DNA from: Daucus carota subsp. sativus
Lineage: Eukaryota; Streptophyta; Magnoliopsida; Apiales; Apiaceae
Reading direction: 5' to 3'
DNA: 64,000 nt
NCBI RefSeq assembly: GCF_001625215.2
Contig: NC_030383.2
Location: 16,535,197-16,599,196 of the forward strand
Shown: one piece after another, positions 1-64,000 of the stretch
Numbering within the stretch: position 1 is the first letter of the stretch
How the letters are laid out: every line of letters begins with the position of its first letter
The notes under the pieces: model-generated
Seen by the model: only the letters and a program-made list of their open reading frames with translations
Databases searched by the model: none
What the model was told of the DNA's origin: nothing
Program-made: the position numbers and the translations under genes

Positions 1-239
1 ATTTAAGGCCTTGTTGACAAAACTTTCTGCAACTTTTAGAGGAAAAATTAACTGAATAAGTAACTTTATCATAGAACAGTTCTGGGGGAAAATTACAAAA
101 CAGAGTAAATTTACCCTGTAACTTTTCGATAGTCAGTGAAAATTGTGATAATTAATTACTTAAACTTAATTCAGAGTCAGGTTTAAGAATCTAAACAACT
201 TATTAAGGCATTTTTCGCGGGTTTGAATTAAATTTGCAG

Positions 240-467
240 GTAATCAGCTTCCTTCTGGCAACTGCAAGTGGTGCAGGATTTGCAGCGACGTACGAGCTAA
301 AGAAACTTGTTGTTGGGGTAGTAGGATTTGGTGAAACAACCAAGTTCCTTAACAGAGGATATATTTCTATCGGTCTCTTATTTGCGGGATCTGTTTGCAT
401 GGTCATTCTCTCAATCCTTTCATCTAATCTGAGGAACTCTACAGGTAGAGGAGGCTTCTTCGGTTGA
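240..467 (+). CDS. CASP-like protein (CASPL4D-type), last exon only
   Basis: This is the terminal exon of a four-transmembrane CASP-like (UPF0497) protein, a family related to the Casparian strip membrane scaffold proteins of the plasma membrane. The exon begins after a TTTGCAG acceptor and translates to 75 residues in the phase used by the three complete paralogues downstream. It shows the third membrane segment with the family signature LLATASGAGFAATYELKK and a fourth hydrophobic segment ending in a short Gly-rich tail. Exons 1 and 2 are not found in bases 1-239, so they lie outside the window; the second intron must then exceed 239 bp, against 101-223 bp in the paralogues. Nothing in this exon is broken. 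The CASPL4D assignment rests on remembered similarity around the third membrane segment. Confidence 0.85.
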   Translation, partial: VISFLLATASGAGFAATYELKKLVVGVVGFGETTKFLNRGYISIGLLFAGSVCMVILSILSSNLRNSTGRGGFFG

Positions 468-1017
468 AGTAATTAAGTTAAAACCAAGCACATTGTGCTT
501 CATTAGGTCTGATACGTTCCCAGTTCCTGAAATATCCAGCACACTTTACTTGGGTATTGGCTTGGACAGAGGAATTCATGTCAATCGTTTCATTATTTAT
601 CAATCGATTTCTATGGTTTTTAAGAGTGAGTGTAAACACTACATATCTAATAAATATAAGTTCATGTAGCACGACCTTCAACTTAAATGTTATTTCCGGA
701 TCCCAGTTTTTATTTCTAGAGCAACAAAGCATGAAAAGATCAAATTACCTTGCATTAATTTTTTCCAAGAGCTGTTTATTATGTATGCAGGGGGTAGTTT
801 TATCTTTTCATTCTTCTTTTGCTCTGTAAATAACACAGATGCTCTGGATATAACATTCTGCCTGCTTAAATGTAAGTTCGACGCAAACATTTCTCTTAAT
901 AACAAAAGTATTCTGGTTTACTTTCTATTCTGCTGTAATAGTTACAGATATTCACAAGCTTTGGACTCAAAGGTCAGGTACTTCATATGAAAATTTTCTC
1001 CTGCCATAACTTTATTT
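468..1017. other. 3' flank of CASP-like gene 1, no gene seen
   Basis: AT-rich sequence with short overlapping frames on both strands that resemble no protein I recognise. Part of it is presumably the 3' UTR of the CASP-like gene. No repeat structure is seen. Confidence 0.5.
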
Positions 1018-1020
1018 TAA

Positions 1021-1330
1021 TGTTGTGTTTGGTTGGAGTGAATGAAATGGAATGGAATGAAATGAGTAAAAATTACTTGGAAATAATAGAGATGAGAGGG
1101 AAGTTTCGGAATAAATGTAAGTGAGAGCAAAATTGTTATGATGAGATTTGAGAAGATATTGGGGGTAGGAGAGAATGGAGTATTCCATCTCAAATTGAAG
1201 GTATGATCTCTAGCACATAATGTAAAGAATGGAATGGATGAAGGAATGAAATTTGTTAACAATTGCCCATAATATAGTTCATTTTTCATTCCATTCCTTC
1301 CGGAATCATTCACCCCAACCAAACACAACA
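1021..1330. mobile_element. PIF/Harbinger (Tourist-like) MITE, copy 1
   Basis: A 310-bp element with terminal inverted repeats beginning TGTTGTGTTTGGTTGG and ending CCAACCAAACACAACA. It is flanked by TAA on both sides (1018-1020 and 1331-1333), the 3-bp target duplication expected of PIF/Harbinger elements. A second copy of the same family lies at 55127-55425. The interior is rich in GGAATGAAATG-type repeats and has no coding content. Confidence 0.85.
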
Positions 1331-1333
1331 TAA

Positions 1334-1928
1334 GTGCTTCTAATTTATAAACCTAGAAGCCGAGCTTAATAGCCCGGCCAAACACCCACTTTATCTACGA
1401 GTTGAACTGCTCACTCGCAGCCCAATGGACAGAAACACTCTAAATAGAGTATTGCTACTGCTACATCAATAAAATTGGGTATAAAATTTTAGATAAAATG
1501 AGATGGCAACGAGGTGAAATATTTTAACTTGTATCACTAATACAGGCTCATTCATTTCAGCAATGATTTTGGATGAAGCATTACTCTTCTAAATATACGC
1601 GTGCTTCTGTTCTAGTGTACGACTCCTTTGAAATCAAATGGATTATAAATTGCGCCCTGCATGGCCTTAAATTTTCATCTGTGTACATGTGCATTTAATA
1701 TATTAAAGTGGCTTAATGTAGAAACATACAAGGGTGAAAGATTTTACTGTAAACAATAATGTTGTAAACAATAACGGATCAACATTGTACACCAATCATA
1801 ATCATAATCAGATTTTGAAATTACTAGTTAACTGTTTTCAGAATAAAGAGCTTACTAGCTAGCTAATTAATCCCTAGTATTCATCATCATCGTAATCATC
1901 AACGCGTGTAGTGTTCTGATCAATAAGA
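1334..1928. other. Intergenic, nothing identified
   Basis: AT-rich unique-looking sequence between two MITEs, with no open frame of interest and no clear repeat ends. Confidence 0.45.
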
Positions 1929-1933
1929 CTATG

Positions 1934-2151
1934 GGGCCGTTTGGGCAAACTTAAAAGAAGTGACTTCTTGCTTAAACTAGAGAAGTGGAGCAGAAGTGAG
2001 AAATATATAAGTGAATAAAGTGTTTGGAAAATAAGTAGAAACTGTGAGAGAGAAGTTAAGATTCTCAGCTTCTTAAAAGTGCTTCTGCTTCTTTACACAA
2101 ACGGGTCAAGAAAAGCAGAAGCAGCTTCTGCTTCTGCTAAACAAACAGGAC
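1934..2151. mobile_element. hAT-like MITE abutting the bHLH stop codon
   Basis: The segment starts GGGCCGTTTGGGC and ends with AAACAAACAGGAC, and is rich in AGAAGTGGAGCAGAAG-type repeats typical of a common plant hAT-like MITE. The pentamer CTATG occurs immediately outside both ends (1929-1933 and 2152-2156); a full 8-bp hAT duplication is not clean. Related, partly truncated copies lie near 11630-11735 and 41745-42085. The right-hand CTATG contains the complement of the bHLH stop codon. Confidence 0.6.
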
Positions 2152-3860
2152 CTATGCATCTTCACACAGATAAGCTAAGGGCATTAGTTCTTGAAATCTC
2201 TGCCAAACCCTTGTGATGTCCACTCCAACTCTACATACTTTTACCTGCAAAAAAATTCAGTAAAAATTCTTACCAAAATATTTATATATCACGAGAGGTC
2301 AAGGGTTCGAATCTTGGTACAGACGTAATTTAATCGCCTACCTGGGCATGCAGTGTGTGGAAAACTCGATCTCCGACACTTGAAACATTCACGCTGATTA
2401 CGTCTGTTCCTTCGTCCTGAAGAACACTGATGACATCACATAGCCTGAAGTTCTTTGCTAAACCACTGATCACAACTACTTCTATGTTACTTGAACCCAA
2501 CTCACGTAAATCAACCACAGGCACTATGAATGACGTGGATGCCGGGCTGCTCATATGGCTGTCGCTGCTCATTGGAGTTAGTAACTGCTTCTTCACCTGT
2601 AATTCGTCGATGCGAGCTTTTAGTTCCTTAATGTAAGCTGCTGTATGGTCCAGCTGAGCTTGTTGCGATAACAGCTCCTGATTCATAATTTACTTAGTTT
2701 ATCAGTAATTTGTTTATTCTAATCTGCAGTACTGATCTTAAATACTCTAGCATCTTAATATTCGACGAATAGAAAAAAAAAAAAACCCAGGGCCTAAGTA
2801 TTTTATCACATCTAAAATTGAGCACGTGGACTAAAATCGAAGCTACATGAGTTGCCCCCTCGGGGACCATTGTTGATAACATTGCAGACTGAGAGTGAGG
2901 TGCCAGCTAAAAATGACGCTATTCTTTATTTCATACTGATCATCAGGAGAGTAAAAAATATCTGCCACCAATTATTCAATGACTTTTCAGATACGCTATT
3001 CAATTTTCTGGAATGTAATTAATTAAACGAGAGCTTAATCAAGATCGTGATTATGCTTTTGGCAAAAGCTCAGACTCATGATAATACATACTCTAGTAGC
3101 CTAAGAAACATGAGTGTGGGTGCGGGTGCGGGAGTCTGCGGCACGGGACTATGAGAATTCGGCAAATTTAAAAATATATGGAATCGGGAATTCGGCAAAA
3201 ATATAGAGATTCGTGTGAAGGTGATTCGGCAAATATAAATATATTAAAAATATATATTATGCATGTATCTTAAGAGTTGAATATATATTTAAATCAAATA
3301 ATCAAATAAATAAGTTCAATATTCATAGCAATCTACAATATAATTATTTAATAATATAAATATAAGAGAATAAGAGTATAAGATAATTAAGTGATAGAAT
3401 ATTCAACATTTCAACTAATCACAGAATTAATCGGAAATAAGAATTTTCAAAAATTCGCCAGCGGCCAAGTATCTTCGAGAATCGAGTGCGCAGTGCGGGT
3501 GTTGAGTGAAGTATCCCCTGCTAATGGTAGCTAATATACATACAACTATGAGATGTTTTAAAAACCAAGTCGTACTAAATTTTGAAGTTCAGTCGGGATT
3601 TCAGCCTGGAACACCAGAAACATGCATGAGAGATTACTAAAAGTATTGTAAAGACCAGGTTAGAGAAACCGTGATGTACGTACTCTGGAGGGGCTGAAGT
3701 AATGGGGAGGGACAAGAGAAGTGAGGCAGAGACAGAGTCCTTTCATGTGTATTCGTCGATTCCTCTCCACCGTCTTCCTGTCTAGCTTATTCCTGGTTGC
3801 TGAACCTGGTGAAGATGCTGCTGCTGCACTAAAAGTCATCACTTCCCCCTTCATTTCCAT
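2152..3860 (-). CDS. bHLH transcription factor (bHLH36/118/125/162-type)
   Basis: Three exons, 3860-3684, 2677-2342 and 2244-2152, join in phase to a 201-residue protein, close to the usual length of this plant subgroup. Both introns are GT-AG. The basic region RKTVERNRR (about residues 29-37) and first helix are in exon 1; exon 2 opens at the loop and helix 2 (LLSQQAQLDHTAAYIKEL) and continues into the ACT-like C-terminal part; exon 3 ends in VWQRFQEL. The residues RKTVERNRRIHMK match the subgroup including Arabidopsis bHLH36, 118, 125 and 162. The basic region keeps Glu32 but lacks the His of canonical E-box binders, as is common in the subgroup. The start codon at 3860 is the first in-frame Met. 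A MITE begins directly after the stop. Intron 1 (about 1 kb) is AT-rich. Target genes cannot be inferred. Confidence 0.9.
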
Positions 3861-4020
3861 ATCATAAGCTTGTTATTATGTGTGAATTACAAGTATATCG
3901 GAGCACAGGTATGCTATGTTACTATTGCAGTCTGAAGAGAGGTTAGAAATGGTTGGAACTTACTAAGTCAGGATAGTGTTTGACTGTTGAGGCAATCAAC
4001 ATAAAAATGGCAAATTTATA

Positions 4021-4323
4021 CTCCCTCCGTCCCGGCCATTTCTTTACGTTTGGTTTGGGCACGGAGGTTAAGAAATATGTATAAAGTAGTGGAAAAGAGA
4101 AAGAAAAGTGGATGAAGTGGTGGGACCCATTAATTTTTAAATTATAAAAGAGAGATAATGGAGTAAAAGTAGTGTGAAAAGGAAGGAAAAGTAGTGTGAA
4201 AGGGAAAGAAAAGTTGGGTAGTGGTGGGACCCATTGACTATTTTTGGTAAGTTTTGGAATGTAAAGAATTGGATGGGACATCCCAAAAAGGAAACTGTAA
4301 AGAATCTGTTGAGACGGAGGGAG
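4021..4323. mobile_element. Stowaway MITE, intact copy
   Basis: A 303-bp element begins CTCCCTCCGTCCC and ends GGGACGGAGGGAG-like (GAGACGGAGGGAG), flanked by TA on both sides (4019-4020 and 4324-4325). These are the terminal repeat and target site of Tc1/mariner-derived Stowaway elements. It gives the intact reference for the copy at 11148/36975 that was split by the Helitron. Confidence 0.9.
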
Positions 4324-4325
4324 TA

Positions 4326-6117
4326 GTACCGAGTCGGCGGTAGAGTACATAAGGATCCACTCATAAATCATTGTTTTTTTTTTTGAATAAAGACTCATGA
4401 ATCATTGTTAAAAAAATAATACTATAATATATTCCAACACTACTTCTCTTTATTTATATTCTACTGCCTTTGTTTTAAAATAATTATAAATTATTTGACT
4501 ACATAATTACAATCATTATTTTGAAACTTTCATTCTTAATTTAAAAATGTCAATAATCTATTTTTTATTAAAAAAATTTTAAAAAATAATAATTTTAAGA
4601 CTGCAATCAAAAGACTTAGAGGCGTTTGGTGAGAGGTAACTAGCAACGGGAAAGGAAATCAGCCTAATTCATTATTTTTGTAGGCGTTTGTTGTAAAAAT
4701 CATCATTCTCTTTTCCATCAGTAATGAATTGTGATATAATTCACATGTCAATTTATTTTAAAAAATCATTAGTATTGTTAAATAATAAACTATATTAATT
4801 TAGTAAAATGTAAGTTTTTGAAATTATATAATTTAAAACAATTAAATATAAAATTAATCTCGCGAATTTCGATTCTCTCTCTAGATCAAAACCAAATTTG
4901 TAAAATAATTTAACATCATAATTTTTTTATTTTATATTGTGATTTCGTTTATCGCTAATGAAAAATTATGTCATTTTGATGACTTTACTTCAATGTTATG
5001 ACATAATCTTTTGGGTCTGATTACGAAATTAAAAACTTGATTGGAAAACATTCCAAATGCTAGCTCTAACAAACTGACATCCTTCTGAGTGGTGTGGGTC
5101 ATATCTTTCAATACCTTTCCCTTCTTTACTTCATAGACATTGTCACGTGAAGAAGTGTTGATATTTCAAAACCGGCTATATTTCATTAATGTCTAAAATG
5201 TAAGAGTTGTTGGGCCTTTGGTTTGGGCAGGTAAACTGATCGGATTTGGATTGATAGTTAAATTCATATTCTAATTTATTTAGTTTTATTGGATTCAGAT
5301 CAAATTGGATCAGGAGTTCGATATTCTACAAGTCAATCCATATCCGGTTCATTCGGATTGTGGATAATCGGGTCGGAGATCCGATCCACTAAAATTTAAT
5401 TCATGAATTTTATCTTACTAATAAAGCGGTAAAGTAAAATCTGTAGCTTAATGTTATTACGAAAAATGCAACTGAAAAACTTTGTTGGTTGTTCCTGTAA
5501 AACCTTCAGCATATAATGTATCAAGTAAATATAAAATAATAATTAAGTTAATACTTTTGGAGTAAACAAATTATGGTTACTTCTCCATTAATAAGGATTA
5601 AAATTAATAAATATGTCTTAAATACAGAACCAGGTGATTGAGGAGGTGTCAAGTGGAAGAGTTTAGCTCCCCTGTGTTTATACTTACTCTACAAAAAAAA
5701 AAGATTATTAGATAAATCGAATAATAAGAGTGAGAGACAGGTCAAGACTTAGGAGGGACTAATCGGTTATAAAAAAATATGATTCAGACTTCTGTCTTGT
5801 ATTTTTAGAAATTTTTACTTTGTATGTAATATATTAATATAATATAATATATTAAGTGGATTTGGGTATTTTTGAAAAAAATTCTCAATCTATGTATAAA
5901 TAATTAGGAATCGAAGTGAGATGTTTTAATTCGGGTTCATTTCAATAAAACTTTTACATATATTATTTAAATGAATGAAGAATTTTGTATTTAATTTCAT
6001 GTACCTTAAAGCAAGGATAATCCGAAGTACTTGTGATATACATACTTACAAATGAATTTAACCTCGCCGCGCTTACACCGGCCAGACCCGCATACAGTAT
6101 TTGTCCCCAAGTCAATG
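4326..6117. other. Intergenic, no gene recognised
   Basis: AT-rich sequence with no open frame worth calling. Around 4620-5070 a GGCGTTTGGTGAGAGG-like start suggests a decayed MITE, but no matching second end could be paired. Around 5230-5400 there are degenerate GGATT-type repeats. Confidence 0.45.
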
Positions 6118-6122
6118 ACAGT

Positions 6123-6910
6123 TGTTAACGGAGGAATTTGGTAGTTAACAAAATTTGAGGTTCGTGGCCGGAATCAAGATCTATGATGGTGGCTAAGCGG
6201 TGGTGATGAAATTTTAGGGGTGGCTGAGATTAGGGTTTCGAGTTGCCTCCAGGTGCTCCCAACTCGTGTCCCCCTAATTTGCCTACGTACCCCTATATTT
6301 ATAGGGGATCAAGCCAATACGTAGTTCTTTTCTCCTAAGGAAACCTAAACCTATTAGGATTAGGCTTCCCCTTCTACTATCTTCCTCCTGAAAGGGGCCC
6401 AATACGATGAAGCCTAGTCTTGGGCCTTGTAGACTCTCGAGCACCCAAAACTTACCCCAAATGCAAGGGCACTTCTCTACTCCCCGACAGGGACAACCCG
6501 CCAGACTACAGAGATAGAGCCTTCCAGGGCGTATCTTCGAGAAGGTTCCACAAGCTCCCCGACAAGGACAACTCGCCAGACTACAGAGCAAGGCCTCCTC
6601 TAATCTTCATTCTCTATCTCCCAAGGAGGGCAACTCCTCAGACTACAAGGTAGAGTCTTCGACAAATTAACAGTAGGATCTATACACACCCAAGGGCATC
6701 CCCCTAGGTAAAATATGTCCCCTTCTGCCCTTCAAATGACGATCTTTCTCTGTAAGTTTCAACTTGGCGCGCCCTGAAGATAAGGCGCGCCCAATTTTCT
6801 TGAAGTGGTCTCTTCTGACTAACATGGCTAGCTTGGGCTTGGTCCACTCTTGAGCCCATCATAGTCTTCTTTTATGGGCCGGGTCTTCATGGTGATTTTT
6901 GCGTATAACA
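6123..6910 (-). repeat. LTR (3' LTR of the LARD-like element)
   Basis: 788-bp terminal repeat, TG...CA, nearly identical to 10279-11066. It contains two GGCGCGCC octamers separated by 10 bp near 6768-6790. Short frames inside it occur identically in the other copy and resemble no protein. Confidence 0.9.
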
Positions 6911-7149
6911 ACTACCCCCCAGATCTTGGTGGCATTGAAGATGTCGACGAGATCTTGATGTCCTTCATCCCCTGAGATGTCCTATCTTGGTTGTTCTTTG
7001 CTGATGCAGAGATGTTGACGTTCCTTAACTAGGCGCGCCATATGTTGAAGAAATTTCCTCTGAAGTCGATGTTGAAGAAGTTGTTTGAAGATGAAGATGA
7101 TTCTGCCTAATGGAGGTGAGGCAGTGTTTGCTTGATAGAGACAATGACG

Positions 7150-7335
7150 AGGTTGCTGAGGATGAGGCCGCGGAAGCCGAGGCTGAGTTGATGAAGATGA
7201 GGCCGCGGAAGCCGAGGCTGAAAGAGAGGCCGCGGAAGCCAAGACTGAATTGATGAAGATGAGGCCGCGGAAGCCGAGGCTGAAGGAGAGGCCGCGGAAG
7301 CCGATGCTGGAGATGAGGCCGCGGAAGCCGAGGAT
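7150..7335. repeat. GC-rich tandem repeat inside the LARD-like element
   Basis: A unit containing GAGGCCGCGGAAGCCGAGGCTG recurs about six times, with spacers that insert GATGAA or AAAGA. On the minus strand it can be read as Ala/Ser-rich low-complexity peptides, but all frames are similar and none continues into a recognisable protein. Confidence 0.75.
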
Positions 7336-7998
7336 AAATGAGAAGAACATGTCTTATCCAAATCCTTCTTCTAATCTGTATGATCACCCCCCAGTTTCGG
7401 AGTATGAGCTTGACTTGTAGATGCAGGTTGGAGAAGACAGTGTTACGAAGATGTTTTGTGACATATATTTACTCTGAATCTTGAAGACTGGAGTGTTGGA
7501 CGTGTCTCTGTATACAATTATATATCACAATTATATTTAGCAAAATAATAAGGTTAGTATTTACCCCATGGCGCGCCCTGTTAGGGGAAGGCGCGCCTCT
7601 CAAGAATTTCAAGAGAACCTGCATAAAATTCTCCACATACAGAAAATTGATTGATACAAAATAATAAGAGTTTCAGTCACTTACCTCGTGACACACCTTA
7701 TTAGGGGAGAAACTCTTGTAAATATCCTATGCCTTCCCATTCACATTATTTTCATCCTGGGCTCGCCTTACGAAATTCTTTGAATTTTTTCTCATCCTGT
7801 CTAAAAATAGCTTACTAAATAAAATATTAGGTTAGAGGTACACAACATTTATTATATAAACACCACGCATAAATATATCAATATATTTGTGGTATCATAA
7901 TAATAATCCAATCTCGATAAGAGATATATATAATTCGATTATGCATAAAATATTTAAATTAAAACATATATATCCAAGAATAAATATATGCATGACAA

Positions 7999-8000
<2 letters not shown>

Positions 8001-8035
<35 letters not shown>
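8001..8035. repeat. (AT)n microsatellite
   Basis: Uninterrupted AT dinucleotide run within the interior of the LARD-like element. Confidence 0.9.
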
Positions 8036-8036
<1 letters not shown>

Positions 8037-10278
8037 TAAATGAAAATTCTAAATAAAAATGAAAAGTACTTATCTTTTTGTTTGAACGTGCGAATCATCA
8101 TGTATCCAGAGACATTGCATCAACTTTCATTCTTGTCAAGGCACCCTGCAAACACATATATCCTGCACTTTTCTGCTAAGAGCAAGTTATTAATAAGAAA
8201 AATATTATGAGTTAAATGTAGAGACACATGACATACCTATAACAATCACAAATTTGTCATAATATACAAATCAATAATTTAACAAAAAATGCATTTATAT
8301 ATTACAGAAAATAAAATAAAAATTAGAAAAAACTTATCTCTGTTAGCGATACGTCTCATCCAAAATTAAATATTACCAAGAGACCGTAGAATATAGCTCC
8401 CCATGTACCCCATCTTATTTTTGTCAAACCATCATGTCTAGAAATGAGATTTCGCCCTTTTTTCAATGCTCGGGAAGAATCACTATTTTCTTATCCAAAA
8501 GAATAAAAAACTTTGCCTTCTCCAAAATTTCGGCCACCATACATATATTACCCAAACTAAAACACTTACGTTAGAAACATGATTCCATACAAATATAAAT
8601 ATATAAATATGAAAGATCTATGATATGCATGTGCAGATAATAGTCATTCGAAGCAAATGACTTTTTTTCCAAAAAAAATATAATTAAGAAACTTATCTTC
8701 TTTTTCCAGAAGTCAATTTCGAGTCCAACGGCACCTCCTTGTATCACGATAATTCTCTATCCTTTTTTAAATGTTCACGACTCCTGCAAATCATGATGGA
8801 ACAAAACCATCCTAGCTTTCCTGCTTAAAAGTCAAGTTAACCACGTACATGTTGTAATAAAATAATATTTTATTATTTCAAATAGTAGTTAATTAAAACA
8901 ATTAAGACATAAATATAAAATGTAAAGAAAATTCGTTAAATAATTAGTAATTTCTGAATACTTAAAATAAATCTTAAAAGAATAAATCATAAATATAAAA
9001 CTCTTAAAAAATTATATATGTTTTTTTTAATGCGTAACATGATATAGTCTATGGTAATAAAAGGGTAAGAAAGACTTATCTATTCACCAACTGATTCGGA
9101 ACCGATTGTTGAGTCACTCCATTGTTTGTTTGTTTTCTTTATCCGGCCATGTCCTTTGTAAATTCAATTTGCTGGCTTGTTGTCAGTGGCCTGCTTCTGC
9201 ATGTACTATCAATCTTCCAAGCAAATAAACTTTTTTTTTTTTAACCAGGTTAGCCACATAGAAACATTAAACTCTTAAGTTGAATCAATAATCATGAATG
9301 AAAAATAAGCATTAGACATGTATAATGTCTAATAATTATAATAAGTTCTAGACGTGTGCACTTCATAACAATGAGATAAAATAAATAAATAAATAAATAA
9401 ATAAAGCACAATTAATGAGCAGTATTATATATGTAATTGCGATAATTGCGATAATTAAAAATTAAGAAAAAGATAAAGAAAAAGAAAACTTATCTTGATA
9501 TCCGCGTAGTTTGTTATTCCTGCTGCTTGGGACTTATTTACAAGAACAAGAATTCCCACATACTCTCTCCAAATTTCAATCTCATGGGTCATGCTTCTTG
9601 ATTCATTCCGTAAGGTACTGGTTATGTCCTCCCAGGTGGATGAACTTGCCCCCTCATAGCGTCCGATACTATCTTTTCTTTATCTTTATTATATCTCCAC
9701 ACTTTCCTCATGCGAATTTTAGGGTTGACTTCTGTCGCCAACGTGATCAAGCCTTTTATTCTGTAAGGTTAAGTCTTTATCGTGGCGGCCATCATAAATT
9801 GATCCCGGGATCTGTCCTGCAGCAATCATAAGTTATCACTCCCTGTATGTGATATTAGAACACACTTGTTTTCTTTTACAAATTTTTCACTAAAGATTTG
9901 ATAATAAAATACAAATATCACGCCAGAAACTTTGTTAATTTTATAAAAAAGATAAAACCATTATATATGAAATTGTGAAAAATTTAAATAATAGAGAAGA
10001 AAGCTTATCTTTAGTAGATCGGAGATAGTTCGGAATCCAGTTTGCGTGCCACATCCAGAAAACATGCAGCCACGACCATGTCTAATTTGATGTTTAATGG
10101 CTAAAGGTAATGACACATGATAAGTATCCAGTAAAAACAACCATCCACCAGTTCGCCCTTGGCCGACTTGTGATTTGATTATTGATGAATAACCAACCGT
10201 GGTTTGAGTACGTCTGTGACGATCGTTTGTCCTCCACAAACGAAAGATCTAGAATAGCCCCTCCTTCTAGCGCCAATT

Positions 10279-11066
10279 TGTTAACGGAGGAATTTGGTAG
10301 TTAACAAAATTTGAGGTTCGTGGCCGGAATCAAGATCTATGATGGTGGCTAAGCGGTGGTGATGAAATTTTAGGGGTGGCTGAGATTAGGGTTTCGAGTT
10401 GCCTCCAGGTGCTCCCAACTCGTGTCCCCCTAATTTGCCTACGTACCCCTATATTTATAGGGGATCAAGCCAATACGTAGTTCTTTTCTCCTAAGGAAAC
10501 CTAAACCTATTAGGATTAGGCTTCCCCTTCTACTATCTTCCTCCTGAAAGGGGCCCAATACGATGAAGCCTAGTCTTGGGCCTTGTAGACTCTCGAGCAC
10601 CCAAAACTTACCCCAAATGCAAGGGCACTTCTCTACTCCCCGACAGGGACAACCCGCCAGACTACAGAGATAGAGCCTTCCAGGGCGTATCTTCGAGAAG
10701 GTTCCACAAGCTCCCCGACAAGGACAACTCGCCAGACTACAGAGCAAGGCCTCCTCTAATCTTCATTCTCTATCTCCCAAGGAGGGCAACTCCTCAGACT
10801 ACAAGGTAGAGTCTTCGACAAATTAACAGTAGGATCTATACATACCCAAGGGCATCCCCCTAGGTAAAATATGTCCCCTTCTGCCCTTCAAATGACGATC
10901 TTTCTCTGTAAGTTTCAACTTGGCGCGCCCTGAAGATAAGGCGCGCCCAATTTTCTTGAAGTGGTCTCTTCTGACTAACATGGCTAGCTTGGGCTTGGTC
11001 CACTCTTGAGCCCATCATAGTCTTCTTTTATGGGCCGGGTCTTCATGGTGATTTTTGCGTATAACA
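10279..11066 (-). repeat. LTR (5' LTR of the LARD-like element)
   Basis: Second 788-bp LTR, followed on the minus strand after two bases by the primer-binding-site-like sequence at about 10277-10258. Confidence 0.9.
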
Positions 11067-11147
11067 ACAGTGATTCAAGACAACAACGACAAAACAAACA
11101 AAAATAACAATGTCCGCTGCAAGTCCAAATAAAAAGAGTCGATTATA

Positions 11148-11374
11148 CTCTCTCCGTCCCAATGAATTATATACATTGGGATCGGACACGGAGACCAAAA
11201 AAAATTTAAGAAATGAGTAAAATTAGGTGGAAAGTGGGTAAAGTGGTAGGACCCACAAAATTTTTAATACTAATAGATTTGAGATAGTGGAGTAAAGTAG
11301 TGGGTGTAATAGTGTTTTTATTATTATATAATGGAGATAATGGGAGGATGTAGTGGGTGTAGTATTGTTTTATA
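11148..11374. mobile_element. Stowaway MITE, left arm, interrupted by the Helitron
   Basis: Begins CTCTCTCCGTCCC after a TA dinucleotide (11146-11147) and resembles the intact copy at 4021, but stops without a right end at 11374, where the Helitron 3' terminus starts. The missing right arm is at 36888-36975. Together the arms total 315 bp, close to the 303 bp of the intact copy. Confidence 0.88.
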
Positions 11375-11406
11375 CTAGCCTATAACCCTTGCGAAGCACG
11401 GGCGAG
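11375..11406 (-). other. Helitron 3' terminus with hairpin and CTAG end
   Basis: Minus-strand reading gives GCCCGTGC-TTC-GCAAGGGT followed by TATAGG and CTAG, then the target T. This is the canonical 3' arrangement of Helitrons (hairpin, short spacer, CTRR). Confidence 0.85.
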
Positions 11407-11629
11407 TATATAATTCATAATTTATTATTTAAATTTTAACATCATTTTATTAATATATTAGTATTAATGAGTTGAATTTTAATTAAATTATATTAACAAA
11501 CCGATTATATGTTCTCATGAAAATTTAACCTTTACATTTTATTATCTATTTATAAATATATTATGTTATTAATATGTGATGATTATTATTTAATTAATTT
11601 TACATCAAATTTTTCATATTTTGAGGCCG

Positions 11630-11735
11630 TTTGGGTGAGTTTAAAATTAACGCTTCTTACTTATAAGTAAAAAAAAAGTGAAGTAGAAGTTAGTTAAGAC
11701 TTATAAGTGATTAAAGTGTTTGGAAAAAAAGTAGA
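11630..11735. mobile_element. Truncated hAT-like MITE fragment
   Basis: Starts GAGGCCGTTTGGGTGAG and shares the AAGTGTTTGGAAAA-type interior with the copy at 1934, then stops without a right end. It lies between two copies of a roughly 38-bp AT-rich direct repeat (about 11519-11557 and 11748-11786). Confidence 0.5.
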
Positions 11736-11880
11736 AATCGTGAAACAAAAATTTAACCTTTACATTTTATTATCTATTTATATCAACAAAATTAGTTTCA
11801 AAATACAAGTCTAAGAATGATATTGGCTTAGTTGGAAGTGAAAAGACTTGATTCTCAATTAGGAAACATTAACAATTTCC

Positions 11881-12630
11881 TTACATGAAATGATGAAACA
11901 GATGGCAGTATAGGATTGTTCTACCATATTTATCGAGAAAGATCTTGATGAAGGGAAGCTCATCAAGTACAGCATCAACTCCTCCGTTCTGGCATCCCTT
12001 GGAAAGAGCATCATGATATTGATCCACACTTGCATAAGACTTAATCCTCAATATGTTGAAGTCCAATCTCTTGATTAGTATCTCCTTCACGAAAGAACCA
12101 TCTTGGAAACCAATACAAAAAAGCTTGTTGTTGAATTTTGTAGCCGAAAAAAAGTCATATTTGAAGATAAGTTGGCTGTGTAACTCTGCATCACAATATA
12201 TGCCGTAAACAGCCAGATCACAAATACAAATTGAGACCATTTGCTAGTAACCAAATTCCCTGTCAAACACCAATTCAGACATTAGCAAGTAATAAACAAA
12301 CTGAGAAAGCAGAAAAGTTCATAGAAACTATTGAGTATAAAAACCTTACTTTCAGCAAAAACAAGAGAGCCAAATGGAAACCAAATCGCCTTTTCAAGTT
12401 TTCCCGGGTCATTTGCACGGTGCTCCAATATTAGAATCATCACACCCATAAAAAGACAAGAAAGTGCAACTGTTAGCCAGAGATATAAAGCAAACTGCTT
12501 CAAAAATATCGAAATATCACTGTCTCCACCATATTTTACTCGTCTAAGCATCACAACTTCTGATTCCAGATACGGTGTACTAAAGTCCACTCTTTGGGCA
12601 CGGTTAGGCAGTATTGTAACATCAGCTACC
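11881..12630 (-). pseudogene. GLR channel fragment: pore and second ligand-binding half
   Basis: Exon-like pieces encode the membrane and S2 part of a plant glutamate receptor-like channel. The first, 12630-12350, reads VADVTILPNRAQRVDFSTPY and continues through a transmembrane helix and the LEHR motif to a GTAAGG donor. The second, about 12258-11881, holds the family hallmark SYTANLSS and then, in another frame, GFQDGSFVKEIL and a DELPFIK motif. At least two indels are needed: a small deletion just after the acceptor, and one between SYTANL and GFQDGSFV. The C-terminal exon is missing. It is the 3' continuation of the GLR fragment at 31006-32400; the exon was cut at 12630 by the CACTA element. 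Not a functional channel. Confidence 0.88.
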
Positions 12631-12653
12631 CACTACTAGAAAAGCGGGCATTT

Positions 12654-13330
12654 CCGACCAAAATTTCCGACCGACCAAAGTGGTCGGAAAAAAAGCGGGC
12701 ATTTCCGACCGACTTACCGACCAAACACGATCGGTCGTAAAAAATGGCGTCATTTACGACCGCCATTACCGACCGCACCAAATCGGTCGGTTATAATGGG
12801 TGTGGGTCCCGCTCCCCAACGTCCGTCAGCTGACATGGACGCCACGTCGGTAAAACCGACCGACACATTTCCGACCGCCTGTGGTCATTTCCGACCACCT
12901 TGACTGGTTTTAAAATAATTGGTCAGCTTCTTACTCGTTGTCGCCTTGTGATTGGCTGAGTGGGGACGTGGTGGAGCCCAGCTTTATTTCCGACCGACGG
13001 CGGTCGGAAATGACTTGCTTCGTTTTCGACCGAATTAAAACCCTGGCGGTCGGTTTTGACTTCTTAGAAAAACAATAAATTCTATTCGATTATGTAAACT
13101 ATTAAAAAAAACTAAAAATATTGCACAACCAGAAAACCGACCACATATATTTCCGACCAAACTCATAATTTTAACACAGAAAACCGACCACATGCAACAC
13201 ATTTCCGACCAAACTCATAATTTTAACACAGAAAACCGTCCAAATTTAAACCATTTCCGACCAGTCACTCAAGTGCAGAAAACCGACCAATAAAATCATC
13301 ATTTCCGACCGATGTAAAACCTTGGCGGTC
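12654..13330. repeat. CACTA left subterminal repeat array
   Basis: Many copies of TTTCCGACC and GGTCGG in both orientations, the likely transposase-binding region of this CACTA family. Confidence 0.8.
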
Positions 13331-13732
13331 GGTTATGACTTGTGAGAAAAATAATAAAATTTTATTCGGCTAAGAAAACTATTAATAAAATTGAAAAATA
13401 TTGAAACTAGCTTTTAATCAGTTAATAATTTAATAAAAAATTATTCATCACTTAATATTTGATTTTTAAAATATTTTTATTTTCTTAACAAATTATAAAT
13501 ACTAACTAACTAATTTCAAATTAATTATTCAAACAACAGAAACATATAGAATCTTTGTGATATGCTCTAATTTAGGGTACTAATCATAATAGCAAAAGAA
13601 GAAAAATATAAAAAAATTATAAAGACGCTTTTCAGTTACGAATCATGCATTGTAGTGAATGTCGGAGTTCAGGGTTTGGATTTTATCAGAACTTATCCTA
13701 GGTTGTACACTTCCGAAATATTAATTTGTTTT

Positions 13733-14240
13733 TTAGGCGATCCAACCGTACGGATCGTAAATTAAGTACTCATTGTAGTTATATACCAAAAATCAAGTCA
13801 ATAGGATTTTATTCGTTGAGACATTATAATGAAAATATTATGTTATTCTTAAATATAGACGTAGGGTTATTTTTTTTATAAAAAAATAAATTTTTTTAGG
13901 CGATCCAACCGTACGGATCGTAAATTAAGTACTCATCGTAGTTATATACCAAAATTCAAGTTAATAGGATTTTATTTGTTGAAATATTATAACAAAAATA
14001 TTATGTTATTCTTAAATATAGACGTAGGGTTATTTTTTTACAAAAAAATAAATTTGTTTTTTAGACGATCCAACCGTACGGATCCTAAATTAAGTACTCA
14101 TCGTAGTTATATACCAAAAATCAATTCAATAGGATTTTATTTGTTAAGATATTATAGCGAAAATATTAGGTTATACTTAAATATGAACGTAGGGTTATTT
14201 TTTCTAAAAAAAATAAATAAATAATTTAAATGATCAAACT
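13733..14240. repeat. 163-bp minisatellite, about three and a fraction copies
   Basis: The unit starting GGCGATCCAACCGTACGGAT begins near 13736, 13899 and 14064, with a diverged fourth start near 14230. Copies carry few substitutions and small length changes in the T and A runs. Frames through it are not conserved as protein. Confidence 0.8.
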
Positions 14241-14404
14241 GTACGGATATGAATATAATTACTTAACTTATATTGGTCCTTAAAATTAATCATTTTAAAC
14301 ATTAGTTGAAGGAATATTATAATGAAAACTGATTATTTATTTATTTTATTTTGTAAAATAAAGGTAGGTATATATATAAGTCCCTTCAATCTGAACTTAA
14401 TGTT

Positions 14405-14480
14405 GTGGCTGGTCTGATGGTTGAGCACTGTACTTGGTACTCAGGGGTCGCGGGTTCGATTTCGCGTGATTTTTTATTTT
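14405..14480 (+). other. tRNA-like (SINE head-like) segment in CACTA
   Basis: An A-box-like TGGTTGAGCAC and a B-box-like GGTTCGATTTC are spaced as in tRNA genes, and a T-rich stretch (TTTTTTATTTTTT) follows. The cloverleaf does not fold cleanly by eye, so this is more likely a tRNA-derived SINE head than a working tRNA gene. Confidence 0.45.
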
Positions 14481-14810
14481 TTCGCTTTCCCCGGTTCTTT
14501 TTTCATGAAAAGTTAAAACCCCCGCCCAGCTTAAACGACGTCGTTTTGTGTGTATACGGCGTCGTTCTCTTTTATTTCGATTAAAACCCTCCTAACGTCT
14601 CGATCAGTTATCTCCCCCAGCTCTCTCCTCTCTCCGGTCTTGTTTTTCGCTTTCCCCGGTTCTTTTTTCATGAAAAGTTAAAACCCCCGCCCAGCTTAAA
14701 CGACGTCGTTTTGTGTGTATACGGCGTCGTTCTCTTTTATTTCGATTAAAACCCTCCTAACGTCTCGATCAGTTATCTCCCCCAGCTCTCTCCTCTCTCC
14801 GGTCTTGTCT
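14481..14810. repeat. Tandem direct duplication, 165-bp period
   Basis: The segment starting TTCGCTTTCCCCGGTTC at 14481 is repeated at 14646 almost unchanged, including the pair of ACGACGTCG-like and ACGGCGTCG-like blocks. It lies just upstream of the CT repeat and resembles a duplicated promoter or 5' leader. Confidence 0.8.
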
Positions 14811-14926
14811 CTCTCAACTCTCTCTCTCTCTCTCTCATCTCTGCCGGCTCTCTCTCTCTGTGTAAGCTCTCTCTCTGTAAGCTCTCTCTCCGCCTCTCTC
14901 TCTCTGTGTATCTCTCTCTCCCTGTA
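14810..14926. repeat. (CT)n-rich pyrimidine tract
   Basis: Long CTCTCT tract with GTAAG interruptions, typical of plant 5' UTRs. Overlapping Arg/Glu- or Ser/Leu-rich frames are by-products of the repeat. Confidence 0.85.
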
Positions 14927-15613
14927 CATTATATGCTTATTTTAGGGTTTATAATCTGGGTTATACTTTATACATGTGTTATAGTTTCTGCTCTATATGT
15001 ATAGTTTATGGTCGTATCTCTCTCATTACACTATGCTTATTTTAGGGTTTTGATTTTTTTTTTGGCTCTGATTTGTTGTAATTTGCTTTAATCTGGTTCC
15101 TATATGTTTATTTTTGCATTAATCTGGCTGAAGTTTAGTTGTTTTAGTTTTATGATCTGTTTATATGATTTTTTTGCTCTGTTTTTGTATCTGGCCTAAT
15201 CTGTCATGTGGTTGCTCTGTTTGTGTTTGTGTTTTAGTTGTTTTGTATGTTTGTGTGTTTGTGCAGTGATTTGTGGGTGTTTTGTACACGTAATTAATAT
15301 GGGTGTTTGGTTTAAAGTATTTGTGGGTGTTTTGTTATTGAATTTATGTTATTGAACAAAGGATTACAAGCTTATAACTAGCTAGGATTGCCGTGTGTTT
15401 AAAGTATTTGTGGTTGTTTGTGTTTGTGTACTTGATTTACAAGACTAGCTAGGATTGATGTTTCTGTATATTTCATTGACATTTATGTATAATCCTACAT
15501 ATTATCATCTATTTGTTATGCTAAGTGCTAATCATCAATTAATTAATTTATGTTTGATGTGCTTACAAGTCGCAACTTTATGTTTATGATAGCAGAGATT
15601 TTTGGCTAATGGG

Positions 15614-17381
15614 ATGCCTGCCAGGACTGGTGGAATATCATCCGGAACTTCTGTTTCTCAGTTGCTGTTAGACGGGGTTCTGAGAAAAACAAGGTCTGCG
15701 ACACTTTTATTCCTTTTCTCTTCCAGTTTTGAAATTTTCCCTTCAAGTTGTTGGTAGTATTTAAGATAAACATCTACGAATGGTAATTTTGTGGGCACTT
15801 GATTAATAGTTTGATGGCATTTTTCAATTTATGATTACTGTGGTGGTCTCGCTCTGTATAGAATATGTGATTGTTATAGATGATACTGTTGTTCCAGCAA
15901 TATATTATAGATGATACTGTTGTTCCAGCAATATATTATAGAGCAAAATTATAGTGAAGAACTAAGCTAGGAAGTGCCTTTATTGTTAGATATTTATATA
16001 TGTGCTACAGGGTGTTTATTTAATTTTATGTTGTTTCATATGTATGCTGCAATTTGGATTGTCACTTCACATCTATTTGAGGCTATTTTGCAACTTAATA
16101 TTACTTGGTGATCACATTTCTCATGGAAATGCTATTGCTTTCAATCACACTGTTGACAAGAAACTGTGTCGTGTGGTCTATATTTTTGATGGACCATGCA
16201 ACCTATTAGAAAGCAAGTTCTATTAAATTAAAAGGTCTTTTTTAATGCATTTCCACTATCTGGTAATTTAAATGCTCAGGTCTGCACGAGTGAAAGTATT
16301 GGATTACTGGTGATGCATTCCACTTGTTAACTATATGTCTCTGCTCACAGTATATTACAAGAGATACTGCAAAAAGAACTAGCAGCAAAGAGAAATCGGC
16401 ATATATCATTGTCCCCAAACGAAATGACCAACATATTATGGAAAAAGCTATTTCACATGCAGCATCAGGAACTAAAATTGTAGGAGAGGAAAGAGGTACG
16501 GCTCATTATCAAGCTCTTAATCATATTATGTTTCCAATAGTACTATTACTATATCCCTTTTGTTTCGCTTCCGATGACACTAATGTCGGTTCTTGAATAG
16601 AATAGACTGGAATTTAGGTTATTTTGTAAAAGATATAAGAATAGAACTCATACAAGACTAATTAGATACTAATGAAATATAATGAAATATAGAGTATTCT
16701 AATTAGCAGACTTCACTTCCTGTTGTTTCTGTGACTTTCTCTAAAAAGGATTTCTTTTAGGAAACTAAGAGAAATGATGTATGATGTTTATACTTTATGA
16801 ATTTCTGCTCCTAAATGCTTCCTGGTTTATTGTGAAAGCTAGATGCTGTGTATACAGATATGTCAAGTAATGCAATGAATAGTTACTAGGCAATACATAT
16901 ATAGTAATTAGGTTGTTTTTTTTTGTAGGCATAATATTTTGTAACATTGTGTATCTTCTTCTCTCGGCTGTTCAGTCATTATCTTCAGCTGCTCCTTACT
17001 AGGGTATACAGTAATGTTTGATTGGAAACGAAATTTGCTATGTGAGAAGTTATCTTCATTTGACATGTCCATGGATCACATGGTAAATAATTAAAGAAAT
17101 CTGAAGGATTTGCTAGTCAACTAAATACATTAGGACAGAATTTGGCTGGCCTTCTATTTTGCAACAACACAAAATGTTAATGATATTCTTTCTAATTCTC
17201 TATTGTTATAATGTCTGAGAGTTAAGGCTTTTGTTGTATATCTTTGTGATTATATGCAAGCATATAAATTTTCTAATTATTGCAGGCAATTGCGGAGGCG
17301 ACTAAGGATGTCACCGATGGTGAGAGTTCGAAGAATGACATTGATGGGGATGATGATGGTGATGGAGATGAGGAAGATTGA
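15614..17381 (+). CDS. Unrecognised spliced-gene-like unit inside CACTA
   Basis: Three exon-like pieces with plausible splice signals follow the CT-rich leader. The first begins with an ATG at 15614 (MPARTGGISSGT) and ends near 15693 at AAG|GTCTGC. The second starts at 16351 after CTGCTCACAG and reads as a basic, Lys-rich peptide to about 16492. The third starts at 17286 after TTGCAG and ends in a run of Asp, Glu and Gly with a stop at 17381. The phases of the three best frames do not join cleanly with the splice sites I can pick, so the gene is either misread by me or broken. I do not recognise the protein. It may be a captured host gene or an accessory CACTA product. Confidence 0.3.
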
Positions 17382-17724
17382 AATGAAGCTACCTAGCTAG
17401 ATGCATTATTGGTAGGGATGCTGATTTTGTTAAAACATTGCTTTTGGCTTTTGATTGTTTAGCTGCAATGTATATGATTGTTGGCTTTTGACTGATTGTT
17501 CAGCTGTAACATTTATGTCGTACTGAATTATATAATTGTTCTTTTGTAAATATATGAATGCTTGTTGGCTTTTAAATTATGTCATACTGAATTTTAATGG
17601 ATATGATTCTTGATTTTGGGTTTGGAATTGAATATTGTATGTGCATTGTTGGTTTGGTAAAATAACAGGGATATGGTATAGTTTACAATGAAAACACTAC
17701 ATTTTTTTTTGAAATTTTCTCCCC

Positions 17725-17945
17725 AGAAAACCGACCAAATTTGCTCATTTCCGACCAAGAATGGTAAAAAAGAACCAAGAAAACCGACTAGATGTATACA
17801 TTTCCGACCAAATTCATATCCTAAAACCCAGAAAACCGACCACTAAAGCTAAAACCGACCAGTTGTGGCAAGCAATTTGCCCAGAAAACCGACCAAAGCA
17901 AGGAGGTCGGTAATGACCATGCGGTCGTAAATGACTTTGGGTGGT
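17725..17945. repeat. CACTA right subterminal repeat array
   Basis: Repeated AAAACCGACCA and TTTCCGACCA motifs in the opposite overall arrangement to the left array. The terminal repeat expected shortly after this array is missing. Confidence 0.75.
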
Positions 17946-17985
17946 CGGTTTTAGCCCAGAAGCTCCCAAAATATATAGAAATATA

Positions 17986-19396
17986 TAGAAAATATTCTAA
18001 GTGTAGTGAACTTGCGCTTGATACAGTAGAGAGCTCCACTGTTATCTCTCCTCCCTCACATGCAAACCCTAGGTTGCCCTAGACACCTGACATCATCACA
18101 TGCATGCATAATATATATAATATAATATATTATGTTGTTATTATATTAATAAATAAAAATATATATAAATATACACACACATATATATATTTTATTTATA
18201 TGAACATATAATAATATATGTACATATATTTAAATATATTCTCATATATTTAAATATATATAATATATAATTATATGTAAATACAAATGTAATATATATA
18301 TAAATATATATAGAGATATATATAGTTATTTATAAATATAAATATAAACATAAATATATATAAAGAAAAGTATATATAAATATATACATATATATAATAT
18401 TTATATAAACATATAGTAACATATATATACACATATATTTAAATATATTCTCATATATTTAAATATATATAATATACATATAACTATGTGTAAATATAAA
18501 TATAAATATATATATAAAGATATATATAACTCTCTCTAAATATAGATATATTTATGCACGTAATATAATATATATATACACTTAATTATATAATTGCTTA
18601 TGTAAAATATAAATACATATACTATATACATATATATTTATTTAAATATATATACATATAAATATACATATACATATGTTTAAAAAACATATATACATAT
18701 ATATTATATATATTATATTTAATTAAATATACATATATACATATATAATTATATTTGTACATATACAAATATATAAGTGCATACATATATAAAATGTCAC
18801 TGATATGGCTTTCTGTGGAAGCTTTGACATATGGCATTTGAGCAGTAAGCATTGGCATAGCTGGCATTTGGCTTGGCTTGACTTGGCTTTGGAACAAATG
18901 ACTTGATATGACTGAATCAATTCTTCGATCGATAAATACTTTGCAAAGCTCCGTACGTGCTGACGCTTAGTGCACTGGTCTGGTTCACAAGCGACTAACA
19001 CTGAAGTTAAACATTGTACCGTCTTTGTCAGCAAACATTGATCAGTCGGTTCCGGGTTAGTTTATGCTTCAGTTTGTTGATTATAAATAACCAACCAAGA
19101 TATATAGAAATATCTTGCTTCAGGGGTTGCACTGAAATCTTTCGAGTACTTGGACAACATCTTCATTGCTTCAACAATCTTGAATACTTCAATCTTTATT
19201 CTTCACTGAGGCATGAACATATTAATGAACTTCTTCCAGTGAACTTATTCCTTCAAGACTGTAGATGGCTTCTTCAACCTTTGTCTTCGTATCATCCGAT
19301 TCCGGTGCAGGCGTAGTGTTATTTACTTGTCCTGTTCTACTGTTAAGTTATCATCCCTATGTAACAGATAGGGTTGTCTTTACATTTAGACTTACA
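17986..19396 (-). repeat. Truncated 3' LTR of the SIRE-like element
   Basis: Matches 29586-30996 almost base for base, including the AT-rich block. About 947 bp of the LTR (equivalent to 28639-29585) is missing at the junction with CACTA. Confidence 0.9.
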
Positions 19397-19412
19397 ATCT
19401 CCCCCTATTTGT
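19397..19412 (-). other. Polypurine tract next to the 3' LTR
   Basis: The minus strand reads AAATAGGGGGAGAT directly before the LTR start TGTAAGTC, the position of the plus-strand primer in reverse transcription. Confidence 0.75.
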
Positions 19413-19929
19413 TTGTTAACCACAACAAGCAAATCCTCTGGAGGATAACTCAACTAACACTAGAAAAAGTAAAGTCCTGGACTAGTAAATAATGCTACAA
19501 AGTTTCTGGATCATATAATACATCTCCAGATTTCATGAATAGAAACAACAGATGTGCATATCACCTTTATTTCTCTGGTCCTTTCTTACCTGCCAGATAA
19601 TCCTCATAGTCTGTCTTGAAGAGAATTCAAAACATTCCATTATGCAAAGAACAATCAGCAGCTTCTTTAAAATTTTCAGTGGTAATGAATAAGTTCCTGT
19701 CTACCACTTACTGAAGAATAAATGTATCACCGTGATTCCTCAAAAGTAAAGAAACAAGTCTTTGCTTATGCTTCTCCCTCTGACAAATATAGTGGTGAAC
19801 CAATACCACTACTTCCTAGGAATCATACCACGTACCACCTGAATAAGGATACAACACAGTGGTGAGGTGTACATGAGTTGTTATTACTTCTCCTCCCATT
19901 ACCTTGATCAGGTACCCCTTGGTGATAAG

Positions 19930-20125
19930 TAGCTATCTCCCCTTAGATGAAAGATCAATCCTCCTCCTTAGTTGAAAGAAGAATCTCCCCCTCAGTAGTA
20001 CACAGCTAAAGAGTAGTTCAATCCCCCTTAGTTGTAGACAACAAAAGAAAGCTAACTTACTTTTTCTTCCCCCTTTCATATATTCTCCCCCTAAATATAT
20101 TCTCCCCCTTAGTTGTGGAATCCTC
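19930..20125 (-). repeat. Cluster of polypurine-tract-like motifs
   Basis: On the minus strand, blocks such as AAGGGGGAGA, GAGGGGGAGA, AAGGGGGATT and TAGGGGGAGA occur at least seven times within 200 bp. They resemble the terminal polypurine tract at 19397. Extra tracts of this kind are known from SIRE/Maximus relatives. Confidence 0.75.
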
Positions 20126-20629
20126 CGAGGATATGTGGTATCAAATAGGTCAAAGAAAGTGTACAATACTTCCTGTACTAAAAGATAATCTCCCCATAAA
20201 GAATAAACAACGCTAAAGCTGGGGTTGAAGAAAGATCTCAGAAGAAGGGTTTACTTTGATTGGGTTGGTCCTTATCCTGAAAGAATAGGTTCCAAACGGA
20301 AAAGTAATGAGTAAAATCTGACAATCGTGTCCCTTTGGTGTTACCAAATGATAAAGCTTCCCGATATTGTTAGGTCGCAATACCAATTGTTAGATCCCTG
20401 GTATGGTTTCGATAACATCTCAACATGGCTCCAACGGCAGTCAGTCGAACATTTCAGTGTAAGTATCCACTTTGCCTTTAGGTATAAATTTGGTAATCAG
20501 TGGTTATCTCACTAAATGTTCTGCAGGTGTATCACTCGACACTCAAATTTCTCTCGGTTTTTGGGTAAGGGTGTCAATCACGAGTTCTGTAAGTGTATCT
20601 CTCCACACAAATACTGAGCTTCCAAAATG

Positions 20630-21375
20630 CTGAGTACCTGCAAGAAAATCACCTTAGCCACCCTTAAAGGGGGTCACCGGTGGTGCAATGGGAGTTCGTA
20701 ATTCCCAGTCCCTATAGACTCATCAGATAAATCCGAATCATGGTCCACAAGTTGCCAACCACTAAGTGGCTTATCCAATTAAGGATCCAGAGTTGTTTGC
20801 TCTGGGAGGTTAGACAAAGGCTTAATTATGGCAAAGGCCTAAGTCCCCCTCAATGTCTGTGAAGACACTTGATTCAAGAGAATCATCAACCATAAGTTCA
20901 CAACATGAAATGGAATGAACCGTAGTTGCTTCCGTCAATTCTTTCAACAGCTTGTGAGCTTTCAATACCAATTATTATTATATGTACCTCACAAGTGTTT
21001 CACTCTTCTCAAAATCCTATGTGTTTGCACTCACTCATGCTCACATATTTCTCATTTTGATATCTCACTAGTTCTTCTCAGAATCTCACCAAGTGTTTAA
21101 CTCTCAGTGTTTGGCTCACAGTGTTTCTCTCAGCACTCAAAGTATGGTCTTTTGTACCTGCATGAGAAAATCACCATAGCCCCTTCAAGAGAGGTCACTG
21201 GCGGTGCAATGGGGTTTCGTAAATCCCCGATCCTCAACTGACTCATCAATAAATTGACTCATAGTCAGAGAGTTGCCGATCTCCTATAAATAGGAAATCC
21301 ATTCCGATTGGATCCAGATCTGTTCTTATCTGGGGAGGGAGACGAGAATCCTGAAGATTTGGCAATTGAGATCCT
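20630..21375. repeat. Diverged tandem duplication before the 3' LTR
   Basis: Two segments, about 20630-20840 and 21150-21370, share GTACCTGCA, AAAATCACC, TAGCC, GTCAC, GGTGCAATGGG, ACTCATCA and GGATCCAGA in the same order. Similarity is partial, indicating an old duplication of roughly 200 bp with a 520-bp period. Confidence 0.65.
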
Positions 21376-24300
21376 CGTTTCCTCCTTACACCTGTAAAGG
21401 CATCAACCATCTTATTTACCGTAAAATGGTGAATGAAGAAGTTGCTTCTGGAACAAAACCTTTAACCTTACTGTGCACTCTCTTGTATTGTGTCCATAAA
21501 ATTTTCAGTTTAGGCTCTTCATCAGAGTGACTACTGATGATGTGCTTGACTCAATACAAGATGCTCTGGCTGACGAGCGAATTTCAATGGACTCATCCTG
21601 TTGAGAGAATGATTCCAGAGACTGTTTTATTGCCTTTTCAGCTCTATATTCTTTTGAGAAAATATAGATGAGCAACAGTTACCTCAAGTTCAAAAGCACC
21701 TTTTCTTCTTGAGAGGTAGAGCTGTGGGTACACTATCCCTCACATCCTTATTTGCTGCAACAAGTACAGTTTCTCCCTCATTGACCTCTAGTCTAATAAG
21801 TTCCTTATCACTTCAGGGAGAAAGTTTGGATGTGTTCTGAATTTGGTTTTATAGTCTGGGATAAAGATTGTGGGTTTTCAACCTTATGACTATCTAGGAA
21901 AGCCAAGAGGCTGATTAAGTTCCGAAGAACAGAAAGAGATATAAATGCATTTTAGAAAATCTATGATTTTAAATGAAAGCAATTGCATTTAATCTTTTGA
22001 GAAAAAATGAATCAGTTGTGATTGTAAAAATGATTTGCATAAAGAATGACAATCACAACCGATGAAAGAATCAAAGTTTTCCATTAAAAACTGGTTTGAG
22101 TACGAGAGTCTGAATCTATGCATAAAAGGTTTAAATGAACTTGTCTTTTGAAAAAGACACAGACTCCTGTTTCTCACTATAATTTAAAAAGGAAACAAGA
22201 AAATTTATGCGCTACAGTGTATAAAGCACTCGCCACACTAATTAGTGAAAAGGCCTCATACTAGCACATCATCAAAACAGACGCTGCAAGTGACAAAGAT
22301 CACCAAGTACACAAATACAAGATAATCGATGTCTCGTCCTATGACGCTACATGTATAGATGCAAAATATGCTAAGAAATATTTATGAAATAGAGTAGTGG
22401 ATACCAATTGTTGAAATCAATTGATAATAAAATTTCTTTGAAGAAACTCACCACTCCACAACATAAATATGAGACTGAATAAAGATTATGTTGTCTCCCT
22501 TGTACTCAGAATATTAAACACCTAAAATATATTAGCACTAGTGGTTTTAAGAAATATGCAACAATATTTCACCAGTGCCAATACATCACAATCAATTCAC
22601 AAATAAAACATTAATAAAGCATCAAAAATAGATACCAATTAAATATTTCAAAAATGAATTAATCATGCTTCTATTATTCTATCAAAGTTAATCATGAAAC
22701 AAATAAGCATATAATTGTGGATCACAATTTAACTAAGATAAAATAATAATTACCTATGCAATATCATATAATTATCATATCAGCATATAACAACTAAAAT
22801 CATGACAATCATACAAAGATATTCGCAAGCCCGAGGGAAAGTTGAAGAAAAGTTCACGAGTCCTATACATGTAAGCATTAAGTACAAGTAAACTCACACA
22901 ACTCCTCGCAGAAAATATTAACACTTAATATTAGTGATCTATATATAAGCATGCAAAATATCACTAACACTAAAAGTATCACACCTATATGCAGTTAGAC
23001 ATGAAATAAAATACCAATTAATAAATCATCAAATATCTAACACAAATAGCTATGCTTCAAATATATACACTAATATAAATGGATTTAGCCTAGAGAGAAT
23101 CTAAGTAACTCCACAAATACTAGTATATCATGACTAAATTCTAACTAGATTCAAACTAGATACCAATTACTGATACAAGTCACAAGTCTAGAAACGAATA
23201 AGTCATGCTTCAGATTTTATACCTATAAAAATGAATTCAACCTAGAAAATAATCCTAAGTATGTTCACAAATACAGATATATCACAACTTGATTATGACA
23301 AAGTTCTCTACTAGATACAAATTGTTAAATAGGTATAGATCAAGAAAGATAACATAATTAAGTCATGCTTCATGTCATCTCTAATCATTTAAATCATGAA
23401 CAAATAAGTCACTTAATTGTCATGCAACACAATTTAAATAATTTGAAATAACAAATACTCATGCTAAAACATATAATCACCATCTAAGCATGCAAATCAA
23501 TAAACATGGCAATCATATATAATAGCAAAAAGCAAGAGGTACTGGATTTTAAATAAATTCACAAGTCCTATGTATAGACAATTTAATACTCATGAATTCA
23601 TTCAAGAAATATGATAGACATGCTCATGAAAGAAGTAATGCCTTATAGAAAATATAGTATGTGATCTACTTGCAGTGAAGTAAAGTGATAAGTTGAATAC
23701 CTCTGAGACTTGACATTTCAGTTGATGTACCTTTCTTGTACTGATCAAGTCAAGTGGTTGTTGGCATAAGTCTTGGCAAGTCTAGAATCTTCCAAAATGC
23801 GCATATTCAAAAGATCCTTGACTTCCTTTTATTGCCATCATTCTTTAGGCTAACTAGTAGACCATGAAGAATTGCAACTTTCCAACAAACTCATCATATC
23901 ACTAATCTGCATTCACTTAGCAATTATCTTGCACAAGTGACGTTAGTCCACATATAATATAATCATTGTATCACAGCACAAATAGTTGTATTGTGTGTGC
24001 CTTGTATCATGAGAGGTAATAATTTGGATACCAAATATGACTCTAGCAAACAAATATTAGAATAATATGCTAGTCAGAAGTCATACCATGTCTGTGACTA
24101 TCATCAGGTCTTGGATAACAACTCATAGAGAGCTGGTGAAGAAAGAGCATACAAACTCCGTTGGATCTGCAACTGCAAAGTCCTCGAAATGTTGCATGAA
24201 GTTTCATCTTCTAGCTCACTGTAATATCCTGAACCCGAGTCTCGTCAATGGTGCTTTAGTTCAATCATGAAGGTCGTTGAGTCCCCTAAGATGTAGAGTC

Positions 24301-24479
24301 CTGAACTTGAAGATTCTGTTTCCATCATCTTCATAACCTTCTCCTTTGTAATAACTCTAAGCAACCAAATTGGCTTGTCCCTCGTAACAGAGCCAAAAAC
24401 ATCCAGTTGGAATCTGAATACCCGACAAGTACTAAGTACTGAATTGTCTTTAGGTCAGGGTATCAGAATCCGCACAATC
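21376..24479 (-). other. SIRE-like interior, decayed, no domain recognised
   Basis: AT-rich sequence with only short open frames on either strand. In a minus-oriented Copia element this is where the end of pol and an extra 3' open frame would lie, but I cannot read a conserved motif with confidence. Confidence 0.4.
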
Positions 24480-25330
24480 TGCTTTCAAACTGATTGAGAT
24501 CATCTTGTTGTGCAATCACTCAATCTGGATCCCTTTAAGAGCTTCTGAATCTTCCTCAAGTTTCACTTCAGATTGAAACCCAAACAAATAACATCCTTTC
24601 ATAGTAGCTCTCCCAGTCGTCTCTTAACCGTTAGAAACAGTTAAGAACTAGAACCCGGGAATGATATTGACTCCAAACCCTTTGTCTAAGCAGATACGTT
24701 CTTAAATTGTCATGTTCATCTTTAATGTGGTATTGAGTTTGACTAGTGGATCCACCAAATGCTCCCCCTAAGCTGTTGCTGGGATCTCCTTAATAATCCT
24801 TATCCTTGCAAAGAGATTCTGCTTGGATCTGAATCATTATTAAACCAATACAATCACCTTTAACAGCTTGGAGCAAAGTGTCGTTCAATATCCCGTCTAG
24901 ACTTACAATCACCTTCTATTGATCAATCACACTCACCCGGTAGATTGTAGACTCCATAGAGTAGCCTGAGGAAAATATTCTTTGATCTTCGAATGCAGGA
25001 CTTGCAAAGAGGCATTTTCCTCCAAACACATACCAAGAGTTTGTGTTTGCTTCTGATTGGCCACTGACAAGAATGGTGTCTTTCTGGAATTATCAATGAT
25101 CAGGGTTCATCTTGATCAACCTTCATCTGTGACGTCTTGTCTTTTGAACACATACGAACAACACGAAAGAATCTAGAGTAGTCAATGATCATCGCAAAAC
25201 GATATCTGAATTTGTTGTAGACATGACATTAACTGATCCGTAGAAATCCATATGTATCATCTGAAACGGCTCAGTAATGTTGATCATATCTTTGCTTCTG
25301 TGCGATGCTCCTTCGACTTCCCTATTGACA
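24480..25330 (-). pseudogene. Decayed Copia pol (integrase core, RT start)
   Basis: Minus-strand translation in broken frames gives EPFQMIHMDFYGSVNVMS and a following frame with FAMIIDYSRFFRV (about 25290-25130), which match the start of a Copia integrase core. Further on, near 24500-24560, DDLNQFES resembles the entry to the reverse transcriptase domain. Stops and frameshifts separate them, and a full RT and YVDD motif were not found, so much of pol is lost. Confidence 0.65.
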
Positions 25331-27830
25331 TACCTCATAATCTTCATCCATAATGAATTCCAAATGAGGTAGTCCTCTCACCAAATCTCTTCTTACTAAT
25401 AAAAAGAGCTCCTTGTTTTGACATACAAGTTTGAGAGCTTCAAGTGCCATAGCTAATACTCATCCGATGAAGCTTCACTATCAAAACAGTTCACTCCATC
25501 TTCAGTTGAAGTTACATATTAGCTACGAGCAAATTCAAATCCTTCCTGATTTGAGATAAAACACTATTCCATGAACTGACATACTGTCCTTTGTCAGAGA
25601 ACAGTCTGATACTAGGAATTTGTGTGCTTTGACTCTTTCAAGAAAGATATGCTTCCATGATGACATTCCAGGAAAACAGGCATGTCCTGCAAGAGAATCT
25701 TTGTTGTCATCTTTCAAAGATTATTGACGGAACTGCTCACATGATCACATTTGCTAACAGGATACTTTTGGTGAATATATGATTTCAGCTACTCAGCAAA
25801 CAGAGTGCACCAAAAATCATATGGAACATATGTAACCTGCAATCACAAATGGAAAGAGTTCTATGGTCCCCAATCATAACTGGGTCCGGATGGATTAGAG
25901 ATTTTTCTTTAACAATGGTAACAACAGAAGCAACCTTAACATGCTAATTCTTATCTAGACATTGCCCTAATGTGATTCTCAAACATGCTTTTCTAAAATC
26001 AATGCAATTACAAAGACATGCATTCATGACATGAAAATAAGCAGACATATATGATGTTGAATACACATGGCAAACAATCAAAGATAAGACAAGAGCAAGA
26101 CAGGCAGTTATGCAATTCAGAAGATTTAATACTCTCTACTTAAACCAATTAACACAAGTGCAACAGGTAGCAAGTAGAATTACACATATTCAATAATCTT
26201 CGAAAAGCATAAGGATCATAGACAAATTAATAATCACATTATCAATCCAAACTAATCCCACTCCGTTGTTATATGGCATTATACTATCTCTATTACCTAA
26301 GTCAGTTTTAGATCTAACATGAAGTTCTAAAAGTTCTACTGACACAAGGTAAACATTCCATCATAGAACAAATAAATTCCTTAACAAACAATTCAGATTA
26401 GATAAGCAAATCTAATTGTACTAGGGAATCTGAAAGTAAATGTTTTAACAAAGTTATACATGCTAGGATCATAACCCCTAAAACTAAGAGTTGTTTTCCA
26501 AAGGAAAGCTTCTAATCTCACCATTGCAAATAATCAAATCCTAAATATTCATACACATGCTAAGAATCTGCTAAAGACACATGCACAAGATTATCATCAA
26601 TCCTAGTTACCAGAATGTGCTCTAGCATACTAGTTCAACATTATCTATTGTGATGCTATCATGCTTGTGCTTGTGTGTTAAACAATTCTACTCGAAGATT
26701 TATAACATGCTTTGAATATAAAGAAATAAGTATTGCATAGTTAGAAAGAATTCATACCTGAGAAGTGCGAGGTGAGTCATCTTCAGAGAATGCTAGGATA
26801 GCCAGATAACCATAATCATCCTTCTCATCAGCAATTGATCCATCTCACACCTTTCCTAAAATAGCATAAGAACTTGTTATGATGCTTCTTTCAAAACATC
26901 CACTTGAATTTCAGACAAGCCCTATCATCCTTGTTTGTCGAGGCTTCAATATATATAGCAACCCTTCTTTGCTAAAGATACCAAACAATATTGTGTGTAC
27001 TGACCAACTCAGTTTTCAAACAACCTGTCGAACTGAACCCCGAAGAGTCTCCACTTGAAACCAATGGATTCCATCTGAATCTCACATGACTAAACCTCTC
27101 AGACAGTGTTATGCTAATCCTTGAAGTTCTGTCCTCACATTCTTCAAAAGTGTTAACTTTCGTCGACTTGAGCTTCGTCAAATTCAGCAGTTACAAACTC
27201 TTCTGTTCAATCCTAAGGTTCTGACATAAATGCACGAAACTGATTTGGTGCGGTAGTAACTCGATAATTATATCCTTAAACCTCCACAGTTCTCTGTCTT
27301 TGGTTCAGTTGATTCTGGATGGATTTAGCATTGATACAATTCATTGTGTAATTGTATTTCCCTGAATCACTGAGTTAGATTGAAATCCCTTGAAGATTCG
27401 TTCGTAAAAACTTCTCTTTTCCTACTACCAGTGGTACCATTCAAAGTTCATATTCCGAGCCCTGTGAAGATGCACTCAACACATAAAGCCAGTTCCCATC
27501 CTGATCTGGTGATCTGATAATCAAGTAGGAGTAATTACTCAGATCAAGGCCTGAAGTACCTTCTTCAAAATCCACTGTCAGTAGTACCAAATTAGTCTTC
27601 AATAGAATCTTCTTTGAATCACAATCATCTTTGTCGAACATAGAAAACTGCTTCCAATAATCCTTTGAGTAATCAATTGGATTGGGTCATCAATGTACTT
27701 CCATTACCGGTTCTGAGAATCTGGTATTTGAAAACCCGGTGTTTGTCTTGTAATCTGTCAGCCTGATCTGTCTCAACTAAATGTCAGTCTGATTTGTCTT
27801 GGAGTAGAATAATTAAAAAGGTTACGGGAC
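25331..27830 (-). other. SIRE-like interior, presumptive gag region, decayed
   Basis: Several short minus-strand frames (for example 25535-25717 and 27441-27641) could be gag or protease remnants by position, but no zinc knuckle or protease motif is visible. Confidence 0.4.
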
Positions 27831-28470
27831 ACTTGATTATTTAAACTAAGTTTAAATTATAAAGAAAATAAATTCAAAAAAAAAAATTTTAAAAGATAAA
27901 AGAAAATAAAGTATAAAATAAACTTAATCAAATCTATAAAATAAATTTAATTATATTTAAAAAATAAATTCAAATAAATTCATAATAAACTGAATAAGTT
28001 TAGAATAAATTTATTTCAAATTCATTTAGTAAATATATTAAAATTTATTGTATAAATTTAATTTTTGAAAATATTCAAGTGTCTCGTCTCCAATTAAATC
28101 ATAACTTTCAAAACAAAATAAATTGAACCCTTGAACTTGAACTTATATCCATAATCAGTTAAATCCTCTTAAATTTATATTCTAGATTTTAACTTAAATT
28201 TAAATCATAAACTATACAAATTTAAATAATAAATTTATAAAAATTTATGATAAACTTGATAAAGTCTAAGAGTAAACTTTACAAGTCTAAAATAAATTTA
28301 AACAAATTTTATAATTGAATTTAGTAAAGTTTATAAAGTAAATTTAATTAAGTTTATAAGATAAATTTAATTAATTCATGATAAACTCAATTAATAAGTT
28401 TAAAATAAATTAAGTCAAATTTATAAAATAAACTTATTAAAATTTAAAGTATAAATTTATAAGTCCCGGT
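27830..28470. repeat. AT-rich low-complexity block in the leader
   Basis: Degenerate repeats of AAATTTA, AATAAATTT and similar words fill the region just inside the primer-binding site. This is the untranslated leader of the element. Confidence 0.7.
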
Positions 28471-28624
28471 CCAAAGTTCAGTATCCGACAGATAATCCTT
28501 GCTTAGGCCTACGGACAAATTCAGCAACACAAACCGGAAGAACCTTTCCCCTAATCAAATATCAAAAGCTAGGTTCTTGATTTTCCGTACGATAAGGATC
28601 CTGATTTGTATATCAATCAGCCAA

Positions 28625-28636
28625 GCTCTGATACCA
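28625..28636 (-). other. Primer-binding site (initiator Met tRNA)
   Basis: TGGTATCAGAGC on the minus strand, two bases after the LTR end, complementary to the 3' end of plant initiator methionine tRNA. Confidence 0.9.
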
Positions 28637-28638
28637 AT

Positions 28639-29110
28639 TGTTAGGTCCAAAGTATCGTAGAAGGGGGGGTTGAATACGATACTCACTACAATTTAAAATT
28701 CTTTCGAATCTTGCGGATAAATAAATTGCAGTCCTGTAATGGGTTTCGTGTTTCGGATATTTATTGGGTCGGTTTCTGAGGATATGAAAATATTAAACCA
28801 ACACACAATATTTTCCAAGGTATATCTGTATATTGATAAATACCTCGAAGGGTGCTATAAATCCAAACCCGAAGGTTGGCTACAATGGCTATTACTACTT
28901 ACACTCACAAACCCTAGCTTCTAAATATATATATATATATAATACAAAACTAAGCTAGAGTTTATTTGTGTGTAGTAGTGTGCAAGGCACAAAGCCATTC
29001 CACCATAAAGGTGGTGGAGAGTGTTACAAATGAGAACAAAATCCATGGGTATTTATAGGCTTTTCACTAACTAACCCTAGTTAAGGCAGGTGATCCAAGT
29101 TGCGCCAAAT

Positions 29111-29179
<69 letters not shown>

Positions 29180-30996
29180 AACTTGCGCCAATGAAGAGTT
29201 TACTGTGTCCCGTGTTTGATCACTTAGAATTTATTCTAAGTGTTCAAACTTGCGCCACTGTTGTATATAGGAGAAGTCAAACCTTGCGCTTGTCAAATGT
29301 TGCGCTCATGTAGTTTTTCCTGTGCCACACTGTTATCACTCTAGGTTAAAACTTAACCAACTTGCGCCTGGGATGAGTTGGCGCTAGAGAAGAGCCTCCT
29401 GTACTCACTCTTCTCTCTCCTGGTTAACATGAAAGTTGCGCTACAGAGTGTGCAAGAGATACTTGGTGACTTAGAGATATTCTAAGTCATTCTTGCGCCT
29501 TGTACAGTGTAACTTCCCCTTGTTATCTCTCCTCGGACTTCTTCCAGGTCAAATGTTGCGCCTTTGATTTCACTGTGAAGACACTTAGAAAATATTCTAA
29601 GTGTAGTGAACTTGCGCTTGATACAGTAGAGAGCTCCACTGTTATCTCTCCTCCCTCACATGCAAACCCTAGGTTGCCCTAGACACCTGACATCATCACA
29701 TGCATGCATAATATATATAATATAATATATTATGTTGTTATTATATTAATAAATAAAAATATATATAAATATACACACACATATATATATTTTATTTATA
29801 TGAACATATAATAATATATGTACATATATTTAAATATATTCTCATATATTTAAATATATATAATATATAATTATATGTAAATACAAATGTAATATATATA
29901 TAAATATATATAGAGATATATATAGTTATTTATAAATATAAATATAAACATAAATATATATAAAGAAAAGTATATATAAATATATACATATATATAATAT
30001 TTATATAAACATATAGTAACATATATATACACATATATTTAAATATATTCTCATATATTTAAATATATATAATATACATATAACTATGTGTAAATATAAA
30101 TATAAATATATATATAAAGATATATATAACTCTCTCTAAATATAGATATATTTATGCACGTAATATAATATATATATACACTTAATTATATAATTGCTTA
30201 TGTAAAATATAAATACATATACTATATACATATATATTTATTTAAATATATATACATATAAATATACATATACATATGTTTAAAAAACATATATACATAT
30301 ATATTATATATATTATATTTAATTAAATATACATATATACATATATAATTATATTTGTACATATACAAATATATAAGTGCATACATATATAAAATGTCAC
30401 TGATATGGCTTTCTGTGGAAGCTTTGACATATGGCATTTGAGCAGTAAGCATTGGCATAGCTGGCATTTGGCTTGGCTTGACTTGGCTTTGGAACAAATG
30501 ACTTGATATGACTGAATCAATTCTTCGATCGATAAATACTTTGCAAAGCTCCGTACGTGCTGACGCTTAGTGCACTGGTCTGGTTCACAAGCGACTAACA
30601 CTGAAGTTAAACATTGTACCGTCTTTGTCAGCAAACATTGATCAGTCGGTTCCGGGTTAGTTTATGCTTCAGTTTGTTGATTATAAATAACCAACCAAGA
30701 TATATAGAAATATCTTGCTTCAGGGGTTGCACTGAAATCTTTCGAGTACTTGGACAACATCTTCATTGCTTCAACAATCTTGAATACTTCAATCTTTATT
30801 CTTCACTGAGGCATGAACATATTAATGAACTTCTTCCAGTGAACTTATTCCTTCAAGACTGTAGATGGCTTCTTCAACCTTTGTCTTCGTATCATCCGAT
30901 TCCGGTGCAGGCGTAGTGTTATTTACTTGTCCTGTTCTACTGTTGAGTTATCATCCCTATGTAACAGATAGGGTTGTCTTTACATTTAGACTTACA
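28639..30996 (-). repeat. Complete 5' LTR of the SIRE-like element
   Basis: 2358 bp, starting TGTTAGGTCC and ending GACTTACA on the plus strand. It holds a long (TA)n run, about 700 bp of AT-rich repeats (29705-30385) and roughly ten short GCGCAAG-type repeats between 29095 and 29625. Confidence 0.88.
29114..29177. repeat. (TA)n microsatellite
   Basis: About 31 uninterrupted TA units inside the LTR; the equivalent part of the other LTR is deleted. Confidence 0.95.
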
Positions 30997-31005
30997 ATTA
31001 GTTAC

Positions 31006-32400
31006 CTTTTCTTCAAGCTGTGTAAGAAGATCATCGTAACTCCCAGCGCTTCCTGTAGTCAGGTTCCAATAAGGGATATATTGAGGATTCTCAATTTTGA
31101 ATGGCAAATTTAATAATAATTCTCGGAATACATCTGCACAAAAACCGGTGATATTATACTCCGTAGTATTTTGAAACTGCTGAAGTTTCGCAAATTCAGT
31201 AAAACCATCTTTCACTGGAACCCCCACTTTCAATCTCCTCCCTGATGTGGGTACTGCCCAATACATCGGCTTGACAGTTGAATCTCCAGGCCAAATGATG
31301 CTTCTCAAAACATTTACAGAAGTTGAATATGTCGAAGATATGTTCAATGAATCTGGATCTCTCGACAATCCTCTGTCCGAGTTCCAATAGCCTATCGATT
31401 GCTCTCCATTCCCTATTACATTTAGTATTTCAAAATCTGATATCTGCAACTGGCGATTTACCAGACTGAATTCTCCGCTTAAGCCCTTGAACTTAGTGCG
31501 CAAGAGTTCTTTCAAAAGTGTTGGGCCTAATTCAGAGATGCCTAAATTTTCTTTATGGTCTGCATTATGATCTGGTGTCACCCTCTCTACTGCCATAGCT
31601 AATGCCCAAACTGCATCATATGCCCATGATCCAAAAATATTAAGCTCAGCTTTAGGCTTCGTGCATTGCAATTCCCTTCCCCACCTCATTTTAAAAGTTG
31701 TAACCTTTGTTGACTTGGGTACATAAGGCCTTGTACCCAGAACACCTTGCATTGCATCTCTAACTGTAGCATCCATAAAAGCAAACGTATTCGACAAACC
31801 ATCAGTAGTTAACCATGCATATCCTTCACTCATCATTCCTGCAGCGTCTGCCTGAAGAAAGAATCATGATCCAAGGGGGGGAGCCATATGAACCAAGAAC
31901 ACCCTGCTTGAAGCTGATTTCAACTTGAGAAGTTCTTCTTCTATCTGTAAATCATTAGCAGAAATAGAAATAGCACTTGACATAGAAATCTGAATACCGG
32001 CCTCCCTCATTGCATCACTTAAATATTGAATCAATCCATCTTGGTAGCCAGTGTCTTCGTAGACAAAGATAACTTCCTTCCATCCAAATCCTTTAAATAT
32101 GGAAGCAATAGCTTTCAGTTGAGAAGAATCAGCCCCTGCCATCTGAATGAAGTAAGGGCTCCGCACATGTGATAGATAAGAGCTTGTTGCCGAAAAGGAG
32201 ACAATAGGAACTTGAGATTTTGCTCCAAGCTCAACAACAAAATTTGTTTCAGGAGTAGTTTGGGGTCCAAGGATGACTCGAATTTCATTCTTTAGTAATT
32301 CTTGAGCTTGCACATTTCTTATAAGGCTTCCGAGAGGAAAGACCCAATTCATGCATAGCAAATCTGCAGCACAATCATAGAGATGAGGAGGTTTTTCAAT
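31006..32400 (-). pseudogene. GLR channel fragment: amino-terminal domain and S1
   Basis: Minus-strand coding sequence covers the periplasmic-binding-like amino-terminal domain and the start of the S1 ligand-binding half of a plant glutamate receptor-like channel. Motifs include GPQTTPETNFV, VPIVSFSATSSYLS, FGWKEVIFVYEDTGYQDGL, RVFLVHMAPPLGS and, after the break, GMMSEGYAWLTTDGLSN, then YWAVPTSG and ITGFCADVF. A TGA stop at 31866-31864 falls where family members have Arg in GSRFF, consistent with a CGA to TGA change; the frame otherwise continues. The sequence ends at a GTAACT donor (31006) in an intron that the SIRE-like element entered. The signal peptide and first part of the domain are missing; the left limit near 32400 is approximate. 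It continues in the fragment at 11881-12630. Confidence 0.9.
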
Positions 32401-33601
32401 TACTCTGCCAGAAATAGAAATGTGATTAATATACAAATTCTGTTTGAGAAATAAAAGGATAATTACTGCAAAATTGTTCTTCAAATGTCAGCCAATTCGA
32501 AGTTCATTTCCCCGGATATAATACCACCTTGGGAAAAAATTCGATTAACCTTCCCCGAAAAAGAACTATACAGTAATCATTAATCAATAATAGTCCAAAG
32601 ATTATAATCATTGTAAACAAACATTACCCAAGAATCTGAACATTAATAATAAAAATAGCTCAATTATCAGTTTGATACTATCAATAATTAAATTAAACAT
32701 ACAATATACTGGAGTTAGACAAACCCCAGAAAAGCACACATTTCTAATTTGAACAATAGATAGGTAGCAGATATAACAGAGATATAGAGAGCTTGTAAGT
32801 AGAGATGGGGTGGAGGAGTTGACCTGAGGATTTGATTGGGTCTCTTTTGTGAGAAGCTAGAAAGATGCAAATCAGTATGATACCTTCTCTTGTGACGCCA
32901 AAAATTCGAATAATAGCAGCAGGATCAGAAGAATTAGGCAACAACTCTTTGTGACTCTCTCCGATCACATAATCAATTTCCAGCTACTGGAATACTTGCA
33001 ACACAGTTCATAAATTAATAGCAGCTGAACAAATCATTCACTCATAGATGTTCGCAAAGTGTGAGATATATCCAATATTAATTATAAAAATATATATATG
33101 AAATGCCTTGAAAATCAAAATGATATAACACCAAAGTAGTTTGACAAATCAATCACCAGCTTATAAAAATTACAATATCCAATACAACAAAAAAATCACA
33201 AAATACCTCAAAGACGTAACAGAACACAAAATCTCTAAAACATAGCACTGTACATTAGGGGGTAACTACACCTTAGCCTCATATTACATATGCAATTTGA
33301 CCCCATCGACAATTATGTTAGCTACGCCACTGCTTGAAAGGGGGGAATATATTTGAGTAACCCACAACACTGGCATAGATTATTATTATGGTTCAGTTTC
33401 AGCCTAATATGCATTGCAAAATGTATAATATAAAATTTTACAAGAATTATAAAATTCAAAGGATAAGTAGCTTCAGTGAATGAAAGTGATTCATATCAGC
33501 AATATAGGGTCTACATTCCTTACATATAACCATGTAGGAAAAAAATTCATAATCTGTGCCTGCAATGAATATTCAGGTAAACAGAGAACATAAAAACGTA
33601 C
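32401..33601. other. Helitron interior between GLR and kelch fragments
   Basis: AT-rich sequence with intron-like composition. No exon recognised, although a 74-codon minus-strand frame at 32744-32968 exists. It includes the first copy of a 108-bp direct repeat (33136-33243). Confidence 0.45.
33136..33243. repeat. 108-bp direct repeat, copy 1
   Basis: Identical by eye to 35081-35188, starting GTAGTTTGACAAATCAATC and ending CTCTAAAACAT. It flanks the kelch fragment region. Confidence 0.9.
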
Positions 33602-34507
33602 CATTTGATGACCTGAGCGAGGACTAGGACATCCCTTATAATTTAGTTGTTCCCATTGATTGGTTTTCAAGTCCAACATCCAGAAGTCCTGGAAGAAACT
33701 AAGTCCAAAAGCAAAATTCCAAACACAAAAACAATGTATAAGTGCAGATCTGCAGAAAGAAAGCAATTTATGTAATAGGTAATACAGTTTCTACCTTGTA
33801 GTGGTGAAAACGCTCTTGATTAGGAGAGGTAAATTCACCACCTATGAACCAACAAACCAGAATCCCATATCAATCCACAGGAAAGTGCGAGAACGTTTAT
33901 TTATAGACTTGTGCATGCCCATTAGCCAAAGAGAGATAAATACATTATTGTATGCATGCATGCATTGTACATATGACTGTAAATAGCTATTTTACCATAT
34001 ATATAAAGATAGTTCTTCCAAGCAACAGCCTGATGAGCACTACGAGGAGGTGGGCTGTTAGGGCTAGATATTAATTTCCACTCATTCTTGTCTACATCGT
34101 AGCGATAAAGATCACCATATACATATGTCTGCAGTAACCCAATATCATGTATTCAGTTCCAAACAAGACAAATTCATCAACACTCCAACTAACCTGTATA
34201 TTGGCATATCACACTCGAAACATTTTTTATTTATGCTTACCTTGTTGCCGTTGTAAAATTCGCCACCGTATAATATCAATTCCGTCTCTTTTAAAGGATT
34301 AATACATAACTACACGAAAACACCAAAATTAGTACTGAAGCCGCAAACAAAAGACGTTATCAAACACATCAAATCAATGAAAAACAGACTCCATTTCATG
34401 CTTAAAACTACTAATTACCGAGCAGTTGAATCGAGGAGACTGCGCCGGCACACATTATCTTCAACATGAACTTCTTTCTTCTTCGATTCCTCTTTTTGTA
34501 TATTCAA
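33602..34507 (-). pseudogene. KLHDC4-like kelch-repeat gene fragment
   Basis: Five consecutive exons join with correct GT-AG sites and phases: 34507-34419, 34309-34241, 34128-33996, 33841-33795 and 33688-33602. They encode IQKEESKKKEVHVEDNV, INPLKETELILYGGEFYNG, VYGDLYRYDVDKNEWKL, SSPNSPPPRSAHQAVAWKN, GGEFTSPNQERFHHYK and DFWMLDLKTNQWEQLN, which follow the order of plant Kelch domain-containing protein 4 homologues. The first exon has a 2-bp TG insertion after the HVEDNV codons that shifts the frame. The N-terminal exon with the Lys-rich start and all exons after the second kelch repeats are missing. It is a captured fragment of the Helitron, not a gene. Confidence 0.92.
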
Positions 34508-36029
34508 CTGCTCAGGCATAACCAAAGACACACATAAACACAACAAATTCAAGCAAAAACATAACGCACACATAATTGTATATTGAAAGAGTAACAAGAT
34601 GCTAGAAACTTGATACTTCATAACTGACTAAACACATTTGACTACGAACTGAAATGTAATCTCCCTCTCCCTCTCTCAACTGAACCTTACTCATAAAAAC
34701 ACAATTTCAGCAAATAAGGAAAGCTCAGAAACATAGCAAACACTTACAATACGAAAGGATGAAGCTCGTGTAAAGCAAAACCAGCTAGAACTCCATGATC
34801 GGCAGAATTGTTCCTGGTTCCTATTTATCAATTAGCAATTACTCTTATAGGCAGAAGGTGGAGCATTATTTTTTTGCTAATATACTATATCTTCTTATTT
34901 GCTGGTATATATAGACATTGAAGGATCTAAGTGATCTGAAGGCTAAGGTTTCTAGTGCTTAAGCTGCTGTCATACTGTTAGGAAGGAGTATAATGGTGAA
35001 AGTAAAAAGCTAAAAGAATTGCAGGCTCAGTTCATGTTTCCGAAGATGGAATCCTATATTATACTACTAAATACTAATATGTAGTTTGACAAATCAATCA
35101 CCAGCTTATAAAAATTACAATATCCAATACAACAAAAAAATCACAAAATACCTCAAAGACGTAACAGAACACAAAATCTCTAAAACATCAAAACTCTGGA
35201 ATTGATAGTAACAAATGTTACAAAACAAATACAGCTATGAACCACAAAAAGTCTCAAATGTGACAATACTTCACGAAAAATCTAAGAATTTAAACACGTA
35301 CCCTGAACTACATCCCAAATCATGACAATACATCACGAAAAATGTAAAATTCACTTAACACATACACTTACTATAAAACTACAAAATGCCTCTAATCTAA
35401 ATTCCCATAAAACAGTGACATTAACCAAATGCCTCGAAAATCGTGCATCAAGCAAAGTAAACACTCACATAAATTAAGAGTCTTACCAATATAATAAGTG
35501 AATTACTTGAACATCAGCACAACAAAGATGAAATTATCAATCCTTATAAGCAACTAAATTACTGAACTTAAGATAAATAAACAATGAATAACAAAGAAAG
35601 CTACTTACCCACTTGATATATTCTAACGACGCAAGCGACCTAATTCATAATTAACCCATAAATAAATTTAGATATTGTATACCAAGAGATACGACATATA
35701 TTTTTTGTAGTGTCCTAGCAATGACAGTTTCGATAAATCTTCATGTATATCATTCAAGTGTCATTGATACATTATCAAAATTAAGACTTTCAGCATTCAA
35801 GCAGTTGACTTCCCTAGAAGAGCTAGAATGACATTCTAGAGCAAATAAACAGGCCCCATTCCATATTTCAGATTTTACCAATCAAACATTAACACAATTG
35901 TATGGGTCATCTTATCTTTAAGTGTATCCATAAGGTACTTCTGTTACCGGTTTAGCATATAAAACTATCAACAAATTTTTAATTGCATTAAAGATTAAAA
36001 TTCAACAATTAGCTGTTATTATAACAAAC
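34508..36029. other. Helitron interior between kelch and RabGAP fragments
   Basis: AT-rich, no exon recognised. Holds the second copy of the 108-bp repeat at 35081-35188. Confidence 0.45.
35081..35188. repeat. 108-bp direct repeat, copy 2
   Basis: Second copy of the repeat at 33136-33243, 1945 bp away in the same orientation. Confidence 0.9.
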
Positions 36030-36456
36030 CTGACAAGATGAACATGTTTCTTTATTGTAGCAAGAAAATCTTGAACTCCTCCATTATAACAATAAAGAGG
36101 AGGAAAAGCTAAATCTGCCAAAGGAAAATAACAAACAAGAAAATGAAGCAAACAGAGAGTATTTGCATAAAAAATATTAATATCCTAATATGATTGCACG
36201 TACAGAATCAATGTAAAAACAACACCCGATGACTAAACAACAATTACGTATTGCCACCCAAGGGTAGGAGTGTGCCTGTAAATCGACCTAATCTCTGTAA
36301 AAGGCACTGCCCATATAGTATAAAGATTCCTGTCAATAAACAAAGCTAACTATCAATACAAAATTCACAGATTATCCAGCAAATACCTCAATTGAAATCT
36401 TACCATTTTCAGGAAACCCTCGCATTTGAGCTCTGTCCTTTGTACGGAATCCATGT
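36030..36456 (-). pseudogene. TBC-type RabGAP (DUF3548 region) gene fragment
   Basis: Three exons, 36456-36404, 36329-36226 and 36114-36030, splice in phase and read WIPYKGQSSNARVS, NLYTIWAVPFTEIRSIYRHT, TLGWQYVIVV and LAFPPLYCYNGGVQDFLATI. This is the conserved N-terminal PH-like region (DUF3548) of plant Rab GTPase-activating proteins with a TBC catalytic domain, related to yeast Gyp7 and TBC1D15. Two in-frame stops are visible: TGA at the end of the first exon, and TAG in the second exon where the family has Leu before SSG. The TBC domain itself is absent. Captured fragment of the Helitron, nearest to its 5' end. Confidence 0.88.
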
Positions 36457-36789
36457 CTACAAAAAAATACACAACGTCCAACTCAAAATACAAGAAGATT
36501 AATTAGCTAACCACTTACACATACACACAAAATAACAGATATATACCATGAACAACGAAGTTCCTTGTTTAATCAGCTTTAATCGACCAGTAATCCTTTC
36601 AGACGCATGAATTAAGTAGTGTTCCTGAGAGATGGAATGAAAAGTAGCACAGGAGCTCGGCCAGATGAAGAGAGAGACATCGGGCTAATTAGCGGACTGC
36701 TATGTGTAGTATTTGGTTTGTTAGCAAAGTCGATCTTTGTTGAGAGAGAGTGTCCTAATAGGAGAGGTTTTTAAACAGTAGTACAACGC

Positions 36790-36887
36790 TGAGACGAAAC
36801 CAAAAAAGTGAGACGAAACCAAAAAACGTGAATAAAAAGTAGGACTACAAATTATCCCTATGTTGGCTTATTATAGTATAGTATAGA
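36790..36887 (-). other. Helitron 5' terminal region
   Basis: Minus strand begins TCTATACTATACTATAATAAG at 36887 and continues with GCCAACATAGGGATAATTTG and TAGTCC. The TC terminus preceded by A fits Helitron insertion. A close relative of this end lies at 46760-46855. Confidence 0.85.
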
Positions 36888-36975
36888 TTATAAAAAGTTG
36901 CTATTTTGGGAATGTATAGAAATGATGGGACATCCCAAAAAGGAAACTGTATATAATTGATTGGGACGGAGGGAG
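36888..36975. mobile_element. Stowaway MITE, right arm
   Basis: Ends GGGACGGAGGGAG followed by TA (36976-36977) and contains GATGGGACATCCCAAAAAGG like the intact copy at 4021-4323. It is the missing half of the MITE at 11148-11374. Confidence 0.88.
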
Positions 36976-36983
36976 TATGGTTA

Positions 36984-37355
36984 GAGCATCTCTAAAAGAC
37001 TTTTTATTGAGACTCTTAACTTGAAATTTGAGAAGGGAGATAATAAAAGTTGCTCCAGAAGACTCTTAGTGGCTCTTTAAATCACTAAGAGACTCTTGTT
37101 TCTCTCTCCTCTCTCCTCAAAATTAAGAGCCACTACATAACTTTTAACTTATTTTTTTTACAATAAAATATCCATTCCCCCAACTGCATTTGAATTTGTG
37201 TCATATATAAGTCCAAACAAGAATAAAATATAAATTTAAGAGCATGTATGAAGAACATTGTTGGAGTTGATGCTCTTAAATTTGTACTAACTTACTAGGA
37301 GTCTAATATTTTATATTATAGTTAAGAGTTAACTAAGAGTTTGTTGGAGATGCTC
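36984..37355. mobile_element. PIF/Harbinger (Tourist-like) MITE
   Basis: A 372-bp element with ends GAGCATCTCTAA and TTGGAGATGCTC, flanked by TTA on both sides (36981-36983 and 37356-37358). The widespread GAGCATCTCCAA family. It sits six bases from the split Stowaway. Confidence 0.82.
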
Positions 37356-37358
37356 TTA

Positions 37359-38472
37359 GGTATATTCAACGCCAAATTTTAAGATCGAAATTAGGGCCGT
37401 AAAAAAAATCCGAAATTTATGTGATACTACTACAAAAACTTATACTTATACAGAAGAAGAGGATTTTATGAAAAAAGAGAATATATTATATATACTGTGC
37501 CAAATATTATACTTAATATCATTTACTAGTTGAATATTATACTTAATATCATTTACTAGTTGTGCCGATACTATTACAACACATTGAAAGTATAATATTA
37601 ATTCATATAAACAATCATTTAATTTTAGAAGGTAACACTATTAAATTAAATTAAATATAACTATTGAAATTAATGCATGGAATCAAGTATGAAAAGATAG
37701 TATATGGCCAAATTTAAAGGCAGTATTTCTTTTGATATTGATCATGTGTTTGATTATAATCTAACAAGTTTATATGAGCTCTAGATCTTAGTGTTTAGCA
37801 TGTGTTATGAGTGCAACATTGAAAATATATATAGAATGCTACTCTAATACAAACCTCTTTATTCTATAAACTGAAACTCACCTCAAATACCACTAAATTC
37901 TAAATCACATATCACTAATATCAACACCTCCTTCTCTATCTTCTCCACCATCTCCATCTCCATCTTCACCCCTACCTCCACCTCCGCTGTTGCCTCCTCC
38001 TCCACCGTTGCCGCCTCCTCTCTTTCGCCCTTTTCACCTCCACCGCCGTTTTTTAATTGCAAACCCAGTTGTTTTCCACAGCTTCGGCGAAACTACGTCG
38101 CCTAAAATCACAGCTTCATCCCTTTGTCTCCCTCCTCCGCCATCTCAGCCGTCCCCTCTACCCCCTGCCTCTTCGGCCGCCCAGCTTTTGTCTCGCCACA
38201 TTCCCTCCGTGCTCCCGTGCGCCTTCCATATCCACCTCCTCTGCTATCTCCACCTTCATTATTACTCCCAGAATCGATAACAAGCACAGATCCAGAGATT
38301 TCACCGACTCCCGGAGATTTTCACCAATTTTTGCAACACAAATCACTAAATTTTTAAAAAATATCACTAAATTGTATTGCGAATATGACTAACTTGTATT
38401 GATTTTTAGTTTTTATTTTAAGTGTGGTTTATATTTGATCATTGGCCTATATAGATATAATTTTAAACGAGG
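37359..38472. other. Intergenic with pyrimidine-rich low-complexity tract
   Basis: A tandem 33-bp duplication (ATATTATACTTAATATC...) lies near 37504-37563. From about 37915 to 38280 the plus strand is C/T-rich with CCTCCACC-type repeats; overlapping Pro/Ser/Leu-rich frames exist in all three frames, none with a recognisable domain. Confidence 0.5.
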
Positions 38473-38921
38473 CTTAATGATCTTTTAGCCCTCGAAGTAT
38501 GGGTGGAACATCCGATGCGCCTCGAAATTTAAAAACGTACCTTTCGACCCTCAAGTATCTTTGTCGTACCTTTTAACCCTTTTTAAAAATACCGGTATAA
38601 ATCGGGGGATAAACTTGACAATTCATATTCAGGGTAAAGTTTGGGCGTACCTTTTAACCCTTAAAGTATACATCTCGTTCCTTTTAACTCCTAAAGAATA
38701 CATTAAAATACATTAGATTTCCTTTTAGCCGTTAATGTTTAATGCCCCTTTTAACCCTCATGTGTGAAATGTCAGCTTTATCCGCCCCGTTATATACCGG
38801 TATACGCCATAAGGGCTAAAAAGTATGACAAAGATACTTTGAGGGTCGAAAGATACTTTTTTAAAATTCGAGACCACATCGGAACTTCCGCCCAAACTTT
38901 AAAGGCTAAAAGATCATTAAG
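38473..38921. mobile_element. Foldback (long inverted repeat) element
   Basis: Ends CTTAATGATCTTTTAGCC and GGCTAAAAGATCATTAAG are perfect inverse copies. The arms continue with imperfect pairing (TATCTTTGTC against GACAAAGATA; TTAACCCT and AGGGCTAAA words). No clear target duplication was found, so the superfamily is open; MULE-like foldback is likely. Confidence 0.7.
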
Positions 38922-39360
38922 TCTTCAAACAAATATGAGGAAATAACCGCCATTGTCTTTCTTTATATCCGAGAGTTCATATAAATCCTTTTAAAGTTTT
39001 GCAAGTCTCTATTACGATATTGACGAACGTTCATCACTTTTTAGAATCAAAAATTTTGCAAGGAAACATATATTCTACAGTACAAGCATTCCTATCCGGT
39101 TTCATTGTTTCAAACAAGGGAGCAGCAGTGTCGTATCCATAGCATAGTATATACATCCCTGGCCAATGAAGTTTTCGATTTGTTCGTTTGTTGTTTCACC
39201 TTACTATATCTTAGTTTCAATGATATAAAGCCAGGTGTGCGTACTAAACTAAAAATTCTCAACATATGATTAGTTGTTTTTTGTACTTCATTCGTACCGA
39301 TGTGCATCCTCTCATGTACGACATATTTGCACACAAGCTCGATGTCGAAAAATGTTTCAA

Positions 39361-39450
39361 CAGAACGGAGATATCGAGTACGTGTTAATAGACCAGCTAG
39401 GTAGAAGCTGATATAAACAAAGCAATCGCCGCATCCAAGAAGAAAGGGAC
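39361..39450 (+). promoter_or_regulatory. Conserved upstream block, CASP gene 2
   Basis: Contains AGAACGGAGATATCGAGT, then GCTGATATAAACAAAGC and CCAAGAAGAAAG, in the same order as upstream of the next two CASP genes. It lies about 220 bp before the ATG; a TATAAATA box is at 39497-39504. Confidence 0.6.
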
Positions 39451-39582
39451 GAGTAGGATTTGAATAGTATCGTTTGTTTTACACAGACCAGATGTTTATA
39501 AATAGACGTCACATATTTAGTTCAAGAAGTAAATCAAGGAATATAATCAAGAAAGTTATTGTGTTTAATTAATTCTGCAGAG

Positions 39583-40751
39583 ATGGCAATATCATCAATG
39601 GCATTGGCAACCACAAGCTTCTTGTTGCGGATCTTCAGCTTGTTATTCTTGGCTGCATCTGTTGCTGTTATGGCCGCCAATAATGTGACGGATTTTGGAT
39701 TTTTTTATGACTTTGATGGAACTAGAGATCAGTTTACCGATCACATTACTTACAGGTAATGATTTTGATGGTATTAAAGATCAGTTTACCTTATTGCTGC
39801 AAAGGTTGCAAGCTGTTGTATTCTTTGCCGTACAAATTCAAAAATATGATGATGTGCTGAAAATCGTAATTTTTGAAAAATAAAAGCTTAAAAGCTAAGA
39901 TAGCATTCTTCATTTTTTTTTTTCATGTTTTCTGAGAAAAAATAAATAAAGAGTAAGTATGGAGTTCAAAAACGATTTATTTCTCTATATATACTTTATC
40001 TACAAGTTGAAGTGCTAATTCAGCAGCTCGATGGGCAGAAAGATTCTAAATATGGAGATGGTCGTAACATGTGTTTGTTAGCAAAATATTTTCATATCAT
40101 TTCAGAGTGGAAAGAGATAAAAATTTAGAGCAAGTGTCGAAATAGGAAGTAGGGTGATATGAACCCTATATTATACTATCTTATATCCAAGAGTTAATAT
40201 AAATCACTTTACAGGTTCGTAAGTCCATATTACAATATTGGCGAACGTTCGTCACTTCTTAGAATTTAAAATTTGGTAAGGAAACATGTATTCTTTCACT
40301 GCAGGTATGTGGTTGCAATTGCGAGTATCGCGTCCTTGTACACACTGATTCAGATACCCTTTGGTGTGTACCATCTCTGCAATGGGAAGAGGTGGATTCG
40401 AAATGGCTGTCTTCCCATTTTCGACTATTACTGCGACATGGTATGTCACTCATTTTGCATGACTGCAAGGGTTCATTACAAATCTGAATAAGTCATCACT
40501 CAAATAATTGAAATTTAATGAAATTTGAAGTTTATTTGTAGCTGATGAGCTTCCTCTTGGCAACTGCAACTGGTGCTGGATTTGCAATGACTTACGAGCT
40601 AAGGACATACGCTGGTTACCCGCCTGAAGGATTTGGTCGAACAAAGAAGTATCTCGATATAGTCTATGTTTCAGTTTCTCTTCTCTTTCTGGGATCCATT
40701 TGCACTGCGGTTCTCTCAGTAATCTCGTCTTACTTCAGAAAATTCAAGTGA
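39583..40751 (+). CDS. CASP-like protein (CASPL4D-type), complete gene 2
   Basis: Exons 39583-39755, 40305-40440 and 40542-40751 join in phase to 172 residues. CASP-like proteins are four-pass plasma membrane proteins related to the scaffold of the Casparian strip; the role of the 4D subgroup is poorly known. Membrane segment 1 is near residues 10-30 (LLRIFSLLFLAASVAVMA), segment 2 in exon 2 (VVAIASIASLYTLIQIPFGV), and segments 3 and 4 in exon 3 (SFLLATATGAGFAMTYEL; VYVSVSLLFLGSICTAVL). The extracellular exon 2 end has a conserved GCLPIFDYYCDM motif. I chose the ATG at 39583 rather than 39559 because it aligns with the Met-Ala starts of the paralogues and follows a TATA box by about 85 bp. 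An AATAAAA signal follows at about 40814. Confidence 0.92.
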
Positions 40752-41738
40752 AGGAGGCCAAGTAGAGCGTCCATTTCATGTTCAACAACAGGTTGGATAA
40801 GTTCCTTGATCTAATAAAATATAAAATCTCAGGCCCGAGTAATAAAATTGTACTCAGTTTTTTAGACTGTATTACAAGGAACCTTCGTAAATTTCGTCTT
40901 TCAATTTAATGTAATGTACTTTCCTTGCCACTTATCCAAGAGAAATGTAGTACTTACTTAAATGTTCTGTCACAGGCCAAGTTTCGGTTCTGGTTTTCTT
41001 TTAATGTGATCGCTGACTCTGCAATTTTACAGCTACTGTAAACAATGATCCGAAAGTATTAGAAATTATTAAATATACTCTAAAACATATAATTGATCAA
41101 TTTATAATTAGTACAATCTTTAGGCTGTGTTTACTCGATGAGCGTGAAAAATTTACGAGTTATAAATCAAAACATGAACGAGTCTAATTCTTTTATAATA
41201 ATTAAAGGGAAAATGATGAGTAAACTGAATATAAAATTTGAGTTATTAGGCCCAGCCATACTAGGAACAAGCTATTTAGTCGTTACATTACATTGGCTCG
41301 ACTAAAGATTTGAGTTTTATTGGATTATATACATTCAAATCATTTCATTTTCACAGACTTGAGTGTGTAAGATTCTGCAAGAACACGAACACTCTAAATC
41401 GAGAAATTATGTACTAAAAGAACAAATAACGCAGATCTAAAATGAACAGAAGAAGATCAGAAAGATAGCACCTTTGATATGATCAGTAAATCGCAAGTAC
41501 TTAACACTCTTAAACTCGAATCACAAATATGTAAAACAGCTTCTTTGAGTTGATGTTCATACTGTATTTACATCTTGTTATACAGCGAACCTACACAAAT
41601 AGAAAGAAAAACTAATTCTGTATAAGCACAGCCTATGTTTATATACGAGCTAGTAAAGTATACGTAGCGTCGAATATTATCTATTTTTTTATTTTGGTGA
41701 CACGAAATTCAAATTTACAAACACAGTGGCCATATATT
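40752..41738. other. Intergenic, no gene seen
   Basis: 3' flank of CASP gene 2 and AT-rich spacer with no recognisable frame or repeat ends. Confidence 0.45.
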
Positions 41739-41744
41739 GTGCAT

Positions 41745-42090
41745 GTTTGGTAACAACAAAGAAGTACTTCTTTCTCCAAAAAGTTGGCTTTTACTTTTCT
41801 TGACCCGTTTGGAAAAGAAGTAGAATTTGTGAGAGAAAAACTAGCATTCTCAGCTTTTTAAAAGTGATTCTACTTATTTACACAAACGAGTCGAGAAAAG
41901 TAGAAGGCGCAACAGAAGCCAGAAGCTGGCAGCTTCTGCTTCTACTAAAAGAACAGGCTCTTTGTTTCACGTCTTCCACTTATTTTCCAAAAACTTTAAT
42001 AGCTTATAAGTCTTAACTTCTCAATTCTACTCCACTTCTTTATTTTAAACAAGAAGTCACTTTTTTTAAGGTCGCCCAAATGGCCCCATG
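41745..42090. mobile_element. Composite hAT-like MITE remnants
   Basis: Right end GGTCGCCCAAATGGCCCC is the inverse of the GGGGCCGTTTGGGC-type start at 1931. The interior has AAGAAGTACTTCTTT, CTTCTGCTTCTACTAAAAG and AACAGGCTC near 41950, indicating two related elements nested or fused. Confidence 0.55.
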
Positions 42091-42208
42091 GTCTAAATTC
42101 ATCAAACTACCTTTTTGAAACATAAAATAAACTCTGACCATCTATTTGTAAATTTGAAATTCTGGCCACTAAAATGCAAAAATGATAAAGTTCGGCCACT
42201 CCTTTGTA

Positions 42209-43083
42209 GGGTTAAATGGCGTTTTGGTCACTCAACTGACCGAAAACTTGCAATTGGGTCATCCAACTCAAAAAGCTGTCAGTCACATCATTACACTCTT
42301 AAAAATTTTCATTCAGGTCACTAGCCGTTACACTCTGTTAAAAATTTGACGGAAAGCTGACTAAGCGTCGACACTTGGCTTAAATAAATCCATCGTGGCA
42401 TGTACAGTCAGCTGAAGTGGTATTTTGGTCACTCAACTGACTACAAACTCGCAATCGGGTCATCAAATGCATAAAACTTTCATTTAGGTCACTTTATCAT
42501 AATATCCGTTAAAAATTGAAAAAGGAAAGAATTAAAAGCTATCATGCAGCACCCTTTTTTCTCTCTTAAAAATTTCAAAATTTATTAACAAATGAAACAC
42601 ATACACACACATAAAATTGTTATTTTACACTAACTATAAGAAAGACAATCTTTCTTATAGTTAGTGTAAAATAACAATTTTATGTGTGTGTATTTGTTTC
42701 AATTGTCAATAAGTTTCGAAAATTTCAAGAGAGAAAAAAAGATGCTCCATGTTAATTTTTAATTCTTTCTTTTTTCAATTTTTAACGGATATTATGATAA
42801 GTGACCTAAATGAAAGTTTTTTGAGTTTGATGACTCGATTGCAAGTTTGTAGTCAGTTGAGTGACCAAAATGTCACTTCAGCTGATTGTACATGCCACGG
42901 TGGATTTGTTTAAGCCAAGTAACGACGCTTAGTCAGTTTTCCGTCAAATTTTAACGGAGTGTAACGGCCAGTGACCTGAATGAAAATTTTTAAGAGTATA
43001 ATGATGCGACTGACAGCTTTTTGAGTTGGATGACCCAATTGCAAGTTTCCGGTCGGTTAAGTGACCAAAACGCCATTTAACCC
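42209..43083. mobile_element. MULE-type foldback MITE
   Basis: An 875-bp near-palindrome: arms of about 430 bp begin GGGTTAAATGGCGTTTTGGT and end ACCAAAACGCCATTTAACCC, meeting near 42655 at AAGAAAGACAATCTTTCTT. It is flanked by a 10-bp direct repeat CTCCTTTGTA (42199-42208 and 43084-43093), in the range of Mutator-like elements. No transposase. Confidence 0.88.
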
Positions 43084-43093
43084 CTCCTTTGTA

Positions 43094-43863
43094 TTTTACT
43101 CGTTTATACATAGATAGAAAGAAGTCGTCGAGTTTATTGTGTGGGGAACATTCTTTTGTACTAACTCCCTGAGCTGGAACTACTTGACTAGTGCCAACCG
43201 GAAGTTTCTGGAACTCTAGTTCCTCCTCAATTGTGCACAAGTTGCAGCAGCCATGACCCTTACAAGCAATGCAGATATTAGAAGCATTTGTGGTATTAGA
43301 TATCGCAACGCACCTCTTCCATATTCACTTAATTCAAAATTACTGATCTGATAGCTCTTATACCTCATCTATTCGTTAGCTGAACACACAGTCAAATAAT
43401 CACAATCTTTAGAAAATATTGGTCACAGATGCCACACAAATTATCTAGTTGTACACAGAACACAACAAATTGCAGCCCGTAATTGCAATATCTAATTTCC
43501 AAACTTTCTGACTCTCAAAATATTTGTTGTAGTACTATACATATATAATTTAACTTCATATTTCTCCTTTCTGGTTCTGGACAGAGTTGAAACTACACAA
43601 TGCTCAATAGAGACGATACTAATGAAATTATTTGAGTCGCTATACTTAAAAAAAGAATATATATTTTTGTTATGCGATACGGCACTTGTTTAAAGCTTTT
43701 GCTACTTGATTACTCTCTATGCCATCCACTTAATAGTAGAATTATAATTTGTGTTTCGGCACCAGTCAAAAGCATTGCATTTTACACATAAGCCAGTTGT
43801 GTTCTTGTATGACCTGAGCTTTAAGATTAGATTAGTTAATTGTGTGCCGTTACTTATTCGTAG
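43094..43863. other. Intergenic upstream of CASP gene 3
   Basis: No gene recognised; ordinary AT-rich spacer leading into the CASP gene 3 promoter region. Confidence 0.45.
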
Positions 43864-43993
43864 AGAACGGAGAGATCGACTCTGATTCGGCCGGCTTGCT
43901 AAAAAAAGCTGATAAAAACAAAGCATTGTCACTGCCAAGAAGAGACAGACAATTAAGAGTACAGAAATGGATATGCTTCTTGGCCTATAAAAG
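43864..43993 (+). promoter_or_regulatory. Conserved upstream block and TATA box, CASP gene 3
   Basis: AGAACGGAGAGATCGACT, GCCGGCTTGC, GCTGATAAAAACAAAGC and CACTGCCAAGAAGAGA match the blocks upstream of CASP genes 2 and 4; the TATA box TATAAAAG is at 43986-43993, 91-98 bp before the ATG. Confidence 0.65.
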
Positions 43994-44083
43994 AGAAGTG
44001 TTCTGTGTGGTCATATAGACAAAATAGAAGTATATTAGAGGAAAAACATCCGAGGCCGTTATTCTAACACCAGTTTGCTTAAA

Positions 44084-44958
44084 ATGGCATCATTATCAAA
44101 CGCGAAAACAAGCTTGGTGTTGAGAATACTCACTTTGTTACTCTTACTTGCTTCTGTTATACTTCTAGCCACCTGCACTATTCCGGATTTTAATCATGAT
44201 TTTAATGATCGTTTTAATGTTCTCTTGACTTACAGGTAACTATTTATCATACCGTTTTCTGCTGATTAAGCCTACCTTACATATATAAAATATTAGCTTT
44301 CATTTTTAAAAATTAGGCACAATGTATATATAACGTTTCGTACCATGTAACTGCAGGTATGTGTTTTCTATCGATATTCTTGGGGGCTTGTATTCATTGA
44401 TTCAGATTATTTTTGGAATGTACTATTTCTACACTGGGAGCAGGTGGATTCAAAACGGCTGTCTTCCCAATTTTGATCTTTATGGTGACATGGTGAGTAA
44501 CTCGGGACTTAATTTTTAAGTAAAAAAGTTATTTTTCATCCAAGACATTACATAAAAAACAATTTATTTAAGAAAAAAAATTAAATAATCATATGAACAC
44601 AGATCTGGTTAACCTTCAATATCTTATGTCCAAGAAAGAAGGGCGTACGTACTGTAACGCCAAGTCAAAAAGCAAGTGCTAAGCATATTTATGGTGGTCT
44701 GAACTAAATTTGCAGGTGATTAACTTCCTGTTGGCAACTGCAAGCGGTGCTGGATTTGCGGTGACTTATGAGATAAACAAAAATGTTGTTATAGACGTGG
44801 GATTTGGTGGAAGAACGAAGTATCCTAATCAACTTTACGTTTCTATTGGTCTTTTATTCTTGGGGTCTATTTGCATGGCTATTCTCTCTGTACTTTCTTC
44901 TATCTCCAGAGAATCTAACAGTTCTTCAGGTAAACGTAGCAGCTTCATGACAGGTTGA
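44084..44958 (+). CDS. CASP-like protein (CASPL4D-type), complete gene 3
   Basis: Exons 44084-44235, 44357-44492 and 44716-44958 join in phase to 176 residues. Same architecture as its neighbours: a first membrane helix (LVLRILTLLLLLASVILLA), an exon 2 of exactly 136 nt with the second helix and GCLPNFDLYGDM, then exon 3 with INFLLATASGAGFAVTYEIN and a fourth helix (LYVSIGLLFLGSICMAIL) and a Ser-rich tail. The start MASLSNAKTS resembles gene 4 (MPTLSNASAKTS), so genes 3 and 4 look like the youngest pair. No lesion is seen. Probably a plasma membrane protein; expression pattern and partner unknown. Confidence 0.93.
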
Positions 44959-46336
44959 GTATGAAGTTCACATGCCTAGCTAGCTGCTGGTTTATCATGT
45001 TAATTCAAAATAGGAGGTTTAAGAAGTTCTTTTTTTATAAAGGATCGAGGTTCCTTATTGTAATAATTCAATTTAATATTTGTATCAGAATTTCACTCTG
45101 AACTTTGTTTTTGCACAAGCATCTGGGAAATAAATACAACCACAATAATGGTGTGTTTCTGCTGCTTCTCCTACATTTTTTTGACGCAAGGCATTGGTCG
45201 GATTAATGTATATCAGGGAGGGTTAGTCTAGCTAATCTCTGCTCTGATTTTCACACTGTCTAAAAGCTTATTATAAGAAACATTATGCTTAAAAAAATCT
45301 TAAAACTAAGGACAAACAAACTAAAAATTTCAAATTTTCACATTCATAAAGAATATCAAAATGGTAATAAGTAGGGGTTGAGGAAGAATTAACAGGAATT
45401 TACCTTCTTTCTTCTCTCGCATTTCTCTCCTCTGCCCCCTCATTTAAATTCCAGATATGCTGGTTGTAATTAGAATTTTATTCTTGTTTCTGGAAACTCC
45501 AGTTCTCCCTTTGTTAAATCCCTCCAGGAAGAACAGCACCTTAATTATATAGCTGTTCTCACCAAGAAAACCAAGATCCGTTGTTTTTTAGTTTGCAATA
45601 TTTGCAGCCAGCAATTTTCCAGTTCTCGATCAAAATGTCAGAAACTATATCACTCCATTTCCATTCCGCAAAATGGCTCTCCGTTTGCTAGTGCCTCATG
45701 CACTCATAAGGTTGTCAGTGTAATTCTCTGCTATTTTCTCATCAGCAGGATGACCTGTTACATTATTTTTGAGTTTGAAATTCATCGTAAAATTGTTCCT
45801 CCTCTCATAACAAATCCTGATTTGTATTGTACATTTGTCAACAATTTTTTATTTATTCTTTTTGTTAAATCAAACCCACACGGATTTGTTTTTAGATTCT
45901 TCCCAAAAGACCTCATTACTTCTTTCGCTGTTTATATTCAAGACAAATCTTATTTATTTTTACGATATGGGTCTCGACACCAACTCAGACAATATTTTCT
46001 AATTTATGCTATATTAATCTCCCTGAAACAAGGAATTGTACATATAGAAGTGTATTAAGCTTGTCGCTTTTCTGCTGATGTACATTGGGTTTATGTACTT
46101 ATTTAAGTATTGTCGAGGCACTCAGTTTTATGGACTTTTGTTCTTTTACTTCATCTTTAAATTGACATGCATGCATGTAGTGATACCAATTGTGCCGTTG
46201 GTACAGAGGATCGGAGTCATTGGACGCACACTAGTGGATTTAGTAATTTCTGTATGATTATTAATTTATTTTCTTTTTATAAGTGTACGTACTTATAAAA
46301 ACACTGTTCAATTTTCCCTACAGTACACTTATATTC
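44959..46336. other. Intergenic downstream of CASP gene 3
   Basis: AT-rich. A 102-codon plus-strand frame at 45750-46058 is hydrophobic and aromatic-rich but matches no protein I recognise; codon use does not distinguish it from chance. No repeat ends identified. Confidence 0.4.
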
Positions 46337-46338
46337 TA

Positions 46339-46576
46339 TGAACAAGACCTTGTTTATGTCACCATTAGAGCTTGAGCAACAAGAAAATAAACTGTGTATA
46401 TTGACTAATAGAAAAAGTAGTTACAATACTGTTCTGCTATCTATATTTATTGGACAAAGCTACACCACTACTACAGATTGCAACTCATGCTTAGCTGTCA
46501 CTATTCTGTTATTTCATAAGGCTTTGTTTGGCTGAAAGCTATTGTCAACTTATGCTGCATGTTTTGTGCACCTACA
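46339..46576 (-). repeat. 3' LTR of the small Copia element
   Basis: 238 bp, TGAACAAGACC...CACCTACA on the plus strand; differs from the right LTR by very few bases. Confidence 0.82.
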
Positions 46577-46759
46577 GCTGAGGCTTCGTGTTAGTTAAAA
46601 AGAGTTATATGAATGTTATTGTTAAATATCTTGTATATTTATAATTTTATTTATAAGATTATTATAATTTTTTAATGAAATATTATATGATAATGGATTG
46701 TTATGAGTGTTTTTAGTATTTGAAACTGTTTAACAATATAATACTAATAGACTCCACAT

Positions 46760-46855
46760 TTGTAGACTTGTAGTACCAAAAGGAGAGTACCAAACCAAAA
46801 AATATAACTAAAAACTTGGACTACAAATTATACCCATGTTGGCTTATTATAGTAT
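46760..46855 (-). other. Helitron 5'-end-like sequence abutting Copia pol
   Basis: Plus strand ends GGACTACAAATTATACCCAT, GTTGGCTTATTATAGTATAG and TA, closely matching the Helitron end at 36790-36887, including a preceding ACCAAACCAAAAAA stretch. The terminal TC is not intact (TTTTACTATAC instead of TCTATACTATAC). No matching 3' end was found near the left LTR. Confidence 0.6.
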
Positions 46856-49800
46856 AGTAAAAGTGAGTCCCAATTTGGAACAACAGGTCCAATGTGGCAC
46901 TTTCCCAAGACCCTTAGTGAGGATGTCAGCAGGGTTCAGTTTTGAAGAAACCGGAAGAACACACACGAGGCCAAGAGCAATTTTTTCTCTGATAAAATGG
47001 CAGTCTATCTCGATGTGTTTTGTACGGGCATGATAAACTGGATTTGCTGCCAAATCAAGGGCTGACTTGCTATCACAGAACAAGTTAACGGAACCAGTCA
47101 TAGGAAGAGTTAACTCGGTTAACAACTACTTGAGCCATAAAACCTCACAAGAAGCATCTGCAAGCGCACGATATTCTGCTTCTGCAGAACTCCGTGATGT
47201 TAATGCCTGCTTTTTGGAACGCCATGAAATTACAGCTGGTCCCAATGTGAAAGCATAACCTCCCACAGAACGACGATCAAGAGGACAAGCTCCCCAATCA
47301 TTGTCTGAAAAACCTTGGAAATTAAGAGGATTGTCCGAAGGGAAAAACAGACCATGTGACATTGTGAGTTTCAGATAACGGAGCACACGATGAACAACTT
47401 CCATGTGCTTGAGTCGAGGTGCATGCAAGAACTGACTCAGAAGTTGAACCGAAAAAGCCACATCTGGCCGAGTAGTAGTGAGGTATAACAGCTTTCCTAT
47501 TAATGCTCGATATACTGTAGCATTAGAGAGGAGTGGTCCAGACTCATCAGAGTCATACAACTTAATATGAGGATCGAAAGGAACAGAGAGAGGATTGGCC
47601 TGTGACAAATTGGCCACCTCAAGTAAGTCATTAATAAACTTTTGTTGACTGAGAAAGATACCCTTTTGAGTCCTCTTCACCTCTAATCCAAGGTAATATT
47701 TTACAGGGCCAAGATCCTTAATGGTGAACTGTTCATGTAACAGATCCTTGAGGCGTTGTATGGACGGCATATCATTACCAGCAATCAGAATATCATCCAC
47801 ATACACAACAACAGCCAAAAATACAGGACCCTATCGAAACGTGAATAAAGAAGGATCAAGGAGAGACTGTTTATAACCAGCTGCAAGCAATGAGGCTGCC
47901 AATTTGGTGATCCATTCATGTGAAGCCTGCTTAAGACCATAAATGGGTTTTCCAGGTACAGTTTTATACCCTAACGGTAGCTGCATGTACACGTCCTCAG
48001 ATAGATCCCCATGTAAAAAGGCGTTGTTAACGTCGAGTTGTTCAACAAACCAGTTCTTAGCAGATGCAATAGCCAGAACACTGCGTACTGTCACTAGTTT
48101 AACAACAGGAGCAAACGTGTCATGATAGTCCTCTCCTGCAGACTGGGTGTACACTTTTGCCACAAGACGGGCCTTGTACCGTTCAATTTGACCATTGGGC
48201 AAGTACTTAATTTTAAAAACCCATTTACAACCGACACACTTCTTTCCTGGTGGGAGATCAGTTAAAGTCCAGGTGTCATTGCTTTCTAAAGCAATCAACT
48301 CCTTTTCCATGGCCTGAACCCAGAATGGGTAACCAATAAACACACATTTAATGGCACGATTGTCAAATTTATCATTGGAATGATAAGAAGCATAGCACAA
48401 GCACCCGAAACATTTGAGCGAACTATAATCAGGAGCCAATTTATGCAAGACCTCATATGGACTTTTGTTGTTGAGTATGGGAGTGGGCAAAAGGTTGATG
48501 ATGTATGTAGCAGCTAAGATGCAGTCACCCCAATATCGTTTGGGAAGTCCAGATTGAATTCTGAATGCCCTGGCTACCTCAAGTAAGTGCTTGTGTTTAC
48601 GCTCAACACGAGCGTTTTGCTGTGGAGTGTATGTGCATGTAGTTTGATGGAGTATGCCAAGCTCAGACAGGAAATGAGAAAACTGGTGATTAATCAACTC
48701 ACTCCCATTGTCTGTACGAACAGTCTTAATATGTGCCTTGTAATGATTAGTAACATACAAGGAGAATGCCTTAAAATGTGAAAAAACATGGGATTTGCTG
48801 GGCATGAGAAAAGTCCAAGTGGCTCGTGAACAATCATCTACTATAGTTAGGAAATATTTACACCCATGTGTAGTATTAACATGATACGGTCCCCATACAT
48901 CCATATGTATGAGGTCAAAATTATTTGCAGCATGATCACTTCGTGAAAAAGGCAACATAGATTGCTTGGAATTTGGACAAACAGGACACTCATTACAAGC
49001 AATATATTGTTTGACACAAGGAATATGGCTCAGTACATTTTGAGATGCATGACCTAAACGCAAATGCCACAATTTTGAACTAGTCTGAACAATAGAACTA
49101 GATACTGATGAATTACAAACAATAGGATAAGGAGCACTTGGAAAGTAGTAAAGGCCTCTATATTCAACACCAGTTGCCAAGGTATGCAGCTGGTCCTGAA
49201 CCTGGAAAACACATTTAGATGATGTAAAAGTGATGATAATGGAAGACTGTTCTGTGAGTCTGCTAACAAAAAGCAAGTTGCAGTGAAAGGATGGTATGTA
49301 AAGCACCTCCTTAATCACTAAAGTGGGTGTCAACTGTACTGAACCCATTTTGTGAACAACTAAGGACTGACTATTGGGCAAAGCAACATGAATAGGTGTG
49401 TGAAGCAGAGTGATGTTAGTCATGAGATTAATGTTGCAACACATATGACTCGACGCACCACTATCTATAATCAACACATTTTTCAATTCAGCAGGAATGT
49501 AAGACATCATGGAGAAGGCCAAACCTGCAATAGAAGAGACATGGTCCTCTGGAGTAGCAGAGGCAACATAGGAGGATGAACTTGTCAGGTTTGAGACCAT
49601 ATGACTGAGTTGTGCCATCTGCTGCTGAAACTGTTCTAGACAGAACTGGGGTGAGGCATTAGTACCAACAGCAACCTGTTGAGCATTATTAGCTTGCTGT
49701 GACTGCATTTGTACAGGATGTGTTCGAAAACCACCTTGATTACCAGTGAATTTGCCCTTTCCTCGCCCTCGTGGGGGATAACCAACAAGCTTGTAACATG

Positions 49801-50734
49801 TCTCTTTAGTGTGTCCATCCTTATGGCAGTAACTGCACTTCAGGCCCTGCTTCTTTGTGCTAGTTGTGTCAGAAGAAACATTGCTAACACCAGGATTAGC
49901 ACCAGTAGAATTGGAAGCAGTGAGTGCATCAGATTTGGCATTGCCAAGAAAAGCATTAGAAGACACATGACCTTGACGTTGCTTTTCCTCCTGCTTGATA
50001 AGAGAAAATGCCTGAGCAATTGAAGGCAATGGATCCATCATCAGGATCTGTCCCCTAGCATTAGAAAAACTGTCATTAAGGCCCATAAGGAATTGTAATA
50101 AGCGTTTTCGCTGATCCCTCTCTTCCAGCAGTTTGTGAGAGCCACATTTGCAAGCAACAGCAGGCTCCAAAGCCACATATTCATCCCAAAGATTTTTCAT
50201 CTTGTGGTAGTAAAGTTCTGCGGACTTGTCACCTTGCTCGAGAGCATGAAGATCCTTAAGGATCTGGTAAATTCGATGACCGTCAATACTAGAGAATTGT
50301 CCAGCCAATTCTTCCCAGACTTCTTGAGCCGTGTTGACAAAGTCCATACCATTGCTGATGTCTTCTGAAACAGTATTCAATATCCAGCTTATGACCATAT
50401 CATTGACACGCTCCCATTGAGCACGAAGTGGCGAATTCTCATCAGGTTTTGGCACACTGCCATTGAGAAGCCCTAGCTTATTCTTTGCTGACAAAGCAAT
50501 GCTCATAGAACGCTTCCATGGACCAAAATTCTCTGTGCCTGTGAGCTTTTTAAAAATCAACACAAGTCCAGGATGATCGATATTTTACAAATAGAGAGGA
50601 TGTAGATTAGATGTAACCGCAGATACATCATTAGAATCGCCTGAATTCGGAGCCAGAACCTCAACATGAGGCGTATTCTCAGAATCATCATTAGCACCAT
50701 TGATTACAACATTTGCATAAGAAGTTTTCCTCAT
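46847..50734 (-). pseudogene. Copia gag-pol, near-continuous frame with three stops and internal deletions
   Basis: One minus-strand frame runs from ATG 50734 to 46847. In order it shows a gag domain (TGTENFGPWKRSM), a zinc knuckle (CSYCHKDGHTKETC), protease (IDSGAS), pre-integrase (LWHLRLGHAS), integrase (MDVWGPYH, TDNGSE, YTPQQNARVERKH), reverse transcriptase (CKWVFKIK, YVDDILIAG) and RNase H (SSAEAEYRAL, CDSKSAL). There are three in-frame stops: a TAA at about 50582 before HPGLVLIF, a TAG at 47833-47831 between TFR and GPVF, and a TAG at 47128-47126 after CEVLWLK. About 150 residues are missing between the end of integrase (VFIGYP) and RT, and a few more before YGLKQAS, without frame loss. 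It cannot make a full polyprotein. Confidence 0.92.
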
Positions 50735-51027
50735 TTTCACACAAAATCACACAATAAACCAGACGAGATGCGAAATGAATAAGACAAGATGCAAACAGAT
50801 CGAAATCACACAGAAACAGATCGAAGTCACACAGAATTACAGGAAATTCAGACTGTAATTATCGATGTAAATCGACTCAAAAACTGTAATAAATCTCGAG
50901 TACTCAAGCAAGAGATTAATACAGAATGAACGAGAAACTAAAGAAACTAGTACGAGTAAGAGAAGAGATTACTGAGAGTGCGAGAGAGTGAAGATTGAGC
51001 GGAAGAGGAAGAGCATCGAGGATCTAT

Positions 51028-51039
51028 GCTCTGATACCA
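51028..51039 (-). other. Primer-binding site of the small Copia element
   Basis: TGGTATCAGAGC on the minus strand, complementary to initiator Met tRNA, two bases from the LTR end. Confidence 0.9.
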
Positions 51040-51041
51040 TA

Positions 51042-51279
51042 TGAACAAGACCTTGTTTATGTCACCATTAGAGCTTGAGCAACAAGAAAATAAACTGTGT
51101 ATATTGACTAATAGAAAAAGTAGTTACAATACTGTTCTGCTATCTATATTTATAGGACAAAGCTACACCACTACTACAGATTACAACTCATGCTTAGCTG
51201 TCACTATTCTGTTATTTCATAAGGCTTTGTTTGGCTGAAAGCTATTGTCAACTTATGCTGCATGTTTTGTGCACCTACA
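51042..51279 (-). repeat. 5' LTR of the small Copia element
   Basis: Second copy of the 238-bp LTR, adjacent to the primer-binding site. Confidence 0.82.
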
Positions 51280-51288
51280 GCTGAGGCT

Positions 51289-51924
51289 GCTAACTGTAGC
51301 TTTATATATTCGGACAAGAGGCCCATTCAATTTCGCTGTGAAAACTTAGATGCTTGTTTCAGCAACATTTATCGGTTTAAGAAGACAAATTTATAAGTTT
51401 AAATAAGTTTTGGTCGTTACTATGAGCTTGTTTGCCTAAGCTAAAGCCCGGATTTTAAGTTTATGACTTTAAACTGAAAAATGTTTTGTATGTAATAGGT
51501 CAAAAGTCAATTTAAAATCAGAAATAAGCCAGAAACTGACTTAAAGTCAAAAGTTAGTTTGATAAAAATTATCTATAAGTAATAAGTTAATCATAAATCA
51601 TTTTTATGTTTATTATTATATTTTTAATAACCCATAATTCATTACTAAGTCAAAATTATCCCAACAGACATTTTAAACTCTCACCTTATCATCAAATAAA
51701 TCACGTTAAGTCATAAGACATAAACTCAGACTCTATGTCTACACTGAGAACCATGTACACGCCGGTTATATTGTTGCATGACCAAAGCTTAAAACATCAG
51801 ATTAATTGTTTGATTTTATTGATTCGTTCCCACCTACGTGCATGTGCTGACGTGCTTATACTTGTCAACATGACAACATGCATGCAAGCAAGCACAATTT
51901 ATGTAATTAACATGCTTAATTTAA
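51289..51924. other. Intergenic upstream of CASP gene 4
   Basis: AT-rich spacer. From 51765 the sequence (CATGACCAAAGCTTAAAAC...) begins to resemble the region upstream of CASP gene 3, extending the shared promoter similarity. Confidence 0.5.
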
Positions 51925-52060
51925 CAGAACGGAGAGATCGAGTTTCTGTAAGCCGGCTTGCGAATAGATGGCTGATAGAAACAAAGCCACTGTCACTGCC
52001 AACAAGAGAGGACACATTTATTTGTTCATCAAAGAGATGTGTGTGTGTTTTATATATAAA
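51925..52060 (+). promoter_or_regulatory. Conserved upstream block and TATA box, CASP gene 4
   Basis: CAGAACGGAGAGATCGAGT, GCCGGCTTGC, GCTGATAGAAACAAAGCC and CACTGTCACTGCCAACAAG match the block of gene 3. A TATATATAAA box is at 52051-52060, about 62-71 bp before the ATG. Confidence 0.65.
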
Positions 52061-52121
52061 CATATAGAAGACAATAATCAGAGTGACTGAAACCATCTGA
52101 GGCCATACAAATTTGATTACG

Positions 52122-52954
52122 ATGCCAACATTATCAAACGCATCCGCCAAAACAAGCTTGGGTTTGAGAATACTCGCTCTCTTGCTCTTGTTTTCTTCCG
52201 TTATTGTCATGGCCACCTGTTCTATCCCGGATTTTATTGATGGTTTGAATAATCGTTTCACTATTCTCTTCACTTACAGGTAACTACTATCTTTACTAAT
52301 GTGTCTTTATCAAGCCATTGTGCGTGGTACAAAAATAAGGACTTATTTCAAGAAAAAGAGAGTTTCATGTACTTTTTTCCAGAAATAAACCTTTATTTCT
52401 GAAAAATAACTTTGGGCAAACAGCCACATTACCTTGTATATCATATGACTTCAGGTACGTGTTTGCAATTGGTATTGTGGGGTGCTTTTATTCATTGGTT
52501 CAAGTGATTTTTGGTATCTACCATGTCTACACCGACAAAAGGTCGATCCAGAACGGCTTTCTTCCCATTTTCGATCTTTACGGCGACATGGTACGTAACT
52601 CACCAAATCATTCTGATGCCGCATCTTCTCACAGTCGAAAAACAAGTGCCAAGATACATTTTTATAGAATGACAACTTTGAAGCAAATAAGTAATAAAAT
52701 TTGACGTGTTTTTGCAGCTGATAAGCTTCTTATTGGCAACTGCGATGGGCGCTGGATTTGCAGTGACTTATGAGATCAACAAATATTCCGATATAGTGCT
52801 GGAATTGGGGGCATCGACCAAGTTTCTGAATCAGCTTTTTGTCTCTGTGGGTCTTTTATTTACCGGATCTATTTGCTTGGCCGTTCTGGCTGTACTTTCT
52901 TCTATCTTTAGAGATTCGGATACTTCAGGTAAAGGAAGCGTCATGTTCGGTTAA
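52122..52954 (+). CDS. CASP-like protein (CASPL4D-type), complete gene 4
   Basis: Exons 52122-52279, 52455-52590 and 52718-52954 join in phase to 176 residues. The first helix is LRILALLLLFSSVIVMA, exon 2 is again 136 nt (VFAIGIVGCFYSLVQVIFGI and FLPIFDLYGDM), and exon 3 has LISFLLATAMGAGFAVTYEI and LFVSVGLLFTGSICLAVLAV. All splice sites are GT-AG. As in the other copies, the two loops are short and the N- and C-termini should face the cytosol, as is usual for CASP-like proteins. It shares the upstream block with genes 2 and 3, so it may be co-expressed with them. Confidence 0.93.
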
Positions 52955-53119
52955 AATTAGGAACATCACTCGCAGGGTAGCTAGCTAGTTCTATGTGCAT
53001 TCGAATTTTAAAATAAGATATTGTTTATTATATATGTTCCTTGTTGGTTCAATAATTTAATGTAATTTCCTATCTTATGATTTTGCTCTTCGTAATTTCC
53101 GAGTTTAGTCTGCTCTAGC

Positions 53120-53192
53120 CAGGGGCGGATCTAGAAAGAGGCACAAAATTTGCTTAGTGCCCCCTACAGTTTAAATCCTAGATCCGCCCCTG
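53120..53192. mobile_element. Tiny hAT MITE (73 bp)
   Basis: Ends CAGGGGCGGATCTAG and CTAGATCCGCCCCTG, flanked by GCTCTAGC and GCTCTAGT, an 8-bp target duplication with one mismatch. A larger relative lies at 62331-62515. Confidence 0.85.
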
Positions 53193-53920
53193 GCTCTAGT
53201 TAATTAACTATAAATTCGTTTTTTTCTTTTTTTGTTAAACCGGCGTCCGAGCCAGCTTCTGTGCACCTCGACTAATCTGGTTAGAATAATTTACTATAGA
53301 TTCTTACAAGCATCTCCAAAATAAAACACAACACTATTGCAGTTTTGTTCATATTGGCAAGTCATTGATTGGCATTGTATGTACCATGTGGACAGTTGAA
53401 ATTGCAATTTGTTATTTTGCACCGATCCTATTTAAGTTACTGCATTATTAATAAGTTCGAGCTTCCGTTGATCCGGTTAAAAACACTAAACGCAGCTAAA
53501 ACGTGATCAATCGAATTTATTTCCCACTCGGAAGATTAATGAAAATCAAGTAGCTAGATACGATAAAATTAATATTTGCGCTAAACCTAAATTCGAAGGG
53601 ATTTATATTTAGGACCGAATTTACGAAATTCATTTTTGAGAGAAATGCGAAAACTTTGCCTCCAATTTCTTTCAAACTCGAGATTAAAAGCAACTAGATA
53701 TATTAATAATGATTTTTCTTGTAAGTTCCAAACGACCCATAATTTCAAGGAAATAAAAAAAAAAAAAAAAAATTATACACATCCTCTGATGCCTGATATA
53801 GTGATAACTTACTCAAAATAGAAGAGGTAATATTAATCCCTGTTCTTTAATGCTTCTTTTAACACCAACAAGTCTTCTATCTCGAAAAACATTTCTCATT
53901 CTTCTCTCTGATTCATCGTT
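53193..53920. other. Upstream region of the calmodulin-like gene
   Basis: AT-rich spacer with a poly-A run near 53756-53772. No other gene; the calmodulin-like promoter should lie here, but no TATA box is clear enough to call. Confidence 0.45.
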
Positions 53921-54343
53921 ATGGACCAGCTAACCCGCGTCTTCCACCGCTTCGACGCCAACGGCGATGGCAAGATCTCTGCCGACGAGCTCACCGCGGC
54001 CATGCAAGCGCTAGGATCCGACACCTCTCCCGACGAAATCCGCAAGACAATGGAGGAAATCGACACGGATCATGACGGTTACATCAACGAGGAGGAATTT
54101 GTAAAATTCTGCAACACCGATTTTAACAACGACGGCGGAATGAAAGAGCTGGAAGAGGCGTTTGCCACGTATGATATTAATAAGAATGGATTGATTTCTG
54201 CGGCGGAGCTGCACCAGATTATGACGAAACTCGGGGAGGACAGGACGGAGGAAGATTGCAAGAAGATGATCAAGAGTGTGGATTCGGATGGGGATGGGTT
54301 TGTTAATTTTGAGGAGTTTAAGATCATGATGAATCAAAATTGA
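53921..54343 (+). CDS. Calmodulin-like calcium-binding protein (CML)
   Basis: Intronless gene for 140 residues with four EF hands, a calcium sensor expected in cytosol or nucleus that changes conformation and binds target proteins. Calcium loops are at residues 12-23 (DANGDGKISADE), 48-59 (DTDHDGYINEEE), 85-96 (DINKNGLISAAE) and 121-132 (DSDGDGFVNFEE). All four keep Asp at position 1, Gly at 6 and Glu at 12, so all should bind calcium. Length and the single-exon structure suit the CML23/24-type group rather than true calmodulin (149 residues). There is no N-terminal myristoylation Gly or C-terminal prenylation motif. The start is the only plausible Met. The coding sequence is GC-richer than its surroundings, usual for CMLs. 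An AATAAAA signal follows near 54392. Confidence 0.93.
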   Translation: MDQLTRVFHRFDANGDGKISADELTAAMQALGSDTSPDEIRKTMEEIDTDHDGYINEEEFVKFCNTDFNNDGGMKELEEAFATYDINKNGLISAAELHQIMTKLGEDRTEEDCKKMIKSVDSDGDGFVNFEEFKIMMNQN

Positions 54344-54657
54344 TTGTGCTGCTGCATGGTATTCAAACCAGATTGAATTCAATAATTATGGAATAAAATT
54401 CTTTTTTATGTAGTTTGATTTTATTTTTTTATATACAGAAATATTGTTATTTAACTAGGTTCATCGTTTGCATGGTTTGTATCTGTTATTATATTTTCCG
54501 GTGGTCGTAGGATTGATTATATACATTTTTCGAATATATTCTTGAAATATATTCTTATATGGTTTCAAATATTGTTATTTAACTAGGTTCAGGCTCAGTT
54601 AAGGACACGAATCAACCGAAATCAAGTTTATGTACCAAAATACTGATAGCTTGTTGA
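54344..54657. other. 3' flank of the CML gene
   Basis: 3' UTR and AT-rich spacer; a short imperfect repeat containing ATTGTTATTTAACTAGGTTC occurs near 54443 and 54572. Confidence 0.5.
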
Positions 54658-54659
54658 TA

Positions 54660-54909
54660 CTCTCTCAATTTCAATTTACATGTTCATTTTTAAAATAAAA
54701 AAATTGTTTCAAATTAGTTGTCCACTTCAACTTTCAATGCAGAATCATACTTCCAAAGTTATTTCTACTCTGTATATCCTTTATTTATATTTCTTAGATC
54801 AACCTCATACCACATGTTATGGTCATTTAATGAAATTGATTTGTAAACAACCATTTTTCTTAACTGTGTGATTTTTTTAAAATGAACATGTAATTTGAAA
54901 CGGAGGAAA
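54660..54909. mobile_element. Stowaway-type MITE
   Basis: Ends CTCTCTCAATTTCAATT and AATTTGAAACGGAGGAAA are imperfect inverse copies that continue with ACATGTTCATTTTT and AAAATGAACATGT. TA flanks both sides (54658-54659 and 54910-54911). Confidence 0.8.
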
Positions 54910-55126
54910 TATCATAATCTTGAAAACTTCTCTATGAAATTATGTTTCAAATCATCCAACAATATTGGGCCCAAAATTCCAAGGTAAACATTTAGGTCGA
55001 TCTTAATCATCTGGGCCATTTATACTACTTCTTTAAATGTTGAAGTCACGAGAGTCTCAAGTCTGAACCTTAAAGTTAGGCTGAATTTGAAAATTTCCGG
55101 ATATTATCTATCGGAGAAAAGACTTA

Positions 55127-55425
55127 TGTTGTGTTTGGTTGGGGAGAATGGAATGAAATGAGTAAAAAATACTTGAAACTAACAGAGATAGGAAGAAAGT
55201 TTTGAAAAAATTTGAAGGAGTGCAAAATTGCTATGATGAGATTTGAGAAAAAATTGAGGATGGGAGAGAATGGAGCATTCCATCTCAAATGAAAGGGGTG
55301 ATATCTAGCATATGATGTAGAGAATGGAATGGAGGAAGGAATGAAATTTCTTAAAAATCATCTATAAGATAGTTCATTTTTCATTCCATTCCTTCCGGAA
55401 TCATTCACCCCAACCAAACACAACA
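55127..55425. mobile_element. PIF/Harbinger (Tourist-like) MITE, copy 2
   Basis: 299 bp, ends TGTTGTGTTTGGTTGGGG and CCCCAACCAAACACAACA, with TTA on both sides (55124-55126 and 55426-55428). Same family as 1021-1330. Confidence 0.88.
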
Positions 55426-55428
55426 TTA

Positions 55429-55887
55429 AGGTGATGATTGATGAGGAATCTGATTTGAAAATTAGATGTACAATTGCAATGATTCATTTCCCTCTTTACT
55501 TAAATTTCAAGACACCATAATAATCTCAGGAGCAACTTTAACTAATGACCTTCATTAGATACCTTAATCAAAAAACTAAAAACTTAACTTCAAATGAAAC
55601 CGGTCTACTATTCCCCTACGTGTAGTAAAATGATAGGATCCTCTCAAGACAGGAAAAGGAGAGCTCACTCATAATGTTATGAAAAGAACAAATGTGTTGT
55701 CATCTTTAATAATGAAATATTAGAAAATGAGCATGCCTTGAACAAGCATAATGTCTCTGTCACATGCTACCACTAACCAGTTGTTTAGGCAATTCCAATG
55801 TAGTTGTAGTCTACTAGTCTCTACAAATTACAAGAACTTTGTTTCTGAGGATGCATTAGTTGGGTAGAACCAGAGGTTTTTGTTGTC
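55429..55887. other. Upstream region of the Rab GTPase gene
   Basis: No gene or repeat recognised; presumed promoter and 5' UTR of the RABA6-like gene. Confidence 0.45.
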
Positions 55888-57465
55888 ATGGCTGATTCCA
55901 TGGATGAAGATTGTGATTATTTGTTTAAAGCTGTGCTGATAGGTGATTCCGCGGTAGGGAAATCAAATATCTTGTCAAGAATTTCGCGCAATGAATTTCA
56001 GTTGGATTCGAAGCCGACTATCGGAGTTGAGTTCGCGTATCGGAATGTGAAGGTCGGTGATAAACTCATCAAAGCCCAGATTTGGGATACTGCTGGACAA
56101 GAAAGGTATGCTTATTCTGCATGTTTCATGTATTTACATATAAATGATTTGAAATTTTTGGAGTCCTTAAATATCGGGTTTAGGACGCTAAACGCAAGTC
56201 CGTTTATAATCAGGCACACCCCTGAGATGAAATGACCAAATGTAGTACTTGAGCATTCGGTCGGTTCGGTTCAAAACCAAACCGAACCGAAAACCGAATT
56301 GTTGTTTTTTTAAAAACCGAACCGAATCACTATATTAAACCGAACCGAACCAACCGAATTATTTCGGTTCAGTTTCGGTTTCGGTTTAAAAAAACCGAAT
56401 TTTCAATCCAGATTCAAAAGTAGCAACCACTCGACTAGCAAACCAAGATGTAGATAAGATATGCTTCCAAGTTCTAATCCAGATTCTCAGTAATCTCATT
56501 CTGGGACTCATCTCCATGTTTGCAACATAACCCCCAGCGGCCAGACTCCACTTCCAGTAGCCAATCTAATTTAAATTCAATATCAAGGAAAATGAGAGAA
56601 GGGTCAAGACTTGCGGTTGATGTTCGTGTGAATCGTGATGAACTGATCTTCCGTCTTTGTGTGAGGGGGCGAAGATTGAAAGTTGCGGCTAGACTAGAAC
56701 TAGGTTAGGACATGAGGCGTTATCTACTGGCTACTGTGGGTCTGGCTGTATGTGTATATAAAAAATATATATTTTTTAATGTAATATAAACTTCGGTTTT
56801 TTCGGTTTAAACCGAAATAGTATATGGAAAACCGAACCGAACCGATATTTTTTTCGGTTCAAACCGAAAAACCGAACTAACCGAAATTTTGAAAAAAATT
56901 AAACCGAACCGAACCGAAATTGTACGGTTCGGTTCGGTTTTTCTGTTTCGGTTCGGTTTTGCTCACCCCCTACCTGACATTACTGTGATTCTTATTGTTT
57001 ATTGCATACAGATTTAGAGCCATAACAAGTTCATATTATCGCGGAGCACTTGGAGCACTGCTAGTCTATGACATAACGCGAAAGAACACATTTGAAAGCT
57101 TGAAAAAATGGCTACATGAGCTGAGGGAGTTCGGCAATCCTGACATGGTAATAGTTCTCGTCGGCAACAAATCCGATCTTAGCGACTCTAGACAAGTGGT
57201 TGTGGAGGACGGCCAAACACTGGCTCAACTTGAAGGTTTATGCTTTATGGAAACATCTGCCAAGGAAAATATACATGTAGAAGAGGCTTTTCTCAATATG
57301 ATCAACAAAATTCATGAAATTACAAGCCAAAAGAGCCTCGACGGCAAACTGATTAGTCCCGGGACAAGAACTAATGTATCACTTCAAGGGGCTAAAGAGA
57401 TTATTATAGTTGATGATCAGGAAGTGTCTGCAACTAAACACAGTGCTGGTTATTGTTGTACATGA
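55888..57465 (+). CDS. RABA6-like small GTPase (Rab11 clade)
   Basis: Two exons, 55888-56105 and 57012-57465, join at a split Arg codon after WDTAGQE to give 223 residues. Rab GTPases switch between GDP and GTP forms to direct vesicle traffic; the RABA (Rab11) clade acts at the trans-Golgi and recycling endosome. G motifs are present: GDSAVGKS (19-26), TIGVEF (44-49), WDTAGQE (66-72), NKSD (125-128) and ETSA (153-156). The protein ends GYCCT, a CC-type double geranylgeranylation signal. The [19 protein letters not shown] start and the [10 protein letters not shown] segment match RABA6 better than other RABA groups. Residues for GTP hydrolysis are intact, including Gln71. The single intron at this position is typical of RABA genes; here it contains an inserted inverted-repeat element. 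Confidence 0.92.
56245..56970. repeat. Inverted repeat of CGGTTCGGTTT words in the Rab intron
   Basis: The left part (56245-56405) and right part (56790-56970) are packed with AACCGAACCGAA and its inverse. Outer words TTGAGCATTCGG and CGGTTTTGCTCACCCCC suggest a TIR-like TGAGCA end. Such elements are common hAT-type MITEs in plants, but no clear target duplication was found. Confidence 0.65.
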
Positions 57466-58449
57466 TTAGTTGGTGAGTCTGTTTTTGAGAGATTACCAAC
57501 ATTGGGGTATTCCATTCTCATCATTTCAAGTTTGTCTCGGATATCATATAATTTCTGGTTTTACGAGAACATATATATTTTTAAAAAGCTCCTGAGTAAA
57601 GTGAATTTAACAAAACTGACTCTATGTACATTAGGCTGCTCACTTGATAACTACATGGTGTTAATAAATAATAATACTATAAACATATTTAAAATAAATT
57701 AACCCAGCTCCACTGGAAGAATTGAAATTCTCGTGATACAACCCAATGTACATAAGTTATCATCAAAGACAATCACTTGTATACTAAATACTTCGGAGGA
57801 AAGAATACACAACTATAAATGGTGACTCTTAGTTTATGTGCAGATGTATTAAGTTTAGAATGAACAAAAGATACAGAAGACCAGTGTAGCTGCTGTAGAT
57901 TCCACGTGAACAACCACTTAACCAAGCTTCATTCCTTCCCTACTTCCTCCGCTGTTTGATCTATACCTTGCACCAAGGATTAAAACTTCAGTGTCGGATA
58001 AACAGAATAGTATAGCACTCTTTTTCTTCTCACTAAAGAGGTGGTAGTAATTAAGATGCTGCCTCTGAAAACAATTATATGTAAATGTATATAAATGTAG
58101 TTGTTTTAATATATGAAACCATAGAAACAAAATATAAGGTTTTGGTAGTGAATGCTCAAGCCTATTTTTTTCAAGAATTATTGTTCGTAAGCAATAAATA
58201 ACACGGCAAATATAAATGATAACTATTAAATGACTATGGTCTTTAGTGAAAGGATGTTATATATACAACTGGTCTTTTCTAACTCATCATAATGTTTATA
58301 AAAAGAATTGAAGTAATAAATGAACTATTAACTAGCTACTAATTTCTAAATGAACTGCAAGTATAGAATAATTGAGAATGCTAAATAATACTGTAATAAA
58401 TAAAGCCTCGACATAAAGCAGACAACCTACAAGCAAAGGATGTGTGTGC
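57466..58449. other. Convergent intergenic spacer
   Basis: Holds the 3' UTRs of the Rab gene (+) and the DUF1295 gene (-). AT-rich; no further gene or repeat recognised. Confidence 0.5.
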
Positions 58450-61400
58450 TTACCAGCTCAGCTCACCTTGTGGAAGAGTTTTACTGTATAGAGGAAACTC
58501 GAAGAGAAAAACTTTTTTGATCCATGAAGGCAGCTTCCCATATACCACGGGAGGCAACGGAATGAGAGGGCTAGAACATTAAGCACTGTCACGGTTAATA
58601 ATGTCTTTGTTGTTATATTAATATAATGAACTTAATATTAAAGTCAAACCAACCTTGTAGTCTCTTTATACATCCTATAGGCATCCACGTTTCCAAATTT
58701 CTTATCTGCTGATACCTGTTTCCACAGATGTTACATATATGTCGTGAATGAATCTTTCGAAGAACATATTGGCTAATCTTAGTACGTAAAGGTTAAGTAA
58801 ATCAAACCTCGAGTAATGGTATGCCACTAACAAAAAGAAGCAACAGAGTCAGAAATATTGGACCTAGGATGACAAGCCACTCAGCACCATTCAAAATAGG
58901 GGTGGAAGCTATGAATATTCCCCACCATAGAAATAACTGAACAAAGAAAAAATCAAGCCATCTCAAGTTTTATAAAGATGAAGTTGAAAATACAAGCAGT
59001 CAGGGAGAAAGATATGTTTTTTGACTATAAACTAATAACCAGTGTTCCCATGTATACCACTTTAACTGAATAGATTATTATTTCATACCAACAATACATT
59101 AGCTAATGTCAGCTAAGAATATACCTATAGCTGTCCAACTAAAATCACTTCTAAACTGTTTCTTAAATGTAAGAATTGTCGTCATACAGAGTTATGATGT
59201 ATGCGACTCATTAGGGGCTTGATAGTTCGATTCAAGATGATCAACTTCATTGGTTTGATACCGATAGAATCACTATAACATGATTTAGACATATTCTTTA
59301 GCAAAGAAATTTGCTACTAACACCTGTGCATTAAATTCAAGGGGCACGCCACACCGCAAACATAGACTACCATACTGTGAGAAAATTTAACTACTGAAGA
59401 TTATATTGGATATACCTCTCCAAAATAATTTGGGTGACGAGAATACTTCCAGAGGCCAATATTGCACCACTTCCCTCTATTTTCTGGAGAATTTTTAAAT
59501 GTCAACTTCTGTTGGTCAGCTGTAGCTTCAGATATAATGCCAATAGACCACATTATCCAGCCAATTATATCTGCAGCTTTAAGAGATGGATCTTTGTCGC
59601 TTGCATTAACAACCGTCAAAGGTAAGCTCACAGCCCACACCCACACTGCCTATCAAAAGTGGTAATAATGAGTAAATCAGTCAGTAAGTGTCACCGCTAT
59701 CAATATGTAAGCCCAGAGACAAACTGTGTAAACCTGAAACATCCAGAAAAATGCCAATTTTCCTAAATTATCACGCATCTCATCAAACCTTCTATCTTCT
59801 CCCCACTGCAATATCCTGGCATGGTGTTGAAAAAACAAAAATAAAAAAGATTACAGTTAAGATACACCTGCAAATTGATTTCTTCATCTCTGCGCTCATT
59901 AGATAACAGAGTAACAAAAGTCCAAAAATGAAAAAGATAACTCGGATGGAAAAAATAATTTTTAATAATGAAGAAACTTGCACTTTTAAAACAAACAATG
60001 GCTCAATAATTAGTAGCTTATGAAATCCTAAACTGCAGATACTTGGAGGGAAAGAAATTAATTTAAGCATAATATTTGAATCTTACCTCATCAAGAGGAA
60101 AATTGCCAGCCGAATACCCCATACTATCACTAGCAAAGATAAAATAACCTGAAAGATATTTCCAAAGAAAACATGCATGATTCTATGGCCCTGTCCAGTG
60201 TCAGCATTGGTAATATGTCATCAAAATTAAGAGATCTAACATGATTAATACTACTACCAACTTGCACTTTCTTTATCTGTGATCAGATAAACCTTGTTGT
60301 GCGTCACAGTATTCTATAAATAGCTTCTCACTAAGTAGCTTTTCAAGATTCTAATTCTTCACTGAGGAGAAAATAAAAAACTCAGCGAAGCTCCATAATT
60401 TTGATCAAAACACAAGCTTATCACCAGAGCGGCAGGAGCAGGACAATAGAGAGTCCAGTTATATTTTAAGGTTAGCTTGCTTCCTATTCATTTACATTTT
60501 AGACATAAGAAATGTAAACTGCTGTATATTGGAAAATAGTTTCCAGGAATGAAGGCAAAAATCCCAACATAAGGAGGTTATCTTATGGCTGACTACAGAA
60601 ACACATCTTAGGGATGAACTCATTCCGGTTCTTATCATTTCAATAGACAGTTGAATATTGACTTTGAAGTTTCAAAATTTGTGGACGCCTATTCAATCTA
60701 TCACATAAATGCGCTCAGGATACTGATAGATACATAACACTCCCCATATTAGGATAGTAGTGATTGTCTACAAGATGTGCAACAAACACCAAGATTTGTG
60801 CTGCCATGTCAAATTGATACGCTACCTGTCTAAAATGCCATGTTCCTCTCACAACTAAAGTCAGTACTGCAAGTATAATAAAATTCGTACTTCCTGCATA
60901 AAACAAGTACGAGAAAGTTAAATTTATTCAATAACGAAAAAGTAACACCTCCATCTGTTATCCCCAAAAAGGTCACATATGCATAGTCCCAACTATAAAC
61001 GTTGATCACAAGAAACATATCCTATACGGCTATACGTGTAACCAAGCGGAACATACTGATTTGGTGAAGTTTACAAGACCTCACCTGTAGGCTTAGAGAG
61101 GTTGAGAATTTTTCATATGTAATAGATTATGTAAGAAACTATGCTGATCTGAACATAAACAAGCTTTACAAGTTCAAAGAGGAGTATTTCATTTCATATG
61201 TAATTATTTTGGTTTGGCTATATCCAAATTAGAAATTGGCAAGCCCACCTAAAGTACACATTTACAAGTGTGACAAGAAATGAAAATATAACCGCCTAAA
61301 AGAAATGGAATCAGCAAGTAAAGTACATATATAAGCATGCAACAAAGTATAAAGAAACAATATACTTATAGTTGATCTTAACTTTGTCCATACATTTTCA

Positions 61401-62819
61401 GGACTTCGCATTAGTTTAGAATTTAGTTTAATTAATATCAAATGTTTTATTGTAGAAAGGTAATATAACCAAGGATAATTGGAGCTTGAAATAGCAAAGT
61501 CTGAGTACATATATAATCATATTCAGATTTTGTCAACAGCTTGCAAAGCATAATGTTTTTGGGCTTTAACTTGAGTTCGGAAAGTTGTAGTAAAATATTA
61601 AAGAAACCTTAATACAGATATATAAGAATATCCTACTGAGACAGGGTAGCCTCACAAGATAGGAGGAGTATTCAACACCTGAAGAAGAATTTAGCCATAC
61701 ATTCAATTAACTTTGTGTTCTCTTCTATTTTAGATCATTTTTTGGAACGTGTTGATTGTTGTGGAATTCTTTCGATACGATTTTTTATTATGAACTTAAT
61801 TTATGTACTTGGCATTTTTATGGAACCCCGTTGTGATTATAGTATATTAATATGAAGTATTATTCAAGGTGATCACATGTTAAATATTTGATATTCTTTT
61901 CCCCAATTCTAGCGAACAATAGTTGACTTAATTAAAATACCAAGTGAGTAATAGTTAACTGACAAAACTTGAGTGGTGAAAAAACTTGTTTGATATTAGA
62001 ATTGTGGCAAGAAAGATATTATTACCTTGCATAGCCGCATGAAATTGGTGCCTAATTCAAATTAAATTAGTAAATTGGGCATAGATATATGCTAGTACTT
62101 GCAGAACTAATACCAGTCACCTCGAGAAATTCTATGGTCATTGGAATTATGGAGAATATATTCCCATTAACCGCTATTTTTACTTGTTTTCTATCTCAAC
62201 TGATTAACGCTAAAAAGATTCATATATACAATACTTCAATTGCAAAGGTTGAAATAATCAGTATATGAATCCCAGAGACCAGAGTCCAGACTGCAACAGA
62301 GATGACACAAATACATTTATTCCCTATCATCAGGGGCGGATCTAGCACACAAATGTTAAGGGGGCACGAAGCAAATTTTCGAAAAACATCTATATATTTT
62401 TAAATTTTGGGGAGGCACTTTTATAATTTTGCAAAATTTAGAATGGTGAAAAAATGTAAAATAAAATTTTAGGGGGGGCACGTGTCCCCGCGTGCCTCTT
62501 ACTAGATCCGCCCTGCCTATCATTATTTTCAAACCAAAACCAATTAACATTATAATAATATCAACTAGTTTAGTATTCTATGTAAATTACCCCAACCCCA
62601 CAGGAAACTACGAAAAAGACAAAAGCACAATCAGTAACTTTATAAATTCAAAAGGAAGGATGGGGTAAGAATATATATAGATTATTACCTGCAAAGTCAG
62701 TAACTTTATCAAACTTAAGAAGTGCAGTGATTATGAAGAAGAAGAACTGATAACCCGCCTGTAAAAAGAGAATTCGTTTCAAGAACTGCAAGTATGATAG
62801 AGAGAATGAAGAGAGAGAG

Positions 62820-62855
<36 letters not shown>

Positions 62856-62907
62856 CAGTGACAATGGCGGTAAGAGCCAAGAAATGGGAGTCAAGAACAG
62901 TTGCCAT
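58450..62907 (-). CDS. DUF1295 / steroid 5-alpha-reductase-like membrane protein
   Basis: Nine exons join in phase to 292 residues: 62907-62857, 62758-62689, 60893-60826, 60148-60087, 59815-59734, 59649-59416, 58936-58808, 58715-58654 and 58570-58450. All introns are GT-AG. The protein has several hydrophobic helices (AGYQFFFFIITALL, NFIILAVLTLVV, VILSLLVIVWGI, AVWVWAVSLPLTVV, PIFLTLLLLFVSG), the QWGEDRRFDEMR motif in exon 5 and YSRHPNYFGE at residues 180-189, characteristic of DUF1295 proteins related to 3-oxo-5-alpha-steroid 4-dehydrogenases and isoprenylcysteine methyltransferases. It ends YGKLPSWIKKVFLFEF...GELSW. Length fits the Arabidopsis relatives (about 300). The substrate is unknown; an NADPH-dependent reductase in the ER is the family inference. 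Intron 2 (about 1.8 kb) carries a hAT MITE, and a GA repeat follows exon 1. Confidence 0.9.
62331..62515. mobile_element. hAT MITE in intron 2 of the DUF1295 gene
   Basis: 185 bp, ends CAGGGGCGGATCTAG and CTAGATCCGCCCTG, flanked by the perfect 8-bp duplication CCTATCAT (62323-62330 and 62516-62523). Confidence 0.92.
62811..62851. repeat. (GA)n microsatellite
   Basis: GAGAGA run in intron 1 of the DUF1295 gene, directly next to the donor site of exon 1. Confidence 0.9.
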
Positions 62908-63318
62908 GATCTTCGTTAAAAATAACCCAGAAACAAAGTATGGGACAATTTGGATTTTATAACAGTCGCAATGTTATTCTTTTCTTTGGAATGCTCGAGG
63001 AAAATAAAGAATACGAATTTGCGGTTGGGAAGTGAACTACATCACCAAAGCGCCTAACCAGAGATAGACCTCTTCCGTTAATCCTGACCGTCTATAGGAA
63101 CTTCCCAGTCAGTCAATATATTTGTCACTGAAAATTTAAAATTAGGAGATTATAATATTCCGAGGATGGAAAATAAAGCAAGTGAGAATAGATTTGTTTT
63201 TAATATATGTAATCGGGATTTGATCCGTTATTAATGTTTCAGGAAAAAAATTGATAAGAGGATAGTGATGGAGACGTCAAATTAGGTAAAAAGAATCAAT
63301 ATATAAATAAAAAAGATA
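62908..63318. other. Upstream region of the DUF1295 gene
   Basis: Promoter and 5' UTR of the minus-strand gene; no clear TATA box or other gene. Confidence 0.45.
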
Positions 63319-63539
63319 CTCCTTCCGGTCTTTTATGTTAGTCGTTTTGACTTTTTCACGTATTTTGAGAGGTCAAAAAAATGTATTTCTATACATCATT
63401 TTTCAATTTTTTCTTTTTCTGAATAAAAATATAGATGTTAAACTTTTATTCAGAAAAATAAAATTTGAAAAATAATATGTAGAATTATATTTTTTGTACA
63501 TCTCAGATTACGTGCACAAAGTCAAAACGACTAAAGGAG
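63319..63539. mobile_element. Stowaway-type MITE
   Basis: Ends CTCCTTCCGGTC... and ...GACTAAAGGAG, with inner GTTTTGACTTT/AAGTCAAAAC pairing, flanked by TA (63317-63318 and 63540-63541). The interior has a second internal inverted repeat around AATTTTTTCTTTTTC. Confidence 0.75.
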
Positions 63540-63541
63540 TA

Positions 63542-64000
63542 TTACTCATACCAAATGTCATCAAACTCACACTCAATTAAGATACGGTAATTCTAGTGTG
63601 TACCCATTAACACATGGTTTTTGGAAATTTTTGTATTTAGATTATTTTGATCGATGTAGTTGATGTATTTGTAGGGAGGTCCACCATCGTAGGAGAGCCA
63701 ATCAAAATGATCTAAACACAAAAAATTTCACGCTTAATATGTACTCATAGAAAAACTGTTAAACATTATATGTCCTTGCAATACTTACGGAGAGGTTTAA
63801 CTCGCAATTTTTTAAGTTAAACCCTCTCGGTCAATTAATTATTTTAAATATAATGATCTTCGGCAGAAAATCATGACTTAATGATTCTAGATTACATAAT
63901 TTGTAAAAATTATATCGAGGAAACGAATTAGAGCATTTTTAATAAACATGGTGCAAATGTTCAAATCCATCCCATCATCTCGCCCATGCCACCAGTTCGC
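63542..64000. other. Right edge of window, no gene seen
   Basis: AT-rich sequence without a recognisable frame; a new feature could begin beyond the edge. Confidence 0.4.

Follow-up and report, generated by a model that had tools for sequence, protein, structure and literature searches.

A carrot Helitron that very probably acquired pieces of six genes stepwise, including a kelch segment that appears to derive from another Helitron

Gene capture by Helitrons in other systems

Multi-gene Helitrons and their stepwise capture of genes are already known from maize (PMC3288121; comparisons with this and the other published systems refer to the available portions of those papers). The carrot element described here resembles the maize Helitrons in that several pieces were gained successively and related copies lack single pieces, and differs from them in that native source genes were identified for five pieces and two pieces lie inside earlier pieces, one of them apparently derived from another Helitron. 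Filler-DNA capture has been described for the insect Hel1 Helitrons with end junctions of 2-13 bp at each source (PMC6544945). Internal gains are attributed there, as in carrot, to break repair within the element, whereas the carrot junctions overlap by 0-3 bp (by eye) and include one 108-bp acceptor duplication. In rice, tandem duplications of the patch-repair type, enriched at 50-200 bp, are similarly ascribed to repair of adjacent nicks (PMC7971508); the rice copies are adjacent whereas the carrot copies are separated by 1837 bp of foreign DNA. It was suggested for rice Helitrons that captured pieces may also spread by recombination between elements (PMC2575219), compared to which the carrot locus offers one traced transfer with almost no border homology. 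At the SP11/SCR locus of Brassica, a small captured piece is found in similar form in two elements of Helitron type whose ends resemble each other (PMC5030654), comparable to the cargo piece common to two carrot Helitrons, for which a route of sharing was traced. That suggestion and the Brassica piece were the only accounts of cargo passing between Helitrons found in the literature consulted, the available parts of PMC4778049 and PMC5148889 containing none. The titles listed included no report of Helitron gene capture in carrot. How Helitrons capture genes is unsettled, and the traced second-hand kelch step is the most interesting part of the present locus.

Ends, target site and relatives of the element

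The features identified in the 64,000-nucleotide stretch of carrot DNA analysed (the window) are collected in Table 1. Read on the minus strand, the element opens with TCTATACTATACTATAATAAG at 36887, its TC directly preceded by A, and closes with a hairpin (stem of 7 bp with one mismatch, 7 nt before CTAG) followed by CTAG and T. Both Helitron termini, TC at the 5' end and CTRR at the 3' end, are present, and terminal inverted repeats are absent, the two ends differing by eye. The insertion lies between A and T without target duplication, the flanks rejoining to a full-length MITE of 322 bp. With the joined sequence as query (40 of 3115 candidates scored), 42 of the 76 matches listed extended from query base 1-10 to 321-322 at 85-94% identity; the other 34 were short and confined to the terminal repeat. 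An uninterrupted, diverged copy (67.8%) is present at 4016-4325 of the window.

Three siblings were found. Those at C4:31255243-31262681 and C7:2749264-2771302 both show the arrangement A/TC...CTAG/T, and in the one at C1:39943943-39950793 the 3' end is good and the 5' end, which has decayed, no longer carries TC. The hairpin stem is perfect (CCCGTGC/GCACGGG) in all three. The C1 and C4 siblings are 98.95% identical across 6.3 kb with different flanks. When the 3'-terminal 626 bp were used as query (40 of 3835 candidates scored), 38 of the 53 matches listed, the window included, started no more than 5 bases from the end. The RabGAP piece is missing at the same internal site from copies at C6:20.29, C1:20.69, C9:7.556 and C5:29.68 Mb, and matches to GLR, kelch and RabGAP are all absent from the C7 sibling. 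The RabGAP piece of the C1 and C4 elements occupies an internal position different from that in the window, so an extra rearrangement is needed; positions 1271-1490 of the C4 element (220 bp, at RabGAP) matched none of the loci compared. These results sustain the earlier sequence-only reading, which had recognized a Helitron from its two ends and from a MITE rejoined across them. Other elements share those ends, and the fragments it described were nowhere adjacent without Helitron ends among the matches listed, where chimeric junctions were confined to the window and the elements on C1 and C4.

A Pfam scan of 11375-17985 and 30999-36887, each in its three minus frames, gave no Rep or helicase match with an E-value of 0.01 or lower, from which the element is judged non-autonomous. 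At least 168 Helitron_like_N matches are present elsewhere in the genome, many in open frames, and the element would have been mobilized by an enzyme supplied by a Rep-bearing Helitron of the same genome. About 18.4 of the 25.5 kb consist of two nested transposons, an LTR element and another that we take to be CACTA-like, both of which interrupted the Helitron later. The strand of the LTR element was assigned by eye from a polypurine-like tract; the LTR pair was rejected as an intact element, the left LTR being truncated.

Table 1. Positions of the Helitron, its target, the gene pieces and the nested elements in the window.
Feature	Position	Strand	Match or diagnostic
Split Stowaway-like MITE (target), left part	11144..11374	.	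flank rejoining
Helitron, whole element	36887 to 11375	minus	25.5 kb
3' region of Helitron	11375..11798	-	hairpin CCCGTGCTTCGCAAGGG at 11402-11386, CTAG at 11378-11375, then T
Gyrase A piece, second part	11799..11914	-	C2:43021696-43021811, 97%
GLR piece, channel region	11918..12630	-	Pfam Lig_chan, below cut-off
Nested element, presumably CACTA-like	12631..17985	.	one terminus retained, CACTACTAGAAAA at 12631
Nested LTR element, no long ORFs	17986..30998	-	LTRs 99.93% identical
GLR piece, ligand-binding exon	30999..32308	-	Pfam ANF_receptor
Gyrase A piece, first part	32307..32460	-	donor C2:43021322-43021475, 98%
Importin-alpha-like piece	32461..32860	-	donor C3:6016224-6016622(-), 94%
DNA polymerase delta piece, rest of intron and exon (LEIDYVIGE...)	32858..33243	-	native gene L049
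108-bp direct repeat, copy 2	33136..33243	-	exact repeat
Kelch piece common to another Helitron	33244..35080	-	matches L039, L040 and native L041
108-bp direct repeat, copy 1 (acceptor duplication)	35081..35188	-	exact repeat
DNA polymerase delta piece, intron part	35081..35446	-	native gene L049
Sequence between RabGAP and polymerase pieces	35447..35607	-	common to related elements
RabGAP piece	35608..36606	-	donor C3:6298188-6299152(-), 90%
5' end and 5' subterminal region of Helitron	36607..36887	-	TC; region matched in copies without RabGAP
Split Stowaway-like MITE, right part	36888..36978	.	flank rejoining

Gene pieces, their sources and coding state

The element is very probably a non-autonomous Helitron, that is, a rolling-circle transposon, which acquired its pieces of six genes over several steps. 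The pieces derive from RabGAP, DNA polymerase delta, kelch, importin-alpha-like, gyrase A and GLR genes, and all six lie in sense orientation. Source genes were traced for five of the six; for GLR the assembly contains no direct source, and the nearest gene is 82% identical. The source or nearest genes occupy separate places on C1, C2, C3 and C5, and this distribution over four chromosomes ruled out a chromosomal gene cluster. The sequence-only reading had placed RabGAP, kelch and GLR fragments on one strand. All three proved real, on the minus strand, but the count of three was wrong, the polymerase delta, importin-alpha-like and gyrase A pieces having been missed along with the second-hand history of kelch and the two nested transposons. 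The search that it proposed for parent genes succeeded for RabGAP and kelch and returned only relatives, at 82% or less, for GLR.

The RabGAP alignment is firm to 35643, beyond which, to about 35608, the match to the donor locus is discontinuous. Exons encoding RabGAP-TBC lie 6-7 kb downstream of the donor stretch on the same strand. The importin-alpha-like piece comprises the end of the first coding exon and intron (by eye). Pfam gave no match in the RabGAP piece, in the 4-kb donor stretch or at the importin locus, and the two names are therefore assumed from the known plant proteins and from domain exons downstream of the donors. The GLR piece matched ANF_receptor (1.4e-65) and Lig_chan (1.1e-5, below Pfam's cut-off), and the kelch piece matched Kelch_3 (8.6e-5, barely above cut-off). 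PDB searches with the 34-residue polymerase piece and with one frame each of the importin locus and of 30999-36887 led nowhere. Two candidate sibling Helitrons were rejected: L049 is the native polymerase delta gene, and C2:43.02 Mb, considered as a GLR-free sibling, carries gyrase A exons by Pfam. No Helitron end of the element's family was found in the 20 kb around the latter match, upstream of which lie two weak matches, one resembling the 5' end and the other the 3' end.

The GLR piece sits between two parts of gyrase A, which in the native gene are separated by 220 bp, and the kelch piece is nested within the polymerase piece. Judged from these alignments, GLR has replaced about 220 bp within the gyrase piece, and gene capture is stepwise and nested. 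The ends, target, siblings, sources or nearest genes, nesting order and a kelch history common to another Helitron can all be read from the DNA compared.

The degenerate state of the pieces, as originally described, was borne out. A long frame is preserved in the main GLR exon, interrupted by one stop; a frameshift occurs further on in GLR (by eye), and the RabGAP and kelch pieces have frameshifts of 1 and 2 bp, respectively. Intron and splice-site retention was checked by eye at some points. It is improbable that selection maintains the load as a working chimeric gene or as a source of regulatory RNA or peptides. The common sense orientation, the long GLR frame and dN/dS values below 1 for the main GLR exon of the window (0.74 versus C4, 0.66 versus C1) favor such a role, but the load contains stops, frameshifts and two large insertions, and the 9-10 synonymous and 23 non-synonymous changes underlying those values are near the neutral expectation. 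The C4 versus C1 value is 1.16, from only 5 changes, and the lower value of 0.35 versus the gene also covers the period in which the sequence was still a working gene. The load most likely yields no functional protein.

Origin of the kelch piece and mode of capture

Two other loci contain a segment 99.2-99.5% identical to the kelch piece; the piece has 10 differences in 1834 columns versus L039 and 9 in 1832 versus L040, compared to 51 in 1460 versus the native gene (L041, at C5:2.99 Mb). L039 lies within a complete Helitron (C3:5387299-5393676), the only one of the two for which this was demonstrated, L040 having a 5'-end match only. Similarity of both loci to the window ends at both edges of the kelch piece, and rightward of the kelch edge the native-gene sequence continues in both for 294 bp at about 95%. 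The match to the native gene starts at 34710, and the 370-bp 5' part without a gene match (35080-34711) is also present in the other Helitron lineage. The 2-bp frameshift is common to the three element copies and absent from the native gene. These features point to a second-hand origin of the kelch piece, which appears to have come from another Helitron.

The 108-bp acceptor duplication that flanks the kelch piece is exact, and kelch is the only gain with such a clean duplication. The kelch site was compared in seven loci. The native polymerase gene and L047/L048 and L054, which are free of kelch, continue without interruption and contain a single 108-bp copy; L042, L043 and L050 lack part of the 5' side, and an unfilled kelch site was thus not seen in those three. 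Transfer of kelch by homologous recombination or gene conversion between two Helitrons would be in keeping with donor and recipient from related families with similar ends. It is nonetheless given little weight, since, by eye, donor and recipient have 0 bp in common at one junction and 1 bp at the other, and the 108-bp acceptor duplication is exact.

Similarly doubtful is end bypass, a recognized model of Helitron capture (PMC6544945, in the part available) in which rolling-circle copying past the 3' end into neighbouring DNA would have supplied each piece, because the pieces are internal to the element and nested in one another, and relatives in which the internal site is unfilled have retained the same 3' or 5' end. 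Foreign pieces inside an element, with relatives in which the site is unfilled, are the mark of filler-DNA capture, and both were found. Least probable of all is independent capture of kelch from the same gene by both Helitron lineages: the native gene is available at C5, but the shared frameshift, the shared 370-bp non-gene part and an identity of 99.5% with the element versus 96.5% with the gene speak against it.

The nested gains, the second-hand kelch piece and the exact acceptor duplication favor templated break repair rather than end bypass. Each gain would represent repair within the element: a broken end would have copied DNA from elsewhere and been rejoined through little or no matching sequence. 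Such repair would sometimes have lost DNA, about 220 bp at GLR, and once have duplicated it, 108 bp at kelch, as expected from staggered nicks. We tentatively propose, as a possibility somewhat short of even, that captured pieces form a shared pool and that Helitrons take one another's cargo via staggered-nick repair duplicating about 100 bp of the acceptor. Gene chimeras could in that case grow without new contact with the source genes. With nested steps of known source, relatives in which the site is unfilled and a single clean repair scar, the family makes the rival models testable from sequence alone across carrot accessions. The locus also warrants caution in annotation, as it contains look-alike exons of six real genes that gene finders could call as genes.

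Helitron ends and siblings

The Helitron that the sequence-only reading had placed at 11375..36887 was confirmed by the A|TC end, the hairpin with CTAG|T and the rejoining of a MITE across the flanks, and the observation was extended. Both flanks are parts of one MITE, presumably Stowaway-like, measuring 322 bp when rejoined. The genome searched comprised 441,086,747 bases in 11 contigs; with 40 of 3115 candidates scored, 42 of the 76 listed matches to the rejoined MITE were near full length (85-94%) and the remaining 34 were short terminal-repeat matches. A more diverged, unsplit copy lies within the window at 4016-4325. A 791-bp LTR pair (6122-11068, 99.87% identical), with G-rich tandem repeats in its region at 7152-7333, ends immediately before the split MITE.

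The proposed search for the termini recovered other elements with the same ends. The 3'-terminal 626 bp gave 53 matches (40 of 3835 candidates scored), 38 of which, including the window, start at most 5 bases from the end; the inner part of the query was also matched at three places, on chromosomes C1, C4 and C7. The C1 and C4 elements are 98.95% identical across 6.3 kb, with similarity stopping at the flanks, and the window and C4 elements are 93-98% alike over common segments >150 bp, except for the first 215 bp (80%). At least 168 matches to the Helitron replication domain were found, suggesting that the genome may contain enzymes able to move the window Helitron. Extra internal copies of the 5' end, perhaps Helitrons nested in Helitrons, were observed in the C4 (element positions 6127-6199) and C7 (17001 and 21042) siblings. 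Inside a 249-bp LTR pair (46337-51288, 99.2%) is a stretch resembling the Helitron 5' end (46789-46859, 87%); at 51039, on the minus strand, this pair has TGGTATCAGAGC, which looks like a primer site.

Features of the window Helitron and related loci (window coordinates unless a chromosome is named)
Feature	Position	Strand	Source or remark
5' end TCTATACTATACTATAATAAGCC	begins 36887	minus	A before
3' end	11375	minus	hairpin + CTAG, T next
RabGAP piece	36606 to ~35608	sense	C3:6298188-6299152, 90%
DNA polymerase delta piece	35446-35081 + 33243-32858	sense	native gene L049, C1:19.354 Mb, 89%
Kelch piece	35080-33244, within polymerase piece	sense	native gene L041, C5:2.99 Mb
Importin-alpha-like piece	32860-32461	sense	C3:6016224-6016622, 94%
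Gyrase A piece	32460-32307 + 11914-11799	sense	C2:43021322-43021475 + 43021696-43021811, 97-98%
GLR piece	32308-30999 + 12630-11918, within gyrase piece	sense	
LTR element	17986-30998		LTRs differ at 1/1413 positions
CACTA-like element	one end at 12631		
C4 element	C4:31255243-31262681		ends A|TC...CTAG|T
C7 element	C7:2749264-2771302		ends A|TC...CTAG|T
C1 element	C1:39943943-39950793		5' end decayed
L039	C3:5389046-5390879		whole kelch piece, within complete Helitron C3:5387299-5393676
L040	C3:50976572-50978403		whole kelch piece; upstream 5'-end match is sole Helitron end seen

Six gene pieces and their sources

The RabGAP, kelch and GLR pieces noted earlier are real and share one orientation, although the count is six rather than three. 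Each of the six follows the Helitron's sense strand, an agreement with a two-sided probability of 2/64 when calculated by hand. RabGAP-TBC exons lie at C3:6291223-6292128 on the same strand as the RabGAP donor, exons near L049 match PF03104 as well as structures bearing the name DNA polymerase delta catalytic subunit, an Arm_3 domain lies 8 kb downstream of the importin-alpha-like donor on the same strand (the source gene we take to be importin-alpha-9), and PF00521 exons surround the gyrase A source. The kelch piece has two more relatives at C7:39.77-39.78 Mb (73-82%).

For the three pieces noted earlier, the RabGAP donor and native kelch gene were found and the GLR source itself was not found in the assembly. 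The captured copy is at most 82% alike to each of three tandem GLR genes at C3:56655893-56672020, and since none exceeds this value, the source is absent from the assembly or lost. GLR dN/dS was 0.35 for the window copy versus the nearest gene, 0.74 versus C4 and 0.66 versus C1 (9-10 synonymous, 23 non-synonymous changes, with 3-4 stop-containing codons excluded), and 1.16 for C4 versus C1 on 5 changes, values we read as suggesting constraint before capture and near-neutral change thereafter.

About 220 bp of gyrase A is absent where the GLR piece sits. The GLR piece is itself split by the LTR element and an element presumed to be CACTA-like, with ~160 bp missing at the split relative to C4. 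No stop-to-stop ORF of >=120 residues was found inside the LTR element. LTR-element sequence matching it at 93-97% lies between the ends of the C7 sibling. The CACTA-like element contains 165-bp tandem repeats (13716-14218 and 14478-14808, the second pair 100% identical). Outside the Helitron, a near-palindrome of 877 columns, 91% complementary, occupies 42209-43083.

Order of gains and the second-hand kelch piece

With an E cut-off of 10, the polymerase exon was matched 20 times, window included. Polymerase genes account for two of these (C1, 19.354 and 19.337 Mb), and at least five others (L042, L043, L047/L048, L051, L052) adjoin matches to this Helitron's 5' region, which argues that the polymerase piece is an old component. 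The RabGAP and GLR pieces are common to the window, C1 and C4 elements; the sibling comparison gave no RabGAP or GLR match in the C7 element, and among these four only the window element carries the kelch piece. The RabGAP piece is positioned differently in C1/C4 and in C4 starts ~37 bp earlier in the gene, indicating at least one rearrangement between these and the window copy. The 220 bp preceding it in the C4 element (L014, element positions 1271-1490) were matchless in all loci compared.

The window kelch piece differs from L039 at 10 of 1834 columns (4 gap columns), from L040 at 9 of 1832 (6 gap columns) and from the native gene at 51 of 1460. A 2-bp frameshift absent from the native gene is common to all three element copies, as is a 370-bp 5' part without match to the kelch gene. 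Some of this 5' part also occurs at C1:38289247-38289445, with a Helitron replication domain 4.4 kb away. L039 and L040 are ~98.7% alike in the 1.4-1.5 kb compared on each side. Since both run on into native kelch gene for 294 bp (~95%) beyond 33243, where the window copy stops, the alignments indicate that transfer was towards the window element.

Exact 108-bp copies of the acceptor, the polymerase piece, flank the window kelch piece on both sides. Among seven loci compared, a single uninterrupted copy is present in L049, the overlapping L047/L048 and L054, and part of the 5' side is missing from L042, L043 and L050. By eye, 0 and 1 bp are common to donor and acceptor at the kelch borders. 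The internal, nested gains and the relatives with the site unfilled fit a mechanism in which breaks inside the Helitron would be repaired with copied filler DNA. In a rice study, duplications of this size class are attributed to repair of adjacent nicks (PMC7971508), and the carrot duplication is of the same class; the kelch insertion may have arisen likewise or by another repair route. The kind of element is already known, and the history of this one is unusually readable.
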